NCBI GenBank assembly: GCA_025738555.1
Contig: JAOVFP010000016.1
Coordinates: 2,852,001-2,916,000 of the forward strand
Origin: Cyathus striatus
Lineage: Eukaryota; Basidiomycota; Agaricomycetes; Agaricales; Nidulariaceae
DNA length: 64,000 bases
Reading direction: 5' to 3'
Part shown: in pieces, positions 1-64,000 of the stretch
Numbering within the stretch: the stretch's first letter is position 1
Layout: each line of letters begins with the position of its first letter
Position numbers and translations under genes: made by a program
Notes under the pieces: model-generated
The model's input: only the letters and a program-made list of their open reading frames with translations
What the model was told of the DNA's origin: nothing
Databases searched by the model: none

Positions 1-60
1 CCATTGTAGTGCATTACCACCTGGTCTGTGCACTGTATTTAACAGTGCATGACACACAAC

Positions 61-175
61 ATCTCTTGCTTCCTCCCCACTACCTCCATGCTTCCCTGTC
101 CCCCCCCTTCCCCTTCCCCTCCTCCCTCTCCTCCCTCCCTCCTTCCCTCCCTCCCTCCTCTTCTTTGTTCCAGGC
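61..175. repeat. Pyrimidine-rich low-complexity tract
   Basis: The + strand is almost pure C/T, built from CCTCCCT-like units. No coding or element signature was seen. It resembles the other C-rich tracts of this window (32.4-33.2 kb and 38.5-40.7 kb). Confidence 0.6.
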
Positions 176-522
176 TGTGACATCACAAGGTTGGTCAGAT
201 GACCTATTTCAGATGTAGATATTCAATCCACTGCACACTAGTCCATTTTCAAAGCAGCATACAGGTCAAGCTACTCCACCCAAAGGCCTCAAACCCTATC
301 AACAACAGTAACTGGAAGGATCATCTCAGGAAACAAAGAGTATGTGATACTGAACTATTCTTGTTATAAATGAACTTATATATGTTTGTACGACATAGTT
401 ACTATAACTCAAGAAAGGTGTAGTTCCTCTTGTTGAAGAGTACATCTTCAGTGTGAATGTGACTGTTGTTGTGCTTTATTGAAGGCTTGAAGGACTCATT
501 CATCTGATCATTCATACTGAAT

Positions 523-716
523 ATGGATTTGAGTTTGGTGTGCTTGGGATGGTTGCTAAAGGTAACCTATTGTGCAAAATATAACAACCTCATTCTGATG
601 CATTGTGTAACAGGGCCAGTGCTGGCAGCTGTTCATGGTGCCAAATCCTTCACCAAGATCATACCAGCCTCAACCTTTGATGCTGACACTGTAACAGAGC
701 TTGCTACCAAGCTATG
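523..716 (+). other. Unrecognised open frame cut by a solo LTR
   Basis: An ATG at 523 opens a frame that runs into the solo LTR starting at 717. The stretch after the first 30 codons has a plausible coding composition (for example AAVHGAKSF), but I recognise no family. It may be the remnant of an element or host exon whose continuation was displaced by the LTR. The surrounding 220-522 shows nothing I can name. Confidence 0.2.
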
Positions 717-1068
717 TGTCAGAAGTAACAAGAATAAAGGAGGGTGGTTGAGAAGATAAAGAATAATGAAGGAGCAAAGAGGGTGATGAGAGAGCAAATA
801 ACTCAGACACAAACACTAACACAGACACAAGATGGGGAGGAAACTTATTATACTACCAAGTTACAGAGTGTATATATACTGAGGCTGTCTACCAAAGTCC
901 CAACCAAGGTCCATGTAACTAAGGTAACTGACAGCTGTCAATCTGTCAATCACATATCTGTCAATCACAGAACTATCAATCAAGGATCTGTCAATCACAG
1001 AACTGTCAAGTATGACAGGTGACAAGTGACAGCTGTCAAAGAAGCTGTGCAACCCAGAATATCTAACA
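717..1068 (-). mobile_element. Solo LTR, family LTR-B, TSD CTATG
   Basis: In reverse orientation the sequence starts TGTTAGATATTC and ends TTCTGACA. It is flanked by the 5-bp duplication CTATG at 712-716 and 1069-1073, so it inserted as an LTR element and lost its interior by LTR-LTR recombination. The LTR carries the family's TGACAG repeat block, here in the longer form with an extra GATTGACAG unit, and a TATATA box. Confidence 0.93.
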
Positions 1069-1280
1069 CTATGGAGCGGTTCACCTAAACACCGCTACTT
1101 TTGTATAGCGGCCAATTTCCTGTTTGAAAAATTTTGAGTTAGGTGCCCGCAGGGCGCGCATGCGCACTGCGCCTGCAATGTGGGGTGGATATTACTACAT
1201 AGTATAGTAGAACGTGTTTCCTACTAAATTACAAATTTACCAAGCATTTTAAGTTTTTTTTTCTGTAACTACTCATCTGC

Positions 1281-3962
1281 ATGCACACCATGGGTCGGCC
1301 CAAGAAGAAACAGCTTGAAAAACTATCACATGCACGGTCAGTGAAGGCTGATAAAGCTGCTGCAAAACGACATAGAGCATCTACCACCCTGGAATCAAGT
1401 CCAACGGCAACCAGCAGAACCCACACCATGACTATCCAAGAACCCAATGATGATGCACCAGCAGAGACTGATGAATGCACTTGGGATGGATCTGTTAATC
1501 ACTGGACACTAGTGAATGACTCAGATGATTCAGATTACTCAGAGTCAGAGGATACCACAGGACTATCAAGATCTGAAACTGATTCTGATGACGAGTTCAA
1601 TGAGCTTGAGGGGGAGGAATTGGTGAAAAACTTGGAGAAGCAGGTTCAGCATGAGGTTGAAGAGCTTGAGCGATGCCATATAACAGGATATGAAGCTATA
1701 CAATGAAAAATAAGCAAAAAAGAGTGGAATAAAGCTGAAAGAACACATGCACTGGGGGTGTACACAGGAAAATCAGATCGCACCAAGAGGCATCATAACA
1801 AAAAGGTTCAAGATAAAGAGGTAACTGATTCTGTGCTTCGTAAGAGGTATGTTCATAAGCTTTAAATTGCTATAAAGTCACTAACCAGTTTTAAAGTCAA
1901 AGCGCAACTCTAATGCGGTCATATTTTGCTCCAAAACAAAATGAGGCTTCTGTCCCACAGACAAGCAATGGAGATTCTGATATAGAGTTGCTATCCGAGC
2001 CCCCTGTCAGTATAGGTGCAGGTGTCTTACCTGATTTCACCGAGATATTTACTGGTTACACATCTGATATGTCAGCTGTGGATAGCAGTTCATCAGATGA
2101 TGAGCACGAGCCAGCTGTCAACCAAGATCACCAACATAATATACAACTTCCTCCACCTTTCAAGCAACGAAAACTTGAAGTATCAGTAAAGGAGCAGCGC
2201 ACATCCTCAAAAAGAAGAAAGATGGATGAACTTCAGGCCGCCTATGTCGCTATTGACAAATTAATTCGATCCAAAAAGGCTCAATTTGATCATGGTTCTC
2301 ATAGCCTCCAAGCATATCGTGCAAAAACAATAAAAGAGTATTTACATATGATATTACACAATGGGCGGAAGAAGATTGATGCATCGAAAAGAGCAGTGGA
2401 GTGCAAGGGATTTTCACCACACTGGGGGGGAAGACTTGTCAGGAAATGGGCAGCAAAATGGATTGAACATCGAGAGTTACCAGCATCACAATGGGGATGC
2501 CATGCCAAAACATTCTCTCTTCTTGACGATCCCAATGTTCATGCAGAGGTTTGCTCATATGTGCGCTCTAACAAGTGGGCAATGAACCCAGAAAAACTTG
2601 TTGAGTTTAGTAAACAGCGCATGGTACCAGAGGTAGCAAGGAAATACCTTGAAAAAATTGTCAACAATGAAATGCCATGGGGTTTAAAGCGTTACATGGA
2701 TGAAGAACTTCTGCCTCGATATCGTTTAAAGCCTGGAAAAAAGGGTATTAGCATTTCAACAGCCACTTGCATGCTTCATAGAGAAGGATTCCGATATACA
2801 GAGCACAAGAAGGCCATCTATTATGATGGACATGAGCGGCCAGATATAATTGGTGATCGTCAAGAGAGATACTTACCTGAAATGGCTCATCACCATTCTC
2901 GAACTGCAGAGTACTCCATTGAAGATATAACAAAGGAGATTATTAAGCAACTGAAAGAAGGCGAATAGCATCTTGTGGTTTATGCACATGATGAAATGAC
3001 TGTACAGGCAAATGATGGTAAGAAGAGCAGCTGGGTTCTCGATGGGGAATTTCCAATAAGAAAAAAAGGTGTTGGCCGTGGAATACATCACAGTGAAGTC
3101 ATTTGTTCAACAGTCAGGTGGTTGAAGGAAGGGAGTCAGAGTATGGAGTACGGAAAGAACTATGATGGGTACTGGAATGGGGAATTGTTTGTGAAACAGG
3201 TGAATGTTAAAGTTAAATACGGTATTGTTGCAACTACTCACATACAAATTTCTCCAGATGCGTGAACGCATTATTCTTGCATTTGAAAAGGCCCATGGTC
3301 CAAACTTTCAGGCACTTTTCTTGATAGACAACTCCCAAGGTCATTCTGCATACGCCAAAGATGCACTATTAACATCAAGAATAAATATGTGGCCTGGGAG
3401 AAAGCAAGCATATATGCGTGATGGTTGGTATATCAAGAATGGAGAGAAAGTTACTCAACAAATGGTATTTCCCACTAACCACCCCGAGTTTCCTGGTCTT
3501 CAAAAGGGAATGTGTCAAATTCTTGAAGAACGTGGACTATGGACCGAAAAATTGCGCATGGAATGTAATGAGAAATGTAAATTTGATGCAACATCTTGTT
3601 GTGCAAAACGAATCCTCGATCTCCAGCCAGACTTCCAGGAACAAAAGTCACTCATACAAGAGGTGATTGAAGAAGCTGGCCACCTTTGCATATTCCTTCC
3701 AAAGTTCCACTGTGAACTAAACTTCATTGAATACTTCTGGGGAGCGGTTAAGAAATATCTTAGAGATAACTGCGATTACACTTTCCAAACACTGAAAGAA
3801 AACCTTCCAAAGGCTCTTGAATCTGTGAAATTGGAAACCATACGTAAATGGGAGCACAGAACAATAAGGTGGATGGAAGCTTACTGCTCAGGTCTCAGTG
3901 CAAAAGATGCTCAGTTGCAGGTAAAACAATTCAGCTCAAAGAGGTACTCATCTGTTGCATGA
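1281..3962 (+). pseudogene. DDE-superfamily transposase (Tc1/mariner-like, Agaricomycete type), decayed
   Basis: This is a multi-exon remnant of a DDE endonuclease common in Agaricomycete genomes. The first exon, from ATG 1281, encodes a basic start (GRPKKK) and an acidic Ser/Asp stretch. A likely intron lies around 1849-1893 and a clear GT-AG intron at 3200-3257. The catalytic part shows YAHDEMTVQ (first Asp), LFLIDNSQGHSAY (second Asp) and CELNFIEYFWGAVKKYLR (Glu), the Tc1/mariner-style D, D, E layout. In-frame stops near 1704 and 2966 make it a pseudogene; both are consistent with C-to-T or G-to-A decay. The last codons and the stop (3953-3962) come from a TRIM-1 fragment, so the native C-terminus is lost. 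Terminal inverted repeats were not found. The superfamily call is firm from the motifs; the exact family is inferred. Confidence 0.85.
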
Positions 3963-3990
3963 TGATGTATTAGTCATGTGACAGGTAGAG
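3953..3990 (+). mobile_element. TRIM-1 LTR 5' fragment
   Basis: These 38 bp match the first 38 bp of the TRIM-1 LTR (TGTTGCATGATGATG through GACAGGTAGAG) and then break off. It is a truncated copy fused to the transposase pseudogene, whose stop codon it supplies. Confidence 0.8.
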
Positions 3991-4366
3991 TAGGTCAAAC
4001 CATTGGGCTGAAAGATGCCTCTTTGAAGAAGTTTGTACATGCTCTGATCATTCTTTCATGGGTTCAAGCCAGTTCTCAATTCACACTAAACTTTATGTTG
4101 ACCCACAGTGTACAGTGAAGCAATCAAGGAATACAAGGACCAGTGGACACTCAATGATTCTTTTGAGGATAAGATCTCCAGTAAGTGCACACCCTTTGGA
4201 GTGAATCAACAATACTAACAAAGAGGTATAGCATGCACCTTTAAGTCACCTGTGGAATACCACTACACTTTCGACCTCAAATTCATGGCAGTCTGAAGAC
4301 AAGGCTACATGGGAAGTTTTCTTAGACACTCATGAGGCCTTTCACAAAGATAGGCTTAGAAATGAA

Positions 4367-4660
4367 ATGGAAGCAGAACACCAACTCTGCATGGAATATG
4401 AATCTAAATCAGAGTTAAGGGAATCGACAGCTGTCTATGAATGGATTGAGAGTGAAGATGATCTGTCAGTTAAAGTTAGATTAAGAGTGTCTGATGGTTT
4501 GAAGATAGCTAAGCTAGGTGTATATGGGTCTCAGCAGAAGATATACAGCTCCTTTGATAATGAATGGGACCTATGCAAGGCATTTGGGCCTCTGGATATT
4601 GTATATGATGATAGAGAAGATGGAGATTATGACTATATGGAATTTATTAATCTTCTTTAG
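4367..4660 (+). CDS. Unrecognised hypothetical ORF, 97 aa
   Basis: An acidic ORF with several Asp/Glu clusters and no motif I recognise. The sequence just upstream (about 4100-4366) also reads as coding-like in pieces, for example EAIKEYKDQW, with possible introns, so this may be the last exon of a decayed gene or element gene. No neighbouring gene suggests a role. It could equally be a chance frame. Confidence 0.3.
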   Translation: MEAEHQLCMEYESKSELRESTAVYEWIESEDDLSVKVRLRVSDGLKIAKLGVYGSQQKIYSSFDNEWDLCKAFGPLDIVYDDREDGDYDYMEFINLL

Positions 4661-5366
4661 CGTGGTGGGACCACTTAGTCCATTTTCACCTTCACCTGTA
4701 TTTGATTACATCCTTGGCTTGGTACATCAACTGTGGATGCCTGTCAATCAGTATTGAGTGCTTCTAACTAAAACTTACCTCTCTTGGACCAGCACCATCA
4801 CTTCCAAACCAACTCCAAACAAAGTTGCATTCCCCAGTCTGACCTCTGCATACACAATCATTCCAAACCCTTGGCTTTCCATCAATCTTTATTGGTGCTT
4901 GCAAAGGAGGGGAACTAAGAGGGAATAGTGGAAGAATTGCAGAGGGTATGCAAGGAGGTAAGATAGGAAGGTGGGATAAAAGGGTGGGTAAAGGAGTAGA
5001 GGGTGGTAGCTGGAGCCAGAGCAGTGGTCCAGGGCAGGGGGAAGAAGGGTAGGTATATAGGATGGCCTGGGAGTCCCAGAGGGGTGAACTAGTACATACT
5101 AGGTAGTTTACTACTAGTTCTCAATGTCACTAGATAGCACTTGAATTTTCTTGATATATCTTGATATATGCTGCTCACAAATGTAGAAGAAATATAGGCT
5201 AATCAAAATTCGTCATTATGATTGACAGAACTCTTTCATGCTCGATTTACCTTGATAAAGCTTGTTTAAATCAAGAATCAATTGAGCATAGTTGCAAAAA
5301 TCAAGCCAAAACAAGACTTCTCATTTTGACTCAATTTTCCCTTGATTCCCCTCAATGGAATTTTCA
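4661..5366. other. No gene seen
   Basis: About 700 bp without a convincing gene. It includes a purine-rich part (4910-5060) and AT-rich sequence with repeated GATATATC-like words before the tandem array. Confidence 0.4.
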
Positions 5367-5610
5367 CTGGGGATCATATATGATCACCATATTACAATGG
5401 ACCTATGGTGGTAATATTCACTTCAAAATAGCCAATGATCACATATGATCACCACATTACAATAGACCTACAGTAGTAATATTCACTTTAAAAAAGCCAA
5501 TGATCACATATGATCACCACATTACAATAGACCTACAGTAATAATATTCACTTTAAAATAGCCAATGATCACATGTGATCACCACATTACAATAGACCTA
5601 CAGTAGTAAT
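5367..5610 (+). repeat. 65-bp tandem array, left part
   Basis: Units begin CCAATGATCACATATG at 5432, 5497 and 5562, exactly 65 bp apart, with a diverged unit upstream. The Copia element at 5611 interrupts the third unit. The array resumes at 10810. Confidence 0.9.
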
Positions 5611-5936
5611 TGTTAGAAGTGATCTGACACTTCTCTGATGACTAATGAACCTTAGGTAGACTTAGGTAAACTTAGGTACTGGACCTAGATTGGGACCTTG
5701 GTTGGACCCTTAGACCTTGGTTGGACCCTTGGACCCTTGGACCCTTAGACCCTCGGACTTTGGTAGATAAGCTAGTAGTATATAATCCTGAGGTCCTACA
5801 GTGACAATCCCCACTTGCTCACTGTACATTGGACTTCAGGTAAGCTGTACACATACTACTTCAATCTAACACTTGCTCACTGTACATTGGACTTCTATCA
5901 GTCCTGCAGCTCACTCTATTGGTTATACTTCTGACA
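5611..5936 (+). repeat. Copia 5' LTR (LTR-A, 326 bp)
   Basis: It starts TGTTAGAAGTGATCTG and ends TATACTTCTGACA. It carries tandem ACTTAGGT and GGACCCTTGG words and a TATATAAT box near 5780. Compared with the 3' LTR it lacks 17 bp just before CTATCAGTCCTGC, near 5893. The 5' copy normally drives transcription, so the deletion may matter. Confidence 0.95.
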
Positions 5937-5949
5937 GGTTATGGGCCCC
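5937..5949 (+). promoter_or_regulatory. Primer-binding site, half-tRNA iMet type
   Basis: GGTTATGGGCCCC directly follows the LTR. It is complementary to GGGCCCATAACC, the anticodon arm of eukaryotic initiator tRNA-Met, as in the half-tRNA priming known for Drosophila copia and yeast Ty5. Confidence 0.85.
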
Positions 5950-6097
5950 GAGCTTTAACTGCTTGCATACTTGTTGAATCAACCTCCACTTTGCATTTTT
6001 TGCCCTCTGATTGTTCTGGTAGTTCCATTACAACTCATCATTCATTCCTACATCACCAACATCACCCTTTCCTTATTATTTCCCATCCATTATCATC

Positions 6098-9000
6098 ATG
6101 GACAAATCACCCTCATTTGCCAAGCTCAACTCCACCAACTACAGAGAGTGGTGTGACAATATGGAGGCTTATCTTAAGACCATTGGTCTATGGAGGATCA
6201 CTTCTGGAAAGTCTACTAAGCCTACCAGGTCTTCACCTCCAAAACCTGAGGAGATCACTGCTGAGAACACTTGGGAGGAAGCTGCTGATAGGGCTGCTGG
6301 CATTCTTTTTTTGGCAGTAGAGCAGGAACAGAAGATTCACTTCAGTTCCAACAGGGAGGATCCAGTTGTCATGTGGAAGGCTTTGGAGAGTGTCTATCTC
6401 CAAAAGATTCCTGGGCTCAGATTCAATGCCTATGATGCACTTTTGGCCATTAGGAAGAAGGAGGAGGAGTCCCTTCAGTCTCTCATCAACAGAGTCAGTG
6501 CTGCTATGAGGAACATCAAAAATCTTCGTCCTGCAGACTTCACATTGGACCAGTTGGATGATGAACTCACTTCTATGGCTCTCATCAGAGCCTTACCAGA
6601 GGAGTACAGTTCATTTGTTTCAGCTTTGCTTATGAAGGACAAGTTGGACAAGGCAGCCGTTCATGCAGCCTTTATTGTAGAAGAGCAGAATCGCACTGCA
6701 AGGCCCTCTGACACATCTGACATCAAAGGAGCACTCTCTGCCTCTTCCTCATCTCGTTCTGGCCCTCAAAAATGCGATTTCTGCACCAGGACTGGTCATA
6801 CTATGGCCACATGCTTCACATTTAAAAAGGCTCAGAAGACTGCTCAAGACAGAGCAAATAACAAGTCCTCTTCTTCTCCTGGTTCATCATCCACTACTCC
6901 CTCCACTGCTTCAATGGCTCAATCATCAACTTCCCAAGTTACTGCTTCTCAAGTTACTGCTGCTGCTTCTGCTGGTATGGCTGTTGGTTCAGAATTTAAT
7001 GGGAGTGCTACTGAATTTGCTGGAAATGCAAGTACTTGTTCTTTGGATCCCTCAGATCCTTCCTACCCACTCCAACTTGATGCTGACTTTGATTGGAATA
7101 CAGATACAGGGGCGTCTTGTCATATGACACCCCATCGTCATTGGGTTCGCAATTATGCACCCAAGAAGGTTCCAATCAAGTTAGCTGATGGGAAAATTAT
7201 TTATTCCCAAGGAGTGGGCACTGTGGTCTTTCACCCAGTGATTAGAGGAAAGGTATCCAGATCCATAGAATTTACTAGAGTCTTGCATGTACCCCAGCTC
7301 AGAAACAATTTACTCTCTTGTCTATATCTTACTCGTTGTAAGGGCATTATCATGACTGCTGGGTCACAGTTTGTTGATTTCAGCAAGAATGGAAGTCTCA
7401 TATTCTCTGCTTCCATTACACCCAACAACAATGCATACTTGGATGGAGAGACAGAAGCACTTTCTGCTGTTTCTGAAGTAGCCAACATTTCTTCAACTTG
7501 CCCCATGGATTTACAACTATGGCATCGTCGTCTTGCACATCATAATTATGCAGACATTCAGAAACTTATATCTGAAGATATGGCTACAGGGATTGTGATC
7601 AAGTCCAAGGAGAAGCCTGATCCCATCTGTGAACCTTGCTTAGCTGGCAAGATGCATTCTAATCCTTTCCCTTCATCTGAATCTCGCACTTCTGCCCCCT
7701 TAGAGCTCATTCATTCTGATCTCCATGGTCCTCTGCCCACTCAGACTTCATCTGGCTATAAATACTGGATCACATTCATTGATGATTACACCAGATATCG
7801 TTGTGTTGCCTTCTTAAAGAAGAAGAGTGGTGCATTTGATGCTTTCAGGAGTTACAAGTCATTGGTTGAGAACCAACTTGGGAGAAAGATTAAAGCTTTA
7901 CAGGATGACAAGGGAGGTGAATACATGTCTAATGCATTCATCAAGTTCACAGATAGGTGTGGTATCATTAGGAGACATACAGCTCCTGCCAGGCCTCAGC
8001 AAAATGGAGTTGCAGAGCGTGCAAATCGCACTATGGCTGATGATGTTACAGCAATGCTTAATGAGTCTCATCTTCCTCCATCATTTTGGGGTGAATGTTT
8101 ATCTTCAATGGTTCATGTCTGGAATCGTCTCCCCACTGCCTCCTTGCCTAACAAAACTCCTTATGAGGCATGGCATGGCCAGAAACCCAATCTCAGCAAT
8201 CTTCGAGTTTGGGGCTGTACTGCTTATGTATTTGTCCACAAGGAGCAGAGAAAGTCACTTCAGCCACATATGCAGAAATGTGTCTTCATTGGTTACCCAG
8301 CTGGGTACAAGGCTTGGAAATTCTACAACCCAACCACCAAGAAGACAATTATCTCAGAGAGAGCTGAATTTGATGAAAGGCTCTTTCCTGGACTCTCCAG
8401 ATCATTAACATCAATTCCTTCCAATCCCCTCTCCTCTTCAGAGCCTGCTGTCTATCATGATGACTCCACAAACTCCTCTATTCCTTTCCCTGATGTTTCA
8501 ATTTCACCTCCAACTCGTTCTGATTCTCCCACTCCTACTGTATCATCTCCCACTGCTACTCCAACTCCAACTCCAACTCCCTCACCACCACCTCCACCTC
8601 CTCCTGCTCTGCCTGCTACTCCTCCACTGGCTCAGAGGCGTCCCAGAAGGGATGTTAGGCCTCCTGGTGAGTGGTGGAAAGTAAGAGTACCATCATCACC
8701 TGCTCCTCTACCTGATGACCCAGATGAGGATATTCAGGAGCCTGATGCATTAGAGGATAATAGCAGTGAAGATGATCTGGGGGGGTATCAGGAGGTTCAA
8801 TTTGCTGGAGCTGCATCAACAGGAGTTGATCCCAAGAACTATAAACTTGCCATGAAAGCCCCTGATGCACAACAATGGCAGGAAGCTTGCAATGACGAAA
8901 TCATGTCATTAATGCGAAATGGAACTTGGGATATTGTGGAGTTGCCTCCAGGAAAGAAGGCTATAGGCTCTAGATGGGTATTCAAGATCAAGCCAACTCC

Positions 9001-10387
9001 TACTGGGGCTGTTGAGCGATACAAGTCTAGAGTCGTTGCAAAGGGGTACTCACAACGTCCTGGGCATGATTACACAGAGATATTTGCACCAACATTTCGT
9101 CCTGCCTCTCTCAGGCTAGTAGCAGCCTTCTCTGCTATCAAGGATATGACCATGCGCTCTGTTGATATCTCATCTGCCTTTACTTATGGGGACTTGGATG
9201 AAGAGATATACATGCTTCAACCAGAAGGATTTCATCAAGGTGGTCCAAATCATGTTTGCAGACTCAGGAAATCTCTATATGGTCTCAAGCAAGCTGCTAG
9301 ACAATGGAGAAAGAAGCTTCAGGATGTTCTTAATACTATGGGCTTCACCAGAACTCATTCAGACCACTCTGTCTATATTTATTCAAAGGGCAATACTAAG
9401 ATCATCATGCCTGTTTACATTGATGACATTACCATTGCATCAACTTCTCCTTCTGCTGCTGACGAAACAGTCAAGCAGCTTTCTGCCCATTTCAAACTTC
9501 GAGATTTGGGTTCTACTTCTTTTCTCTTAGGTGTTAAGATTGACAGGGATCGTCCAAATCGCTCTATTACTCTCTCACAGCGGCAGTATGTGCTAGATAT
9601 GCTTGAGAGATATGGCATGAGTGATTGCAAGCCTTGTGGAACACCTATGAACTCTGGTCTTACTCTGACCAAATCTATGGGTCCTCAAACAGCTGAGGAA
9701 CACTCTGAGATGGCCTCCATCCCTTATCTGAGTGCTGTAGGATCTCTTCAATACCTTGCCATTACTACAAGGCCAGATATATCTTTTGCTGTAGGCTATT
9801 TAGGTCGATTCAACTCCAATCCTGGCATGCAACATTGGTTAGCTGTCAAGCATCTCTTTAGATACTTAAAGGGAACTCTTGATTACAAGTTGACTTACAG
9901 TGCTGCCAAAGGAGATGAATTCTTCTTGACTTATTGTGATGCTTCCCATGGTGATTGCAAAGACACAGGTCATTCTACAGGTGGCTATCTTACTCTGATT
10001 GGTGGAGGTGCCATTGGTTGGTCTAGCAAGTTACAGTCCATTGTAACTTTATCCACAACTGAAGCAGAGTACATTGCTGCAGTTGAAGCTGGTAAAGAGA
10101 TCTTATGGATGAAGAATATCATGAAAGAATTTGGCTTCCCCATTCCCTCTGCTAGTCCCCTCCACATTGACAACCAGTCTGCCATCTCTGTGACCAAGAA
10201 TCCAGAACACCATGGACGCATGAAACAACTTGATCTTTGTTATTTCTGGCTTAGAGAAGTTGTTGAAAGACACTCTATCAGCTTGCATCATGTTCCAACA
10301 GAAGAACAAATTGCTGATATTCTCACTAAACCACTTACTATTCCAAAGGTTGAATTCTGTAGACAGAACATGGGACTATTACCTTAG
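6098..10387 (+). CDS. Copia gag-pol polyprotein, 1429 aa, intact
   Basis: This single frame encodes all proteins needed for Ty1/copia retrotransposition. In order: a UBN2-type gag (residues about 1-220, start MDKSPSFAKLNSTNYREW), a CX2CX4HX4C zinc knuckle near residue 225 (CDFCTRTGHTMATC), an aspartic protease (WNTDTGASCHMT, about 335), a GAG-pre-integrase region (LWHRRLAHHNY and CEPCLAGK, about 475-525), an integrase core with D, D35E residues (HSDLHGPL, DDKGGEY, NGVAERANR), a proline/serine linker (about 770-870), an RVT_2 reverse transcriptase with active site YIDDITIAS (about 1108) and an RNase H (YCDASHGD, STTEAEYIAA). Length and domain order are normal for a complete Copia. No stop or frameshift is present. 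The chosen ATG follows the leader and fits the usual gag start. Confidence 0.96.
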   Translation: MDKSPSFAKLNSTNYREWCDNMEAYLKTIGLWRITSGKSTKPTRSSPPKPEEITAENTWEEAADRAAGILFLAVEQEQKIHFSSNREDPVVMWKALESVYLQKIPGLRFNAYDALLAIRKKEEESLQSLINRVSAAMRNIKNLRPADFTLDQLDDELTSMALIRALPEEYSSFVSALLMKDKLDKAAVHAAFIVEEQNRTARPSDTSDIKGALSASSSSRSGPQKCDFCTRTGHTMATCFTFKKAQKTAQDRANNKSSSSPGSSSTTPSTASMAQSSTSQVTASQVTAAASAGMAVGSEFNGSATEFAGNASTCSLDPSDPSYPLQLDADFDWNTDTGASCHMTPHRHWVRNYAPKKVPIKLADGKIIYSQGVGTVVFHPVIRGKVSRSIEFTRVLHVPQLRNNLLSCLYLTRCKGIIMTAGSQFVDFSKNGSLIFSASITPNNNAYLDGETEALSAVSEVANISSTCPMDLQLWHRRLAHHNYADIQKLISEDMATGIVIKSKEKPDPICEPCLAGKMHSNPFPSSESRTSAPLELIHSDLHGPLPTQTSSGYKYWITFIDDYTRYRCVAFLKKKSGAFDAFRSYKSLVENQLGRKIKALQDDKGGEYMSNAFIKFTDRCGIIRRHTAPARPQQNGVAERANRTMADDVTAMLNESHLPPSFWGECLSSMVHVWNRLPTASLPNKTPYEAWHGQKPNLSNLRVWGCTAYVFVHKEQRKSLQPHMQKCVFIGYPAGYKAWKFYNPTTKKTIISERAEFDERLFPGLSRSLTSIPSNPLSSSEPAVYHDDSTNSSIPFPDVSISPPTRSDSPTPTVSSPTATPTPTPTPSPPPPPPPALPATPPLAQRRPRRDVRPPGEWWKVRVPSSPAPLPDDPDEDIQEPDALEDNSSEDDLGGYQEVQFAGAASTGVDPKNYKLAMKAPDAQQWQEACNDEIMSLMRNGTWDIVELPPGKKAIGSRWVFKIKPTPTGAVERYKSRVVAKGYSQRPGHDYTEIFAPTFRPASLRLVAAFSAIKDMTMRSVDISSAFTYGDLDEEIYMLQPEGFHQGGPNHVCRLRKSLYGLKQAARQWRKKLQDVLNTMGFTRTHSDHSVYIYSKGNTKIIMPVYIDDITIASTSPSAADETVKQLSAHFKLRDLGSTSFLLGVKIDRDRPNRSITLSQRQYVLDMLERYGMSDCKPCGTPMNSGLTLTKSMGPQTAEEHSEMASIPYLSAVGSLQYLAITTRPDISFAVGYLGRFNSNPGMQHWLAVKHLFRYLKGTLDYKLTYSAAKGDEFFLTYCDASHGDCKDTGHSTGGYLTLIGGGAIGWSSKLQSIVTLSTTEAEYIAAVEAGKEILWMKNIMKEFGFPIPSASPLHIDNQSAISVTKNPEHHGRMKQLDLCYFWLREVVERHSISLHHVPTEEQIADILTKPLTIPKVEFCRQNMGLLP

Positions 10388-10451
10388 TTACATTCATTTC
10401 ATTTATTTACATTTTTACTTTCTTACTTTCTTTACTTTACTAGAGACTGTT

Positions 10452-10466
10452 CAGATCATGGGGGGG
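10452..10466 (+). promoter_or_regulatory. Copia polypurine tract
   Basis: The run CATGGGGGGG sits directly upstream of the 3' LTR start, as expected for the plus-strand primer. The same tract is seen reversed at 11546-11558 in the neighbouring Copia fragment. Confidence 0.85.
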
Positions 10467-10809
10467 TGTTAGAAGTGATCTGACACTTCTCTGATGACTA
10501 ATGGACCTTAGGTAGACTTAGGTAAACTTAGGTACTGGACCTAGGTTGGGACCTTGGTTGGACCCTTAGACCTTGGTTGGACCCTTGGACCCTTGGACCC
10601 TTAGACCCTCGGACTTTGGTAGATAAGCTAGTAGTATATAATCCTGAGGTCCTACAGTGACAATCCCCACTTGCTCACTGTACATTGGACTTCAGGTAAG
10701 CTGTACACATACTACTTCAATCTAACACTTGCTCACTGTACATTGGACTTCAGACCCTATTGTGTCTCTATCAGTCCTGCAGCTCACTCTATTGGTTATA
10801 CTTCTGACA
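10467..10809 (+). repeat. Copia 3' LTR (LTR-A, 343 bp)
   Basis: Full-length partner of the 5' LTR, starting TGTTAGAAGTGATCTG and ending CTTCTGACA, followed by the TSD GTAAT. It retains the 17 bp missing from the 5' copy. Confidence 0.95.
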
Positions 10810-10985
10810 GTAATATTCACTTTAAAAAAGCCAATGATCACATATGATCACCACATTACAATAGACCTACAGTAATAATATTCACTTTAAAATAGCCAAT
10901 GATCACATGTGATCACCACATTACAATAGACCTACAGTAGTAATATTCACTTCAAAATAGCCAATGAACACATATGATCACCATT
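10810..10985 (+). repeat. 65-bp tandem array, right part
   Basis: Units begin at 10831, 10896 and 10961, again 65 bp apart. The first 135 bp (10810-10944) repeat 5476-5610 exactly, including unit-specific variants, which is more than the 5-bp TSD. Confidence 0.9.
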
Positions 10986-11278
10986 AGATTTAGTATTAAT
11001 AGGTGGATAAGCTCTCAAAATGTGTAATCATGAAGGTGATCATTATTTATGATTGCAGCAATCATAAAACACTACATTTTTATGATAATTTTGGCTGACA
11101 CTTATGTCTTGGATTGGTCTAAAATAGGTTTCAGTCACATCTATTCCAACAGCATATACTTCTATATTATTTCCATGCACAATTGATCAAGGAAGCAGTT
11201 CAATTTGCTTCACACTACAAAAGCTAACTTCTTCATTCATGCATAGACAAGTTTTGTAGGCCAGTTCACATATTAAAG
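10986..11278. other. No gene seen
   Basis: AT-rich unique-looking sequence between the tandem array and the reversed Copia fragment. I see no coding frame or element end. Confidence 0.4.
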
Positions 11279-11545
11279 TGTGAGATGTACAACCAGGGCA
11301 GTGACCTGCAGGACTGAGAAAGACAATAGAGTCTGAAGTCCAATGTACAGTGAGCAAGTGGGGATTGCCACTGTAGGACCTCAGGTTTATATACTACTAG
11401 CTTATCTACCAAAGTCCGAGGGTCTAAGGGTCCAACCAAGGTCTAAGGGTCCAACCAAGGTCCCAACCCAGGTCCAGTACCTAAGTTTACCTAAGTCTAC
11501 ATAAGGTTCATTAGTCAGCAGAGAAGTGTCAGATCACTTCTAACA
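11279..11545 (-). mobile_element. LTR-A, 3' LTR of a reversed Copia fragment
   Basis: Reverse-strand LTR-A, 267 bp, ending CATCTCACA. It has one instead of two CACTTGCTCACTGTACATT units, so it is internally deleted. The reversed polypurine tract follows at 11546. Confidence 0.9.
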
Positions 11546-11623
11546 CCCCCCCATGATCTGAACAGTCTCTAAGTATGTAGTTAAGTAAAGGAAGTAAAAG
11601 TGAAAGAAAGTAAATGAATGAAT

Positions 11624-12551
11624 CTAAGGTAAAAGTCCCATGTTCTCTCTACAGAATTCAACCTTTGGAATGGTAAGTGGCTTGGTGAGAATGTCAGCTA
11701 TTTGCTTTTCAGTTGGAACATGATGCAAGCTGATAGACCCTTTTTCAACAGTTTCTCTAAGCCAGAAATAACAAAGATCAAGTTGCTTCCATGGTGTTCT
11801 GGATTCTTGGTCACAGAGATGGCAGACTGGCTGTCAATGTGAAGAGGACTAGAAGTGGGAATGGGGAAGCCAAATTCCTTCATGATATTCTGCATCCAAA
11901 GTATCTCTTTGCCAGCTTCAACAGCAGCAATGTACTCTGCTTCAGTAGTGGATAAAGTTACTATAGTCTGCAACTTGCTAGATCAACCAATGGCACCTCC
12001 ACCAATCAGAGTTACATAACCACCAGTAGAATGACCTGTGTCTTTGCAATCACCATGGGAAGCATCACAATATGTGAGGAAGAGTTCATCTCCTTTGGCA
12101 GCACTGTAGGTCAACTTGTAGTCAAGAGTTCCCTTCAAGTATCTGAAGAGATGTTTGACAGCTAACCAGTGTTGCATGCCAGGGTTGGAGTTGAATCGAC
12201 CTAAGTACCCAACAGCAAAAGCAATGTCTGGTCTTGTAGTGATAGCAAGATATTGTAGAGATCCTACAGCACTTAGATAAAGGATGGAGGCCATCTCAGA
12301 ACGTTCCTCAGCTGTCTGAGGACCCATAGACTTGGTCAGAATGAGACCATGATTCATAGGAGTTCCACAAGGTTTGCAATCACTTATGCATTATCTCTCA
12401 AGCATATCCAGCACATACTGGCGCTGTGAGAGAGTAATAGAGCGATTGGGACGATCCCTGTCTATCTTAACACCCAGAAGGAAAGATGTGGGGCCTAAAT
12501 CTCGAAGTTTGAAGTGGGCAGAAAGCTGCTTGACTGTTTCATCAGCAGCAG
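11624..12551 (-). pseudogene. Copia pol 3' fragment (RT C-terminus and RNase H)
   Basis: It is closely related to the C-terminal part of the intact Copia protein at 6098-10387: it shows the end of the reverse transcriptase (LRDLGPTSFLLGVKID), the RNase H motifs YCDASHGD and STTEAEYIAA, and ends MGLLP. It is broken by a stop in the SDCKPC region, a stop where the intact copy has IGWSSKL, and a frameshift after the NPEHHG motif. The 5' side is cut at 12552 by an LTR-B fragment, so protease, integrase and the RT catalytic core are missing. Confidence 0.92.
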
Positions 12552-12606
12552 TGTCAGAAGTAACAAGAATAAAGGAGGGTGGTTGTGAGAATAGAGAGTA
12601 ATAAAG
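12552..12606 (-). mobile_element. LTR-B fragment
   Basis: The last 55 bp of a reversed LTR-B (TGTCAGAAGTAAC reading on +). It was inserted in the Copia fragment and then cut off by the TRIM-1 LTR. Confidence 0.85.
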
Positions 12607-12845
12607 TGTTGCATGATGATGTATTAGTCATGTGACAGGTAGAGTCCCTGAGTATTCCATACATGCCTACCCAGTAATACACAGAGGCTCTTGGCAGGAA
12701 TAACACACTTGGTCCTTGGGTATATATAATACAACCCAACTTTCACTTGAACAAGACCATATAGCTCAGTTGGTTAGAGCACTCTGAAACTATCAGATAG
12801 GTCCCAGGTTCAAACCCTGGTGTGGTCACTTTGCTACATCTAATA
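12607..12845 (+). mobile_element. TRIM-1 solo LTR, 239 bp, with tRNA-like sequence
   Basis: It starts TGTTGCATGATG and ends CATCTAATA. A TATATATAAT box lies about 40 bp before a 73-nt tRNA-like segment at 12755-12827 (A box TAGCTCAGTTGG, B box GGTTCAAACCC). No TSD remains, and both flanks are LTR-B fragments in opposite orientation, so the site is rearranged. Confidence 0.9.
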
Positions 12846-12934
12846 CATACTTGACAGTTCTGTGATTGACAGATATGTGATTGACAGATTGACAGCTGTC
12901 AGTTACCTTAGTTACATGGACCTTGGTTAGGACT
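12846..12934 (+). mobile_element. Outer LTR-B, left part
   Basis: A forward LTR-B segment that begins at CATACTTGACAG (its first ~60 bp are missing) and is interrupted at GGACT by the gag-only element. It continues at 14915-15102. Confidence 0.85.
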
Positions 12935-13261
12935 TGTTAGATATTCAGGGTTGCACAGCTTCTTTGACAGCTGTCACTTGTCACCTGTCATACTTGACAG
13001 TTCTGTGATTGACAGATATGTGATTGACAGATTGACAGCTGTCAGTTACCTTAGTTACATGGACCTTGGTTGGGACTTTGGTAGACACCCTCAGTATATA
13101 TAAACACTCTGTAACTTGGTAGTAGTTAACAAGTTTCCTCCCCATCTTGTGTCTGTGTCAGTGTTTGTGTCTGAGTTATTTGCTCCCTTATCACCTTCCT
13201 TGCTCTTTATTATCCTCTATTCTCTCTCCATCCACCCCCTCTATTCTTGTTACTTCTGACA

Positions 13262-13274
13262 GGTTATGGGCCCC
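13262..13274 (+). promoter_or_regulatory. Primer-binding site, half-tRNA iMet type
   Basis: GGTTATGGGCCCC directly after the 5' LTR, identical to the Copia primer site at 5937. Confidence 0.85.
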
Positions 13275-13423
13275 GCCCCTCAATCTCTGCCACAACACAT
13301 TACCACTGCTTATTCACCAATCAACCTTTTTCAATTACAGCCCTCTGATTGTTCTGGTAGTCCCATTACAATTCATCATTCATTCCTTCATCACCAACCT
13401 CATCACTCCATTCATCACTCACT

Positions 13424-14515
13424 ATGTCTCTCAACAATGCTGCTGGACTTATGGCCAACATCCCCATCCTCACCTCCAACAACTGGCACTTATGGGTTAA
13501 AAAGATGAACATGTTCTTTTTAGGTGCAGGCATTGAAGGAGTCTCCTCTGACTCTCCTCCTGAAGATCCCACTGAATTGAAAAAGTGGAAGGCTCTAGAC
13601 AAACAGCTGGTGGCCTATATTTATGGCAAAGTCCATGATGACTACCAGTATCTTATTGAGGATCTCACATCTGGAAAGGCAGCTTGGGACACACTCAAAG
13701 GCCATTTTGAGAAGTCAACTGTTGGTACCAGGATGCAGTACAGGAAGGAGTTTTACAGTGTTCACCATGACACTGCCAAGCCCATTGACTTCTACATCCA
13801 GTCTGTTATTGCAGCTTCCAAGAAGCTCTCTGCATTAGGCTGCACCATTGACAACAACACTGAAGTTGTTGATGTTATTCTCATGAATCTAGATGAGTCC
13901 TTTCATTCCATTAGGACTGCCATTCTTGCCAGAAAGGATGATGTCACCTTGGAGGATTTGAAGGTTTTACTTAAGTCTGCCACTTCTGCAGATATGGACC
14001 CCACTTCCACTTCCATCTCTTCCATCTCTGGTCTTGCTGCTTCTACTCAGAGAAGACATGCATTTAGTGGTGTTACAGGTTCAGGTCATGATCACTCTGG
14101 TTCTGGTCATGGTCATCAAGGTGTTAGGTTTCAAGGACATGCAGGATCATCAGGATTAGGTGGGAGTCATGCAGGACCATCAGGATTAGGTGGGAGTCCT
14201 TCTCTAGTGGACTCCAAGGGTTTTAGATGGTGCAATCCCACTAATGAAGGGGCTTGCCATAGGTGTGGAAGAACTGGTCATGTTGCTGCTAGGTGCATGT
14301 ATGACATGCCTCAAGAGGTCAAGGATTGGATCATGTCCAACTCTTCTCACAACAGATCTATGCAGCAGGCCAATGCTGCTTATCATTTCTTGTCTTCACC
14401 CATTCACTCTCCCAGCAACTCCCCTCCTTCATCCCCTCATCTCAATGCATCTATGGCTAGACAGTATTTCTCTGGAGAGGCTAATGAAGGTTGGCCCCAC
14501 TCTATTGTTCTTTGA
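13424..14515 (+). CDS. Copia-type Gag protein, 363 aa
   Basis: An intact ORF encoding only a capsid/nucleocapsid-like protein. Residues about 1-190 form a UBN2-like gag region (NNWHLWVKKMNMFF near the start, TLKGHFEKSTVGTRMQY in the middle, then LNLDESF-type motifs). A Gly/His-rich linker follows, then a CX2CX4HX4C zinc knuckle (CHRCGRTGHVAARC, about 280) and a conserved tail (VKDWIMSNSSHNRSM). It stops at a TGA followed at once by non-coding sequence and the 3' LTR. The two other copies in the window share this architecture, so the missing pol is a property of the family. Reverse transcription would need proteins supplied by another element. Confidence 0.92.
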   Translation: MSLNNAAGLMANIPILTSNNWHLWVKKMNMFFLGAGIEGVSSDSPPEDPTELKKWKALDKQLVAYIYGKVHDDYQYLIEDLTSGKAAWDTLKGHFEKSTVGTRMQYRKEFYSVHHDTAKPIDFYIQSVIAASKKLSALGCTIDNNTEVVDVILMNLDESFHSIRTAILARKDDVTLEDLKVLLKSATSADMDPTSTSISSISGLAASTQRRHAFSGVTGSGHDHSGSGHGHQGVRFQGHAGSSGLGGSHAGPSGLGGSPSLVDSKGFRWCNPTNEGACHRCGRTGHVAARCMYDMPQEVKDWIMSNSSHNRSMQQANAAYHFLSSPIHSPSNSPPSSPHLNASMARQYFSGEANEGWPHSIVL

Positions 14516-14914
14516 TGGACTTTGGATTGTATGGACTTGTGTTGGATTAGGTGGGAGTTTGGTTGTACTAGCTGTGCAAGGTGGGAGTGTTAGATATTCA
14601 GGGTTGCACAGCTTCTTTGACAGCTGTCACTTGTCACCTGTCATACTTGACAGTTCTGTGATTGACAGATATGTGATTGACAGATTGACAGCTGTCAGTT
14701 ACCTTAGTTACATGGACCTTGGTTGGGACTTTGGTAGACACCCTCAGTATATATAAACACTCTGTAACTTGGTAGTAGTTAACAAGTTTCCTCCCCATCT
14801 TGTGTCTGTGTCAGTGTTTGTGTCTGAGTTATTTGCTCCCTTATCACCTTCCTTGCTCTTTATTATCCTCTATTCTCTCTCCATCCACCCCCTCTATTCT
14901 TGTTACTTCTGACA

Positions 14915-15102
14915 GGACTTTGGTAGACACCCTCAGTATATATATACACTCTGTAACTTGGTAGTAGACAACAAGTTTCCTCCCCATCTTGTGTCTGTGT
15001 TAGTGTTTGTGTCTGAGTTATTTGCTCCCTTATCACCTTCCTTGCTCTTATTATCTTCTATTCTCTCTCCATCCACCCTCTCTATTCTTGTTACTTCTGA
15101 CA
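14915..15102 (+). mobile_element. Outer LTR-B, right part
   Basis: Continues the LTR-B left off at 12934, from GGACTTTGGTAGAC to TTCTGACA. The gag-only element therefore inserted into a pre-existing LTR of its own family. Confidence 0.88.
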
Positions 15103-17041
15103 GTGATTACTTATGATATTGGATGTCAATGGTCTTAAAACCTGAAGCAATGAATTCAAACATATCCTGAGTCTATGAGAGTTCCTTCTGATATGCATAT
15201 TGATGTTGCAGTTCCTTCTTGGCATATCATTGGCCGTGGAAATTCATGTCAGAGCAACTTTGCATTAGCATATTTGCCAGGAGCTGGCCAAACTTGTGGA
15301 GAGGAAGTTGAAACCACATGGTCTAGTAGCAATCATCTTCACTCAAGTGCATGTGAAATGGGACCTGCATCTCGTCATGAAGTCTTAAATGACCAATGGA
15401 TTGCATAGAATTTCCAAAAACCATTGGATTTTATTAGTATATTCACTTTTACATTGTAATATATAACTGAATTAATTGTAGTAGGCAAACATTTTATCAA
15501 GTGATATGCTAAAGCCACTATAATGAGTGAAAAACAAAAACAAATATTTGACAAATTTAATGCTACATTTGAGACTTCTATCACTGCAGAATGGGAAGCA
15601 CAAGTAATAGCATGGAATATGGATCACACTAAACCAAACCCATATGATGATGACCCAGAGTGCAGTGAGTAAATTCTAATATTTTAAATTAAAGCTAACA
15701 ATCAGTTAACAACTACATTGCAGGATGTTAGACTAGAACTAACTCATGAAGATATAGCAAATACTGAAAAAGGAATTATTTCCAAGCCTAAACTAACTCT
15801 AACTAAGTTTTTAATTATAGGATTTGGGCTGGAAGAACAACAGTAAGTCTTGATATGTAACAAATATAAATATCTCATATTGTCATTTAGACATTTACTC
15901 AAAATTAAGGCTTCAAATCTGAAACATTCATCAGTATCAAAAGATCTTGCAGATCTTTATGATAAACAAGTTGTTCTTGCTAATAAAATTACTAAATGGC
16001 AAGAAGTTCAGCAAATATATATGCCTGAAGTAAAAGAACTATTAGCTTCCAACTCAGAGGAAAATACTTGCAAGTAACATGCCAGTAGAAACTGAGTTGG
16101 TTCCTTTATATCTTCCTTCAGCACTTCCAGCACATTTACTTATATCATCAACAATTAAAAAGGCAGCACAATCAGAATTAAAACTGCAATTTGCACAGGC
16201 AAATGATGCATTAGCGCTTACATTTGATGTCATCTTCAAATAATTTCAACAGTAAGACAATTTGAGCTGGAAAATACATCTGGTACTGAAAATAAACTAA
16301 ATACACATATGAAAGATTTGCATCAAGACTATAAAAATAAAGCACAGCCACATGTTGATTGCTACCAAAGAGCATGGGAAGCAGTATATTCACTGGATTC
16401 AAATAGAAATTGGCAATCATACTTGCTTAAACTGAGAAAAGAAGATATTCGGAGACCTGGACAGGATCCAGATGATATACTAAGCAGTGGGCGATTTGAA
16501 ATGTCATGGATTTGGCTGGTGCCATATAATTCATCAGGGGATAATGAGGAATATAATAGCTTTAAATTGGAATGGGTGAAAGCTCATGCATGAAAGGAAA
16601 GATGGCAAGAGGAAAAATTTATCTTGAGGGAGGAAATGCGATGAGTTATTGCATACTATGAATGGAAGAAAACTGGTGGAGAGGTATAACCAATATAAGA
16701 ATCTACAAAAATGATGTAGAATCTGATATAAAAGAGGGAGTCATGGCCTATACACTCAAACAAGCATCTATTTGTAAAAGACTAGTGCAGAGCTGTGCAG
16801 AACAGTAGTTACCTGTTTTTTAAAAGAATAGTTATACTCCTGATTGGGCTGAAGAATACAATACATCAATTTCAGGAACTTCAACTAGTCAGGACAGTGA
16901 AGATGATAATAATGATCCAAATGAAAATAATGAATATGGTGGAGGTGAAGATATTGAAGACAATGAGGAATATTGGCAGAATGAACTATCTGATAATAGT
17001 GGTGATGATCTGTACCAGAATGAGTATGGTAAGGCATTTTG
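15103..17041 (+). pseudogene. KDZ transposase, C-terminal half, decayed
   Basis: Matches the conserved C-terminal half of Kyakuja-Dileera-Zisupton transposases of Basidiomycota. Visible landmarks are TYDIGCQWS (catalytic Asp region) at the start, VPSWHIIG, LAYLPGAGQTCGEEVE (catalytic Glu region), MGPASRHEVLNDQWIA, then SITAEWEAQVIAWN. Downstream segments are separated by probable introns (for example 15667-15722 and around 15844-15892), followed by RPGQDPDDIL, VIAYYEWKKTGG and an acidic tail (DDNNDPNENNEYGG). The N-terminal CxC2-type cluster and first part of the core are missing, replaced by LTR-B. Several stops and a frameshift just after GCQWS show it is dead. The family is clear from motif order; exact exon borders are estimates. 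Confidence 0.85.
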
Positions 17042-17547
17042 ACTTCAGAATCTTATGCTTTGTTAATATTTGTGTTACTTTTTCCTTCTTACCCTGCCAG
17101 CCCCCTTTCCTTTCACATAACCTATTCTATTTATAACTTTCTTACTTACTCATCTGTTTCACACCTCTTACATGTTTCACTTCCATTACCCCTGGCCCCT
17201 TGCTCCCCTGGTTTGTCATACTATGAGCACAGACATTCTTACTCATACATGTTTCACCTTCATGATACCTGATGACTGTACCTCTGGCTTGTCATACCAA
17301 GTGCATGGACCATTTCCTTACTATAATGAAGTAGCATTGCATTAGACACATGAACCAAGCTTCTTTGTATAAATAGCTCATGTATTCTGATCAAACTTCC
17401 TCAGCTTGATCTTAATTTAGCTATCATCCAATATAGCTGGTACTCCTCTTCTGTATTGCAGACCTTCACCCTCTACTTCTATTTGCTTCTCAAGTGGTTA
17501 CTGTGAGAACACCACAAGTCCATTAGTGTGTACACCAAGTACAAATG
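17042..17547. other. Flank of KDZ remnant, no gene seen
   Basis: C/T-rich sequence with a TATAAATAG box at about 17370 and an LTR-like style downstream of it. No partner copy is visible in the window, so I cannot call an element. Confidence 0.3.
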
Positions 17548-17716
17548 TGTTAGATATTCTGGGTTGCACAGCTTCTTTGACAGCTGTCACATGTCACCTG
17601 TCATACTTGACAGTTCTGTGATTGACAGATATGTGATTGACAGTTCTGTAATTGACAGATATGTGATTGACAGATTGACAGCTGTCAGTTACCTTAGTTA
17701 TATGGACCTTGGTTGG

Positions 17717-18037
17717 TGTCAGAAGTAACAAGAATAAAGGAGGGTGGTTGAGAGGATAGAGAGTAATAAAGAGCAAGGAAGGTGATAAGGGAGCAAATAA
17801 CTCAGACACAAACACTGACACAGACACAAGATGGGGAGGAAACTTGTTTTCTACTACCAAGATACAGAGTGTTTATATACTGAGGGTGTCTACCAAAGTC
17901 CAACCAAGGTCCTGTAACTAAGGTAACTGACGGCTGTCAATCTGTCAATCACATATCTGTCAATCACAGAACTGTCAAGTATGACAGGTGACAAGTGACA
18001 GCTGTCAAAGAAGCTGTGCAACCCAGAATATCTAACA
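17717..18037 (-). mobile_element. Solo LTR-B inside LTR-B, TSD GTTGG
   Basis: A reversed LTR-B inserted at CTTGGTTGG of the outer LTR. GTTGG is duplicated at 17712-17716 and 18038-18042. Confidence 0.93.
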
Positions 18038-18148
18038 GTTGGGACTTTGGTAGACACTCTCAGTATATATAAACACTCTGTAACTTGGTAGTAGTTAACA
18101 AGTTTTCTCCCCATCTTGTGTCTGTGTCAGTGTTTGTGTCTGAGTTAT

Positions 18149-18471
18149 TGTTAGATATTCAGGGTTGCACAGCTTCTTTGACAGCTGTCACTTGTCACCT
18201 GTCATACTTGACAGTTCTGTGATTGACAGATATGTGATTGACAGATTGACAGCTGTCAGTTACCTTAGTTACATGGACCTTGGTTGGGACTTTGGTAGAT
18301 ACCCTCAGTATATAAACACTCTGTATCTTGGTAGTAGTTAACAAGTTTCCTCCCCATCTTGTGTCTGTGTCTGTGTTTGTGTCTGAGTCTTTGCTCCACT
18401 ATCACCCTCTTTGCTTCTTTATCACACTCTATTCTCTCAATCACCCTCCTTTATTCTTGTTACTTCTGACA
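18149..18471 (+). mobile_element. Second solo LTR-B inside LTR-B, TSD GTTAT
   Basis: A forward LTR-B inserted at GAGTTAT of the outer LTR. GTTAT is duplicated at 18144-18148 and 18472-18476. Confidence 0.93.
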
Positions 18472-18673
18472 GTTATCTGCTCCCTTATCACCTTCCTTGC
18501 TCTCTATTATTCTCTATTCTCTCTCCATCCACCCCCTCTATTCTTGTTACTTCTGACAAAATGTTTAGACTTTGACTTTGTTATATGACTGACTTACAAG
18601 TGTAGTGACAAGTTACATGAATAAAACATCACATTATCAAGATATCATGAGACCAGCTCAGATCATAACAATT

Positions 18674-18912
18674 TGTTGCATGATGATGTATTAGTCATGT
18701 GACAGGTAGAGTCCCTGAGTATTCCATACATGCCTACCCAGTAATACACAGAGGCTCTTGGCAGGAATAACACACTTGGTCCTTGGGTATATATAATACA
18801 ACCCAACTTTCACTTGAACAAGACCATATAGCTCAGTTGGTTAGAGCACTCTGAAACTATCAGATAGGTCCCAGGTTCAAACCCTGGTGTGGTCACTTTG
18901 CTACATCTAATA
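18674..18912 (+). mobile_element. TRIM-1 solo LTR with tRNA-like sequence, TSD CAATT
   Basis: A complete 239-bp TRIM-1 LTR, TGTTGCATG through CTAATA, flanked by CAATT at 18669-18673 and 18913-18917. This TSD fixes the LTR ends, so the terminal dinucleotides are TG and TA, not the usual TG and CA. The tRNA-like segment is at 18822-18894. Confidence 0.94.
18822..18894 (+). other. tRNA-like cloverleaf in TRIM-1 LTR
   Basis: 73 nt that fold as a tRNA: acceptor GACCATA with TGTGGTC, D arm GCTC/GAGC, anticodon arm CTCTG/CAGAT with a 7-nt loop AAACTAT, 5-nt variable loop, T arm CCAGG/CCTGG with TTCAAAC. The A box (TAGCTCAGTTGG) and B box (GGTTCAAACCC) are canonical. The loop lacks U33 and one anticodon-stem pair is broken, so it is probably not a translating tRNA. 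Isotype not assigned. Confidence 0.85.
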
Positions 18913-19399
18913 CAATTTACAACAGTGAATTAACAATGTAGCTTTGATGTTGACAGCTACATTAATATATAATTATAACTACCTCTCAGTTGTAGTATTT
19001 GATTAGAACCAATACATGAGTGTTATAACCTAAAATATTTATGCAATAGTAATATTCAATAAATCAAATTAATCATTGTTTATGATTATCTAATATATAC
19101 ATACAATAGTAATATTCAACTAAAACAAATCAATGATTGTTTATGATCATCATATATATACATACAATAGCAATATTCAATTAAAACAAATAAATGATTG
19201 TTTATGATCATCTAATATATATATACAATAGTAATATTCAATTAAAACAAACTAATGATTGTTTATGATTATCTAAAAGATACATACAATAGTAATATTC
19301 AATTAAAATAGACTAATGATTGTTTATGATCACTTAAAAGATACATGCAATGGTAATATTCAATTAAAACAAATCAATGATTGTTTATGATCACCTAAG

Positions 19400-19712
19400 T
19401 GTCAGAAGTAACAAAGAATAAGGAGTGTGGTAGAGAGAGAATAGAGGATAATGAAGAGCAAAGAGGGTGATAGTGGAGCAACACAAACACAGACACAGAC
19501 ACAAAAAGGGGAGGAAACTTATTGACAACTACCAAGTTACAGAGTGTTTATATACTGAGTAAGTCTACCAAAGTCCAACCAAAGTCCTGTAACTAAGGTA
19601 ACTGACAGCTGTCAATCTGTCAATCACAGAACTGTCAATCAAGTATCTGTCAAGTATGACAGGTGACAAGTGACAGCTGTCAAGGAAGCTGTGCAACTCA
19701 GAATATCTAACA
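19400..19712 (-). mobile_element. Solo LTR-B (subtype 2), TSD CTAAG
   Basis: A reversed LTR-B of the subtype with TGGG after TTAGATATTC and a TTCCTTGACAG start of the repeat block, inserted in the minisatellite. CTAAG is duplicated at 19395-19399 and 19713-19717. Confidence 0.92.
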
Positions 19713-19765
19713 CTAAGAGATACATACAATAGTAATATACAACTAAAACAAAACAATGATTGTTT

Positions 19766-20077
19766 TGTCAGAAGTAACAAGAATAAAGGAGGGTGATTGA
19801 GAGGATAGAGAGTAATAAAGAAGCAAGGAAGATGATGAGAGGGGAAATAACTCAGACACAAACACTGACACAGACACAAGATGGGGAGGAAACTTGTTTT
19901 CTACTACCAAGATACAGAGTGTTTATATACTGAGGGTGTCTACCAAAGTCCAACCAAGGTCCTGTAACTAAGGTAACTGACAGCTGTCAATCTGTCAATC
20001 ACATATCTGTCAATCACAGAACTGTCAAGTATGACAGGTGACAAGTGACAGCTGTCAAAGAAGCTGTGCAACCCTGA
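19766..20077 (-). mobile_element. Solo LTR-B, one end lost
   Basis: A reversed LTR-B whose outer ~12 bp at the right are replaced by minisatellite sequence at the shared word TGATTATCTAATA. This suggests a small deletion by microhomology. Confidence 0.85.
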
Positions 20078-20374
20078 TTATCTAATATATACATACAATA
20101 GTAATATTCAATTAAAATAGACCAATGATTGTATATGATCACCTAAAAGATACATACAATAGTAATATTCAACTAAAACATATCAATAATTGTTTATGAT
20201 CATCTAATACATACATACAATAGTAATATTCAATTAAAACAAATCAATGATTGTTTATGATCATCTGAAGTAAGTAGTATTCCAAATATGCATACAAAAA
20301 GACAATCATATATGCACCTGGCTTCTGTGATTGCCACATCATATATTCCTGCTACTCAATGATCAAAACTGCTG

Positions 20375-20605
20375 ACACCCCTCTGTGGTTCTAGGATTTA
20401 ACTGGCTCTCCCAATACAGTCTGTTGATTGACTGGATACAGAGATGCATACTTCACTTCCAAACCACTGTTACAGAGGAATCATCTCCACTTTCATCAAC
20501 ACCTGCTCTGAAGGATACTACTTCATTGCCACCTGCTTCATCAGATGAGACCTCATCTTCTCTGCCAGACTCATGTCCTCATCCAAGCATCTCTATGATT
20601 AATGC
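20375..20605 (+). pseudogene. Gypsy-1 protease/linker fragment
   Basis: Encodes VLGFNWLSQYSLLIDW, the conserved end of a Gypsy aspartic protease region, then a Ser/Pro linker ending in ISMINA. It continues at 22770 (INAAAFLQ) after removal of the inserted element. Gag and the protease active site are not visible upstream; the minisatellite takes their place. Confidence 0.8.
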
Positions 20606-20727
20606 AGTACTTTACCCTCCCCCCCAATTTCTGGATGGACTCCAGACAGACAAGAAAATGTCTGGAATTTCCGGGTGGACTCCATATGAAAACCAGATTT
20701 TCCAGATGGAATCCACATGGAATACAG

Positions 20728-21082
20728 TGTCAGAAGTAACAAGAATAGAGGGGGTGGATGGAGAGAGAATAGAGAATAATAGAGAGCAAGGAAGGTGATA
20801 AGGGAGCAGATAACTCAAACACAAACACTGACACAGACACAAGATGGGGAGGAAACTTGTTTACTACTACCAAGTTACAGAGTGTTTATATACTAAGGCT
20901 GTCTACCAAAGTCCCAACCAAGGTCCATGTAACTAAGGTAACTGACAGCTGTCAATCTGTCAATCACATATCTGTCAATCACAGAACTGTCAATCAAGGA
21001 TCTATCAATCACAGAACTGTCAAGTATGACAGGTGACATGTGACAGCTGTCAAAGAAGCTGTGCAACCCTGAATATCTAACA
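20728..21082 (-). mobile_element. Solo LTR-B, TSD TACAG
   Basis: A reversed LTR-B of the long-repeat form inside the left subterminal array of E1. TACAG is duplicated at 20723-20727 and 21083-21087. Confidence 0.93.
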
Positions 21083-21239
21083 TACAGATTTTCCAGATGG
21101 AGTCTGGATGGACATGATAATTTCTGGACAAAGTCCACATTGAGTCCATGTTAAAGAACATTTTTTCTGGGTGGAATCCAGGTGGAATGAGAAAATTTCC
21201 AATTGATGGAAATGAAATATAACTTTGTTTTCCCATAGT

Positions 21240-22290
21240 CACATAGTATTACAGTATCACAATATCAAGTGTCTCACAGTATTGCAATCATAGTTATTTT
21301 CACATGGTATTACACTTGTCACACTTTTTGCAGTGTCACAGTATTGGAGTTGTTACAGTTACCATTGCATAGTGTCACAGTATCACACATGGTTATAATG
21401 AAGCAAATATCACATTCACATTGTCATAGTCATCAGGGTCATCTTCATTATCACACTTGTTACATAGTGTCACAGCTGTCAACATCTGTGACATTGTGAC
21501 ACTACAAAAAGTGTGACAAACGTGACAAGTGTGACATTATGTAAAAGATACTGTGACACTATGTGAAAGTGTTGAGTGTGACACCATGTGAAAAGTGTGA
21601 TACCATGTGTTGAGTGTGACATAATGTGAAAAGTGTAATACCATGTGAAAAGTGTGACACAATGTGAAAAGTAGCTGTGATAACTGCAAGACTGTGAGAC
21701 ACATAATATTGTGATACTGCAATACTATGCAACATTGTGACACCTGTGTCATACTCAACACACTGCATCATGCAAGTGTGTCACACTCGATGCATAATGT
21801 CACACTCCACACACCATGTCATGCTCAATACACAGTGTTACACTCAATACATAGTGTCATGCTTAACACACCATGTCACACTCAACACACAGTGTTATGC
21901 TCAACACATGGTGTCACACTCAATGTGTAGTGTCACATTCAATGCATCATGTCACACTCAACACACAGTGTCACACTCAACACACAGTGTCATGCTCAAC
22001 ACATAGTGTCACACTTAATGCATAGTGTCACACTCAATGCATTATATCACACTTAATGCATAGTGTCACACTCAATGCATTATATCACACTCAACACACA
22101 GTGTCATGCTCAACACATGGTGTCACACTTAATGCACAGTGTCACACTTAATGCATAGTGTCACATTCAATGCATCATGTCACACTCAACACAAGGTGTC
22201 ACACTCAATGCATCATGTCACACTCAGCACATAGTGACATGCTCAATGCATAGTATCACACTCAGCACAGTGTCACACTTGACATAGTCA
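21240..22290. repeat. GTGTCACAC-core minisatellite, two inverted halves
   Basis: From about 21740 the + strand repeats a ~20-bp unit such as GTGTCACACTCAACACACA. From about 21480 to 21720 the complementary word GTGTGACA-CATGTG dominates, so the block is a large imperfect inverted repeat. Small frames within it are not genes. Confidence 0.85.
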
Positions 22291-22769
22291 TAGAAGTTGT
22301 GGACTGTACAGCATGTGCCCATGCACAAGCTAGCCATAGTGTAATAGTTATGCACACTATCCACTATCATGTGAATGGGTATTATGTAATCATCACAACA
22401 ATATTGGTTCAAACTATGCAACTATGCCATGCTCTACTAATTTATTTATGATACAAGTAAGTAAAATAAGTAATAAACTACTAATTAATACAAGCTACCT
22501 GGAATCCGGTATAGCAAATTCCTTTGGAATTCCAGCTGAAAGGTGGAATTTGGCCAATAATCCAGATTCCATGTGGAATTCATCTGGAAAGCACCTGGAC
22601 CAGAAAACTAAAATTTGGCTGGTGTCTCTGCCAAAACAAGTCCACCTGGAGTCCAGATGGAGTCTGTGGAATGGCCAGAAATTCTGTGGAAATTCCGCAG
22701 ACTTTCCGGGGAGTCTGCAGATTCTGTCCAGACTCTGGAAGGAATTTAGGGGGGAGTGTAAAGACCTCG

Positions 22770-24423
22770 ATTAATGCTGCAGCATTCCTCCAAGCTAGCA
22801 AGCTTGAAGGGTCTCAGACTTTCAGAATACACCTCGGTGCTGCTGTAGTCTCTGCATCTGCTGCTGCCACTATGGTCACAGAGACTATTGACCTTTCTAA
22901 TGTTCCCTTGGACTACCATGAGTTTGCTGACATCTTCAGCAAGAACCAAGCAGATACACTTGCTCCACCACCATCATTATGATCTTAAAATCAATCTGGA
23001 TGAAGGCTTTTCTCCTCCAGTTGGTACAGTGTATTCCCTTTCCCAGTCTGAACTTGGATCTTTATGGGAGTTCATTGATGAACATCTCTGTATTGGCTTC
23101 ATATGTCCTTTACATTCTCTGCACAGAGCACCAGTGCTTTTTGTCTGAAAGAAGGATGGTTCACTTCAGCTTTGTGTCAATTTCCATGGACTCAATGCCA
23201 TTTTCAAGAAGGATAGGTATCCTCTCCTTCTCATAGCCAACCTCCTTGATAGCCCTTGCAAGACTCAAATTTATTCCAAAATCGACCTTCACCATGCTTA
23301 CCATCTTGTCCATATCACTGACAGAGATGAATGGAAGACTGCCTTTCATACTTGCTATGGCTCATTTGAATAGCTAGTAATGCCATTTGGACTTACCAAT
23401 GCACCTGCAGCCTTTCAACATTTTATGAATGACATCTTCAAGGATTTACTTGATGTGTGCATAATAGTTTACCTGTTAGATATTCTGGGTTGCACAGCTT
23501 CTTTGACAGCTGTCACTTGTCACCTGTCATACTTGACAGTTCTGTGATTGACAGATTGACAGCTGTCTGTTACCTTAGTTACATGGACCTTGGTTGGACT
23601 TTGGTAGATACACCCAGTATATAAACACTCTGTAACTTGATAGTTGTTAATAAGTTTCCTCCCCATCTGTGTCTGTGTCAGTGTTTGTGTTTGAGTCTTT
23701 GCTCCACTATCACCTTCTTTGCTCTTCATTATCCTCTATTCTCTCTCAACCACTCTCTTTATTCTTTGTTACTTCTCACATTACCTTGACAACATCCTTA
23801 TCTACTCCAATAACCTGGAGGAATACTGTTGACACATTAAGGAAGTCCTACACTGATTGTAAAAGCATGGTCTTTATGCACAGGTGGATAAGTGTGAATT
23901 CCACACAGAGTCTGTTGAGTACCTCAGTTACATATTTTCTCCATATGGCCTCACAATGTCTAAGGACAAAGTCCAATGATTCAGGATTGGCCTGAGCCTA
24001 GAAAAGCGAAAGATGTCCAATCTTTCCTTGGCTTTGCCAATTTCTACCAATGTTTCATCTGAGACTACTCAGACATTGTTGTTCCACTAACATGTCTTAC
24101 CTGGAAGGGTTTGAAGTGGGACTTTACTCCAGCATGCCATGTGGTGTTCAATCATCTGAAAGATGCTTTCAGTACTGCTCCAGTGCTTACACACTGGGTG
24201 CCAGATGCACAGATTATAGTTGAGACTGATGCTTCAGATTATGCACTCAGAGCTATTCTCTCTATTATCACTGATGATGGCAATATCCACCCTATAGCAT
24301 TCCACTCCAGGACCTTCACTGCTCTGGAGTTGAACTATGACACCCATGACAAAGAACTCCTAGCAATCTTTGAAGCTTTCAAAGTATGGTGACATTACTT
24401 GGAGGGTTCCAGTATTCCAATTG
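22770..24423 (+). pseudogene. Gypsy-1 reverse transcriptase and RNase H start, decayed
   Basis: A chromodomain-type Gypsy RT. In order: [85 protein letters not shown], then IIVYL interrupted by a solo LTR-B at 23474-23780 and continued as DNILIYS. The active site therefore reads YLDN. After it come [18 protein letters not shown] and the RNase H start ETDASDYA. Several stops (for example before KKDG, after SFE and at FKVW) show decay. The frame breaks off at 24423 where Gypsy-2 inserted and resumes at 59119. Confidence 0.9.
23474..23780 (+). mobile_element. Solo LTR-B (subtype 2) in the RT active site, TSD TTACC
   Basis: A forward LTR-B ending TTCTCACA. TTACC is duplicated at 23469-23473 and 23781-23785. 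It falls between VYL and DNILIYS of the Gypsy-1 RT. Confidence 0.93.
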
Positions 24424-24703
24424 TGTTAGCAACAGACAAGCAAAATGCTCAAAGTCAAACTCAAACACATAAATCAAAGGAGAAAAGTGAATCTTATTGC
24501 AAGTCTGGAATAAACTAGCACAATAATAGAGAATTAACTAATTAGAGAGACCATATTTATAGTAATTGTCCATGAGGAAATCACATGTACTTTAGCCTAC
24601 ACTACAACACATGTTACTGTGCTTCTACATTACAAACTCATGTACTATGTATGTAAAGAGCATGGCTGAACTGTGGAACTGTGCCCATAGTGTTAAAACT
24701 ATT

Positions 24704-24776
24704 GGACTGGACAGGGATTGAACCTGTGACCACCCGTACTCATGACTAGGCGCTCTTCCAACTGAGCTACCAGCCC
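24704..24776 (-). other. tRNA-like sequence in TRIM-2 LTR (3' copy)
   Basis: 73 nt on the reverse strand: acceptor GGGCTGG with CCAGTCC, D arm GCTC/GAGC, T arm ACAGG/CCTGT with TTCAATC, A box TAGCTCAGTTGG and B box GGTTCAATCCC. The anticodon stem (CCTAG/TACGG) pairs poorly, so a translating tRNA is unlikely. The same segment recurs at 25009-25081 in the other LTR. Confidence 0.85.
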
Positions 24777-25008
24777 TTGCCTATACACAAGCAAGAACAG
24801 GTACTTAACCAGTTGAGTGGGCTACCAGGCTCGTCACCATGGCAGGGGCGCTCCAATATTATACACCCCCATAACCCAGCCAAGGCTGTCAACCTTGCCA
24901 ATCCAACACACCCCCACAAGGAGACAGGCTCGTCACCATATCACCAAGAGAGGAAGTCTACACAGATACAAACACTGCGCTCGGGGCCCATAACCTGTTA
25001 AAACTATT

Positions 25009-25081
25009 GGACTGGACAGGGATTGAACCTGTGACCACCCGTACTCATGACTAGGCGCTCTTCCAACTGAGCTACCAGCCC
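25009..25081 (-). other. tRNA-like sequence in TRIM-2 LTR (5' copy)
   Basis: Second copy of the 73-nt tRNA-like segment, with the same boxes and stems, in the LTR next to the primer site. Confidence 0.85.
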
Positions 25082-25576
25082 TTGCCTATACACAAGCAAG
25101 AACAGGTACTTAACCAGTTGAGTGGGCTACCAGGCTTGTCACCATGGCAGGGGCGCTCCAATATTATACACCCCCATAACCCAGCCAAGGCTGTCAACCT
25201 TGCCAATCCAACACATAGTCTTGATGAATAACATATGTTGATATGCATGGTGTCCGCATTGTGTGTCACATGACTAATCACATGACAAGATAAGATAAGA
25301 TATCAGAGAATTAGATAAGATAAGGACAAGATCCTAACATTTACCTCCTCTTTAAGAGTTGTGCCCTCATGATATTTCCAAAGTTTCTTCAAGCTGACAT
25401 AAGCATTGATTTTGTCGTTGTCAGTCTTGGAATCAATAAAGAAGGTGTACAAGCCAAGGGGAGATGGCAAATGCAAATAAAAAGGTGAAAAGGATGAAAA
25501 GAACAGAAATGATAATGAGTGTTTGGCTAGAATCCATGATGGGAATAATAATTTTATTGGTACTAAAGTGATATAT

Positions 25577-27223
25577 TTATACATTTAAAGCTTCTGGATT
25601 TTCCCAACAAAATTTGTTTAACAAACTCTTGGCTCCTACTAGTGCTTCAATTAGTTCCCAAGTGCAGTCTTCCATTGAATAACCCTTCCATTTAATTTTA
25701 TATAATATTTGCTTCTGATTCTTTTTCCATGCTAAAATAGATTCAACTTCATATTGTTCTTGATCATCAACTAAAATAGCAGGAGGCAGTTTAGGTTATT
25801 GTTGTGATGGGTATTGAGCCAGAGTAAATTTAGATAGTAATTCAATATTAAAAACAGGATTCTTTCTATTCCATGACTTGGGTAATTCAAGTTTATATGA
25901 TGCTTTTCCAATTTTTTCAATAATTTTAAAAGGTCCATAACATTTATCATCCAATTTTGAAACAAGTCGATCAGATTTAATATTAATTCCTTCAAGGTAT
26001 ACATGATCTCCAGGTTGATATTTGGGTGCTACTGTTTGATGTTTGTTATAGTATTGTCCCATAGTTTCATTGGCTAATGCTAATGCAGCTTTAGCATTTT
26101 CCCTTGCTCATTTCATTTCTTTAATGAAATCATCTACTCCAATTGCTCTTGTCTTTCCTGTTGGTTTTATTCTGGTGTATGGATGAAATCCATACATTAA
26201 ATAGAACAGGGTGTATCCAGTTGTTCTATTTATAGTATTATTGTAATTAAACTGACAAACATCTGTTCATTGAGCCCAATCATCTTGATCATAATTTACA
26301 TAAATTCTTATATATTGTTCTATTTCCTGATTAACCCTTTCTGTTTGTTCATTTATTTGGGGTCAATAGAATGTAGACATATTCATATGAATACCAAGTT
26401 GTCTTGTCAATTCTTTAGTAAAGAATGAAGCAAATTGACTTCCTTGATCACTGATAATTCATTTCAGGACTCCATAGTGTTTAAATACATTTTGTACATA
26501 TTTTTCAGCAGTGCCAGCACTTTTAATTTCCTTATTGCATGGTACAAATGCTGCCATCCTCGTAAGTTAATCTATGATTACCATTAAGAAATCAAATCCT
26601 TCAGATAATGGAAGTGGTCCAATGAAATATATTGAAACCATATGCCATGGATGTTCAGGGATACTATTTGGATGAAGTATTCCAACTGGAGCTGAACAAT
26701 GAATATTAGTTCTTTGATACACTTTGCAACCAGATACATATTTTTTAATATCTGCTCTTAGTCTAGGCCACCAATAATCATGTGTGATTTGTTCCTGAGT
26801 TTTATATTCTCCATGATGTCCTGAAATTTCTGAGTCATGACATAATTTAATTATGTGTTCCCTTAATTTAGCATTTTTTGGAATATAAACACAATCCTTC
26901 CATGTGATAATACCTTCAGGAGATTCTACCCAATCTTTAGATTTAAGATTAAGCATTTTGATTACTTCTTTATCTCAGTTCTTTCTAGATTTATAAACTT
27001 GTTCCATTATTTCTTTATCTTCTCCATGGACTTCATATGTTTGTCTAAAATGTTCCAGTTTCAGTAATACAAGATTTTCATTATCTTGATTTCCTTGATT
27101 ATGTCCCACTCTTTGTGATAACAAATCTGTTTTTGTCATTTGATTTCCTGGTTTATGATGTAATGTATAATGGAATTCTTGTAATTCTGTTGACCACCTT
27201 GCCTGTTGTCTGCATCCTGAATT
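25577..27223 (-). pseudogene. Gypsy-2 integrase with C-terminal chromodomain
   Basis: Reading on the reverse strand from 27223: a short RNase H end (QQARWSTELQEFHYTL), then the integrase zinc region (LCHDSEISGHHG with CKVY, where the usual second Cys is Tyr), the core (IDLTRMAAFVP region, IISDQGSQF, EQTERVNQEIEQY), the GPY-like segment (YGPFKIIEKIGKASYKLELP) and a chromodomain (YEVESILAWKK, YKIKWKGYSMEDCTWELIE). It ends at a stop at 25577. At least six in-frame stops, mostly TGA, break it. The chromodomain marks it as a chromovirus, a class that targets heterochromatin. Confidence 0.9.
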
Positions 27224-27580
27224 TGTTAGATATTCAGGGTTGCACAGCTTCTTTGACAGCTGTCACTTGTCACCTGTCATACTTGACAGTTCTGTGATTG
27301 ACAGATCCTTGATTGACAGTTCTGTGATTGACAGATATGTGATTGACAGATTGACAACTGTCAGTTACCTTAGTTACATGGACCTTGGTTGGGACTTTGG
27401 TAGACACCCTCAGTATATATAAACACTCTGTAACTTGGTAGTAGTCAACAAGTTTCCTCCCCATCTTGTGTCTGTGTCAGTGTTTGTGTCTGAGTTATCT
27501 GCTCTCTTATTACCTTCCTTGCTCTTATTATCCCTCTATTCTCTCTCCATCCACCCCCTCTATTCTTGTTACTTCTGACA
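27224..27580 (+). mobile_element. Solo LTR-B, TSD GAATT
   Basis: A forward LTR-B of the long-repeat form inserted in Gypsy-2. GAATT is duplicated at 27219-27223 and 27581-27585. It sits at the junction where the RT and RNase H are missing. Confidence 0.93.
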
Positions 27581-29214
27581 GAATTAACATTTTCATCAAG
27601 GAATTTGTCAAGTTGTTTTTGTTCATCTAGATTCAATGAATAAATCTTACAGTCAAATGATGTGGCTCCTGGTAATAATTCAATTGCATGATCCCAAGGT
27701 CTCCTCAGTGGACATTTGTTGAATGATTCCTTTGTGAATACCTTTTCGAATTCATGATAATACATCAGAACTATTTCTTTCCAATACTTCTTTGGTTTTT
27801 GCTGATTTTGTGCTTCAGCAATTTTCGAAGCAATTGTTTGAAAAGCCCTTAATTCAATTTGTTCAAAAATATTTATGGCAATAATTTGATCATCAGATTC
27901 AAGATTTATGGGTTCATCTAAATCTGATTCATCTTCCTCAGGATTCATGGTGTTGATCAACAGGGTACATTCTATTGGGCAACATGTAAATTTAATTGAT
28001 CCTTCCTTCCAATCTATTTCTGGATTGTGAATTTTAAGCCAATTGTGACCAATAAATATAGAAGCCTTTCCAAGATTTGAGATGGAAAATTGAAGAATTT
28101 CCATATGTCTTCCAAGTCTGACTCAGAGTTCAACATAATCTGTGATTGCTCCATCACTATTTAAGGTACTGTCCACATTATAAACAGGAGTTGGTCTGGG
28201 AAACTTCTTTGTTGTGATTTGATTGTTTTCAATAAACTTTCAATCAATACAAGTTCTGGTGCTTCCACTATCAAATAATGCTTTAAGACTGTATGTCCTT
28301 TGAGTGTCCAGGATAGTCACCATTAGATTGAGATCCATCTGGTTTCCTTTGGATCCTCAAATAAATCTTTTCAGCTTTGATAATTCCTCTAACACTTGAA
28401 CTACATCTTGATCTGAAGGATCATTCAGTTCTTCAATTGTTTTCGTGTCAGAAGTAACAAGAATAAAGGAGGGTGATTGAGAGAATAGAGTGTGATAAAG
28501 AAGCAAAGAGGGTGATAGTGGAGCAAAGACTCAGACACAAACACAGACACAGACACAAGATGGGGAGGAAACTTGTTTTCTACTACCAAGTTACAGAGTG
28601 TTTATATATACTGAGGGTGTCTACCAAAGTCCCAACCAAGGTCCATGTAACTAAGGTAACTGACAGCTGTCAATCTGTCAATCACATATCTGTCAATCAC
28701 AGAACTGTCAATCAAGGATCTGTCAATCACAGAACTGTCAAGTATGACAGGTGACAAGTGACAGCTGTCAAAGAAGCTGTGCAACCCTGAATATCTAACA
28801 TTTCGGAGTTACTTCTAGTTTCCATTTTGAATGTGTCCAAATACTAAGTGAAGCCAGGGCAAGTTCCAATATTTGGTCTTTTAATCTCCATGCAACTCAA
28901 TACATGTTTTCTAGTTTTACTTCCTGATTAGGGAAGGTGTGCTGAGATTTCTTTTCCTTTAATGATATGAACTCAGATTCAGATCTAATGTAGGTACAGT
29001 TACATGAGAAGAAACATAAATAGAGACTGGCGAGTTCACACTCACTGCTGGCCCTGGGGAAAACCCTATTGGCTCATCAGTAAGGCATGTTGCTCTTCCA
29101 ATAATTCTGGTAAGGTAGGTAATTCTACTATTCTACTCATAGATGCTACTGGTATAGGATTATTTACATAGGTGTCCATATTGTTATTATGCTGTACATA
29201 AAGGCCTTGGTTTG
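27581..29214 (-). pseudogene. Gypsy-2 protease region and RT leader, decayed
   Basis: Reverse-strand reading: the segment after the zinc knuckle (GLYVQHNNNMDTYV, LPTLPELLEEQ), then past a solo LTR-B the aspartic protease (LFDSGSTRTCID; IFIGHNWLKIHNPEIDW), an acidic linker and the RT leader (YHEFEKVF, HAIELLPGATSFDCKIYSL, EQKQLDKFLDEN). At 27581 the frame passes, without the solo LTR, directly into QQARWS of the RNase H end, so about 350 residues of RT and RNase H are missing in frame. Stops occur at CID-K and FI-GS. Confidence 0.88.
28446..28800 (-). mobile_element. Solo LTR-B, TSD TTTCG
   Basis: A reversed LTR-B of the long-repeat form. TTTCG is duplicated at 28441-28445 and 28801-28805. 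Confidence 0.93.
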
Positions 29215-29445
29215 AGCTCTTTACACTGAGCCATGTGTTCTATATGGATCCACATGGATTATGAAGATTCCATATGGAATCTGTGCAAATTCTGTAATTA
29301 GTAAATTGGCTGAGACTTTACTTTAAATTTGTAATTATTCCACACAGATTCCTTACAGAATCTGTACAGATTGGTAAATTCTGTATGGAATACGCAGAAT
29401 TCCATAACAAAGACTTACACAGAATCTGTATGGACCTCTTATCTT
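29215..29445. repeat. KDZ-2 left subterminal word array
   Basis: Short near-palindromic words recur irregularly: CATATGGAATCTG, ACAGAATCTGTA, CTGTATGGAAT. The same words fill 56120-56280 at the right end. Confidence 0.75.
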
Positions 29446-29479
29446 ATCTGTATTTATCATATGTATTATGTAAAATAAC

Positions 29480-29566
29480 ATACCATAGCATGAATTGAAC
29501 CCTTAGCCTCCAATTGCTTTGTCAGCAAACATATGGCATGCTAAACCAGCTGAGCCAACACAGCCT
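29480..29566 (-). other. tRNA-like A/B-box segment in KDZ-2 left arm
   Basis: On the reverse strand an A box (TTGGCTCAGCTGG) is followed about 50 nt later by a B box (GGGTTCAATTC). The middle is longer than in a normal tRNA. KDZ-1 carries a comparable segment in the same position, so this may be a fixed part of these elements or a tRNA-derived SINE head. Confidence 0.5.
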
Positions 29567-29998
29567 TTAGACATAACCACTGACTATGTCACATGTCATC
29601 ACTGTCACTGGCCATCGGTGACTGGTGACTGGTGCCAGTGACGCATCACCACTGTGCTTCTCACCGTCGTCACTCTCCACCCCCACTATTATCACTCTCC
29701 ACCCCTACTTGGGTCCCTTGTCCTTTGCCACCTTGCTCGATGACAACGCCCACATTTCATTGCTCACCCTTGTCCCTTGCTGAAAAGGGGTATTTGTGTT
29801 CTAGTAGTGAAATTGGCTCTAAGTTTGCAACTTACTTCACTACAAAATTCACAAATCTCTTAAAATGCGAGAGGGGTTTGAGGTGGGTGTAGCCTCTTAT
29901 TGTCTTATGTATTCTTCAATTGTTTAGAAGCCAAATGAACTGAAAAACACTAGAATTTTATTGGAGAATTTAAGTAATACACCCTTTGTACTACTTCA
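29567..29998. other. C-rich start of KDZ-2 interior, no gene seen
   Basis: CTCGATGACAACG and CACTCTCCACCCC words resemble the block at 32.37-33.2 kb and the KDZ-1 block at 38.5-40.7 kb. No coding frame was recognised. Confidence 0.4.
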
Positions 29999-30281
29999 TG
30001 TGAGATGTGGAACCAGGACAGTGACCTGCAGGACTGAGAGAGACAATAGAGTCTGAAGTCCAATGTACAGTGAGCAAGTGGGGATTGCCACTGTAGGACC
30101 TCAGGATTATATACTACTAGCTTATCTACCAAAGTCCGAGGGTCTAAGGGTCCAAGGGTCCAAGGGTCCAACCAAGGTCTAAGGGTCCAACCAAGGTCCC
30201 AATCCAGGTCCAGTACCTAAGTTTACCTAAGTCTACCTAAGGTTCATTAGTCAGCAGAGAAGTGTCAGATCACTTCTAACA
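29999..30281 (-). mobile_element. LTR-A copy, reversed
   Basis: A reversed LTR-A ending CTTCTAACA on +. It meets a forward, 5'-truncated LTR-A almost directly (30283), forming an inverted pair. Confidence 0.88.
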
Positions 30282-30282
30282 C

Positions 30283-30490
30283 CTTAGACCCTCGGACTTT
30301 GGTAGATAAGCTAGTAGTATATAATCCTGAGGTCCTACAGTGGCAATCCCCACTTGCTCACTGTACATTGGACTTCAGGTAAGCTGTACACATACTACTT
30401 CAATCTAACACTTGCTCACTGTACATTGGACTTCAGACTCTATTGTCTCTCTCAGTCCTGCAGGTCACTGTCCTGGTTGTACATCTCACA
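30283..30490 (+). mobile_element. LTR-A copy, 5' truncated, fused to TRIM-1 interior
   Basis: Forward LTR-A from CCTTAGACCCTCGG to CATCTCACA. It is followed at once by primer site GGTTATGGGCCCC (30491-30503) and TRIM-1, not Copia, internal sequence. Confidence 0.88.
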
Positions 30491-30836
30491 GGTTATGGGC
30501 CCCGAGCACTACACTGTGTGTGGGAATCTGCTTATTCAGCAAAGTGTCTCATGGTCACGTGATCCAAAGTCACAAGACCTGCCACATCAGGGGAGAGTGT
30601 TGCATGATGATGTATTAGTCATGTGACAGGTAGAGTCCCTGAGTATTCCATACATGCCTACCCAGTAATACACAGAGGCTCTTGGCAGGAATAACACACT
30701 TGGTCCTTGGGTATATATAATACAACCCAACTTTCACTTGAACAAGACCATATAGCTCAGTTGGTTAGAGCACTCTGAAACTATCAGATAGGTCCCAGGT
30801 TAAAACCCTGGTGTGGTCACTTTGCTACATCTAATA
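30491..30836 (+). mobile_element. TRIM-1 interior plus 3' LTR
   Basis: The 107-bp interior (30491-30597) begins with the primer site and ends in the polypurine tract AGGGGAGAG. The 239-bp LTR with tRNA-like segment (30746-30818) follows. The B box here reads GGTTAAAACCC, one base off consensus. The 5' LTR of this element has been replaced by LTR-A. Confidence 0.9.
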
Positions 30837-31312
30837 GAAGGAATGTGGATGGGTGGGAAGAAGGAAGGTGATAAGTTGTAGTGGATATCCCAGAACAACA
30901 GTAGTCCAAAGATGCAAAGTAGAGGTTGATCTGACAAGCAAGCAAGCAGTTAAAGCTTGGGGCCCATAACCTGTGAGATGTGGAACCAGGACAGTGACCT
31001 GCAGGACTGAGAGAGACAATAGAGTCTAAAGTCCAATGTACAGTGAGCAAGTGTTAGATTGAAGTAGTATGTGTACAGCTTACCTGAAGTCCAATGTACA
31101 GTGAGCAAGTGGGGATTGCCACTGTAGGACCTCAGGATTATATACTACTAGCTTATCTACCAAAGTCCGAGGGTCTAAGGGTCCAAGGGTCCAAGAGTCC
31201 AACCAAGGTCTAAGGGTCCAACCAAGGTCCCAACCCAGGTCCAGTACCTATGTTTACCTAAGTCTACCTAAGGTTCATTAGTCACCAGAGAAGTGTCAGA
31301 TCACTTCTAACA
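30837..31312 (-). mobile_element. Reversed LTR-A (30972-31312) with truncated Copia leader
   Basis: On the reverse strand a full-length 341-bp LTR-A is followed by primer site GGTTATGGGCCCC (30959-30971) and about 120 bp resembling the Copia leader at 5950-6080. It is then cut by TRIM-1 at 30836. No gag start remains. Confidence 0.88.
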
Positions 31313-32369
31313 CTTCAAACCCTGTAGAAGTGACTAACAAATCTTTTACCAGGACAACTTCTTAGAAAACCGAAAAAGAGCAAGTATTTACTCTTTATGA
31401 AACTGCTTTATTGAAAACACTAAGTCCTAGGCCCTCACTGGTGTCTCAGAACTTCAGAACTTTCCAAAAATACCCAAAATGCAAACCAAAACAATTCTAT
31501 ATCTTTGAAACAAAAAGACCTAAACCACTACCCAATACATATTGTACCTGGGCAAGAAAGGCACTATTCTGCTTGCCCTTTTACCCTCTATAGTACCTAC
31601 TTAAATACAGGAAACAGAGCAGTATTACTAAGAGTTCTTCAGACATTGTATACTACATATATGTACATGAAACACTTCCCTGTCCTTTACCTGTATCTTT
31701 CAATCATATGTCATTTGGAGCTGAGTAAACCCGAAGTATTAGGACACTCTAGACTACTCAGTCCTCTTATTTTCAGGTGGTATAGTGTCTTACTCTGTGT
31801 CACTCTGGGCAGATAATAATAAAACATCTACTTGTGTCCGATGTTTACCCCTATCCTGGTCCGGACTTCGGTGAGATCATGTCCTATAGTACTTGTAGTA
31901 CTAGAATAGAATGTACTTGACTCCAGCTCTAGAATGAGACCAGAATCATCCAGATTGATGAAGAATTGACCATTCTATTCCACTCTGAAATATTCATTAA
32001 TTCATATTTATTTCATTGACTATTTGTTAGACTTTAATCCTGATGCCAAACAAACAACTTAGTGGTATCAAAATGAAATGAAATCATATACAAGTCATGT
32101 GACTGGCAGAAAAGGGGTCCTTTCAATATTCAATATCTTTTCCTACACACCAGGCTAATGGTAGGTTGGACATGAAAGCACTTGTACTCTGTTTTATGTT
32201 GTAGACAGTTGAATATTAACCCAAATTAGAAGGGTAATAAGTACAATGCTTGCTAAATTGTAGCAGTCCATGGATCTTTATTTATTATCTGGGGTTCTTC
32301 AATGTGTACAGATTTAATACTGTAAATGGTAGAAATGCACAATTTTACACCTATATGCACAGGTGGTGT
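31313..32369. other. No gene recognised
   Basis: AT-rich sequence with a few short frames of no recognisable family. No TSD-bounded element found. Confidence 0.35.
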
Positions 32370-33215
32370 CACATTGCCACCTCACTCGACAGCAACATCA
32401 CCACGTCAATGCCACAGTTTGTCACCCCCCCTCATCCCTCACCACCTCGCTCGATGACAACATCATCACATCAACGCCCATGCTTTGCCACCCCCCTCTC
32501 GTCCCCGCCACCTCACCTTGCAAATGATGAGCATGTGGCTTCTCTCTCCCCTCTGCACCTCATCTGGCAAATGACAAGGTGCTGTTCTGCCTTCCCCCTC
32601 CACCTCATCTTGCAAGTGACGACGTGTTTCATCTCCTCCCCATCCCCTTGCACCTCATCTAGCAAATGATGAGGTGCTGTTCATCCTCCTCCCCCTGCAC
32701 CTCATCTGGCAAGTGACAAGGTGGTGCTCATCCTCCCCCTCCTTGCACCTCGTCTGGCAAACAATGAGGTGTCATTCATCCTCTGCCCCCTGCACCTCAT
32801 CTTGCAAGTGACGAGGTGCTGTTCATCCTCTCCCCCTGCATTTCGTCTCGCAAGTGACAAGGTGTTTTGTCTCCTCCCCACCCCCTGCACCTTGTCTGGC
32901 ACTTCTCCCTCCACCTTGTCTCCTCCCCATCCCCTTGCACCTTGTCTGGCAAATGACAAGGTGTTATGTCTCCTCCCCTTGCACCTCATCTGGCAAATGA
33001 TGAGGTGCCATTCTGCCTTCCCCCTGCACCTTGTCTCACAAGTGATGAGGTGCTATTCTGCCTTCCCCCTGCACCTTGTCTCGCAAGTGATGAGGTGTTC
33101 TGTCTCCTCCCCCCCCTGCACCTTGTCTGGCAAATGACAGGGTGCTGTTCTCTCCTCTCCCCTTACCTCCTTGTCTTGCAAGCGATGAGGAAGAGCATCC
33201 TCTCCCCCCTCCTCT
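32370..33215 (+). repeat. C-rich degenerate minisatellite
   Basis: About 15 copies of a 45-60 bp unit built on CACCTCATCTGGCAAATGA and CCCCCTGCACC. The same core (GCAARTGAYRAGG) recurs at 38.64-39.14 kb inside KDZ-1. The long frames across it are repeat artefacts. Confidence 0.8.
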
Positions 33216-33660
33216 GCCTCCTCATCTCAGGGAGGAGAGGGGAGAGTGAAGGAAGGGAAGGGGAAAAGCAAGGGGAGGGGAGAGCAAGGAGAGGGAGGAG
33301 AGAGGAAGGGGGAGGATGGGGGAGAGGAGGGGTGAGCGATGGGAGAGGAGGGAGGGGGGAAGAGGGGGGAGGGGATCGGGGGAGAGGAGGGAAGGGGATC
33401 AGGGGAAGAGGAGGGGAGGGGATAGCAAAGGGATAGGATAGCAAAGGGAGAGAATAGCAAAGGGGACAGCAAAGGAAGTGGGTCAAGGGGAGGGGAGGGG
33501 ACAGCAAGGGAAGGGGAGCAGAGGGGAGGGGTTGCCATCTTGCTGCCATAGTGAAGGATGGAGAGGGATAGTGAAGGATGGGGAGGGATAACAAGGGATG
33601 GGGAGGGACAGAAAGGGATGGGGACAGTGAGGAGAGGGAAGGGGATGGTGACAGATCCCA
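33216..33660 (+). repeat. Purine-rich tract
   Basis: Almost pure A/G on +, built of GGGGAGGGGA and GGATGGGGAGGGA words, directly following the pyrimidine-rich block. Reverse-strand Pro/Ser/Leu-rich frames here are not genes. Confidence 0.8.
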
Positions 33661-34266
33661 TCATCACCCCCCTTTGACGTCCTCCCCCTTGATGTGCACT
33701 ACTGCCCACATACATGTGTTGTTGCACCCATTTTCCCCCCCCTCTACCCATTGTTGCCTGCCATTCAGTATATTGTAGACTAGTGTACTTACATAGAAAT
33801 ATGTACCATATAGATACAAAGACAATACATATAGTTATGATATTCATTCAGAGAAGTGCTACAGTGAGATTCCAGATACAAAGACAATACATAAAATTAT
33901 GATATTCATTCAGATGTGTTACAGTGAGATTCCTGTTGTGATGACAGACTTCCCTGAAAGCTCATTTATATTTATGTATGATCACTTGCTATCAAAGTTT
34001 GTATGTGTAGGCGATTTCACATTGAATTGCCTACATCTTATTTTTGTGCTCATCAACATTGTGATTGCTTACATTTTTCTCTCACACTTCATTTGCTTAA
34101 TCAATCAACATTGTCATCACTCATGCTGTTCCCTTATACTATTTATAGATTAGCTGTCAAATTATGATATCATGTACACAGGAATAAAAATAAATGGTGT
34201 GAACATTCTGTTGCCTTTAGATCTTCACATGCCTCATCCCTCTTTCTCTTCCTTACCACTATCATC
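33661..34266. other. No gene recognised
   Basis: AT-rich, with a short direct duplication (AGATACAAAGACAATACAT near 33815 and 33875). No family recognised. Confidence 0.35.
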
Positions 34267-34580
34267 TGTTAGAAGTGATCTGACACTTCTCTGGTGACTA
34301 ATGAACCTTAGGTAGACTTAGGTAAACTTAGGTACTGGACTGGGTTGGGACTTGGTTGGACCCACCTTGGTTCCTTGGACCCTCAGACTTTGGTAGATAA
34401 GCTAGTAGTATATAATCCTGAGGTCCTACAGTGGCAATCCCCACTTGCTCACTGTACATTGACTTCAGGTAAGCTGTACACATACTACTTCAATCTAACA
34501 CTTGCTCACTGTACATTGGACTTCAGACTCTATTGTCTCTCTCAGTCCTGCAGGTCACTGCACTGGTTGTACATCTCACA
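34267..34580 (+). mobile_element. Solo LTR-A
   Basis: A forward LTR-A from TGTTAGAAGTGATC to CATCTCACA, with small internal deletions. The flanking pentamers (TCATC and CATAC) do not match, so the TSD is lost. Confidence 0.88.
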
Positions 34581-34706
34581 CATACCACTCACAAATCCAC
34601 TACATCAGAACATATCAGAGCTCACTTCAACATATCATGCACAGATATACTAGGAACAAATCTCAGTGTTAATGCCACTACAATCAGTGGCAATACTGAC
34701 AATTCA

Positions 34707-36655
34707 TGTCAGAAGTAACAAGAATAGAGGGGGTGGATGGAGAGAGAATAGAGGATAATAAAGTAAGCAAGAGAAGGTGATAAGGGAGCAAATAACTCAG
34801 ACACAAACACTGACACAGACACAAGATGGGGAGGAAACTTGTTAACTACTACCAAGATACAGAGTGTTTATATACTGAGGGTGTCTACCAAAGTCCCAAC
34901 CAAGGTCCATGTAACTAAGGTAACTGACAGCTGTCAATCTGTCAATCACATATCTGTCAATCACAGAACTGTCAAGTATGACAGGTGACAAGTGACAGCT
35001 GTCAAAGAAGCTGTGCAACCCTGAATATCTAACACTCCCACCTTGCACAGCTAGTACAACCAAACTCCCACCTAATCCAACACAAGTCCATAGAAACCAA
35101 AGTCCATCAAAGAACAATATGGGAAGAAGGTCCATACTGAGTTCTAGCAGCAGAAGCAGAAATATAGGGAGAGGGAGGTGGAGAATTACTTGGAGAGTGA
35201 ATGGGGGAAGAGAGGAAATGATAAGCAGAGTTGGCCTGCTGCATGGATCTATTATGAGAAGAGTTGGACATAATCCAATCCTTGACTTCCTGAGGCATGT
35301 CATACATGCACCTAGCAGCAATATGACCAGTCCTTCCACACCTATGACAAGCACCCTCATTTGTGGGATTGCACCATCTAAAACCCTTGGAATCCACTGG
35401 AGTAGGACTCCCACCTAATCTTGATGACCCTGTATGTCCCTGAGATCTAACACCTGAATGACCTTGACCAGAACCTGAATGACCATGACCAAAACCTGAA
35501 TGATCATGACCAGAACCTGTAAATCCACCAAAAGCATGCTTCCTCTGAGCAGAAGCAGCAAGTCCAGAAATGGGGGCAAGAGAAGTGGAAGTGTGATCCA
35601 CATCTGCAGAAGTGGCAGACTGGAGTAGAACCTTCAACTCCTCCAAAGTAAGTTCCTCCTTCCTAGCAAGAATGGCAATCCTAGTGGAATGGAAGGATTC
35701 ATCCAAATTCATAAGAATGACATCAACAACTTCTGTGTCATTATCAATCTTGCAGCCAAGACCAGTGAGCTTCTTGGAAGCTGCAACAACAGACTGAATG
35801 TAGAAATCAATAGGCTTGGTAATGTCATGGTGAACACTGTAGAACTCCTTCCTGTACTGCATCCTGGTACCAACAGTAGACTTCTCAAAATGGCCCTTGA
35901 GTGTGGCCCAAGCTTCCCTGCCAGACACCAGATCCTCTACAAGGTACTGGTATTCATCATGAATCTTGGCATAGATATAGGCAACCAGCTGCCTGTCAAC
36001 AGCTTTCCACTGTTTCAATTCCTTGGGATCTTTAGGAGGAGACCCAGAGGAGACCCCTGTAATGCCTGCACCTAAAAAGAACATGTTCATCTTTTTAACC
36101 CATAAGTGCCAGTTGTTGGAAGTGAGGATGGGAATATTGGCCATAAGTTCAGAAGCATTGTGGAGAGACATGGTGAATGATGACTGGAAATAAAAAGATT
36201 GATGGTGTAGGAATGAATGATGAATTGTAATGGGACTACCAGAACAATCAGAGGACTGTAATTGAAAAAGGTTGATTGGTGAATAAGCAGTGGTAATATG
36301 TTGTGGCAAAGATTAAAAGGCGGGGCCCATAACCTGTCAGAAGTAACAAGAATAAAGGAGGGTGGTTGAGAGGATAGAGAGTAATAAAGAGCAAGGAGGT
36401 GATAGGGAGCAAATAACTCAGACACAAACACTGACACAGACACAAGATGGGGAGGAAACTTGTTTACTACTATCAAGATACAGAGTGTTTATATACTAAG
36501 GGTGTCTACCAAAGTCCCAACCAAGGTCCATGTAACTAAGGTAACTGACAGCTGTCAATCTGTCAATCACATATCTGTCAATCACAGAACTGTCAAGTAT
36601 GACAGGTGACAAGTGACAGCTGTCAAAGAAGCTGTGCAACCCTGAATATCTAACA
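34707..36655 (-). mobile_element. Gag-only LTR element 2 (TR-GAG-like, LTR-B family)
   Basis: Reverse orientation: 5' LTR 36335-36655, primer site 36322-36334 (GGTTATGGGCCCC on the reverse strand), gag ORF, GGTGGGAG purine tract, 3' LTR 34707-35034. Flanks ATTCA and ATTCC match at 4 of 5, but the left and right flanks belong to different sequences (unknown versus TRIM-1), so rearrangement is possible. Confidence 0.9.
35107..36171 (-). CDS. Copia-type Gag protein, 354 aa
   Basis: An intact reverse-strand ORF homologous along its length to the gag at 13424-14515. It has the same start region (NNWHLWVKKMNMFF), the DTEVVDVILMNLDESF motif, a Gly/His-rich linker with HSGSGQGHSG-type repeats, the zinc knuckle CHRCGRTGHIAARC and the VKDWIMSNSSHNRSM tail. 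The frame stays open upstream to 36309, but the ATG at 36171 aligns with the start of the other copies and is preferred. No pol follows; the stop lies 72 bp before the 3' LTR. Confidence 0.9.
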   Translation of the reverse strand: MSLHNASELMANIPILTSNNWHLWVKKMNMFFLGAGITGVSSGSPPKDPKELKQWKAVDRQLVAYIYAKIHDEYQYLVEDLVSGREAWATLKGHFEKSTVGTRMQYRKEFYSVHHDITKPIDFYIQSVVAASKKLTGLGCKIDNDTEVVDVILMNLDESFHSTRIAILARKEELTLEELKVLLQSATSADVDHTSTSLAPISGLAASAQRKHAFGGFTGSGHDHSGFGHGHSGSGQGHSGVRSQGHTGSSRLGGSPTPVDSKGFRWCNPTNEGACHRCGRTGHIAARCMYDMPQEVKDWIMSNSSHNRSMQQANSAYHFLSSPIHSPSNSPPPSPYISASAARTQYGPSSHIVL

Positions 36656-36857
36656 ATTCCTGCCAAGAGCCTCTGTGTATTACTGGGTAGGCATATATGG
36701 AATACTCAGGGACTCTACCTGTCACATGACTAATACATCATCATGCAACACTCTCCCCTGATGTGGCAGGTCTTGTGACTTTGGATCATGTGACCGTGAG
36801 ACACTTTGCTGAATAAGCAGATTCCCACACACAGTGTAGTGCTCGGGGCCCATAACC
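36656..36857 (-). mobile_element. TRIM-1 3' LTR fragment and complete interior
   Basis: 36656-36750 is part of a reversed LTR. 36751-36857 is the 107-bp interior, with polypurine tract reversed (CTCTCCCCT) and primer site at 36845-36857. With the adjacent LTR it shows the TRIM-1 plan: LTR, primer site, about 85 bp, polypurine tract, LTR. Confidence 0.9.
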
Positions 36858-37226
36858 TATTAGATGTAGCAAAGTGACCACACCAGGGTTTGAACCTGGG
36901 ACCTATCTGATAGTTTCAGAGTGCTCTAACCAACTGAGCTATATGGTCTTGTTCAAGTGAAAGTTGGGTTGTATTATATATACCCAAGGACCAAGTGTGT
37001 TATTCCTGCCAAGAGCCTCTGTGTATTACTGAGTATTCCATATATGCCTATCCAGTAATACACAGAGGCTCTTGGCAGGAATAACACACTTGGTCCTTGG
37101 GTATATATAATACAACCCAACTTTCACTTGAACAAGACCATATAGCTCAGTTGGTTAGAGCACTCTGAAACTATCAGATAGGTCCCAGGTTCAAACCCTG
37201 GTGTGGTCACTTTGCTACATCTAATA
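36858..37226. mobile_element. Inverted TRIM-1 LTR pair (174-bp arms)
   Basis: 36858-37031 is a reversed LTR and 37053-37226 a forward one, nearly perfect inverted copies with a 21-bp spacer. Both carry the tRNA-like segment (36876-36948 reverse and 37136-37208 forward). The left LTR serves as 5' LTR for the interior at 36751-36857. Confidence 0.9.
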
Positions 37227-37536
37227 TGCACAGCTTCTTTGACAGCTGTCACTTGTCACCTGTCATACTTGACAGTTCTATGATTGACAGATATGTGATT
37301 GACAGATTGACAGCTGTCAGTTACCTTAGTTACATGGACCTTGGTTGGGACTTTGGTAGACACCCTCAGCATATATAAACACTCTGTAACTTGGTAGTAG
37401 TCAACAAGTTTCCTCCCCATCTTGTGTCTGTGTCAGTGTTTGTGTCTGAGTTATCTGCTCTCTTATTACCTTCCTTGCTCTTATTATCCCTCTATTCTCT
37501 CTCCATCCACCCCCTCTATTCTTGTTACTTCTGATA
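37227..37536 (+). mobile_element. LTR-B, 5' truncated
   Basis: Forward LTR-B from TGCACAGCTTC (first 17 bp missing) to TTCTGATA (mutated end). It abuts the TRIM-1 inverted pair. Confidence 0.85.
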
Positions 37537-37590
37537 CTGGTAAGTATCTTATTTCTCTAATATATGATAACAAATAACAAGCTATTTAGG

Positions 37591-38270
37591 AGCACTTTAC
37601 GGTCCCCCACATGTTTACATGGAGTTCATGTGGACTCCGTGTAATTTTCCGGGAGCTTATGTGGAGTCCACATAGACATTGGGAGACTCTATGTGGAGTG
37701 AACATGGAGCTTACATGGAGTATAGAAGGATTGATACAGAGATAAGTCTGTGTACGAACTCCACATGGACTCCATGTGGAATACAGGGAGTGTCAGTGGA
37801 CTCCAGGTAAAATTTCCACATAAAGTCCATGTATACTCCATGTAAAGTCTACATAATCCTGTCAGAAGTAACAAAGAATAAGGAGTGTGGTAGAGAGAGA
37901 ATAGAAGATAATGAAGAGCAAAGAGGGTGATAGTGGAGTAAAGACTCAGACACAAACACAGACACAGACACAAGATGGGGAGGAAACTTGTTGACAACTA
38001 CCAAGTTACAGAGTGTTTATATACTGAGTAAGTCTACCAAAGTCCTAACCAAAGTCCTGTAACTAAGGTAACTGACAGCTGTCAATCTGTCAATCACAAA
38101 TCTGTCAATCAAGTATCTGTCAATCGATCTGTCAAGTATGACAGGTGACAAGTGACAGCTGTCAAGGAAGCTGTGCAACCCAGAATATCTAACAAATCCT
38201 TGTGTACTCCATGTAATCTCTGTTCACTCCTTGTGCACCACTAAAGTAAACCACTCTTTACTTTATTATA
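37591..38270. repeat. KDZ-1 left subterminal word array
   Basis: Irregular repeats of CATGTGGACTCC and CATGGAGTCCACAT, interrupted by a reversed LTR-B at 37860-38194. The right array (50620-51050) uses the same words. Confidence 0.78.
37860..38194 (-). mobile_element. Solo LTR-B (subtype 2), TSD AATCC
   Basis: A reversed LTR-B. AATCC is duplicated at 37855-37859 and 38195-38199. Confidence 0.93.
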
Positions 38271-38289
38271 GTAAAAATAATATAATTAA

Positions 38290-38398
38290 TATAAAATGTC
38301 CCCAACAGGAATTGAACTACTGACATAGTGTGTTAACTTACCAAAGTACGACGCAACTTACCATTACACCAACTCAGCTTGTGGTCTGTGTAGCACAA
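38290..38398 (-). other. tRNA-like A/B-box segment in KDZ-1 left arm
   Basis: On the reverse strand, AGCTGAGTTGGTGTAATGG (A-box like) is followed by GTAGTTCAATTCC (B-box like) and a TTTT run. It occupies the same place relative to the element end as 29480-29566 in KDZ-2. Confidence 0.5.
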
Positions 38399-38479
38399 AC
38401 TCCACAAGACTAGTGGGCGTGCTCGGTGGTACCTGGCTGTTGGCAACAAAACATATGCGCTGTCAACATTGACAACGAA

Positions 38480-40780
38480 TGCATTACTCTCCCTCTTCCC
38501 TCTTCCCTCTTCCCTCTTCCCTCTTCCCTCTTCCCTCTTCCCTCCTCCAGCTCTCCCCTCCTTGTCGCTCTCGAGCTTCATGCTCACAATGACGAATGAC
38601 GAATGATGTTTCATTCTCCCCCTCCATCCGTTCCCTCCCCTCCCCTCGTTATGCAAGTGATGAAGATGGGCGCCATGCTGTCCCGTCCCTCCCTCCTCGC
38701 TGCTTCCACCCCGTCATCGGCACCACATAGGGCATTGCCCCCAAGACACTCTCAAAGTGTACGTCGAAGCCAGGTACACTAATTCCTCCCCTATCTTGAG
38801 TCTCCTGCTAACTCACGTCCCACAGCGTCATCTACGAATCGTAGACGTGTCAGCAGCCAGCCCCCTCTCCTCTGTGCCCCCTGCATCATGATGATGACAA
38901 TGCCCTGTCATCCGTCCCCCTCTTCCCGTGATGTGATGACCATGACACTGCTTGCAAGAACAACATCGATGCCACATTGTCGATGCTCCCCTCCCATCTT
39001 GCAAATGACAAAGATGTCTTGTCATGTCCCTCCTTCCCCCCCTCTCTCTCCTTCCCCCCCCCCTCTCTCCTCTTGCCCTTTGACCCTTGTCTTGCAAGTG
39101 ACGAGGGCAAGCGTCTTCTCACCCCTCATCTCGCAAGTGATGGGTGGGAACGTCTTTTTCCACAAGATGTCAACACCACACTAACTCTTCCTCATCCCCC
39201 TCCTTGTTCTAGCCATGTTGCCTATGTGCTGTCACCAGGTAAGCCCCCCCAGCTCCACCCTCATCCTCTCTAACATCCACCACCTCTATCCCCACAGTGT
39301 CATCAACGTAGGACCCGCTACCTCACCCACCCCAATTCAATGTCCCCCCCCATCAAGCTGGTCTCACTCATATCAGCCCCTCCTCCCTTCTACTCCCTGT
39401 GTCACAGAGACAACGACACCGCTGGCAAGAACGTTGTTGATGCTACAACATCCAGCTCTCTCTTTCCCCTCCCCCCCTGCATCATGAAAGGACAATGACG
39501 CCTGCCACGTTGGCAATGTCATACAGCCCCCTTCCCTGGGTGATGACAATAGCGACAATCCTATTGCCTTCGCAATGTCATCGATGCCACATCAACCATT
39601 GCCACCTGCGTCTCCCACCTCTCTCACCTCCTCCAGCTCGCCCTCAGATCCTGGTAAGTAATATTCCTCAGCTCAAGTCCCACCAGCTAACTCATGTCCC
39701 ACAGCATCATCTACACATTGTAGACAGCTACATTGGCGCTGTGGCATCTGCCCCCTCTCCTCACCTCCTCTGCATCATAATGATGATGATGCCCTATCAT
39801 CCACCCCCCTCTTCCCTCCTCCCTGCGACAAGACAACAATGGCGCCACTGGCAGGAACGGCATCACTGCCACATCATCTGGCCCTCCTCTCCCATGTCGT
39901 GATGACGACAGGCCATGTCATCCAGCTCCCTCCAGCCCTCTTCTCCCCCGCATCGACAGTGTGTCACCAGCCTCGTTTGCTGCCTGCTACAATGCCCCCA
40001 ACCTCAATGCTCTCCTACCTCCACCCCATCCTTCCCACCTCAATTCCCAGTATTATCGATTTCACATAGGACCCCTCGCCCCATTGGCTTCAACTTCGCT
40101 GACTCCTCGCACTCACACCCCCACTGTGTCATCAGGGTGTCATGGCATCAACAAAACTACGCTGAGACACCTCCCTCCAGCTCATCCCATGACATGTAGC
40201 CTGTGTCCCCCACCTTGACCTCCCCTGCTCCCTCCTTGCCTGCGAGGGCAAATACTTCCAGCCTCTACCTCTCTCGCCTATCACCTGCACCACCACTTCC
40301 CTCCTTTTGTCCCCCTCCTTCATCCTCGCCCCCCTCTGGCTGTCTCCACCTTCTAGCACCGCCCTCATCCCCTGTTGTATTGATGTGTCCACACCACATC
40401 ATCAACTTCCCAGCACAATGGCGGCGCGCCTTTACCCCCTCTCCCCTCTTGACTGTCACCACAGCCATGATCTCTCCCTTGCGCCAACTGCCTCAACAAG
40501 CCATCCTGGTCGCCAGAACCCCACCTCAACATCACCAACGCTCTCACTTACACCCCCCCACATCGTTGTTGTGGTCATGATGTCATTTCGATGTCTCATT
40601 CACCACTCACCCACCCACCCTTCTCCCTTCTCCCTCCCTTGTCCCACTGCAATGGCACCACCACCACCTTTCACTCTCCTCACTTCCTCAGGGGAAGGCA
40701 TAGATGCTACCACTCACACCACCCGTAGCCATACCATCTCCCTTCTCTCTGCGTTGAGATCATCACGAGCTTCAGAGGTG
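38480..40780 (+). repeat. C-rich block of KDZ-1
   Basis: Starts with a heptamer run of CCCTCTT (38493-38548), then long C/T-rich sequence with GCAAGTGAYGAGG and TGTCATCGATGCC words. CpG is more frequent than in the surrounding LTRs. Overlapping frames on both strands are Pro/Ser/His-rich and look like composition artefacts; I call no gene. Confidence 0.6.
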
Positions 40781-40781
40781 G

Positions 40782-40845
40782 GCTTTGCTATTTCTGCTGA
40801 GAAGTGATCTAACATTAGATCACTTCTCAGCAAAAATAGCAAAGC
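40782..40845. repeat. Perfect-loop hairpin, 31-bp arms
   Basis: Arms 40782-40812 and 40815-40845 are inverted copies with one mismatch and a 2-nt loop (CA). The stem contains GAGAAGTGATCTAA. It lies between the C-rich block and gene A. Confidence 0.85.
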
Positions 40846-42187
40846 TTACCTGTTGATCAGTAATGAATTGCTTCTCAGCACACATTGATCAGCCATGTCC
40901 ATTTGACTTGGCACATGGAGTCCTTTGAGTCGACTCTCTGCCTTGTCTTTTGTCTCAATGGTGGTTAGTGTAGGTGATGTATTAGGATAGTAGTTGTTTA
41001 GTATAGGTATAGCATGAGTGATTTGTTGTTTAGCACGAGATATTATTAGATGTATAGATAAGTTTAAGTTATATTTGGTGTGTGCCTTATGAATCACATG
41101 TGTTTTCATGTGTGTGGGAGAAGAGTTAATTTTAGTACATCTGTGTACAGTATATATTGCTCATGTGAACTATTTTGCTTTCCTTCCCCCCCATCACTTG
41201 CCTAAGCACACAAATACTTTCAGCTTGAGTTTATTTTTACAACTACAATGGCCCCCAAATCTTCCAAACAACAACAAAAATCCACAAAGTTAGATATTAC
41301 TAAATTTCGCTTATTTTTAAGATTAATATTTCTAATTAACTATTTAGAAATTCTTCTAAGCCTGCTGTTGAAACTGACAAAGATACTATTAATAAACCAA
41401 TTTCAAAATGACAAACAAAGTAAGATCTTTTATATGAATTATATACAAAGCTAATTATCATGTCATAGAAATTCCAACAAACCTTTGGTTGAGCCAGAGG
41501 AGTCTAAGCCTAAGACAAAAAAACCCAAGTAAGTACTGATATTGATAGTATAATTTTTTATTTATATTACTTTATATTTAGAAAAACAAGCACTCAGCAC
41601 ATTCAAGAAGGTATTAAGGAAGATGCTAAAGGTGCCCCTGAGAAATTGACAAAAGCTGCAAAAATTCTTGAAATTGGAGGTGATGCTGTAGCCCCTCCAC
41701 CTATTATTTGGGCCTCAGCTTCAACTTTGCCACCTCAGCCCATGAGAGTTATTTCCTCTGATATTGAGGATGAGCTGAATACAGAACAAGCTGAGCTGAT
41801 AGTACAAAAGAACATGGAATCTGGGTCTAAAGCTAAAATTGGGACTAAAGCTCAGTATGTTGCACTCTCCCACAGTTATCACTGGACTCTCACTGAACTC
41901 TCACTAGACTCTCACTAGACTATCGAGAATCCAGTGAGAGTCTCACTACACTATCAGTAGGGCACATGAACTCTACCTGAACTCCACTGAACTCAAGTGC
42001 TTAAGCTGTACCTAGACTCTATTGTCACAGTTGTAACATGTTTCCCACAGTCATCACACTTATCATATATGTGTGAAAGTGTGCCATGTTGGAAAATGTT
42101 GGAAAACATGTGACATATTAGAAAAAGCGTGACATGTTGGAAAGTGTGACATGTGTGACATCCAATATTTTCCAACATGTCACACAG

Positions 42188-42882
42188 ATTCTATTGTCAC
42201 AGTTGTAATGTGTTTCCCACAGTTATCATACCTGTCACACATGTGTGAAAGGTTGGAAAATGTGGGAAAAGTGTGACATATTGGAAAATGTTGGAAAAGT
42301 GTGACATGTTGGAAAATATTAGAAAAAGTGTGGTGCCTAAGCTTTACCTAGACACTATTGTCACACATGTATGAAAGTGTGACATGTTGGAAAATGTTGG
42401 AAAAAGCGTGACATGTGTGGGAAAAAGTGTGACATGTTGGAAAAAGCGTGACATGTTTGGAAAAAGTTGGAAACAGAAGTGTGACATGTGTGACAAGCGT
42501 GGGGAAAGTGTGACATGTTGGAAAAAGTTGGGTAAGTGTGATGGTTATGATATGTGACACTTTTCTAACACGTCACACTTTTTCCCACGCTTGTCACACA
42601 TGTCACATTTTTGTTTCCAACTTTTTCCAAACATGTCACGCTTTTTCCCACACATGTCACGCTTTTTCCAACATTTTCCAACATGTCACACTTTCATATA
42701 TGTGTGACAATAGTATCTAGGTAAAGCTTAGGCACCACACTTTTTCTAATATTTTCCAACATGTCACACTTTTCCAACATTTTCCAATATGTCACACTTT
42801 TCCCACATTTTCCAACCTTTCACACATGTGTGACAGGTATGATAACTGTGGGAAACACATTACAACTGTGACAATAGAGTCT
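42188..42882. repeat. Long inverted repeat inside E2 (~335-bp arms)
   Basis: Reading inward from both sides gives the same order: CTATTGTCACAGTTGTAATG, GTTTCCCACAGTTATCATACC, repeated GTGTGACATGTTGG words, with a short spacer near 42540. Transcription would give a long hairpin RNA. Confidence 0.85.
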
Positions 42883-42992
42883 GCCTGAAGTCTACCTGGA
42901 GTCCACCTGATCTTGTGGAGTGAGATATACAGCTTATTCTCACTAGATTCTCATTGGACTCTCAGAGATTCTCACCCAATGAGAGCTAGGTG

Positions 42993-43316
42993 TGTTAGAT
43001 ATTCAGGGTTGCACAGCTTCTTTGACAGCTGTCACTTGTCACCTGTCATACTTGACAGTTCTGTGATTGACAGATATGTGATTGACAGATTGACAGCTGT
43101 CAGTTACCTTAGTTACATGGACCTTGGTTGGGACTTTGGTAGACACCCTCAGTATATAAACACTCTGTATCTTGGTAGTAGTAAACAAGTTTCCTCCCCA
43201 TCTTGTGTCTGTGTCTGTGTTTGTGTCTGAGTCTTTGCTCCACTATCACCCTCTTTGCTCTTCATTATCCTCTATTCTCTCTCTACCACACTCCTTATTC
43301 TTTGTTACTTCTGACA
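42993..43316 (+). mobile_element. Solo LTR-B, TSD AGGTG
   Basis: A forward LTR-B in E2. AGGTG is duplicated at 42988-42992 and 43317-43321. Confidence 0.93.
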
Positions 43317-44373
43317 AGGTGAGATTGTAGTGAGATGAAAATTGTTCATTTTCTCAGTGTAGTCTCACCAATGTCTCACTAATATCTCTCCACACTCTCA
43401 GATATACCACTAAAATTAACCTGGATTCTCATTGGAGTATCAGAGAATCTCATGAGAATCTCACTGGATTCTACTGAGACTGTGGGTCAGTGACATGACC
43501 TCCTAAAGCTGGATCTGAGTCTAAGGATGAAACTGGTTCTAAAGCTGAAACTGGGTCTAATATTGAGCATGGGCTAGATGCTGATTTAGTTGACTTGAAC
43601 AAACAGAAGGATGTTGAAACAGAAATAGCAAACAAAATGCAAGTTGACACCCAGACTGGAATAGGAGGGTCAAATATGAATACTGGTGAACTTGATGAGG
43701 AGACTGATAAAGAGGAATATGAAAAGAGAGCTGAGAGTGAAATAAATGATCATTCAGATGAAGAGAGTGAAAAAGAGAAAAGTGCAGAGAATGTAAATGA
43801 GAATGATACATTTGAGATGATAGATAACAATAAAGATGGCAGTGAAGAGATGAGTAGTGAGAATGAAGAAGATAATGATGAGAATGAGAATTTTGAGAAT
43901 ACTACTCCTAAGAAAGCAAAAGTCAGTACAAAGAGATATCAAGATTCTACTCCAGAAAGTCATACAGGCAGCTCTATTAATAGAGTTATTAAGAGTAGTC
44001 GCAGATCCACATCCCATAAATCTGCTGCAACAGTTCCACCTGATAGCCCTTCTCCAATTGAGCTTGAAGGTGCTTCTAGAACTCATGGTGGATTTTCTAG
44101 AGGAAGAGCTTTTGGAAATACACTTAACTCTGCTAATTTTGATAATACTAATAATGCATTGATGCATATTGAGGAATCTGATTCAGGCTCTGTAATGGGA
44201 AGAGTTATAATATACTCTGATCGTTCTAAGCAAAGCCCACCATTTGTTGTTACACAGCCACTTGGTACTAAGTTGGGAGATATTCTTCACAATATATGTG
44301 TAGAATATGAGTATACTGCTATTCAATGTGAGTTAGTTACAATATAATATATAATATACTAATAACTAATATT

Positions 44374-44716
44374 TGTTAGAAGTGATCTGACACTTCTCTG
44401 CTGACTAATGAACCTTAGGTAGACTTAGGTAAACTTAGGTACTGGACCTGGGTTGGGACCTTGGTTGGACCCTTAGACCTTGGTTGGACCCTTGGACCCT
44501 TAGACCCTTAGACCCTCGGACTTTGGTAGATAAGCTAGTAGTATATAATCCTGAGGTCCTACAGTGGCAATCCCCACTTGCTCACTGTACATTGGACTTC
44601 AGGTAAGCTGTACACATACTACTTCAATCTAATACTTGCTCACTGTACATTGGACTTCAGACCCTATTGTGTCTCTCTCAGTCCTGCAGGTCACTGCCCT
44701 GGTTGTACATCTCACA
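44374..44716 (+). mobile_element. Solo LTR-A, 343 bp, TSD ATATT
   Basis: A full-length forward LTR-A ending CATCTCACA, in gene A. ATATT is duplicated at 44369-44373 and 44717-44721. Confidence 0.93.
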
Positions 44717-46242
44717 ATATTTGTATAGCTTGTTTTATCTATATTCAAGATGATGATATGTGGGCACTTAAGGGAAAATACCACAAAGCTTTGGAGAAAA
44801 ATGAGACTGTTCCTTGGATTAAAGATGAGAAGGGGAAGTATTCTATTTCTTTGTCAGCTGTAAGTTTCATATTATAACTTCTATAGCATTGCTTCTGAAC
44901 TCTATAACCAGGAGAGTATTTCTGAAATGGTTCCAGCACTGCCTATAACTTTAGGTGGTGGTACTACATCTCAACACATGAAGCCATCTGGGTCAACTGC
45001 CATATCTTATCCATTTGAACTAGACTCTGTGAAAGAAATGTAAAGAAAGATATTTGAATTTCTTATCAGAAATACTTGGCTATTCATGATATTTTTGCCA
45101 AGTTTCCTGGAATGATAGCCAATAACATTTGAAATGAGAAAAGACCTTCTAATGATGACATCATTGAGGTTTTTATGTCAAAGTCAACATACTATTTCTA
45201 TTATAGTAACCCATTTTCTATGGTGCCCCAGATTCCTGGATTGGATAAATAGCTCAAAGGAAATTCAGATGCACCACACACTGGTGAAGTTTGGAGTCAT
45301 GGAGTAAAGCCAAGCTTGAACAACTTGAAGAAGTTATTGGATAATATTAAGAGTGATTGTCCCTCCAGTGCAAATGCAGAGAGTGAAGATGGAGAAGGAT
45401 CTCATAAGAAAAAGAATGACAAAGGAAAAGGGAAGGCAAAAGGGAAGGAGAAAGAATTGGGAAAGGGAAAGGGTAAAGATAAAGAAGTGGAGGTTAAGTC
45501 TAAGGGAAAGAAGAAGAAAACCAATTTGTGAGTATAGTCATTTATGTGAAATAGTGATTGTATATACATGAAACAAACAATTGATGTATTGTTGATGATT
45601 ATCTTTTCCAACTGATTTCTTAAATTATATAACTCTGGTCCTTCTACTGACAATTATGACTAACAGGAACATCTGGAAGATATTAAGCAATTTGATTATA
45701 TTTTATATCTTCATTGGGTTATTTCCTGCAGTTTCGGCAATGCAAGATCCATTTCCATCAGTGAAATTTTCTATATTTGCACAATTTATTGAAGACAACT
45801 TCAGTTCAGAAATTAACTTGAATACAGTTATATTACTGCTATTAACATTAACCAACAATACTGATTTATTAAACTTACATGCAAGACAACAAAATCCATC
45901 ACTACAAGATGAACATGCACAAGTTCATACTAGTTGGATGAATGCATTAAGTAGAGCACTTTATGAAAAATTTAATGAAGATATTTACAAGTTGTTCACT
46001 TCAAATAAAAATACTGAAGTAGATGAAGAAACATTTATTACAGAAGTTGAAGATGAATGCATTTTCAAAGATATTGAAATTAGATCCATATAATGAGCGT
46101 GGAAGATTTACTGAGTGGCTTAAACTAATATCTCACTCTGTCATTGAGCCAATCTTTTTAATTTGCCCTGCATGTGCAGAATGTAATAATTGCAATTGTT
46201 ATAGAAGGTTATTAAGTCAGAAGTCTCAGTCTCATGATATTC

Positions 46243-46481
46243 TATTAGATGTAGCAAAGTGACCACACCAGGGTTTGAACCTGGGACCTATCTGATAGTT
46301 TCAGAGTGCTCTAACCAACTGAGCTATATGGTCTTGTTCAATTGAAAGTTGGGTTGTATTATATATACCCAAGGACCAAGTGTGTTATTCCTGCCAAGAG
46401 CCTCTGTGTATTACTGGGTAGGCATGTATGGAATACTCAGGGACTCTACCTGTCACATGACTAATACATCATCATGCAACA
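46243..46481 (-). mobile_element. TRIM-1 solo LTR with tRNA-like sequence, TSD TATTC
   Basis: A complete reversed 239-bp LTR in gene B. TATTC is duplicated at 46238-46242 and 46482-46486, confirming the TG...TA termini. The tRNA-like segment is at 46261-46333 on the reverse strand, with both boxes intact. Confidence 0.94.
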
Positions 46482-47093
46482 TATTCCACATGTTTCATTC
46501 ATCAAAAACAGTAAACAATATCTGAATTCTCATGTTCTTAGTGGCAAATGTAGTTGTTGCAAAGCAATTTATTATGCAGACCATAAAAGTGTAATTAATC
46601 CATTTAATTCTGCACAGCAGGACAGAATATACTTAAATCTGGCAAAGTACCTTAAAGTGGGAAAACAAGTTTGAGTTGATCATACATTTTCATCTGCTGT
46701 TGTAAATGCAATATACAGCTTTCATGCATCTGCATCTGCATTTTCAGAATTTTGGAATACAACATTTATTATAAATGAGGGAGGATCCAAGGCAATTTCA
46801 TGCTGGCAAGCTTGGCAAGCATTTGTACAGGAATCTATTCGACAAGTTGCCTTGAGTTCTAATACTGTTTTGAAAATAGCTGATGGAACAAAAATTGATG
46901 ATGTAACTAGACATGCCTTTACACATTTGGGAGAAGAAGGTATTGTATGAAGTGCAGAAAATCATCACTGCAGTGAATGTACACAGAGATACAAAGCTAA
47001 TGCTGATATAATTACACCTGATGATCCAGCTGCAGTAGCACAAGTAGATGAAAACCAAAATATACCTGCACTAACAGGTAGGGATGCAGATAG

Positions 47094-47417
47094 TGTCAGA
47101 AGTAACAAGAATAGAGGGGGTGGATGGAGAGAGAATAGAAGATAATAGGAGCAAGGAAGGTGATAAGAGAGCAAATAACTCAGACACAAACACTAACACA
47201 GACACAAGATGAGGAGGAAACTTGTTAACAACTACCAAGATACAGAGTGTTTATATACTAAGGGTGTCTACCAAAGTCCCAACCAAGGTCCATGTAACTA
47301 AGGTAACTGACAGCTGTCAATCTGTCAATCACATATCTGTCAATCACAGAACTGTCAAGTATGACAGGTGACAAGTGACAGCTGTCAAAGAAGCTGTGCA
47401 ACCCTGAATATCTAACA
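47094..47417 (-). mobile_element. Solo LTR-B, TSD GATAG
   Basis: A reversed LTR-B in gene B. GATAG is duplicated at 47089-47093 and 47418-47422. Confidence 0.93.
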
Positions 47418-47569
47418 GATAGAGCAGCTAGAGATGCTGCTGAAGCAAGATATAATGCTCAAAATGCAATGAATGTTGATCCAAGTCCAAATGAGAGCTT
47501 AAATGAGAATTTAGCACTTGTAAATATGGTTGTTATAGATGGCATTGTTATGGGACCTGCTCATTGTGC

Positions 47570-49550
47570 TGTTAGATATTCTGGGTTGCACAGCTTCCTT
47601 GACAGCTGTCACTTATCACCTGTCATACTTGACAGATCTGTGATTGACAGATACTTGATTGACAGATTTGTGATTGACAGATTGACAGCTGTCAGTTACC
47701 TTAGTTACAGGACTTTGGTTGGACTTTGGTAAACTTACTCAGTATATAAACACTCTGTAACTTGGTAGTTGTTAACAAGTTTCCTCCCCATCTGTGTCTG
47801 TGTCAGTGTTTGTGTTTGAGTATTTGCTTCACTATCACCCTCTTTGCTCTTCATTATCCTCTATTCTCTCTCAACCACCCTCCTTATTCTTTGTTACTTC
47901 TGACAGGTTATGGGCCCCACCTTTTAATCTTTGCCACAACATATTACCACTGCTACTCTCTCTATTGTCTGTTTTGGTTATTCCATTTCAGTTCAAACCA
48001 CTTGTTCCTCTTTTGTTTTAGCAATCCCATCATCACTCCATCTCATCATTCACCATGTCTATCAATCCTGCTGCCACAATCATCTATGCTTCTGTCCCTA
48101 CCCTCACCTCCACCAACTGGCATGAATGGGCTACATCCATGGGCATGTTCTTTAGAGCTGCTGGTATTCAGGGGATTTCATTTGGTTCCCCTCCTAAGGA
48201 GGAGAATAAAGATGCTTTGGAGAAGTGGCTGTCTCTTGATGGGCAGATGATTGCCTTCATTTTTGCCAAGGTTCATACTGATTATCAGTACCTTGTTAGG
48301 GATCTGGATTCTGGCAAGGCAGCTTGGGATGCACTCAAAGGTCATTTTCAGAAGTCTACCATTGGTCATAGAATGCAGTATAGGAAGGAGTTTCACAGGG
48401 TTCCTCATGACATCACCAAACCTATTGACTTCTATATCCAGTCTGTTGTTGCAGCTTCCAAGAAGCTCTCAGGCTTAGGCTGCACTGTTGATGACACTGA
48501 AGTTGTTGATGTCATTCTCATAAATCTGGATGAGTCCTTCCACACTATTAGAAATGCCATTCTTGCCAGGAAGGATGAGCTCACCTTGGAGGATTTGAAG
48601 GTCTTGCTCCAGTCTGCTACTTCTGCAGATGTGGACCCCACTTCCACTTCTCTTCCCCACATCTCTGGTCTTGCTGCTTCTGCTCAGGGAAGGCATGCAT
48701 TTGGTGGATTTACAGGTTCAGGTCATGGCCATTCAGGTTCAGGTCATGGTCATTTAGATCACAGGTCTCAGGGACATACAGGATTATCAGGATTAGGTGG
48801 GAGTCCCTCCCTAGTGGATTCCAAGGGCTTTAGGTGGTGCAATCCCACTAATGAAGGTGCCTGTCATAGGTGTGGAAGGTCTGGTCACATTGCTGCTAGG
48901 TGCATGTATGACATGCCTCAGGAGGTTAAAGATTGGATTATGTCCAACTCTTCTCACAACAGGTCTATGCAGCAGGCCAACTTGGCTTACCATTTCTTGT
49001 CTTCACCCATTCACTCTCCCAGCAATTCCCCTCCCTCATCCCCTCACCTCAATGCATCTATGGCTAGGCAATACTTTACTGGAGATGTCAATAATGGATT
49101 TCCTCACCCTTTGGTTATTTGATGGACTTTGGATTTGATGGACTTTGGATTCTATGGACTTGTGTTAGATTAGATGGGAGTTTAGTTGTACTAGCTGTGC
49201 AAAGTGGGAGTGTTAGATATTCTGGGTTGCACAGCTTCCTTGACAGCTGTCACTTATCACCTGTCATACTTGACAGATCTGTGATTGACAGATACTTGAT
49301 TGACAGATTTGTGATTGACAGATTGACAGCTGTCAGTTACCTTAGTTACAGGACTTTGGTTGGACTTTGGTAGACTTACTCAGTATATGTTTAAAACACT
49401 CTGTAACTTGGTAGTTGTTAACAAGTTTCCTCCCCATCTGTGTCTGTGTCAGTGTTTGTGTTTAGTATTTGCTTCACTATCACCCTCTTTGCTCTTCATT
49501 ATCCTCTATTCTCTCTCAACCACCCTCCTTATTCTTTGTTACTTCTGACA
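47570..49550 (+). mobile_element. Gag-only LTR element 3 (TR-GAG-like, LTR-B subtype 2), TSD TGTGC
   Basis: LTR 47570-47905, primer site 47906-47918 (GGTTATGGGCCCC), gag ORF, purine tract AAAGTGGGAG, LTR 49211-49550. TGTGC is duplicated at 47565-47569 and 49551-49555. It splits the CxC6-like cluster of gene B between two conserved residues (HC and A). It is the most divergent of the three gag-only copies but still has an open frame. Confidence 0.95.
48055..49122 (+). CDS. Copia-type Gag protein, 355 aa
   Basis: An intact ORF, third member of the gag-only family. The N-terminus differs most (MSINPAATIIYASV, then TSTNWHEWATSMGMFF), while the middle (GHFQKSTIGHRMQYRKEF, DTEVVDVILINLDESF) and the zinc knuckle (CHRCGRSGHIAARC) and tail (VKDWIMSNSSHNRSM) are conserved. 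That three diverged copies all keep an open gag and no pol argues for selection on Gag or for very recent spread of each lineage. No protease motif is present. Confidence 0.92.
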   Translation: MSINPAATIIYASVPTLTSTNWHEWATSMGMFFRAAGIQGISFGSPPKEENKDALEKWLSLDGQMIAFIFAKVHTDYQYLVRDLDSGKAAWDALKGHFQKSTIGHRMQYRKEFHRVPHDITKPIDFYIQSVVAASKKLSGLGCTVDDTEVVDVILINLDESFHTIRNAILARKDELTLEDLKVLLQSATSADVDPTSTSLPHISGLAASAQGRHAFGGFTGSGHGHSGSGHGHLDHRSQGHTGLSGLGGSPSLVDSKGFRWCNPTNEGACHRCGRSGHIAARCMYDMPQEVKDWIMSNSSHNRSMQQANLAYHFLSSPIHSPSNSPPSSPHLNASMARQYFTGDVNNGFPHPLVI

Positions 49551-50493
49551 TGTGCCATAGAGAACTATACTCAAGATCTAGTCAATGCAAGACAAGGTGT
49601 TTTCTGTGCTATGCATGAAGTACTACACAAAAATTTATGCAGAGTAAATGGCTGCAATAAAAATCTAGTTCAAAATACAAAGGCATGTGAAGAACACCAG
49701 CAAAAGTGGCGATCACATTTCACAAGATTTGGCAGACAGTCATTACTTGGTGTCCAAAGAATATTATGGCATACTCAGGAAGAACAACTCCCATGGTTAC
49801 CTCAGATCAATAGACAAGTTCAAGCACATGATATTATGAGCTCCAGGGAGAAAAAGAAAAAAAAAGACTACTTTTCTCCATCATGATTTTATTGTGTTGA
49901 AATAATCTGTGCACCATGTGGTGTAGTCCTTGCTTGGGCAAAGTTTGATAAGTCCAAGTCTATAGATCAAATATTTGATTTTTTAGAAAAAGTATTTCCA
50001 ACAGAGGATGTCCAGCCAAGTTATGTATGCATAGATAAAGCCTGTGTTCTTCTCAAAAGTGCAGCTACAAATGGGAAATGGATTGAGTAGAAAAATACAA
50101 CACGATTTGTTGTTGACTCTTATCATTATATTAATCATAGGGTGACTGGTTATATATGTCATAAATGGTGTAACCCAGCACCATTAAATGGATCTGCTCC
50201 AAATCTAGTTGTGGTTGAACATGATGTGAATGGTGTTCCACATTACAAACGTGCATTTAATACATAAGTTAGTTTTATATTCTTATAATTGTATAACTAT
50301 TGCTAATTAGTAACATAAGGCATGTGAGCAATTAAATGCATGGATAGGCGGCTTCCAAACAATGTTGAACAGAATGACATTATCTAATTTTAACTGGACC
50401 ATGCACATACTATTGTTTTTATACACACAAAGGGTTATAAAGAGGCAACAAATGAAAGATCAAGTGGTAGAAGAAGATGACAATGAGGAATAG

Positions 50494-51062
50494 AAATTGA
50501 TATAGAGAGGAATGACTAATACACCAAGTGCTGCTAAGTAGTATAGGTTAGTACAATATTTGTTGTTCATTTTCAATATATGTGTATGATGCTAGTTGTA
50601 TCATTAAAATTCATGTATAAGATAGACAATTCCATGTAAATTTTATGTGGACTCTATATAAGGTTTATACATATCAGACATCATGAACTGTTCATAAAGT
50701 TCACTAGACTCCATATGTACTCCATGTATACTCCATGTGTACTCCATGTGGAGTGTACATAAACCTCTACAATGTTCTTCACATATGAATGAGGAGTGTA
50801 TGTGGACTTTTATTACTACATGTGGACTCCATGTGGGTGCAATGTGGAGTAAATATGAATTTTAATCTATGTATAAAGTTCACATATACTCCACATGGAC
50901 TCCATGTGGAACTATGTGGACTCCACAAGGAGTTTACATGGAATTTATGGACTCAATGTGGACTTTACATGGACTTCACATGGACTCCATATAGAATTTA
51001 AGGAGACTACATGGAGGCTATGTGGAGTCCATGTATACCTGTGGGAGAGTGTAAATTACTGC
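50494..51062. repeat. KDZ-1 right subterminal word array and terminus
   Basis: After gene B, AT-rich sequence passes into dense CATGTGGACTCC and ATGTGGAGT words from about 50620, ending GGGAGAGTGTAAATTACTGC at 51062. Frames here (for example at 50789) are word artefacts. Confidence 0.78.
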
Positions 51063-52596
51063 TATTTAGGTGGATTTATGTGCCATCATGCACAGGGTAA
51101 CATTTATAACAGTGCAGAATTTCTGGAAATTGAGAAGCAGTCAACCTATCTAGAACATGTCAAAGGAATTGTATACCTTTACATTTCAAAGCTAAATCCA
51201 ACGAATCTGAAAGTTATAAATATGAACTCAATGACTTTCATTAAGATTCCTGTTTCAGTAAATTCAATGGAACCTGTTATGAAAGGACTGGCAAAGAAAT
51301 ATGATCCTATTGCTGATTCTAATCAGTGGTTTTATGTTGTTTATAGTGGCAGCTCACATTGGTGTCTTTTGGGTAACTTTGAATGTGCTATTGAGGAAAA
51401 TGAGGAATTTACATGGATTCAGCAAGAAAATTATGTTTTACATGTATTATGTGTAAGTGTTATTTTTATGTATTTTTACAGCTCCAAACTCAACTATACA
51501 AATAGTCTTCTTTTTGTTCTTCAGGTCAAGAAGAGTCCACACCAATTACATTTCAGTCTTGCTCTGCATCTCTTTCCACTCACAATCGATCTGTATCAAT
51601 GGCTCCATCTGCTGTAACAGAAGCTGCTGCTGAGTTTCAAGTAATTGCTGCCCATCTTGGTGTCCATGCAAATGAACTTCACTGCATGTTTGAGGATGGA
51701 ATTAGAGGCCAATATAAGAAGTACATGATGGCTCTCGAGTATCTGGATATATATAACTCAATGGCAAGGAACAACCAATGGCAAGGGAAACCACCAAGAA
51801 AGAAGGAAATCATTGACATTTTCCTGTCCTATTTATACTTTCAGTCTAATCACTTGAAGTTTTTTACAAAGCTATCAGATTATCCTCTTTTAAAGGAATG
51901 GATGGAGGGAAAAGATGATGCTCCATCTGACCTGGAAGCATAGGGATATGAGAAGTCCCAAAAATATACATTTGAGGACCTTAAAACATTTTATAACAAT
52001 GGAGGGACACTTGATCCTGACAGAGCAGTAAGAAAGAAAGTGAAGGGAAAGGGAAAGGGAAAGGGAAAGGGAAAGGGAAAGGGAAAGTGAAAGGGAAAGG
52101 GAAAGGGAAAGGGAAAGGGAAAGGGAAGGAAAGGGAAAGGGAAAGGGAAAGGAAAGGGAAAGGGAAAGGGAAAGGGAAAGGAAAGGGAAAGGGAAAGGGA
52201 AAGGGAAAGGGAAAGGGAAAAAGGGAAAGGGAAAGGGAAAGGAAAGGAAAGGGAAAGGGAAAGGGAAAGGGAAAGGGAAAGGGAAAGGGAAAGGGAAAGG
52301 GAAAGGGAAGGGGAAAGGGAAAGGGAAAGGGAAAGGGAAAGGGAAAAGTTAAAAGTAAACAGGAGGAGTCAGATGATGAGGAGTCAGATGATGATGATGG
52401 TGATGATGATGATGATGATGAGGAGGAGGAGGAGGAGGAGGAGGAGGAGGAGGAGGAGAAAATGGAGAAGAATAAGAATAAGAATAATAAGAGAAAGGAC
52501 AAGCAAATGGAGAAAGGGAAGGGTAAAGGGAAGGGTAAAAGTAAAGAAAAGGATAAGGAAGTTAAGAAGGCTTCTAAGAAGAAAGCTAAAGAGTAA
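51063..52596 (+). pseudogene. KDZ-2 accessory gene A, right part
   Basis: Starts at the KDZ-1 insertion site inside the codons for YLGGFMCHH. Readable segments are AQGNIYNSAEF, FIKIPVSVNSMEP, SSHWCLLGNFECAIEENEE, then after a probable intron AAEFQVIAAHLGV, YLDIYNSMARNNQW, KKEIIDIFLSYLYF. It is homologous to the second half of the KDZ-1 gene A. The C-terminus is a huge Lys/Gly run encoded by a GGGAAA microsatellite (52036-52346) followed by Asp/Glu runs and a basic tail ending KKAKE. Function unknown. The 5' half should lie left of 37583 but I could not identify it with confidence. Confidence 0.6.
52036..52346 (+). repeat. GGGAAA microsatellite in coding sequence
   Basis: About 50 GGGAAA hexamers with occasional single-base slips, read as Gly-Lys repeats in one frame. 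The slips shift the frame several times, so the exact protein is uncertain and may vary between individuals or with sequencing errors. Confidence 0.9.
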
Positions 52597-54023
52597 GCTG
52601 ATTTTATTTTGAATGAATTTTTTTTTCATTTTTAAAATGTAGTATAAAATTTGAGATCTTTGTATTCTGTCTCATATGCCAAATTCTTATGCATCTATTC
52701 CTCCAAAAAAAATGTGTCTTGTATAGTTTTGTAACTGGATGTTCCACTCTAATGGAATTTGTTCTTATTTTTACAACACTTTGGAGATCTAAAGATTGGA
52801 TGAATTTTAAGAACCCAACTATAAATTTGCACATATGGATTATTTTAATAACGTTGCCAGGAGTATCAGCAAACATGCAGCCCTTTCCTGATATATCATT
52901 TAAAACTTTTAGCAAATTTATCAGTAATAATTATAGTTCAGAAATCTCCTTATCAACAGCCTTAGTAATACTATTTACAGTTACACACAACTGTAACTTA
53001 TTAAGTCTTCATGCATGGCAACACAATCCTAGATATCCTCAGGAGAATAATGTACAAATGACTGCTTGGATGCTTACCTTATCTTGAGCTTTACAAGAAC
53101 AACTTGGGGAGAGATGTAACAAATTGTTTAAAGGTGAACCTGGTGACCAAGCAGATACTACTTTGGCACTGAGCTTGGATAAATTAATGAAGACTCTAAA
53201 GCTTAATCCATGTGAATCATCTGGCAAATTTAAAGGAAACTTAAAGTCAGTATCTCATAAAGAGATTTCACCATCATTTGTTATTTGTCCTGTAACTGCT
53301 GTATGTCAAACAAATACATGCCCCCCATTAACATTGCACTTATTGACAAGTATAAGAGATATTCCTTGAGTTACTTTAATTCAGAGTACTGAAACAATAA
53401 AAAATGTTCAAGTACTTACAGGAATCTGCAATAAATGTAAAACACAATACTCAGCTGATAGAGAGAAAGTTTCAATTCCTAATAAAAAAAGTACTTGAGT
53501 TTACCTCAATTCTGCAAAGTATGTTAAAGTGGGACAGTCACTGTGGGTGGACAGAATATTTTCAAATGCAGCTGTCAATGCAATCTATAGCTTTCATGCA
53601 TCAGCTGCTGCTTACACTCAATTTTGGAATAATAACTTTTCTGATGAACAAAGCATCACCCACAGACATATTTGGCAGGCATTCATTCAAGAAACTGTTA
53701 GAGCCTTAGCTGCTGTGTGAGGCATAAATTTGGAAGTTGAAGATGGACTTTCAATTGATAATCTTACATGTGAAGCTTATTCTTTACTTGGTAATAATGG
53801 AATCATTTGATCTGCTGATAAGCACACTTGTGCTGAGTGTACACATGTCTACCAAGACAGATCTAATGTGACATCAGAAGTTGACTCTGCTGGTGTGGTA
53901 GGAATTGATGAAAACAGATCAGTTCCTAATCTTGTACAATCAGAAAGTACCCAGGAAGATATGAATTCTGTAAATGTACAAGCAGCAGTAGCAGATATGG
54001 AAAATAATGATTCTACAATAAAT

Positions 54024-54346
54024 TGTCAGAAGTAACAAGAATAAAGGAGGGTGATTGAGAGAATAGAGTGTGATAAAGAAGCAAAGAGGGTGATAGTGGA
54101 GCAAAGACTCAGACACAAACACAGACACAGACACAAGATGGGGAGGAAACTTGTTAACTACTACCAAGTTACAGAGTGTTTATATACTAAGGCTGTCTAC
54201 CAAAGTCCCAACCAAGGTCCATGTAACTAAGGTAACTGACAGCTGTCAATCTGTCAATCACATATCTGTCAATTACAGAACTGTCAAGTATGACAGGTGA
54301 CAAGTGACAGCTGTCAAAGAAGCTGTGCAACCCTGAATATCTAACA
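54024..54346 (-). mobile_element. Solo LTR-B, TSD TAAAT
   Basis: A reversed LTR-B in KDZ-2 gene B. TAAAT is duplicated at 54019-54023 and 54347-54351. Confidence 0.93.
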
Positions 54347-54693
54347 TAAATGAGAATGAGTATGCACCTGTAAAAATAGTGGTACTAGATGGTATTATAA
54401 TGGACCCAACACACTGTGCATTTGAAGGGTGTACAAGTGAGTTGCATAATGCACGTGGAGGTGTTTTTTGTGAAGTACATGAAGCTTTTTATGGTGCATG
54501 CTGTTGTATTCAAGGTTGCACTAATATGAAAAAGCAAGGTACACAGGCTTGTAATGATCACCAAGCTGAGTGGACAAGATTTCAATCAACTCATCATTCT
54601 TCTTATCAAGCTGGTGTAAGGAGAATGCTTTACTGCCCAGGAGAACAGAATGAATGGAGTACAGTTAGACCAAGAAATTCTCAGCCACATGAC

Positions 54694-55279
54694 AAGTTTG
54701 ATGACTGTAGGAAACATGTTACAACTGTGACAATAGAGTCTAGGTACAGCTTAGACACTCTGCATGCAGTGTCATACTCATCATTTGATAAACATTGTTA
54801 CACCCCAGCATCACACTCAGCAAATGGTGTCACACTCAACACACAGTATCGCACTCAACACATGGTGTCACACTCAGCTCTGGGTGTCACATGTCAAACT
54901 CAGCACATGGTGTCACACTCAGTCCTGGGTGTCACACTCAGCCCTGGGTGTCACACTCAACACGCAGTATCACACTCAGCACATGGCATCACACTCAGCA
55001 TGCAGTATTACACTCTACTCTTGTATAAGCTTCACATGAATTTCACTGAGTGACATGAATGTCAGGTGAAAAATTCATGTGAATTTTCACTTCATCTTCA
55101 CATGAAATTCATGTCACTTAGTGAAGTTCCTGTGAAATTCATGCAAAATTCACATGAAATTATTAGCAGTGTTCTCACTGAAATTCAGCAAAAATAATGC
55201 AAAAAGTTCACCTGAAATTCACCCATTCATGTAAAATTCACATGAAATTCACATGAAAGGGGGGAGTGTAAAGAGCTCT
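54694..55279 (+). mobile_element. KDZ-related non-autonomous element E3
   Basis: Interrupts gene B between SQPHD and EPQQSS. The right end GGGGAGTGTAAAGAGCTCT matches the family terminus. Flanks CACATGAC (54686-54693) and CACATGAT (55280-55287) agree at 7 of 8. The left part holds GTGTCACACTCA repeats (54760-55020), the right part GAAATTCACATGAAATTC words. The left terminus is not recognisable, so the element may be truncated inside. Confidence 0.65.
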
Positions 55280-56099
55280 CACATGATGAACCACAACAAT
55301 CATCAAATAGAAAAATAAAAAACTACTTTACTCCAGGCAAATACTACTGTGTTGAGACAATATGTGCACCTTGTGGAGTGGTTATTGCCTGGACAAAATT
55401 TGAGAATGCTGAATCACTATACAATATCATGAAGTTCCTTGAGAAGGTATTCCCTACTGAAGAATCTAGGCCAGATTATGTATGTATTGATAAGGCATGC
55501 TTGGTTCTAAGATATCTTCTTCATAAAGATCGAAGAGAGCAGTAGAATACATGGAAAAAAACTACAAGGTTTAGTGTGGACAGCTATCATTACACAGGAC
55601 ACAGAGTTTCAGATTATCTCTGCAGAATATTTTGTAATCCTGCACCATTAGATGGATCAGCTCCAAATCTGGTTATTACTGACTTTGATAAGAATGGACA
55701 TCCATATTTGAAAAGAGCTTTTAATACACAGGTAAGAGCATATATAATAATGATATAAGATGTTTTAATAACTACTTCTTAATAATAGGCATGTGAACAG
55801 CTCAATGCTTGGCTTGGTGGCTTTTAATCCATTTAAAAAAAAATGGCACCACATAACTTTGATTGGTTTCTGTATGCCATGTTATTTTATCATAGCAAAC
55901 ATGTTATACAAAGGCAGGAAAAAGAAAGAGACAGGAAGCTACTGATATTGAAGTGCAAGGTGATGTAGTAGATGATGATGATGATGATGATGATAGTTTT
56001 CCAGCTGATGATATTGTTCTTTAAAAAAATACATACATAGTTTTACATTTTAGCCAACTATAAGTAGAAATGATTATGAATTAACAGTTTTTGTAGTGT

Positions 56100-56289
56100 T
56101 CATTGAGATTTTAAATAGGAAAATTAAGGTATTAAACAGATCTTACAGATTCTGCATAAATCCACACAGAATCCATGCAGAATATGTATGGAATGTGCAC
56201 AGAATTATCACCTATAATAATAAAAATAGCCACTATATAAATTCTGTATGGTATCTATACAGACCTCTTGGGGAAGTGTAAATTACTGC
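56100..56289. repeat. KDZ-2 right subterminal word array and terminus
   Basis: CACAGAATCCATGCAGAAT and ATTCTGTATGG words, then GGGGAAGTGTAAATTACTGC. Same word set as 29215-29445. Confidence 0.75.
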
Positions 56290-57410
56290 TTGGTTCTGCT
56301 TTTTAGGGCATGTGTTGGCCATGTGTCCTTTTTCCTTGCAATAAAAACAGTGTCCTTCACATTTGAGGGTATCAATATCCATTTGGTCACCTCCTTGTGA
56401 TACTGGTAAATTGGCTTGATTTGGGGGTGGTCCTTGTGTCTGAGGGAAACAGGGTCCTTGGTTCTGGGGTTGAAACTAATTAGGTCATGGTCTGCCCTGA
56501 GGGGTATTCTGCATGCCTTGTTGTTGTCCAAAGTTTTGGGGTCATCCAGGATTAGGGGGTTGTCCTTGTCAAGAATTCTTGTTCCTATAAATGTTTCAGT
56601 GTTCTTGGTCAATTTTCTGAGCTACATCATACCATTCCTGTAAGCCTGTTAGTACTTTTCACATGACAATCATTTCAAGTAATCCAGGGTCTAATTTGTC
56701 TCTGAATTTTCTAATGATAGTGGTGTCATTGTATCCAGTTCTTCCTGCTATGGTGGTGAATTTAACTGTAAATTCTTCTACTGTTCAACATCCTTGATAA
56801 AGCTTATCCAATTCATCTTGGGCATCCTGCATGTCCAAACATACTCCAAAGAAATGTAAGAAATCTTCCTTAATCATTTCAAAAGTATGTCCACTCAGAT
56901 GTTCTATAATAACCATAATTTGATCAACCCAGCCTGCTGCTATTTGATTCTTTGATCTGTCTATAAGGCTTAGTATAAACCTTATCTTCATCTCATGGTC
57001 AAGGGGATTTACCCAAGATCCAGTGAAGTATGACTCCAATGATCTCATCTAAGCTTGAGCATGCTTTCTATCTCTGGTGTATTTCTCAGGTTTTTCTATT
57101 TTTAAAGCCTTGTCTGTGACTGTATCATGTTGCCTTCTTGCCATCATAGAGGTGGCTTCAGCTACTTCAATTACTGGAGCATATAGCCTGAAAATTCCTC
57201 TAGCAGCAAATTTAATGGCATCTACTAGAAGGTGTACTCAACTTCCTTGTCCAGTTTGGACTGGTGGGTTAGGTGGTGGTAATGGTGGAGGATTGGAGGA
57301 TTGTGGTAATGGAACATTCATTCCTTTGGGGGTCAGAGGGTGTGTGAATAGTCCTAGAGGTGGTACTTGTGGGTAGTAGGCAAATGGGGCAAGGTTTTCA
57401 GCTTCCATTA
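56290..57410 (-). pseudogene. Gypsy-2 gag with zinc knuckle
   Basis: Reverse-strand reading from ATG 57410: a Pro-rich start (MEAENLAPFAYYPQ; NPPPLPPPNPP), an alpha-helical gag core (LESYFTGSWVNPLDHEMKIRF, GWVDQIMVIIEHLSGHTF, DELDKLYQGC), QEWYDVAQKI, a Pro/Gln-rich stretch and the zinc knuckle CFYCKEKGHMANTC. It breaks at KKQNQ where KDZ-2 inserted and continues at 29214. Several in-frame stops are present. Layout matches Retrotrans_gag proteins of chromoviruses. Confidence 0.88.
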
Positions 57411-58112
57411 TAGATTAAAATAGATTGAATGATCAGTAATATAATCTTGTGGGTAAACCGGGGTAAGAAGATGAGGTGAAGGAGTTTGGTGGTAAAAGAG
57501 AGTTTGGGCAAGAGAGGGGTAGGTGTTGGGATTGAAGTTGGAGTTGTCAGAATCTACTGACACATCTCTCCAGTTGAAGTGAGGGGTAGGGATACAGATA
57601 CAGGGTCTGTCCTGTGGGACACACCCTCGAACAGGGTTGAAACAGATAGAGAATCAAGACAAAGGAGTGTAGATAGGAATGGATTTGGAGGAAATGTGAT
57701 ATGTACAGGAATGGAGGGTGTGACAGGTCTGAGATCAGGTGATAGGTGCCAGAGTGAAAACATAACAGATGCTTTTGAAGGGGTTTGGAGACTAGCGAAA
57801 CATCCTAAGTCTCACACACACCAATTTGCAGATAGTACTAGCAGGGGCAATATGTGGTAGCCTCTCCAGTTACTGGCACCATGCCAAACTCAAGGCAGAG
57901 AGCCTTAGAAGATTGGTAATTTGGAAGTGTCAGGCTCAATGTTACACTATCCTCTCATGTGTCCAAGCACAACAATCAAGACTATCAAACAGGGTGTACA
58001 TCTATGGATCCAAAAGTCCAAGACAAGAAACAAGGTGAAAGAGAAAAAGTTTTGCTGGGGGTTGACTAAAGGAGAGTTCAAGGTCGAGAAATGAGGTAGA
58101 TTCTTGTGCTTT
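57411..58112 (-). other. Gypsy-2 leader
   Basis: Untranslated leader between gag and the 5' LTR. No tRNA-type primer site (TGG...) is evident next to the LTR, so this Gypsy may self-prime, as Tf1-like elements do; this is inference. Overlapping short frames are not genes. Confidence 0.5.
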
Positions 58113-59113
58113 TGTTAGCAACAGACAAGCAAAAAGCTCAAACTCAAACTCAAACACATAAATCAAAGGAGAAAAGTGAATCTTATTGTGAGTCTGGAAT
58201 AAACTAGCACAATAATAGAGAATTAACTAATTAGAGAGACCATATTTATAGTAATTGTCCATGAGGAAATCACATGTACTGTACCAGCCTGTATGGAAGA
58301 AATGGAGTTTGAGGCTGTGACAAGATTTTTTGACTCAATGATAGCAATGAGGGCTATTAAGTGCATAACAGCCCTCAAACTTAGCAACCTAGATTGTCAG
58401 GTGGTGGGAAACAACAGAATATTCTGCATAGTTCAATAGTTGAAGTTAATTACCATAAATGTTAAGTTAAAGCTAATATGACAATGAAAATAATGTAGAA
58501 AGTATTTTAGTTATAATAAAGTGAATTTTTTGCCTTCCTACCCACTGTTTCCTGCCTGAAATGACAAAACACTCTACAATATGGCTGAGAAGCTCTCAGG
58601 TCCACCTCAGGAGCTCATATCACAAATCAATCACCTTAAAAACCTCCTAAAAAAACCTCCCAAATCCCCACCTCTTAAGCCCTCCTCTTTATACAATTTC
58701 TATATTGACCCCTCTGAAATCACATATAGTGTTATTTACTTATTTTTCGCATTTTTTAACTAAAAAAGTTTTTAATATTGTGGCTCTGAGCTAGTAATGG
58801 GACCTGCATGATGCATGACTGAGGGTAAAATTAGCAATGCAACCAGGCCTGTGTTATGCATGATGTTGCCTCCATACAGGCTGGTACAGTACTTTAGCCT
58901 ACACTATAACACATGTTACTGTGCTTTTACATTACAAACTCATGTACTATGTATGTAAAGAGCATGGCCAAACTGTGGAACTGTGCCCATAGTCTTGATG
59001 AATAATATATGTTGATATGCATGGTGTCCGCATTGTGTGTCACATGACTAATCACATGACAAGATAAGATAAGATGTCAGAGAATTAGATAAGATAAGGA
59101 CGAGATCCTAACA
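58113..59113 (-). repeat. Gypsy-2 5' LTR with MITE inside
   Basis: About 390 bp of LTR plus a 609-bp MITE. It matches 24424-25339 once TRIM-2 and the MITE are removed. Confidence 0.9.
58280..58888. mobile_element. MITE with 18-bp TIRs, TSD GTAC
   Basis: Perfect terminal inverted repeats TGTACCAGCCTGTATGGA. GTAC flanks at 58276-58279 and 58889-58892. The other Gypsy-2 LTR (near 24590) shows the empty site CATGTACTTTAGCC. The short frame at 58581 is not supported as a gene. Superfamily not assigned. Confidence 0.88.
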
Positions 59114-59574
59114 AATTGATGTGGTCACTGATCATAAGAACCTTGAATACTTCTCCACTACCAAGATCCTCACTTGTCATCAAGCCCATTGGTCAGAGTA
59201 TCTTTCTCAATTCAATCTAGTTATACATTTTCATCTGGGGAAGCTCAGAGCTAAACTAGATGCATTAACTAGACGCTGGGACATCTATTCTAAAGAGGGG
59301 GATAACAACTATGCCACAGTCAATCTGCATAACTTTAGACCAGTTTTCACTCAAGAACAACTCACTACTTCATTGTGAGCCACTATTCTTTTCCTGCCCA
59401 TTCTCAGAGCTAGCATAGTTATGAACATTGAGCAGCTTCATCATGATATCTTGATCACTCAACCTACTGATACTGTTGCTGCCATTCATCTCTGAGATCC
59501 CACTGGTTGTTGGTCAGTCAGAACAGACAAATTACTCCATCTTGATGAATGTATCTATGTTCCCAATGACAACT
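59114..59574 (+). pseudogene. Gypsy-1 RNase H end and linker
   Basis: Continues from 24423: VVTDHKNLEYFSTTKILTCHQAHW, the conserved end of the Gypsy RNase H, then LDALTRRWDIY and a linker up to ECIYVPNDN, where the MITE at 59575 inserts. Confidence 0.88.
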
Positions 59575-60511
59575 AGGCAATGGCACAGGTACACCATACC
59601 TGCACAGGTCATGGGTATGGGTACTGGCAGGTATGGGTATGGGTTAAGCTTTTGGAACCCATAACCCACAAGTACCCATAGGCAATATACATATATTAAA
59701 TAAAAATGAGAACTAACAATTTGCAGTGGGCCCAGCACCTTTAGAATAGATGTCTACAGTTTACTTCATAATATAACAAAAACTGAGAATCCATTTCTGC
59801 ATTTTGTTCAGCCCATGGGGTTAAACTTAGGTGGCAGACCTATATGTAATTCATTAGTATCATTGTCGCTACTCCTATTTGCACTCGATCTATTACATAT
59901 TATGGAACCACATTGTCCTTCATCATATGGTTCTAATGATGCCACAATCATATTTTTAGGCCAGCTCATCCCAAAGTTATAATAAATATACATTCAATCT
60001 TCTCATTTACATATAAATTAGATTCTACTTTATTTGCTTCATTTCTAAAATCTCAATGTTGCTTTTGCTCTCTCTGCTTCATTTTTAACCCCTCTGTTTC
60101 ATGCCTATAATATACTACATATAAATAGTTGTACTCTAGTTCATTATAATTTGATGTTTATTGTTTTGAGTATACTAGACTTTCCTAGTACAATTCCCAT
60201 GCCATTGCCTACCTGAAGATAGTATCGTACAGCTGCCAATTTTAACTTGATTCAGCTGAGTGATTACATATTGCAAGCCCTGTAATGTATGTACAAAACA
60301 AGCTATTGTACATATTATTTGTGTGTCTGGTCTGAGTGCTATGACATATTTCATCTTATATTCTTTCTTATTCTAAAATGTGTAAATATTAGTAAAACCC
60401 ATGGGTTGTGATACCCATGGGAACCTGTACCCATTCTCACAGGTATGGGTTAGCATGGGTACAGGTATGGGTTGAGCTCTGGATACCCATGGGTTACCTG
60501 TGTCATTGCCT
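59575..60511. mobile_element. MITE, TIR AGGCAATGRCACAGGTA, 10-bp flanking repeat
   Basis: Terminal inverted repeats AGGCAATGGCACAGGTA and AGGCAATGACACAGGTA (one mismatch) flanked by AATGACAACT on both sides (59565-59574 and 60512-60521). Subterminal repeats of ATGGGTATGGGTA. The 8-10 bp duplication suggests hAT or MULE descent. No gene. Confidence 0.85.
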
Positions 60512-61847
60512 AATGACAACTCCCTTCACCTTTGTGTCATCCAGTACAAGCATGATCACATCCTCACTGGACACCCTGGTCAAAACAAGACCTTGTCCAT
60601 CATCAGGTGTGAATACACTTGGCCTGGACTCTGCACTTATATCAAGGACTACTGTAAGTCCTGTACTACTTGCATGCAATATAAACCCCAAAGGCATTGA
60701 CCCTATGGCACTTTGAAGCAACTTCCAATTCCAGGATGTCCATGGAGTTCTATATAAATGGATTTTATCAAAACACTTCCTAAGTCCAGTTCAGAAGAGT
60801 ATAACTCCATTCTGGTCATTGTAGATTGTTTCAGCAAGCAGGCAATCTTTATTCCCTGTTATAACACTATTACCTCCACTCAACTTGCTCAACTCTTTGT
60901 CTTTCATGTATTTTCTAAACATGGTGTTCCAGAGCATGTTACCTCCAACAGAGGCTCAGAGTTCATCTCTCATTTCTTTCATTCATTGAGCAAAGTCCTC
61001 AACATGACCTTGCACTTTACCTCTGGGTATTACCCAGAGGGCAATGGACAAACAGAACATATCAACCAGGTTCTAGAACAATATATCCATATCTACTGCA
61101 ACTACCAGCAGGACAACTGGGCTGTTCTACTCCCTCTTGCTGAGTTCATATATAATAATACTCTGAGCTCAACCACTAATACAACCCCCTTATTTACCAA
61201 CAAAGGTTATCACCCAGCAATAACAGTTCATTCTGAATGAGATGTTACTGCAGCCAAAGCACAGGAATTTGCTATTGACCTCCAAGAACTTCATGAACTC
61301 CTCAAAACTGAAATAGCACTTGCCCAAAAACGCTATCAAGTTGGAGCAGACAACCATCAGTTGCCAGCTCCAGAGTTCAAGGTTGGAACAAAGGCTTTTT
61401 TCTGCACTAAGTTTTTCAAATCTACTCATCTGGCAAAAAAGTTTGCTGAAAAGTATTATGGTCCATATGAGATTATTGCCAAGACTGGTTCCCACTCTTG
61501 CACCTTATGCTTCCCCACCAACTTTCATTCAGTTCATCCAGTCTTCCATGTCTCTATGCTCAATGCTTGAGCCAGCCACAGAAAATCCTCTCCCTGAACA
61601 TAAAATACCTCCACCCCCTCCAGTGAAACTCAATGGTGACATTGAGTATGAAGTCAGCAAAATCTGTGACTCCAAGTTAGATCATCATTGCAAATGCAAA
61701 CTCTGGTATCTAGTCCACTGGTCTGGATACAAGGGCACAGACAAAGAGTTAACTTGGCTAGCTGCAACAGAGCTAGAGCATGCTTTTGAACTTATTGAGA
61801 AATTCCATTCAAAATATCCTGATAAGCCCAATCCAGACACCACTTAG
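60512..61847 (+). pseudogene. Gypsy-1 integrase with C-terminal chromodomain
   Basis: HDHILTGHPGQNKT and CKSCTTC give the zinc region. The core reads MDFIKTLPKS (first Asp), HVTSNRGSEFISHF (second position, Asn where Asp is expected) and GNGQTEHINQVLEQY (Glu). EKYYGPYEIIAKTGSHSC and HPVFHVSMLN follow, then in another frame a chromodomain (YEVSKICDSK, LWYLVHWSGYKGTDKELTWLA) to the stop at 61847. Stops at the CGA-prone positions QRH-PYG and HSE-DVT and the D-to-N change mean it is inactive. Confidence 0.9.
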
Positions 61848-62178
61848 ATTTTACTCTGCTCTAACTCATTTTACTCCACTTTCACTCTTTTTCTTAGTTT
61901 CAGTACAGCAAAAACAATTCAAACTCCAAAACCTACAAAACATTTCTCCAGTCTATGCACATTTTCCTCTGTATCATTTACTCCACCTCTGGCATTGCAC
62001 TCAGCAAAATCTCCAGAGTTCACTGCTGAATAAGCAGTACTATTTCCTATCTGGCTCAAAGGCCTCAAAGGCTTGGCCTTAATGGGAGGATACTGTCATA
62101 TCCATGACAATCATTCCAAACCATTGGAGCTAACTCTGGGTTTACTCTGCATTTTGTATGTTTTCTCCAAACTGTGTA

Positions 62179-62942
62179 AGGTAGGTGACATCAGAAACTG
62201 GCACCCTTATGTAATCAGCTTAGTAAGCGCCAAGAGGGGCAAAATCTGGGGTTCCAGAAAATAAAAAAATTATAAACCTGAAATTTCACCAGAAGCCAAG
62301 GTGGAAATAATTCCCTAGGTACTCATAAGTATGATATTCCAACCAAGTAGATATAAAAATATACCAAAGTGCACTGTGCTATATGTTGTTAGATATATTC
62401 ACCCAACAAGTTCTTATTGACAGAAGATTGACAGATTGATATAAAAATATTAGACACCAACATTGTAACAAGATTTCTGCTGAGTTATCTGCTCCCTTAT
62501 CACCTTCCTTGCTCTCTATTATTCTCTATTCTCTCTCCATCCACCCTCTCTATTCTTGTTACTTCTGACATATGTCACAGGTTGTGACATGGTGTTACAT
62601 TGTGTCACATGATGAATATTACATAATCAGGAACATATTACATAAGGTGCAAAATCTTCGAGGTCAAAAAATCCAAATGCCTTTTGAACCATTGCAAAAG
62701 CTTTAAAATGATGTTTTAAGCCATTTCCTACTTGAAAACTTAGACCCTAGATTTCTCAGGATATACTCAAAAAAAATTTAAAAAAATTTGAACATTTTGT
62801 TCCAATTACATTAAGCTACACATTGTTGGAGTTAGATTTGCATAGAAATGATGTGTGAGGGAGCAATTTCAGAAGTTGTGAAGACAAGATTTTGTATTAC
62901 ATAAGGGTGCCGGTTTCTAATGTCGCCTACCTTATACTTATT
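62179..62942. mobile_element. MITE with ~38-bp TIRs, TSD TA
   Basis: Terminal inverted repeats begin AGGTAGGTGACATCAG and AGGTAGGCGACATTAG and extend through GGCACCCTTATGTAAT. TA flanks both sides, and the second LTR copy (CTGTATAC near 63280) shows the empty site. This fits a Tc1/mariner or Fot1-type MITE. It contains a partial solo LTR-B. Confidence 0.85.
62387..62570 (+). mobile_element. Solo LTR-B with internal deletion, TSD TATGT
   Basis: Both LTR ends remain (TTAGATAT and TTCTGACA) but most of the middle is lost or diverged, leaving 184 bp. TATGT is duplicated at 62382-62386 and 62571-62575. Confidence 0.8.
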
Positions 62943-63193
62943 ATATATCAAACTCTTCCTTACTATTGTTTACTTGTAACTGTTTACTTGTTCCTTCCCT
63001 TTAATATTTCTACCTTGTTCTCTGGCTGCAGCCATTTTATCTATGACTATAATCTAGAAGTGTACTACTAGTTTACTATGGTCTACATTCTATGGTGTTT
63101 ACTTACCCCTAGAATGCCACATACCCATGGGCATTACTCCATACACATTTGGACAAAGTATTTTACTATATAAACTACTCCTGTAATGTAGAT

Positions 63194-64000
63194 TGTCATA
63201 TCCATGACAAAGTTCCTAGGACCAATGCAAGTTGATATTATGTTTTCATCCAAGGAATGTATGTTTCCTCTGGACTGTATACATTTGTTATATATGGAAC
63301 TCTTACTTACTTAATGTTTACTTGTCATTGTTTACTTGTCCCTTCCCTTTATTACTACTATTCGTTCTATGCCTTTTCATATCTTCTAGTTCATTTCATA
63401 ACTCCCATTCCTATTAGTTTTACCCCATTCCTCATCATCACCATAACTATCAGTGTTATATGTTGACTGTAATCTAGAGGCATGAAACTAGTCTACTGTA
63501 GTCTACATTCTCTGGAGTTACTTATCCCCCAGTATGCCACAAACCCATAGACACTAACTCCCTCTGCATCCAGGACAAAGTAATGACTATATAAACTACT
63601 TCACTTTGTAGGTAGACTACAGTTTTGAATCAACTACATTAACACCCTTTCCTTCACTTGGGACTTGTTCCAACTCTGAGTTATCAGCATCAACTCTGCC
63701 TTCTTCTAAATATGGAATGAGAAGTTCAAGGGGTGCAACACATAAGTTGAAGCTGATGTTCCATTACTCCTGTACTTCATTCATTACCCCTGAGCCATTT
63801 ACTTACATGCTCTCTTGTCAATAGACCCTTCTTCATAGTTCAACCCTTAGTGGTTGGAATGGGATGTGACATAGATAGACTTCAGTTTCGAATCAACTAT
63901 GTTTACACCTTTCTCCCACTTGGGTCTTGAGCCAACTCCACTATTTTGCTACTTACTCTGCTTTGTTCTAAATATGGAACTGGAAGTCCAAGGTGTGCAA
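63194..64000 (+). repeat. Gypsy-1 LTR copy 2, runs off the window
   Basis: Starts TGTCATATCCATGACA again, follows copy 1 closely (TTTACTTGTCCCTTCCCTT, CTATATAAACTACTTC), and continues past the TATA box. It includes a roughly 264-bp-spaced direct repeat (TTGAATCAACTACATTAACACC and a variant). The end is outside the window. Confidence 0.7.

Follow-up and report, generated by a model that had tools for sequence, protein, structure and literature searches.

The closest described systems are the TRIMs of the TRIMp3 group, including Helenus of fungi, which are mostly shorter than 1 kb and whose LTRs include a tRNA-like part containing boxes A and B (Kojima 2024, PMC10886601). In the accessible portion of that report, the only one on Helenus found in the literature, transcription by Pol III is a class criterion of TRIMp3, and fungal Helenus is described as having a primer site mostly corresponding to the initiator-Met anticodon loop, 5-bp TSDs, copia as the likely mover, and several families per genome. 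The features of TRIM-1 in the window (the whole 64,000-nucleotide stretch of Cyathus striatus DNA analyzed here) and elsewhere in the genome, such as its non-coding nature, a length below about 1 kb, the tRNA-like part in the LTRs, boxes A and B, the primer site and polypurine tract, and the 5-bp TSDs, were in agreement with those of Helenus, whose motifs for box A (TRGCY..YGG) and box B (GGTTC) were matched by TAGCTCAGTTGG and GGTTCAAACCC, respectively. TRIM-1 is a new family of this published class and not a new kind of element. As a short repeat with a small RNA-gene-like part, it could be mistaken for a SINE or a 5S-type Cassandra element, an identity that is excluded by its two LTRs, primer site, polypurine tract, and 5-bp TSDs, and that has practically no probability left given that the eight Rfam matches in the window were all tRNA, with no 5S at the gathering score.

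The TRIM-1 LTR is 239 bp long with TG...TA ends, and the interior of 107 bp bears the primer site and polypurine tract at its ends; the full element was 585 bp in four of the five full elements and 586 bp in the remaining one. A genome search with a U3 43-mer gave 57 places and one with a tRNA 40-mer gave 58 (at most 3 mismatches in both), while the reversed patterns gave no match in either search. Exact 5-bp TSDs were found for 23 of 28 full solo LTRs, four of five full elements, and two of three full-length hybrids (see below), compared with 0 of 756 when flanks from different TRIM-1 loci were paired. The two LTRs of each of the five full elements differed at 0-3 of 239 sites, and an older LTR type, whose LTR end carries an indel, also exists. 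TRIM-1 is a real, young, and very short non-coding retrotransposon with a tRNA-like sequence in each end, and the genome-wide copies bear out the preliminary description, in which it forms a second TRIM family distinguished by its LTR.

All six window LTR copies listed in that description were present, of which only four were full and two truncated, and two further pieces were unlisted. The full LTRs were located at 12607..12845 (forward, no TSD), 18674..18912 (forward, solo, TSD CAATT), 30598..30836 (forward), and 46243..46481 (reverse, solo, TSD TATTC on the forward strand), with tRNA-like parts at 12755..12828, 18822..18895, 30746..30819 (with one changed base in box B), and 46260..46333, respectively; both TSDs were exact, and the 239-bp LTR defined from them holds. 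In the first copy, TAGCTCAGTTGG occupies 12762-12773 and GGTTCAAACCC 12807-12817. The LTRs starting at 36858 and 37030, taken previously as two separate neighbors, belong to one inverted composite at 36656-37226, which consists of an LTR piece 1-95 (36656..36750, reverse, 95 nt, unlisted), the interior (36751..36857, reverse), the LTR part 62-239 (36858..37035, reverse, tRNA-like part 36875-36948), and, in opposite orientation, the LTR part 42-239 (37029..37226, forward, tRNA-like part 37136-37209). The other unlisted piece was a 39-nt fragment of LTR positions 1-39 (3953..3991, forward). The 107-bp interior was located where it had been reported, at 30491-30597 and in the composite. In a protein search, a Lupinus protein at 44% identity stood first by E-value, and the highest identities (60-67%) included 65% to Taiwanofungus and Sparassis; along with a CxC6/KDZ-associated ORF, this accords with a probable Agaricomycete host.

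The tRNA-like segment lies near the LTR end as described, with its length corrected from 73 to 74 nt and its distance from the LTR end from 18 to 17 nt. All six window LTRs yielded a tRNA call from both ARAGORN and Rfam (48.7-50.8 bits in Rfam; cut-off 29), and in 12 further loci, picked to include more diverged copies, the segment always scored between 39.2 and 50.9 bits. It was retained at all 57 U3 places (54 by the 40-nt pattern and 3 by reading), and it did not decay faster than the rest of the LTR: in 43 full LTRs compared with the 12607 copy, substitutions per site amounted to 0.0088 in U3 (where 22 of 56 substitutions fall on one site), 0.0041 in the tRNA part, and 0.0137 in the tail. 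In a set of 12 lower-identity copies, two of them lacking the LTR end, the values with site 56 left out were 0.0175, 0.0102, and 0.0391, respectively. TRIM-1 is too young for a constraint test given its nearly identical LTR pairs, and since the difference between U3 and the tRNA part in the 12 copies had p = 0.18, constraint is not proven either.

As for its origin, the tRNA-like parts of TRIM-1 and TRIM-2 were 67.6% identical to each other, no more than each was to host tRNA-Ile (67.6% and 68.9%, respectively), so that a common and a separate origin are not distinguishable and the claim that the unit was acquired or kept twice finds no support in this comparison. The best host match of the TRIM-1 part was tRNA-Ile-AAT together with a near-identical locus called Val by ARAGORN, among the 30 tRNA loci compared, which scored highest in a listing of 61 Rfam matches (the 61 coming from the scored portion of 5359 candidates) and which cover a minority of tRNA types. 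Position 33 of functional tRNAs, the base before the anticodon, is U. Because this base is A in both TRIM-1 and TRIM-2, and because the minimum-energy fold differs from a cloverleaf and does not clearly surpass those of shuffled sequences (z -1.14), it is very improbable that the part is, or yields, a functional tRNA or tRNA fragment, even though its Infernal score matches that of some host tRNA genes and the centroid fold resembles a cloverleaf.

The tRNA-like part is instead a probable Pol III promoter. The preliminary description had a Pol II start near the tRNA-like fold; the TATA box (TATATATAAT, 12721..12730, forward) is indeed present, but it lies at -34..-25 relative to the tRNA-like 5' end, a span that includes the TATA position of host tRNA genes having one (-30..-26), and a tRNA-gene-like Pol III promoter would fit TATATATAAT at least as well as a Pol II start. 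In the best-scoring set, a clear TATA was seen in only 7 of 30 host tRNA genes, and host tRNA genes show a local AT peak at the same upstream position. Since a mid-LTR TATATA is present in copia and gag-element LTRs as well, the TRIM-1 box could have been inherited as a Pol II element, which keeps Pol II among the candidates. The element and its partner would then be unchanged, with Pol II transcribing from the TATA box and the tRNA-like part in R acting as RNA structure, in packaging, in strand transfer, or as a passenger. We regard this as the less probable course, albeit a serious one, for its distance of about 30 nt from the tRNA-like start places the box well for Pol II to initiate there, and no run of four T was found in the 585 bp of TRIM-1, which is thus without a normal Pol III terminator. 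Shuffled sequences lacked such a run in 7% of cases, which makes its absence only slightly unusual. In the best-scoring set, all 30 host tRNA genes had at least four T in a row within 40 nt, and 19 of the 29 distinct genes had them within 20 nt. Against Pol II stand, besides the spacing, the box conservation reported for Helenus in the accessible text (Kojima 2024, PMC10886601), the fact that TRIM-1 and TRIM-2, whose LTRs are unrelated, have each retained a tRNA-like part close to the LTR end, and the absence of substitutions from boxes A and B in the 12 lower-identity copies, although five occurred among all 43 full LTRs.

A helper is usually assigned to a TRIM on the grounds of a common primer site or common termini. 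The primer site GGTTATGGGCCCCGAGC was identical in TRIM-1 and copia, and its TATGGGCCCCG (11 nt) was complementary to 15 of 17 initiator-Met tRNA pattern matches in the genome, with 9 nt complementary in the other two (complementarity to the anticodon arm being read as far as CATA, not 3' of it). A full copia element at 5611..10809 (forward), with the same primer site from 5937, a TSD GTAAT identified by eye one base inside the end first used, and LTRs only 94.5% identical to each other, probably represents the autonomous partner's family. Beyond the primer site and the last dozen LTR bases, no resemblance of TRIM-1 to copia was detected. As for genome location, 44 of 55 TRIM-1 loci had a copia RT locus no more than 50 kb away, and such neighborhoods cover 1.76% of the genome; TRIM-1 thus sits with copia in repeat islands, a clustering that is suggestive of centromeres. 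TRIM-2 (24691..25213, reverse; LTRs of 218 bp at 24996-25213 and 24691-24908, interior 87 bp, TSD CTATG, tRNA-like parts 25008-25081 and 24703-24776) also carries this primer site, yet only 17 places out of 40 were near copia and none of eight complete copies was a hybrid with a copia LTR, so that the primer site alone does not settle the partner.

Among the 11 TRIM-1 interiors keeping the primer-site end, five were preceded by a copia LTR instead of their own, yielding hybrids whose 5' LTR comes from copia and whose 3' LTR is that of TRIM-1. The copy at 30598, previously given as an LTR with interior, is correctly so described but no plain TRIM: its interior (30491..30597, forward; primer site 30491-30507, polypurine tract AGGGGAGAG 30589-30597) follows, as 5' LTR, a copia LTR piece extending from LTR position 133 to the end (30282..30490, forward). 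In the full-length hybrids L007 and L077, perfect 5-bp TSDs (GTTAA or CCCCT) lie outside the copia LTR and the TRIM-1 LTR, indicating that they integrated as units, while L002 has none. Since the copia LTRs of the hybrids differ in their nearest relatives and the interior variants also occur in ordinary copies, hybrids arose more than once, although the window hybrid and L007, with copia LTRs 99.0% alike and both nearest to one third LTR, may not be independent. Ectopic recombination, gene conversion, or nested insertion of separate copia and TRIM-1 copies in repeat-rich islands seems an unlikely source of the hybrids. It would accord with the crowding of both elements in the same islands, the truncated copia LTRs of the window hybrid and L073, both lying in composites, the missing TSD of L002, and about 29 nt common to both elements at the junction (by eye), but not with the TSDs of L007 and L077 or with a junction exactly at the primer site in five of five hybrids. 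Nor was the reciprocal arrangement, a TRIM-1 LTR followed by copia interior, seen among six TRIM-LTR/primer-site junctions (at most 1 mismatch, older LTR type not covered), all of which run on into TRIM-1 interior. The copia LTR in front of TRIM-1 interiors points to the mover of TRIM-1, and the hybrids would fit a course in which, within one particle, plus-strand strong-stop DNA of copia is transferred to the TRIM cDNA.

On the basis of the common primer site, the common islands, and the hybrids, we consider TRIM-1 to be probably (roughly 0.7) a Helenus-type TRIM that relies in trans on the copia family of the window for its copying and integration. From the structure, TSDs, primer site, boxes, islands, and hybrids read in the sequence, we infer a course in which the tRNA-like part and the TATA at about -30 would form a tRNA-gene-like Pol III promoter producing TRIM-1 RNA, which, with no T4 in the element, would read into the flank and end at a T run there. 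This RNA would be packaged with copia RNA and primed by an initiator-Met tRNA fragment; copia plus-strand strong-stop DNA (U3-R-U5-primer site) could then anneal to TRIM-1 minus-strand DNA at its primer-site end, replacing TRIM-1's own and giving hybrids, and the product would be inserted by the copia integrase. In fission yeast, centromeric tRNA genes act on centromeric chromatin. It is conceivable, if speculative, that TRIM-1 often finishes its cDNA with its helper's strong-stop DNA, hybrids being a regular by-product of co-packaging, and that the two elements together bring tRNA-gene-like (TFIIIC-binding) promoters into centromeres time and again, where these could have a similar effect on the chromatin.

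Hybrid insertions and common insertion geography are independent evidence for the helper of TRIM-1, and through the hybrids a specific step of reverse transcription, the second strand transfer between genomes packaged together, becomes testable in a fungus. LTR swapping was reportedly described in soybean by Du and colleagues in 2010. Published chimeras made by reverse transcription include insertions bounded by one TSD and attributed to template switching between packaged genomes (Sabot & Schulman 2007, PMC1950507) and the hybrid LTRs of Onsen (PMC5668417); as far as the available text of these reports extends, they are three-LTR complexes or one-family mosaics, whereas here an autonomous-element LTR and a TRIM LTR flank one interior. 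No published description of TRIM/copia LTR hybrids or of centromeric TRIMs with tRNA parts was found by titles and abstract openings, with few subscription papers covered.

Compared with Helenus, TRIM-1 has the same build, primer-site type, and TSD length, with copia as a probable mover here and the likely one there, and its copies again inflate tRNA gene counts, as Kojima found in rust fungi; the hybrids with a copia LTR and the island clustering near copia, which were not found described for Helenus in the accessible part of that work (PMC10886601), are the new points beyond it. Cassandra and Ajax likewise carry a small RNA gene part in a TRIM LTR, but this is 5S rather than tRNA, and Cassandra RNA, as told in the same source (PMC10886601), terminates within the 5S portion of its 3' LTR, whereas TRIM-1 has no T run. 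In einkorn centromeres, RLG_Cereba and RLG_Quinta form an autonomous/non-autonomous pair with common primer site and LTR termini in one chromosomal niche, according to the available part of the report (PMC11302176). A partner of the RLG_Quinta type encodes GAG, while TRIM-1 is non-coding and the centromere identity of its islands is only putative; like that pair, copia and TRIM-1 occupy one niche and have a primer site in common.

TRIM-1 was found to be 585 bp long, consisting of two 239-bp LTRs that run from TGTTGCATG to CTACATCTAATA and a 107-bp interior that begins with GGTTATGGGCCCCGAGC, and each LTR contained a 74-nt tRNA-like part separated from the LTR end by 17 nt. In the window, the family was represented by four full LTRs, two truncated LTRs, two small pieces and two interiors, and the two target site duplications (TSDs) reported there in the preliminary description both proved exact when their flanks were checked. 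Among the copies examined, identical 5-bp flanks were observed at 23 of the 28 solo LTRs of full length and at 4 of the 5 full elements. The same held for 2 of the 3 full-length hybrids, which have a copia LTR at the 5' end and a TRIM-1 LTR at the 3' end, while none of 756 pairings of flanks from different solo loci was identical. Truncated copies (L055, L063, L082, L045, L073 and the window copies at 30282 and 36656) and 12 further places stand outside these counts.

In the whole assembly (107.45 Mb in 24 contigs, with the window on contig C16), a 43-nt U3 pattern of TRIM-1 matched at 57 places (51 exactly, 5 with one mismatch and 1 with two) and a 40-nt tRNA pattern at 58 (52 exactly, and 3, 2 and 1 with one, two and three mismatches, respectively), and the reversed patterns gave no match. 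The tRNA pattern adjoined 54 of the 57 U3 places, and direct reading of the remaining three (L066, L045 and L050) showed that the tRNA-like part is present there too, altered by small indels or a larger number of changes (tRNA scores of 49.3 bits in L066 and 39.2 bits in L045). Thus, none of the 57 U3 places lacked the tRNA-like part, and its sharing by the TRIM-1 LTRs, as noted previously for the window, held genome-wide. Four places matched the tRNA pattern and not the U3 pattern at the stringency used, including L054 and L068, which are full LTRs, and L055, which corresponds to LTR positions 121-239.

It is unlikely that the TRIM-1 or TRIM-2 part functions as a tRNA, because in each family the anticodon is preceded by A. 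Folding of the TRIM-1 part gave a mixed result, with a minimum-energy structure that was not a cloverleaf, a cloverleaf-like centroid and a z of -1.14.

As a host reference for the promoter comparison, the 30 best-scoring tRNA loci were used. TATAW occurred at -30..-26 in 7 of the 30 and nowhere else within -45..-20 of these loci, and the AT content of 26 upstream regions (near-duplicates removed) showed a local peak of 0.72 at -30..-26 versus 0.49-0.51 at -40..-31, being still higher (0.75-0.77) at -10..-1. In TRIM-1, TATATATAAT was located at -34..-25 from the tRNA-like part. A T run of at least four was present within 40 nt downstream of all 30 host loci (at least five in 27) and within 20 nt of 19 of 29 distinct loci; the 585 bp of TRIM-1 contained no run of four T, as was also the case for 7% of shuffles, and TRIM-2 had one TTTT close to each LTR end. 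From the TATA position and the missing T run, the start geometry of TRIM-1 is thus tRNA-gene-like and its termination is not. TATATA was found at mid-LTR in the copia and gag-element LTRs too. On these sequence features, we favour Pol III over Pol II for TRIM-1 transcription by about two to one.

The interior start GGTTATGGGCCCCGAGC was common to TRIM-1, TRIM-2 and the full copia element at 5611-10809; the copia ORF carries gag, integrase and RVT_2 domains. The anticodon arm of the host initiator-Met tRNA reads GCGCAGTGGTAGCGCGCGGGGCCCATA (17 pattern matches in the genome, 0 for the control), and the complementarity to TATGGGCCCCG extended over 11 nt in 15 of the 17 and 9 nt in the other two, the pattern stopping at CATA and excluding the bases after it because an intron may follow. 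Gag-only copia-type elements were also present at 12929-14920, 34701-36661 and 47570-49553, in whose ORF Retrotran_gag_2 was the sole Pfam domain, and which shared GGTTATGGGCCCCG with the TRIM-1, TRIM-2 and copia interior starts; the LTRs at 12935/14588 were 100% identical over 329 bp. Like TRIM-1 and TRIM-2, this element is non-autonomous, and its primer site starts in the same way. Elsewhere in the window, a long AAGGGA hexanucleotide array adjoining GAT and GAG runs (52043-52346) and an ORF with a CxC6 cysteine cluster associated with KDZ transposases (54337-55053) were observed.

The start of the TRIM-1 interior was found at 11 places. A TRIM-1 LTR preceded it at six, namely the ordinary elements L003-L006 and L008 and the inverted composite at 36656-37226, and the same six junctions were recovered by an LTR/primer-site junction pattern at up to one mismatch. 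At the other five (window 30282, L002, L007, L073 and L077), a copia LTR was joined to the interior exactly at the primer site. The copia LTR was full in L007 (TSD GTTAA), L077 (TSD CCCCT) and L002 (no TSD). Its identity to the best-scoring other LTR among those compared was 99.7% in L007, 97.5% in L002, 97.7% in L073, 99.5% in the window copy and 93.8% in L077 (up to 95.8% to LTRs scoring next). The copia LTRs of the window hybrid and L007 were 99.0% alike with the same nearest LTR, and so may have a common source. Since the copia LTRs differ and the hybrid interiors have variants in common with ordinary copies, the hybrids originated more than once. The TRIM-1 LTR ends in TACATCTAATA and the hybrid copia LTRs in CACATCTCACA, TACATCTCACA or TACATATTACA, the last dozen bases being similar. 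The presence of two unlike LTRs inside one TSD would be most simply explained by a strand transfer, in which copia plus-strand strong-stop DNA would be passed to the minus-strand DNA of TRIM-1 at its primer-site end.

A twelfth, older interior, in locus L045, lacked 11 bases of the primer site and was preceded by 20 bases equal to a gag-element LTR end. At L045:5126-5149 (G000 C13:2701126), GTACATCTAATAGATTATGGGCCC represents a TRIM-1-like LTR end with primer site, adjoining a copia-like LTR stretch of only 76% likeness, and is possibly a relic of the LTR that gave TRIM-1 its tail. At 30281/30282, 36655/36656, 37226/37227 and L073:267, the end of one LTR abutted an internal position of another, in some cases in inverted orientation, and these junctions may be products of auto- or inter-element integration; at 30281/30282, the missing LTR part was not found on the other side of the junction. 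Among the TRIM-2 matches listed, both LTRs were present in all 8 that cover query 1-510, and hence none was a hybrid (a ninth, partial match was left aside). An apparent head-to-tail TRIM-2 array with an LTR in common was seen at G000 C9:611314-612127.

Merging of the U3 and tRNA matches gave 55 TRIM-1 loci, 44 of which lay at most 50 kb from one of 30 copia RT loci, the regions within this distance amounting to 1.76% of the genome; four of the other 11 cluster at C23:318-351 kb. The corresponding counts were 20 of 38 for the gag element and 17 of 40 for TRIM-2 (Fisher p = 0.0002 against TRIM-1), the latter comparison being rough because the TRIM-2 list comprises the best-scoring 40 of 488 candidates, with one 38-base row dropped. 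On contigs with several TRIM-1 loci, the majority fell within one stretch, with lone strays on some (C1, C3, C6 and C8), and C2 and C20 each had two separate single loci. These stretches are labelled putative centromeres solely because the loci gather in one stretch per contig. An older subfamily, defined by a common change at LTR site 232, occurred both outside these islands (L054, L055, L079 and L081) and inside them (L047, L053, L073 and L077).

LTR swapping in soybean, reportedly the subject of Du et al. in 2010, may be a close precedent for the copia-LTR/TRIM hybrids. Neither such hybrids nor the shared islands were found in the portions available to us of PMC10886601, PMC5668417, PMC11302176, PMC9744471 and PMC1950507. 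In its available parts, the account of Helenus, a TRIM class with a tRNA-like part in its LTRs (Kojima, 2024; PMC10886601), places two Agaricomycetes in Table 1 and a third (Amylostereum) in the text, and states that experiments are needed before Helenus can be concluded to be transcribed by Pol III. It also describes 5-bp TSDs, a primer site for the initiator-Met anticodon and, in fungi, dependence on copia, and the anatomy of TRIM-1 is, as far as these parts extend, covered by Helenus.
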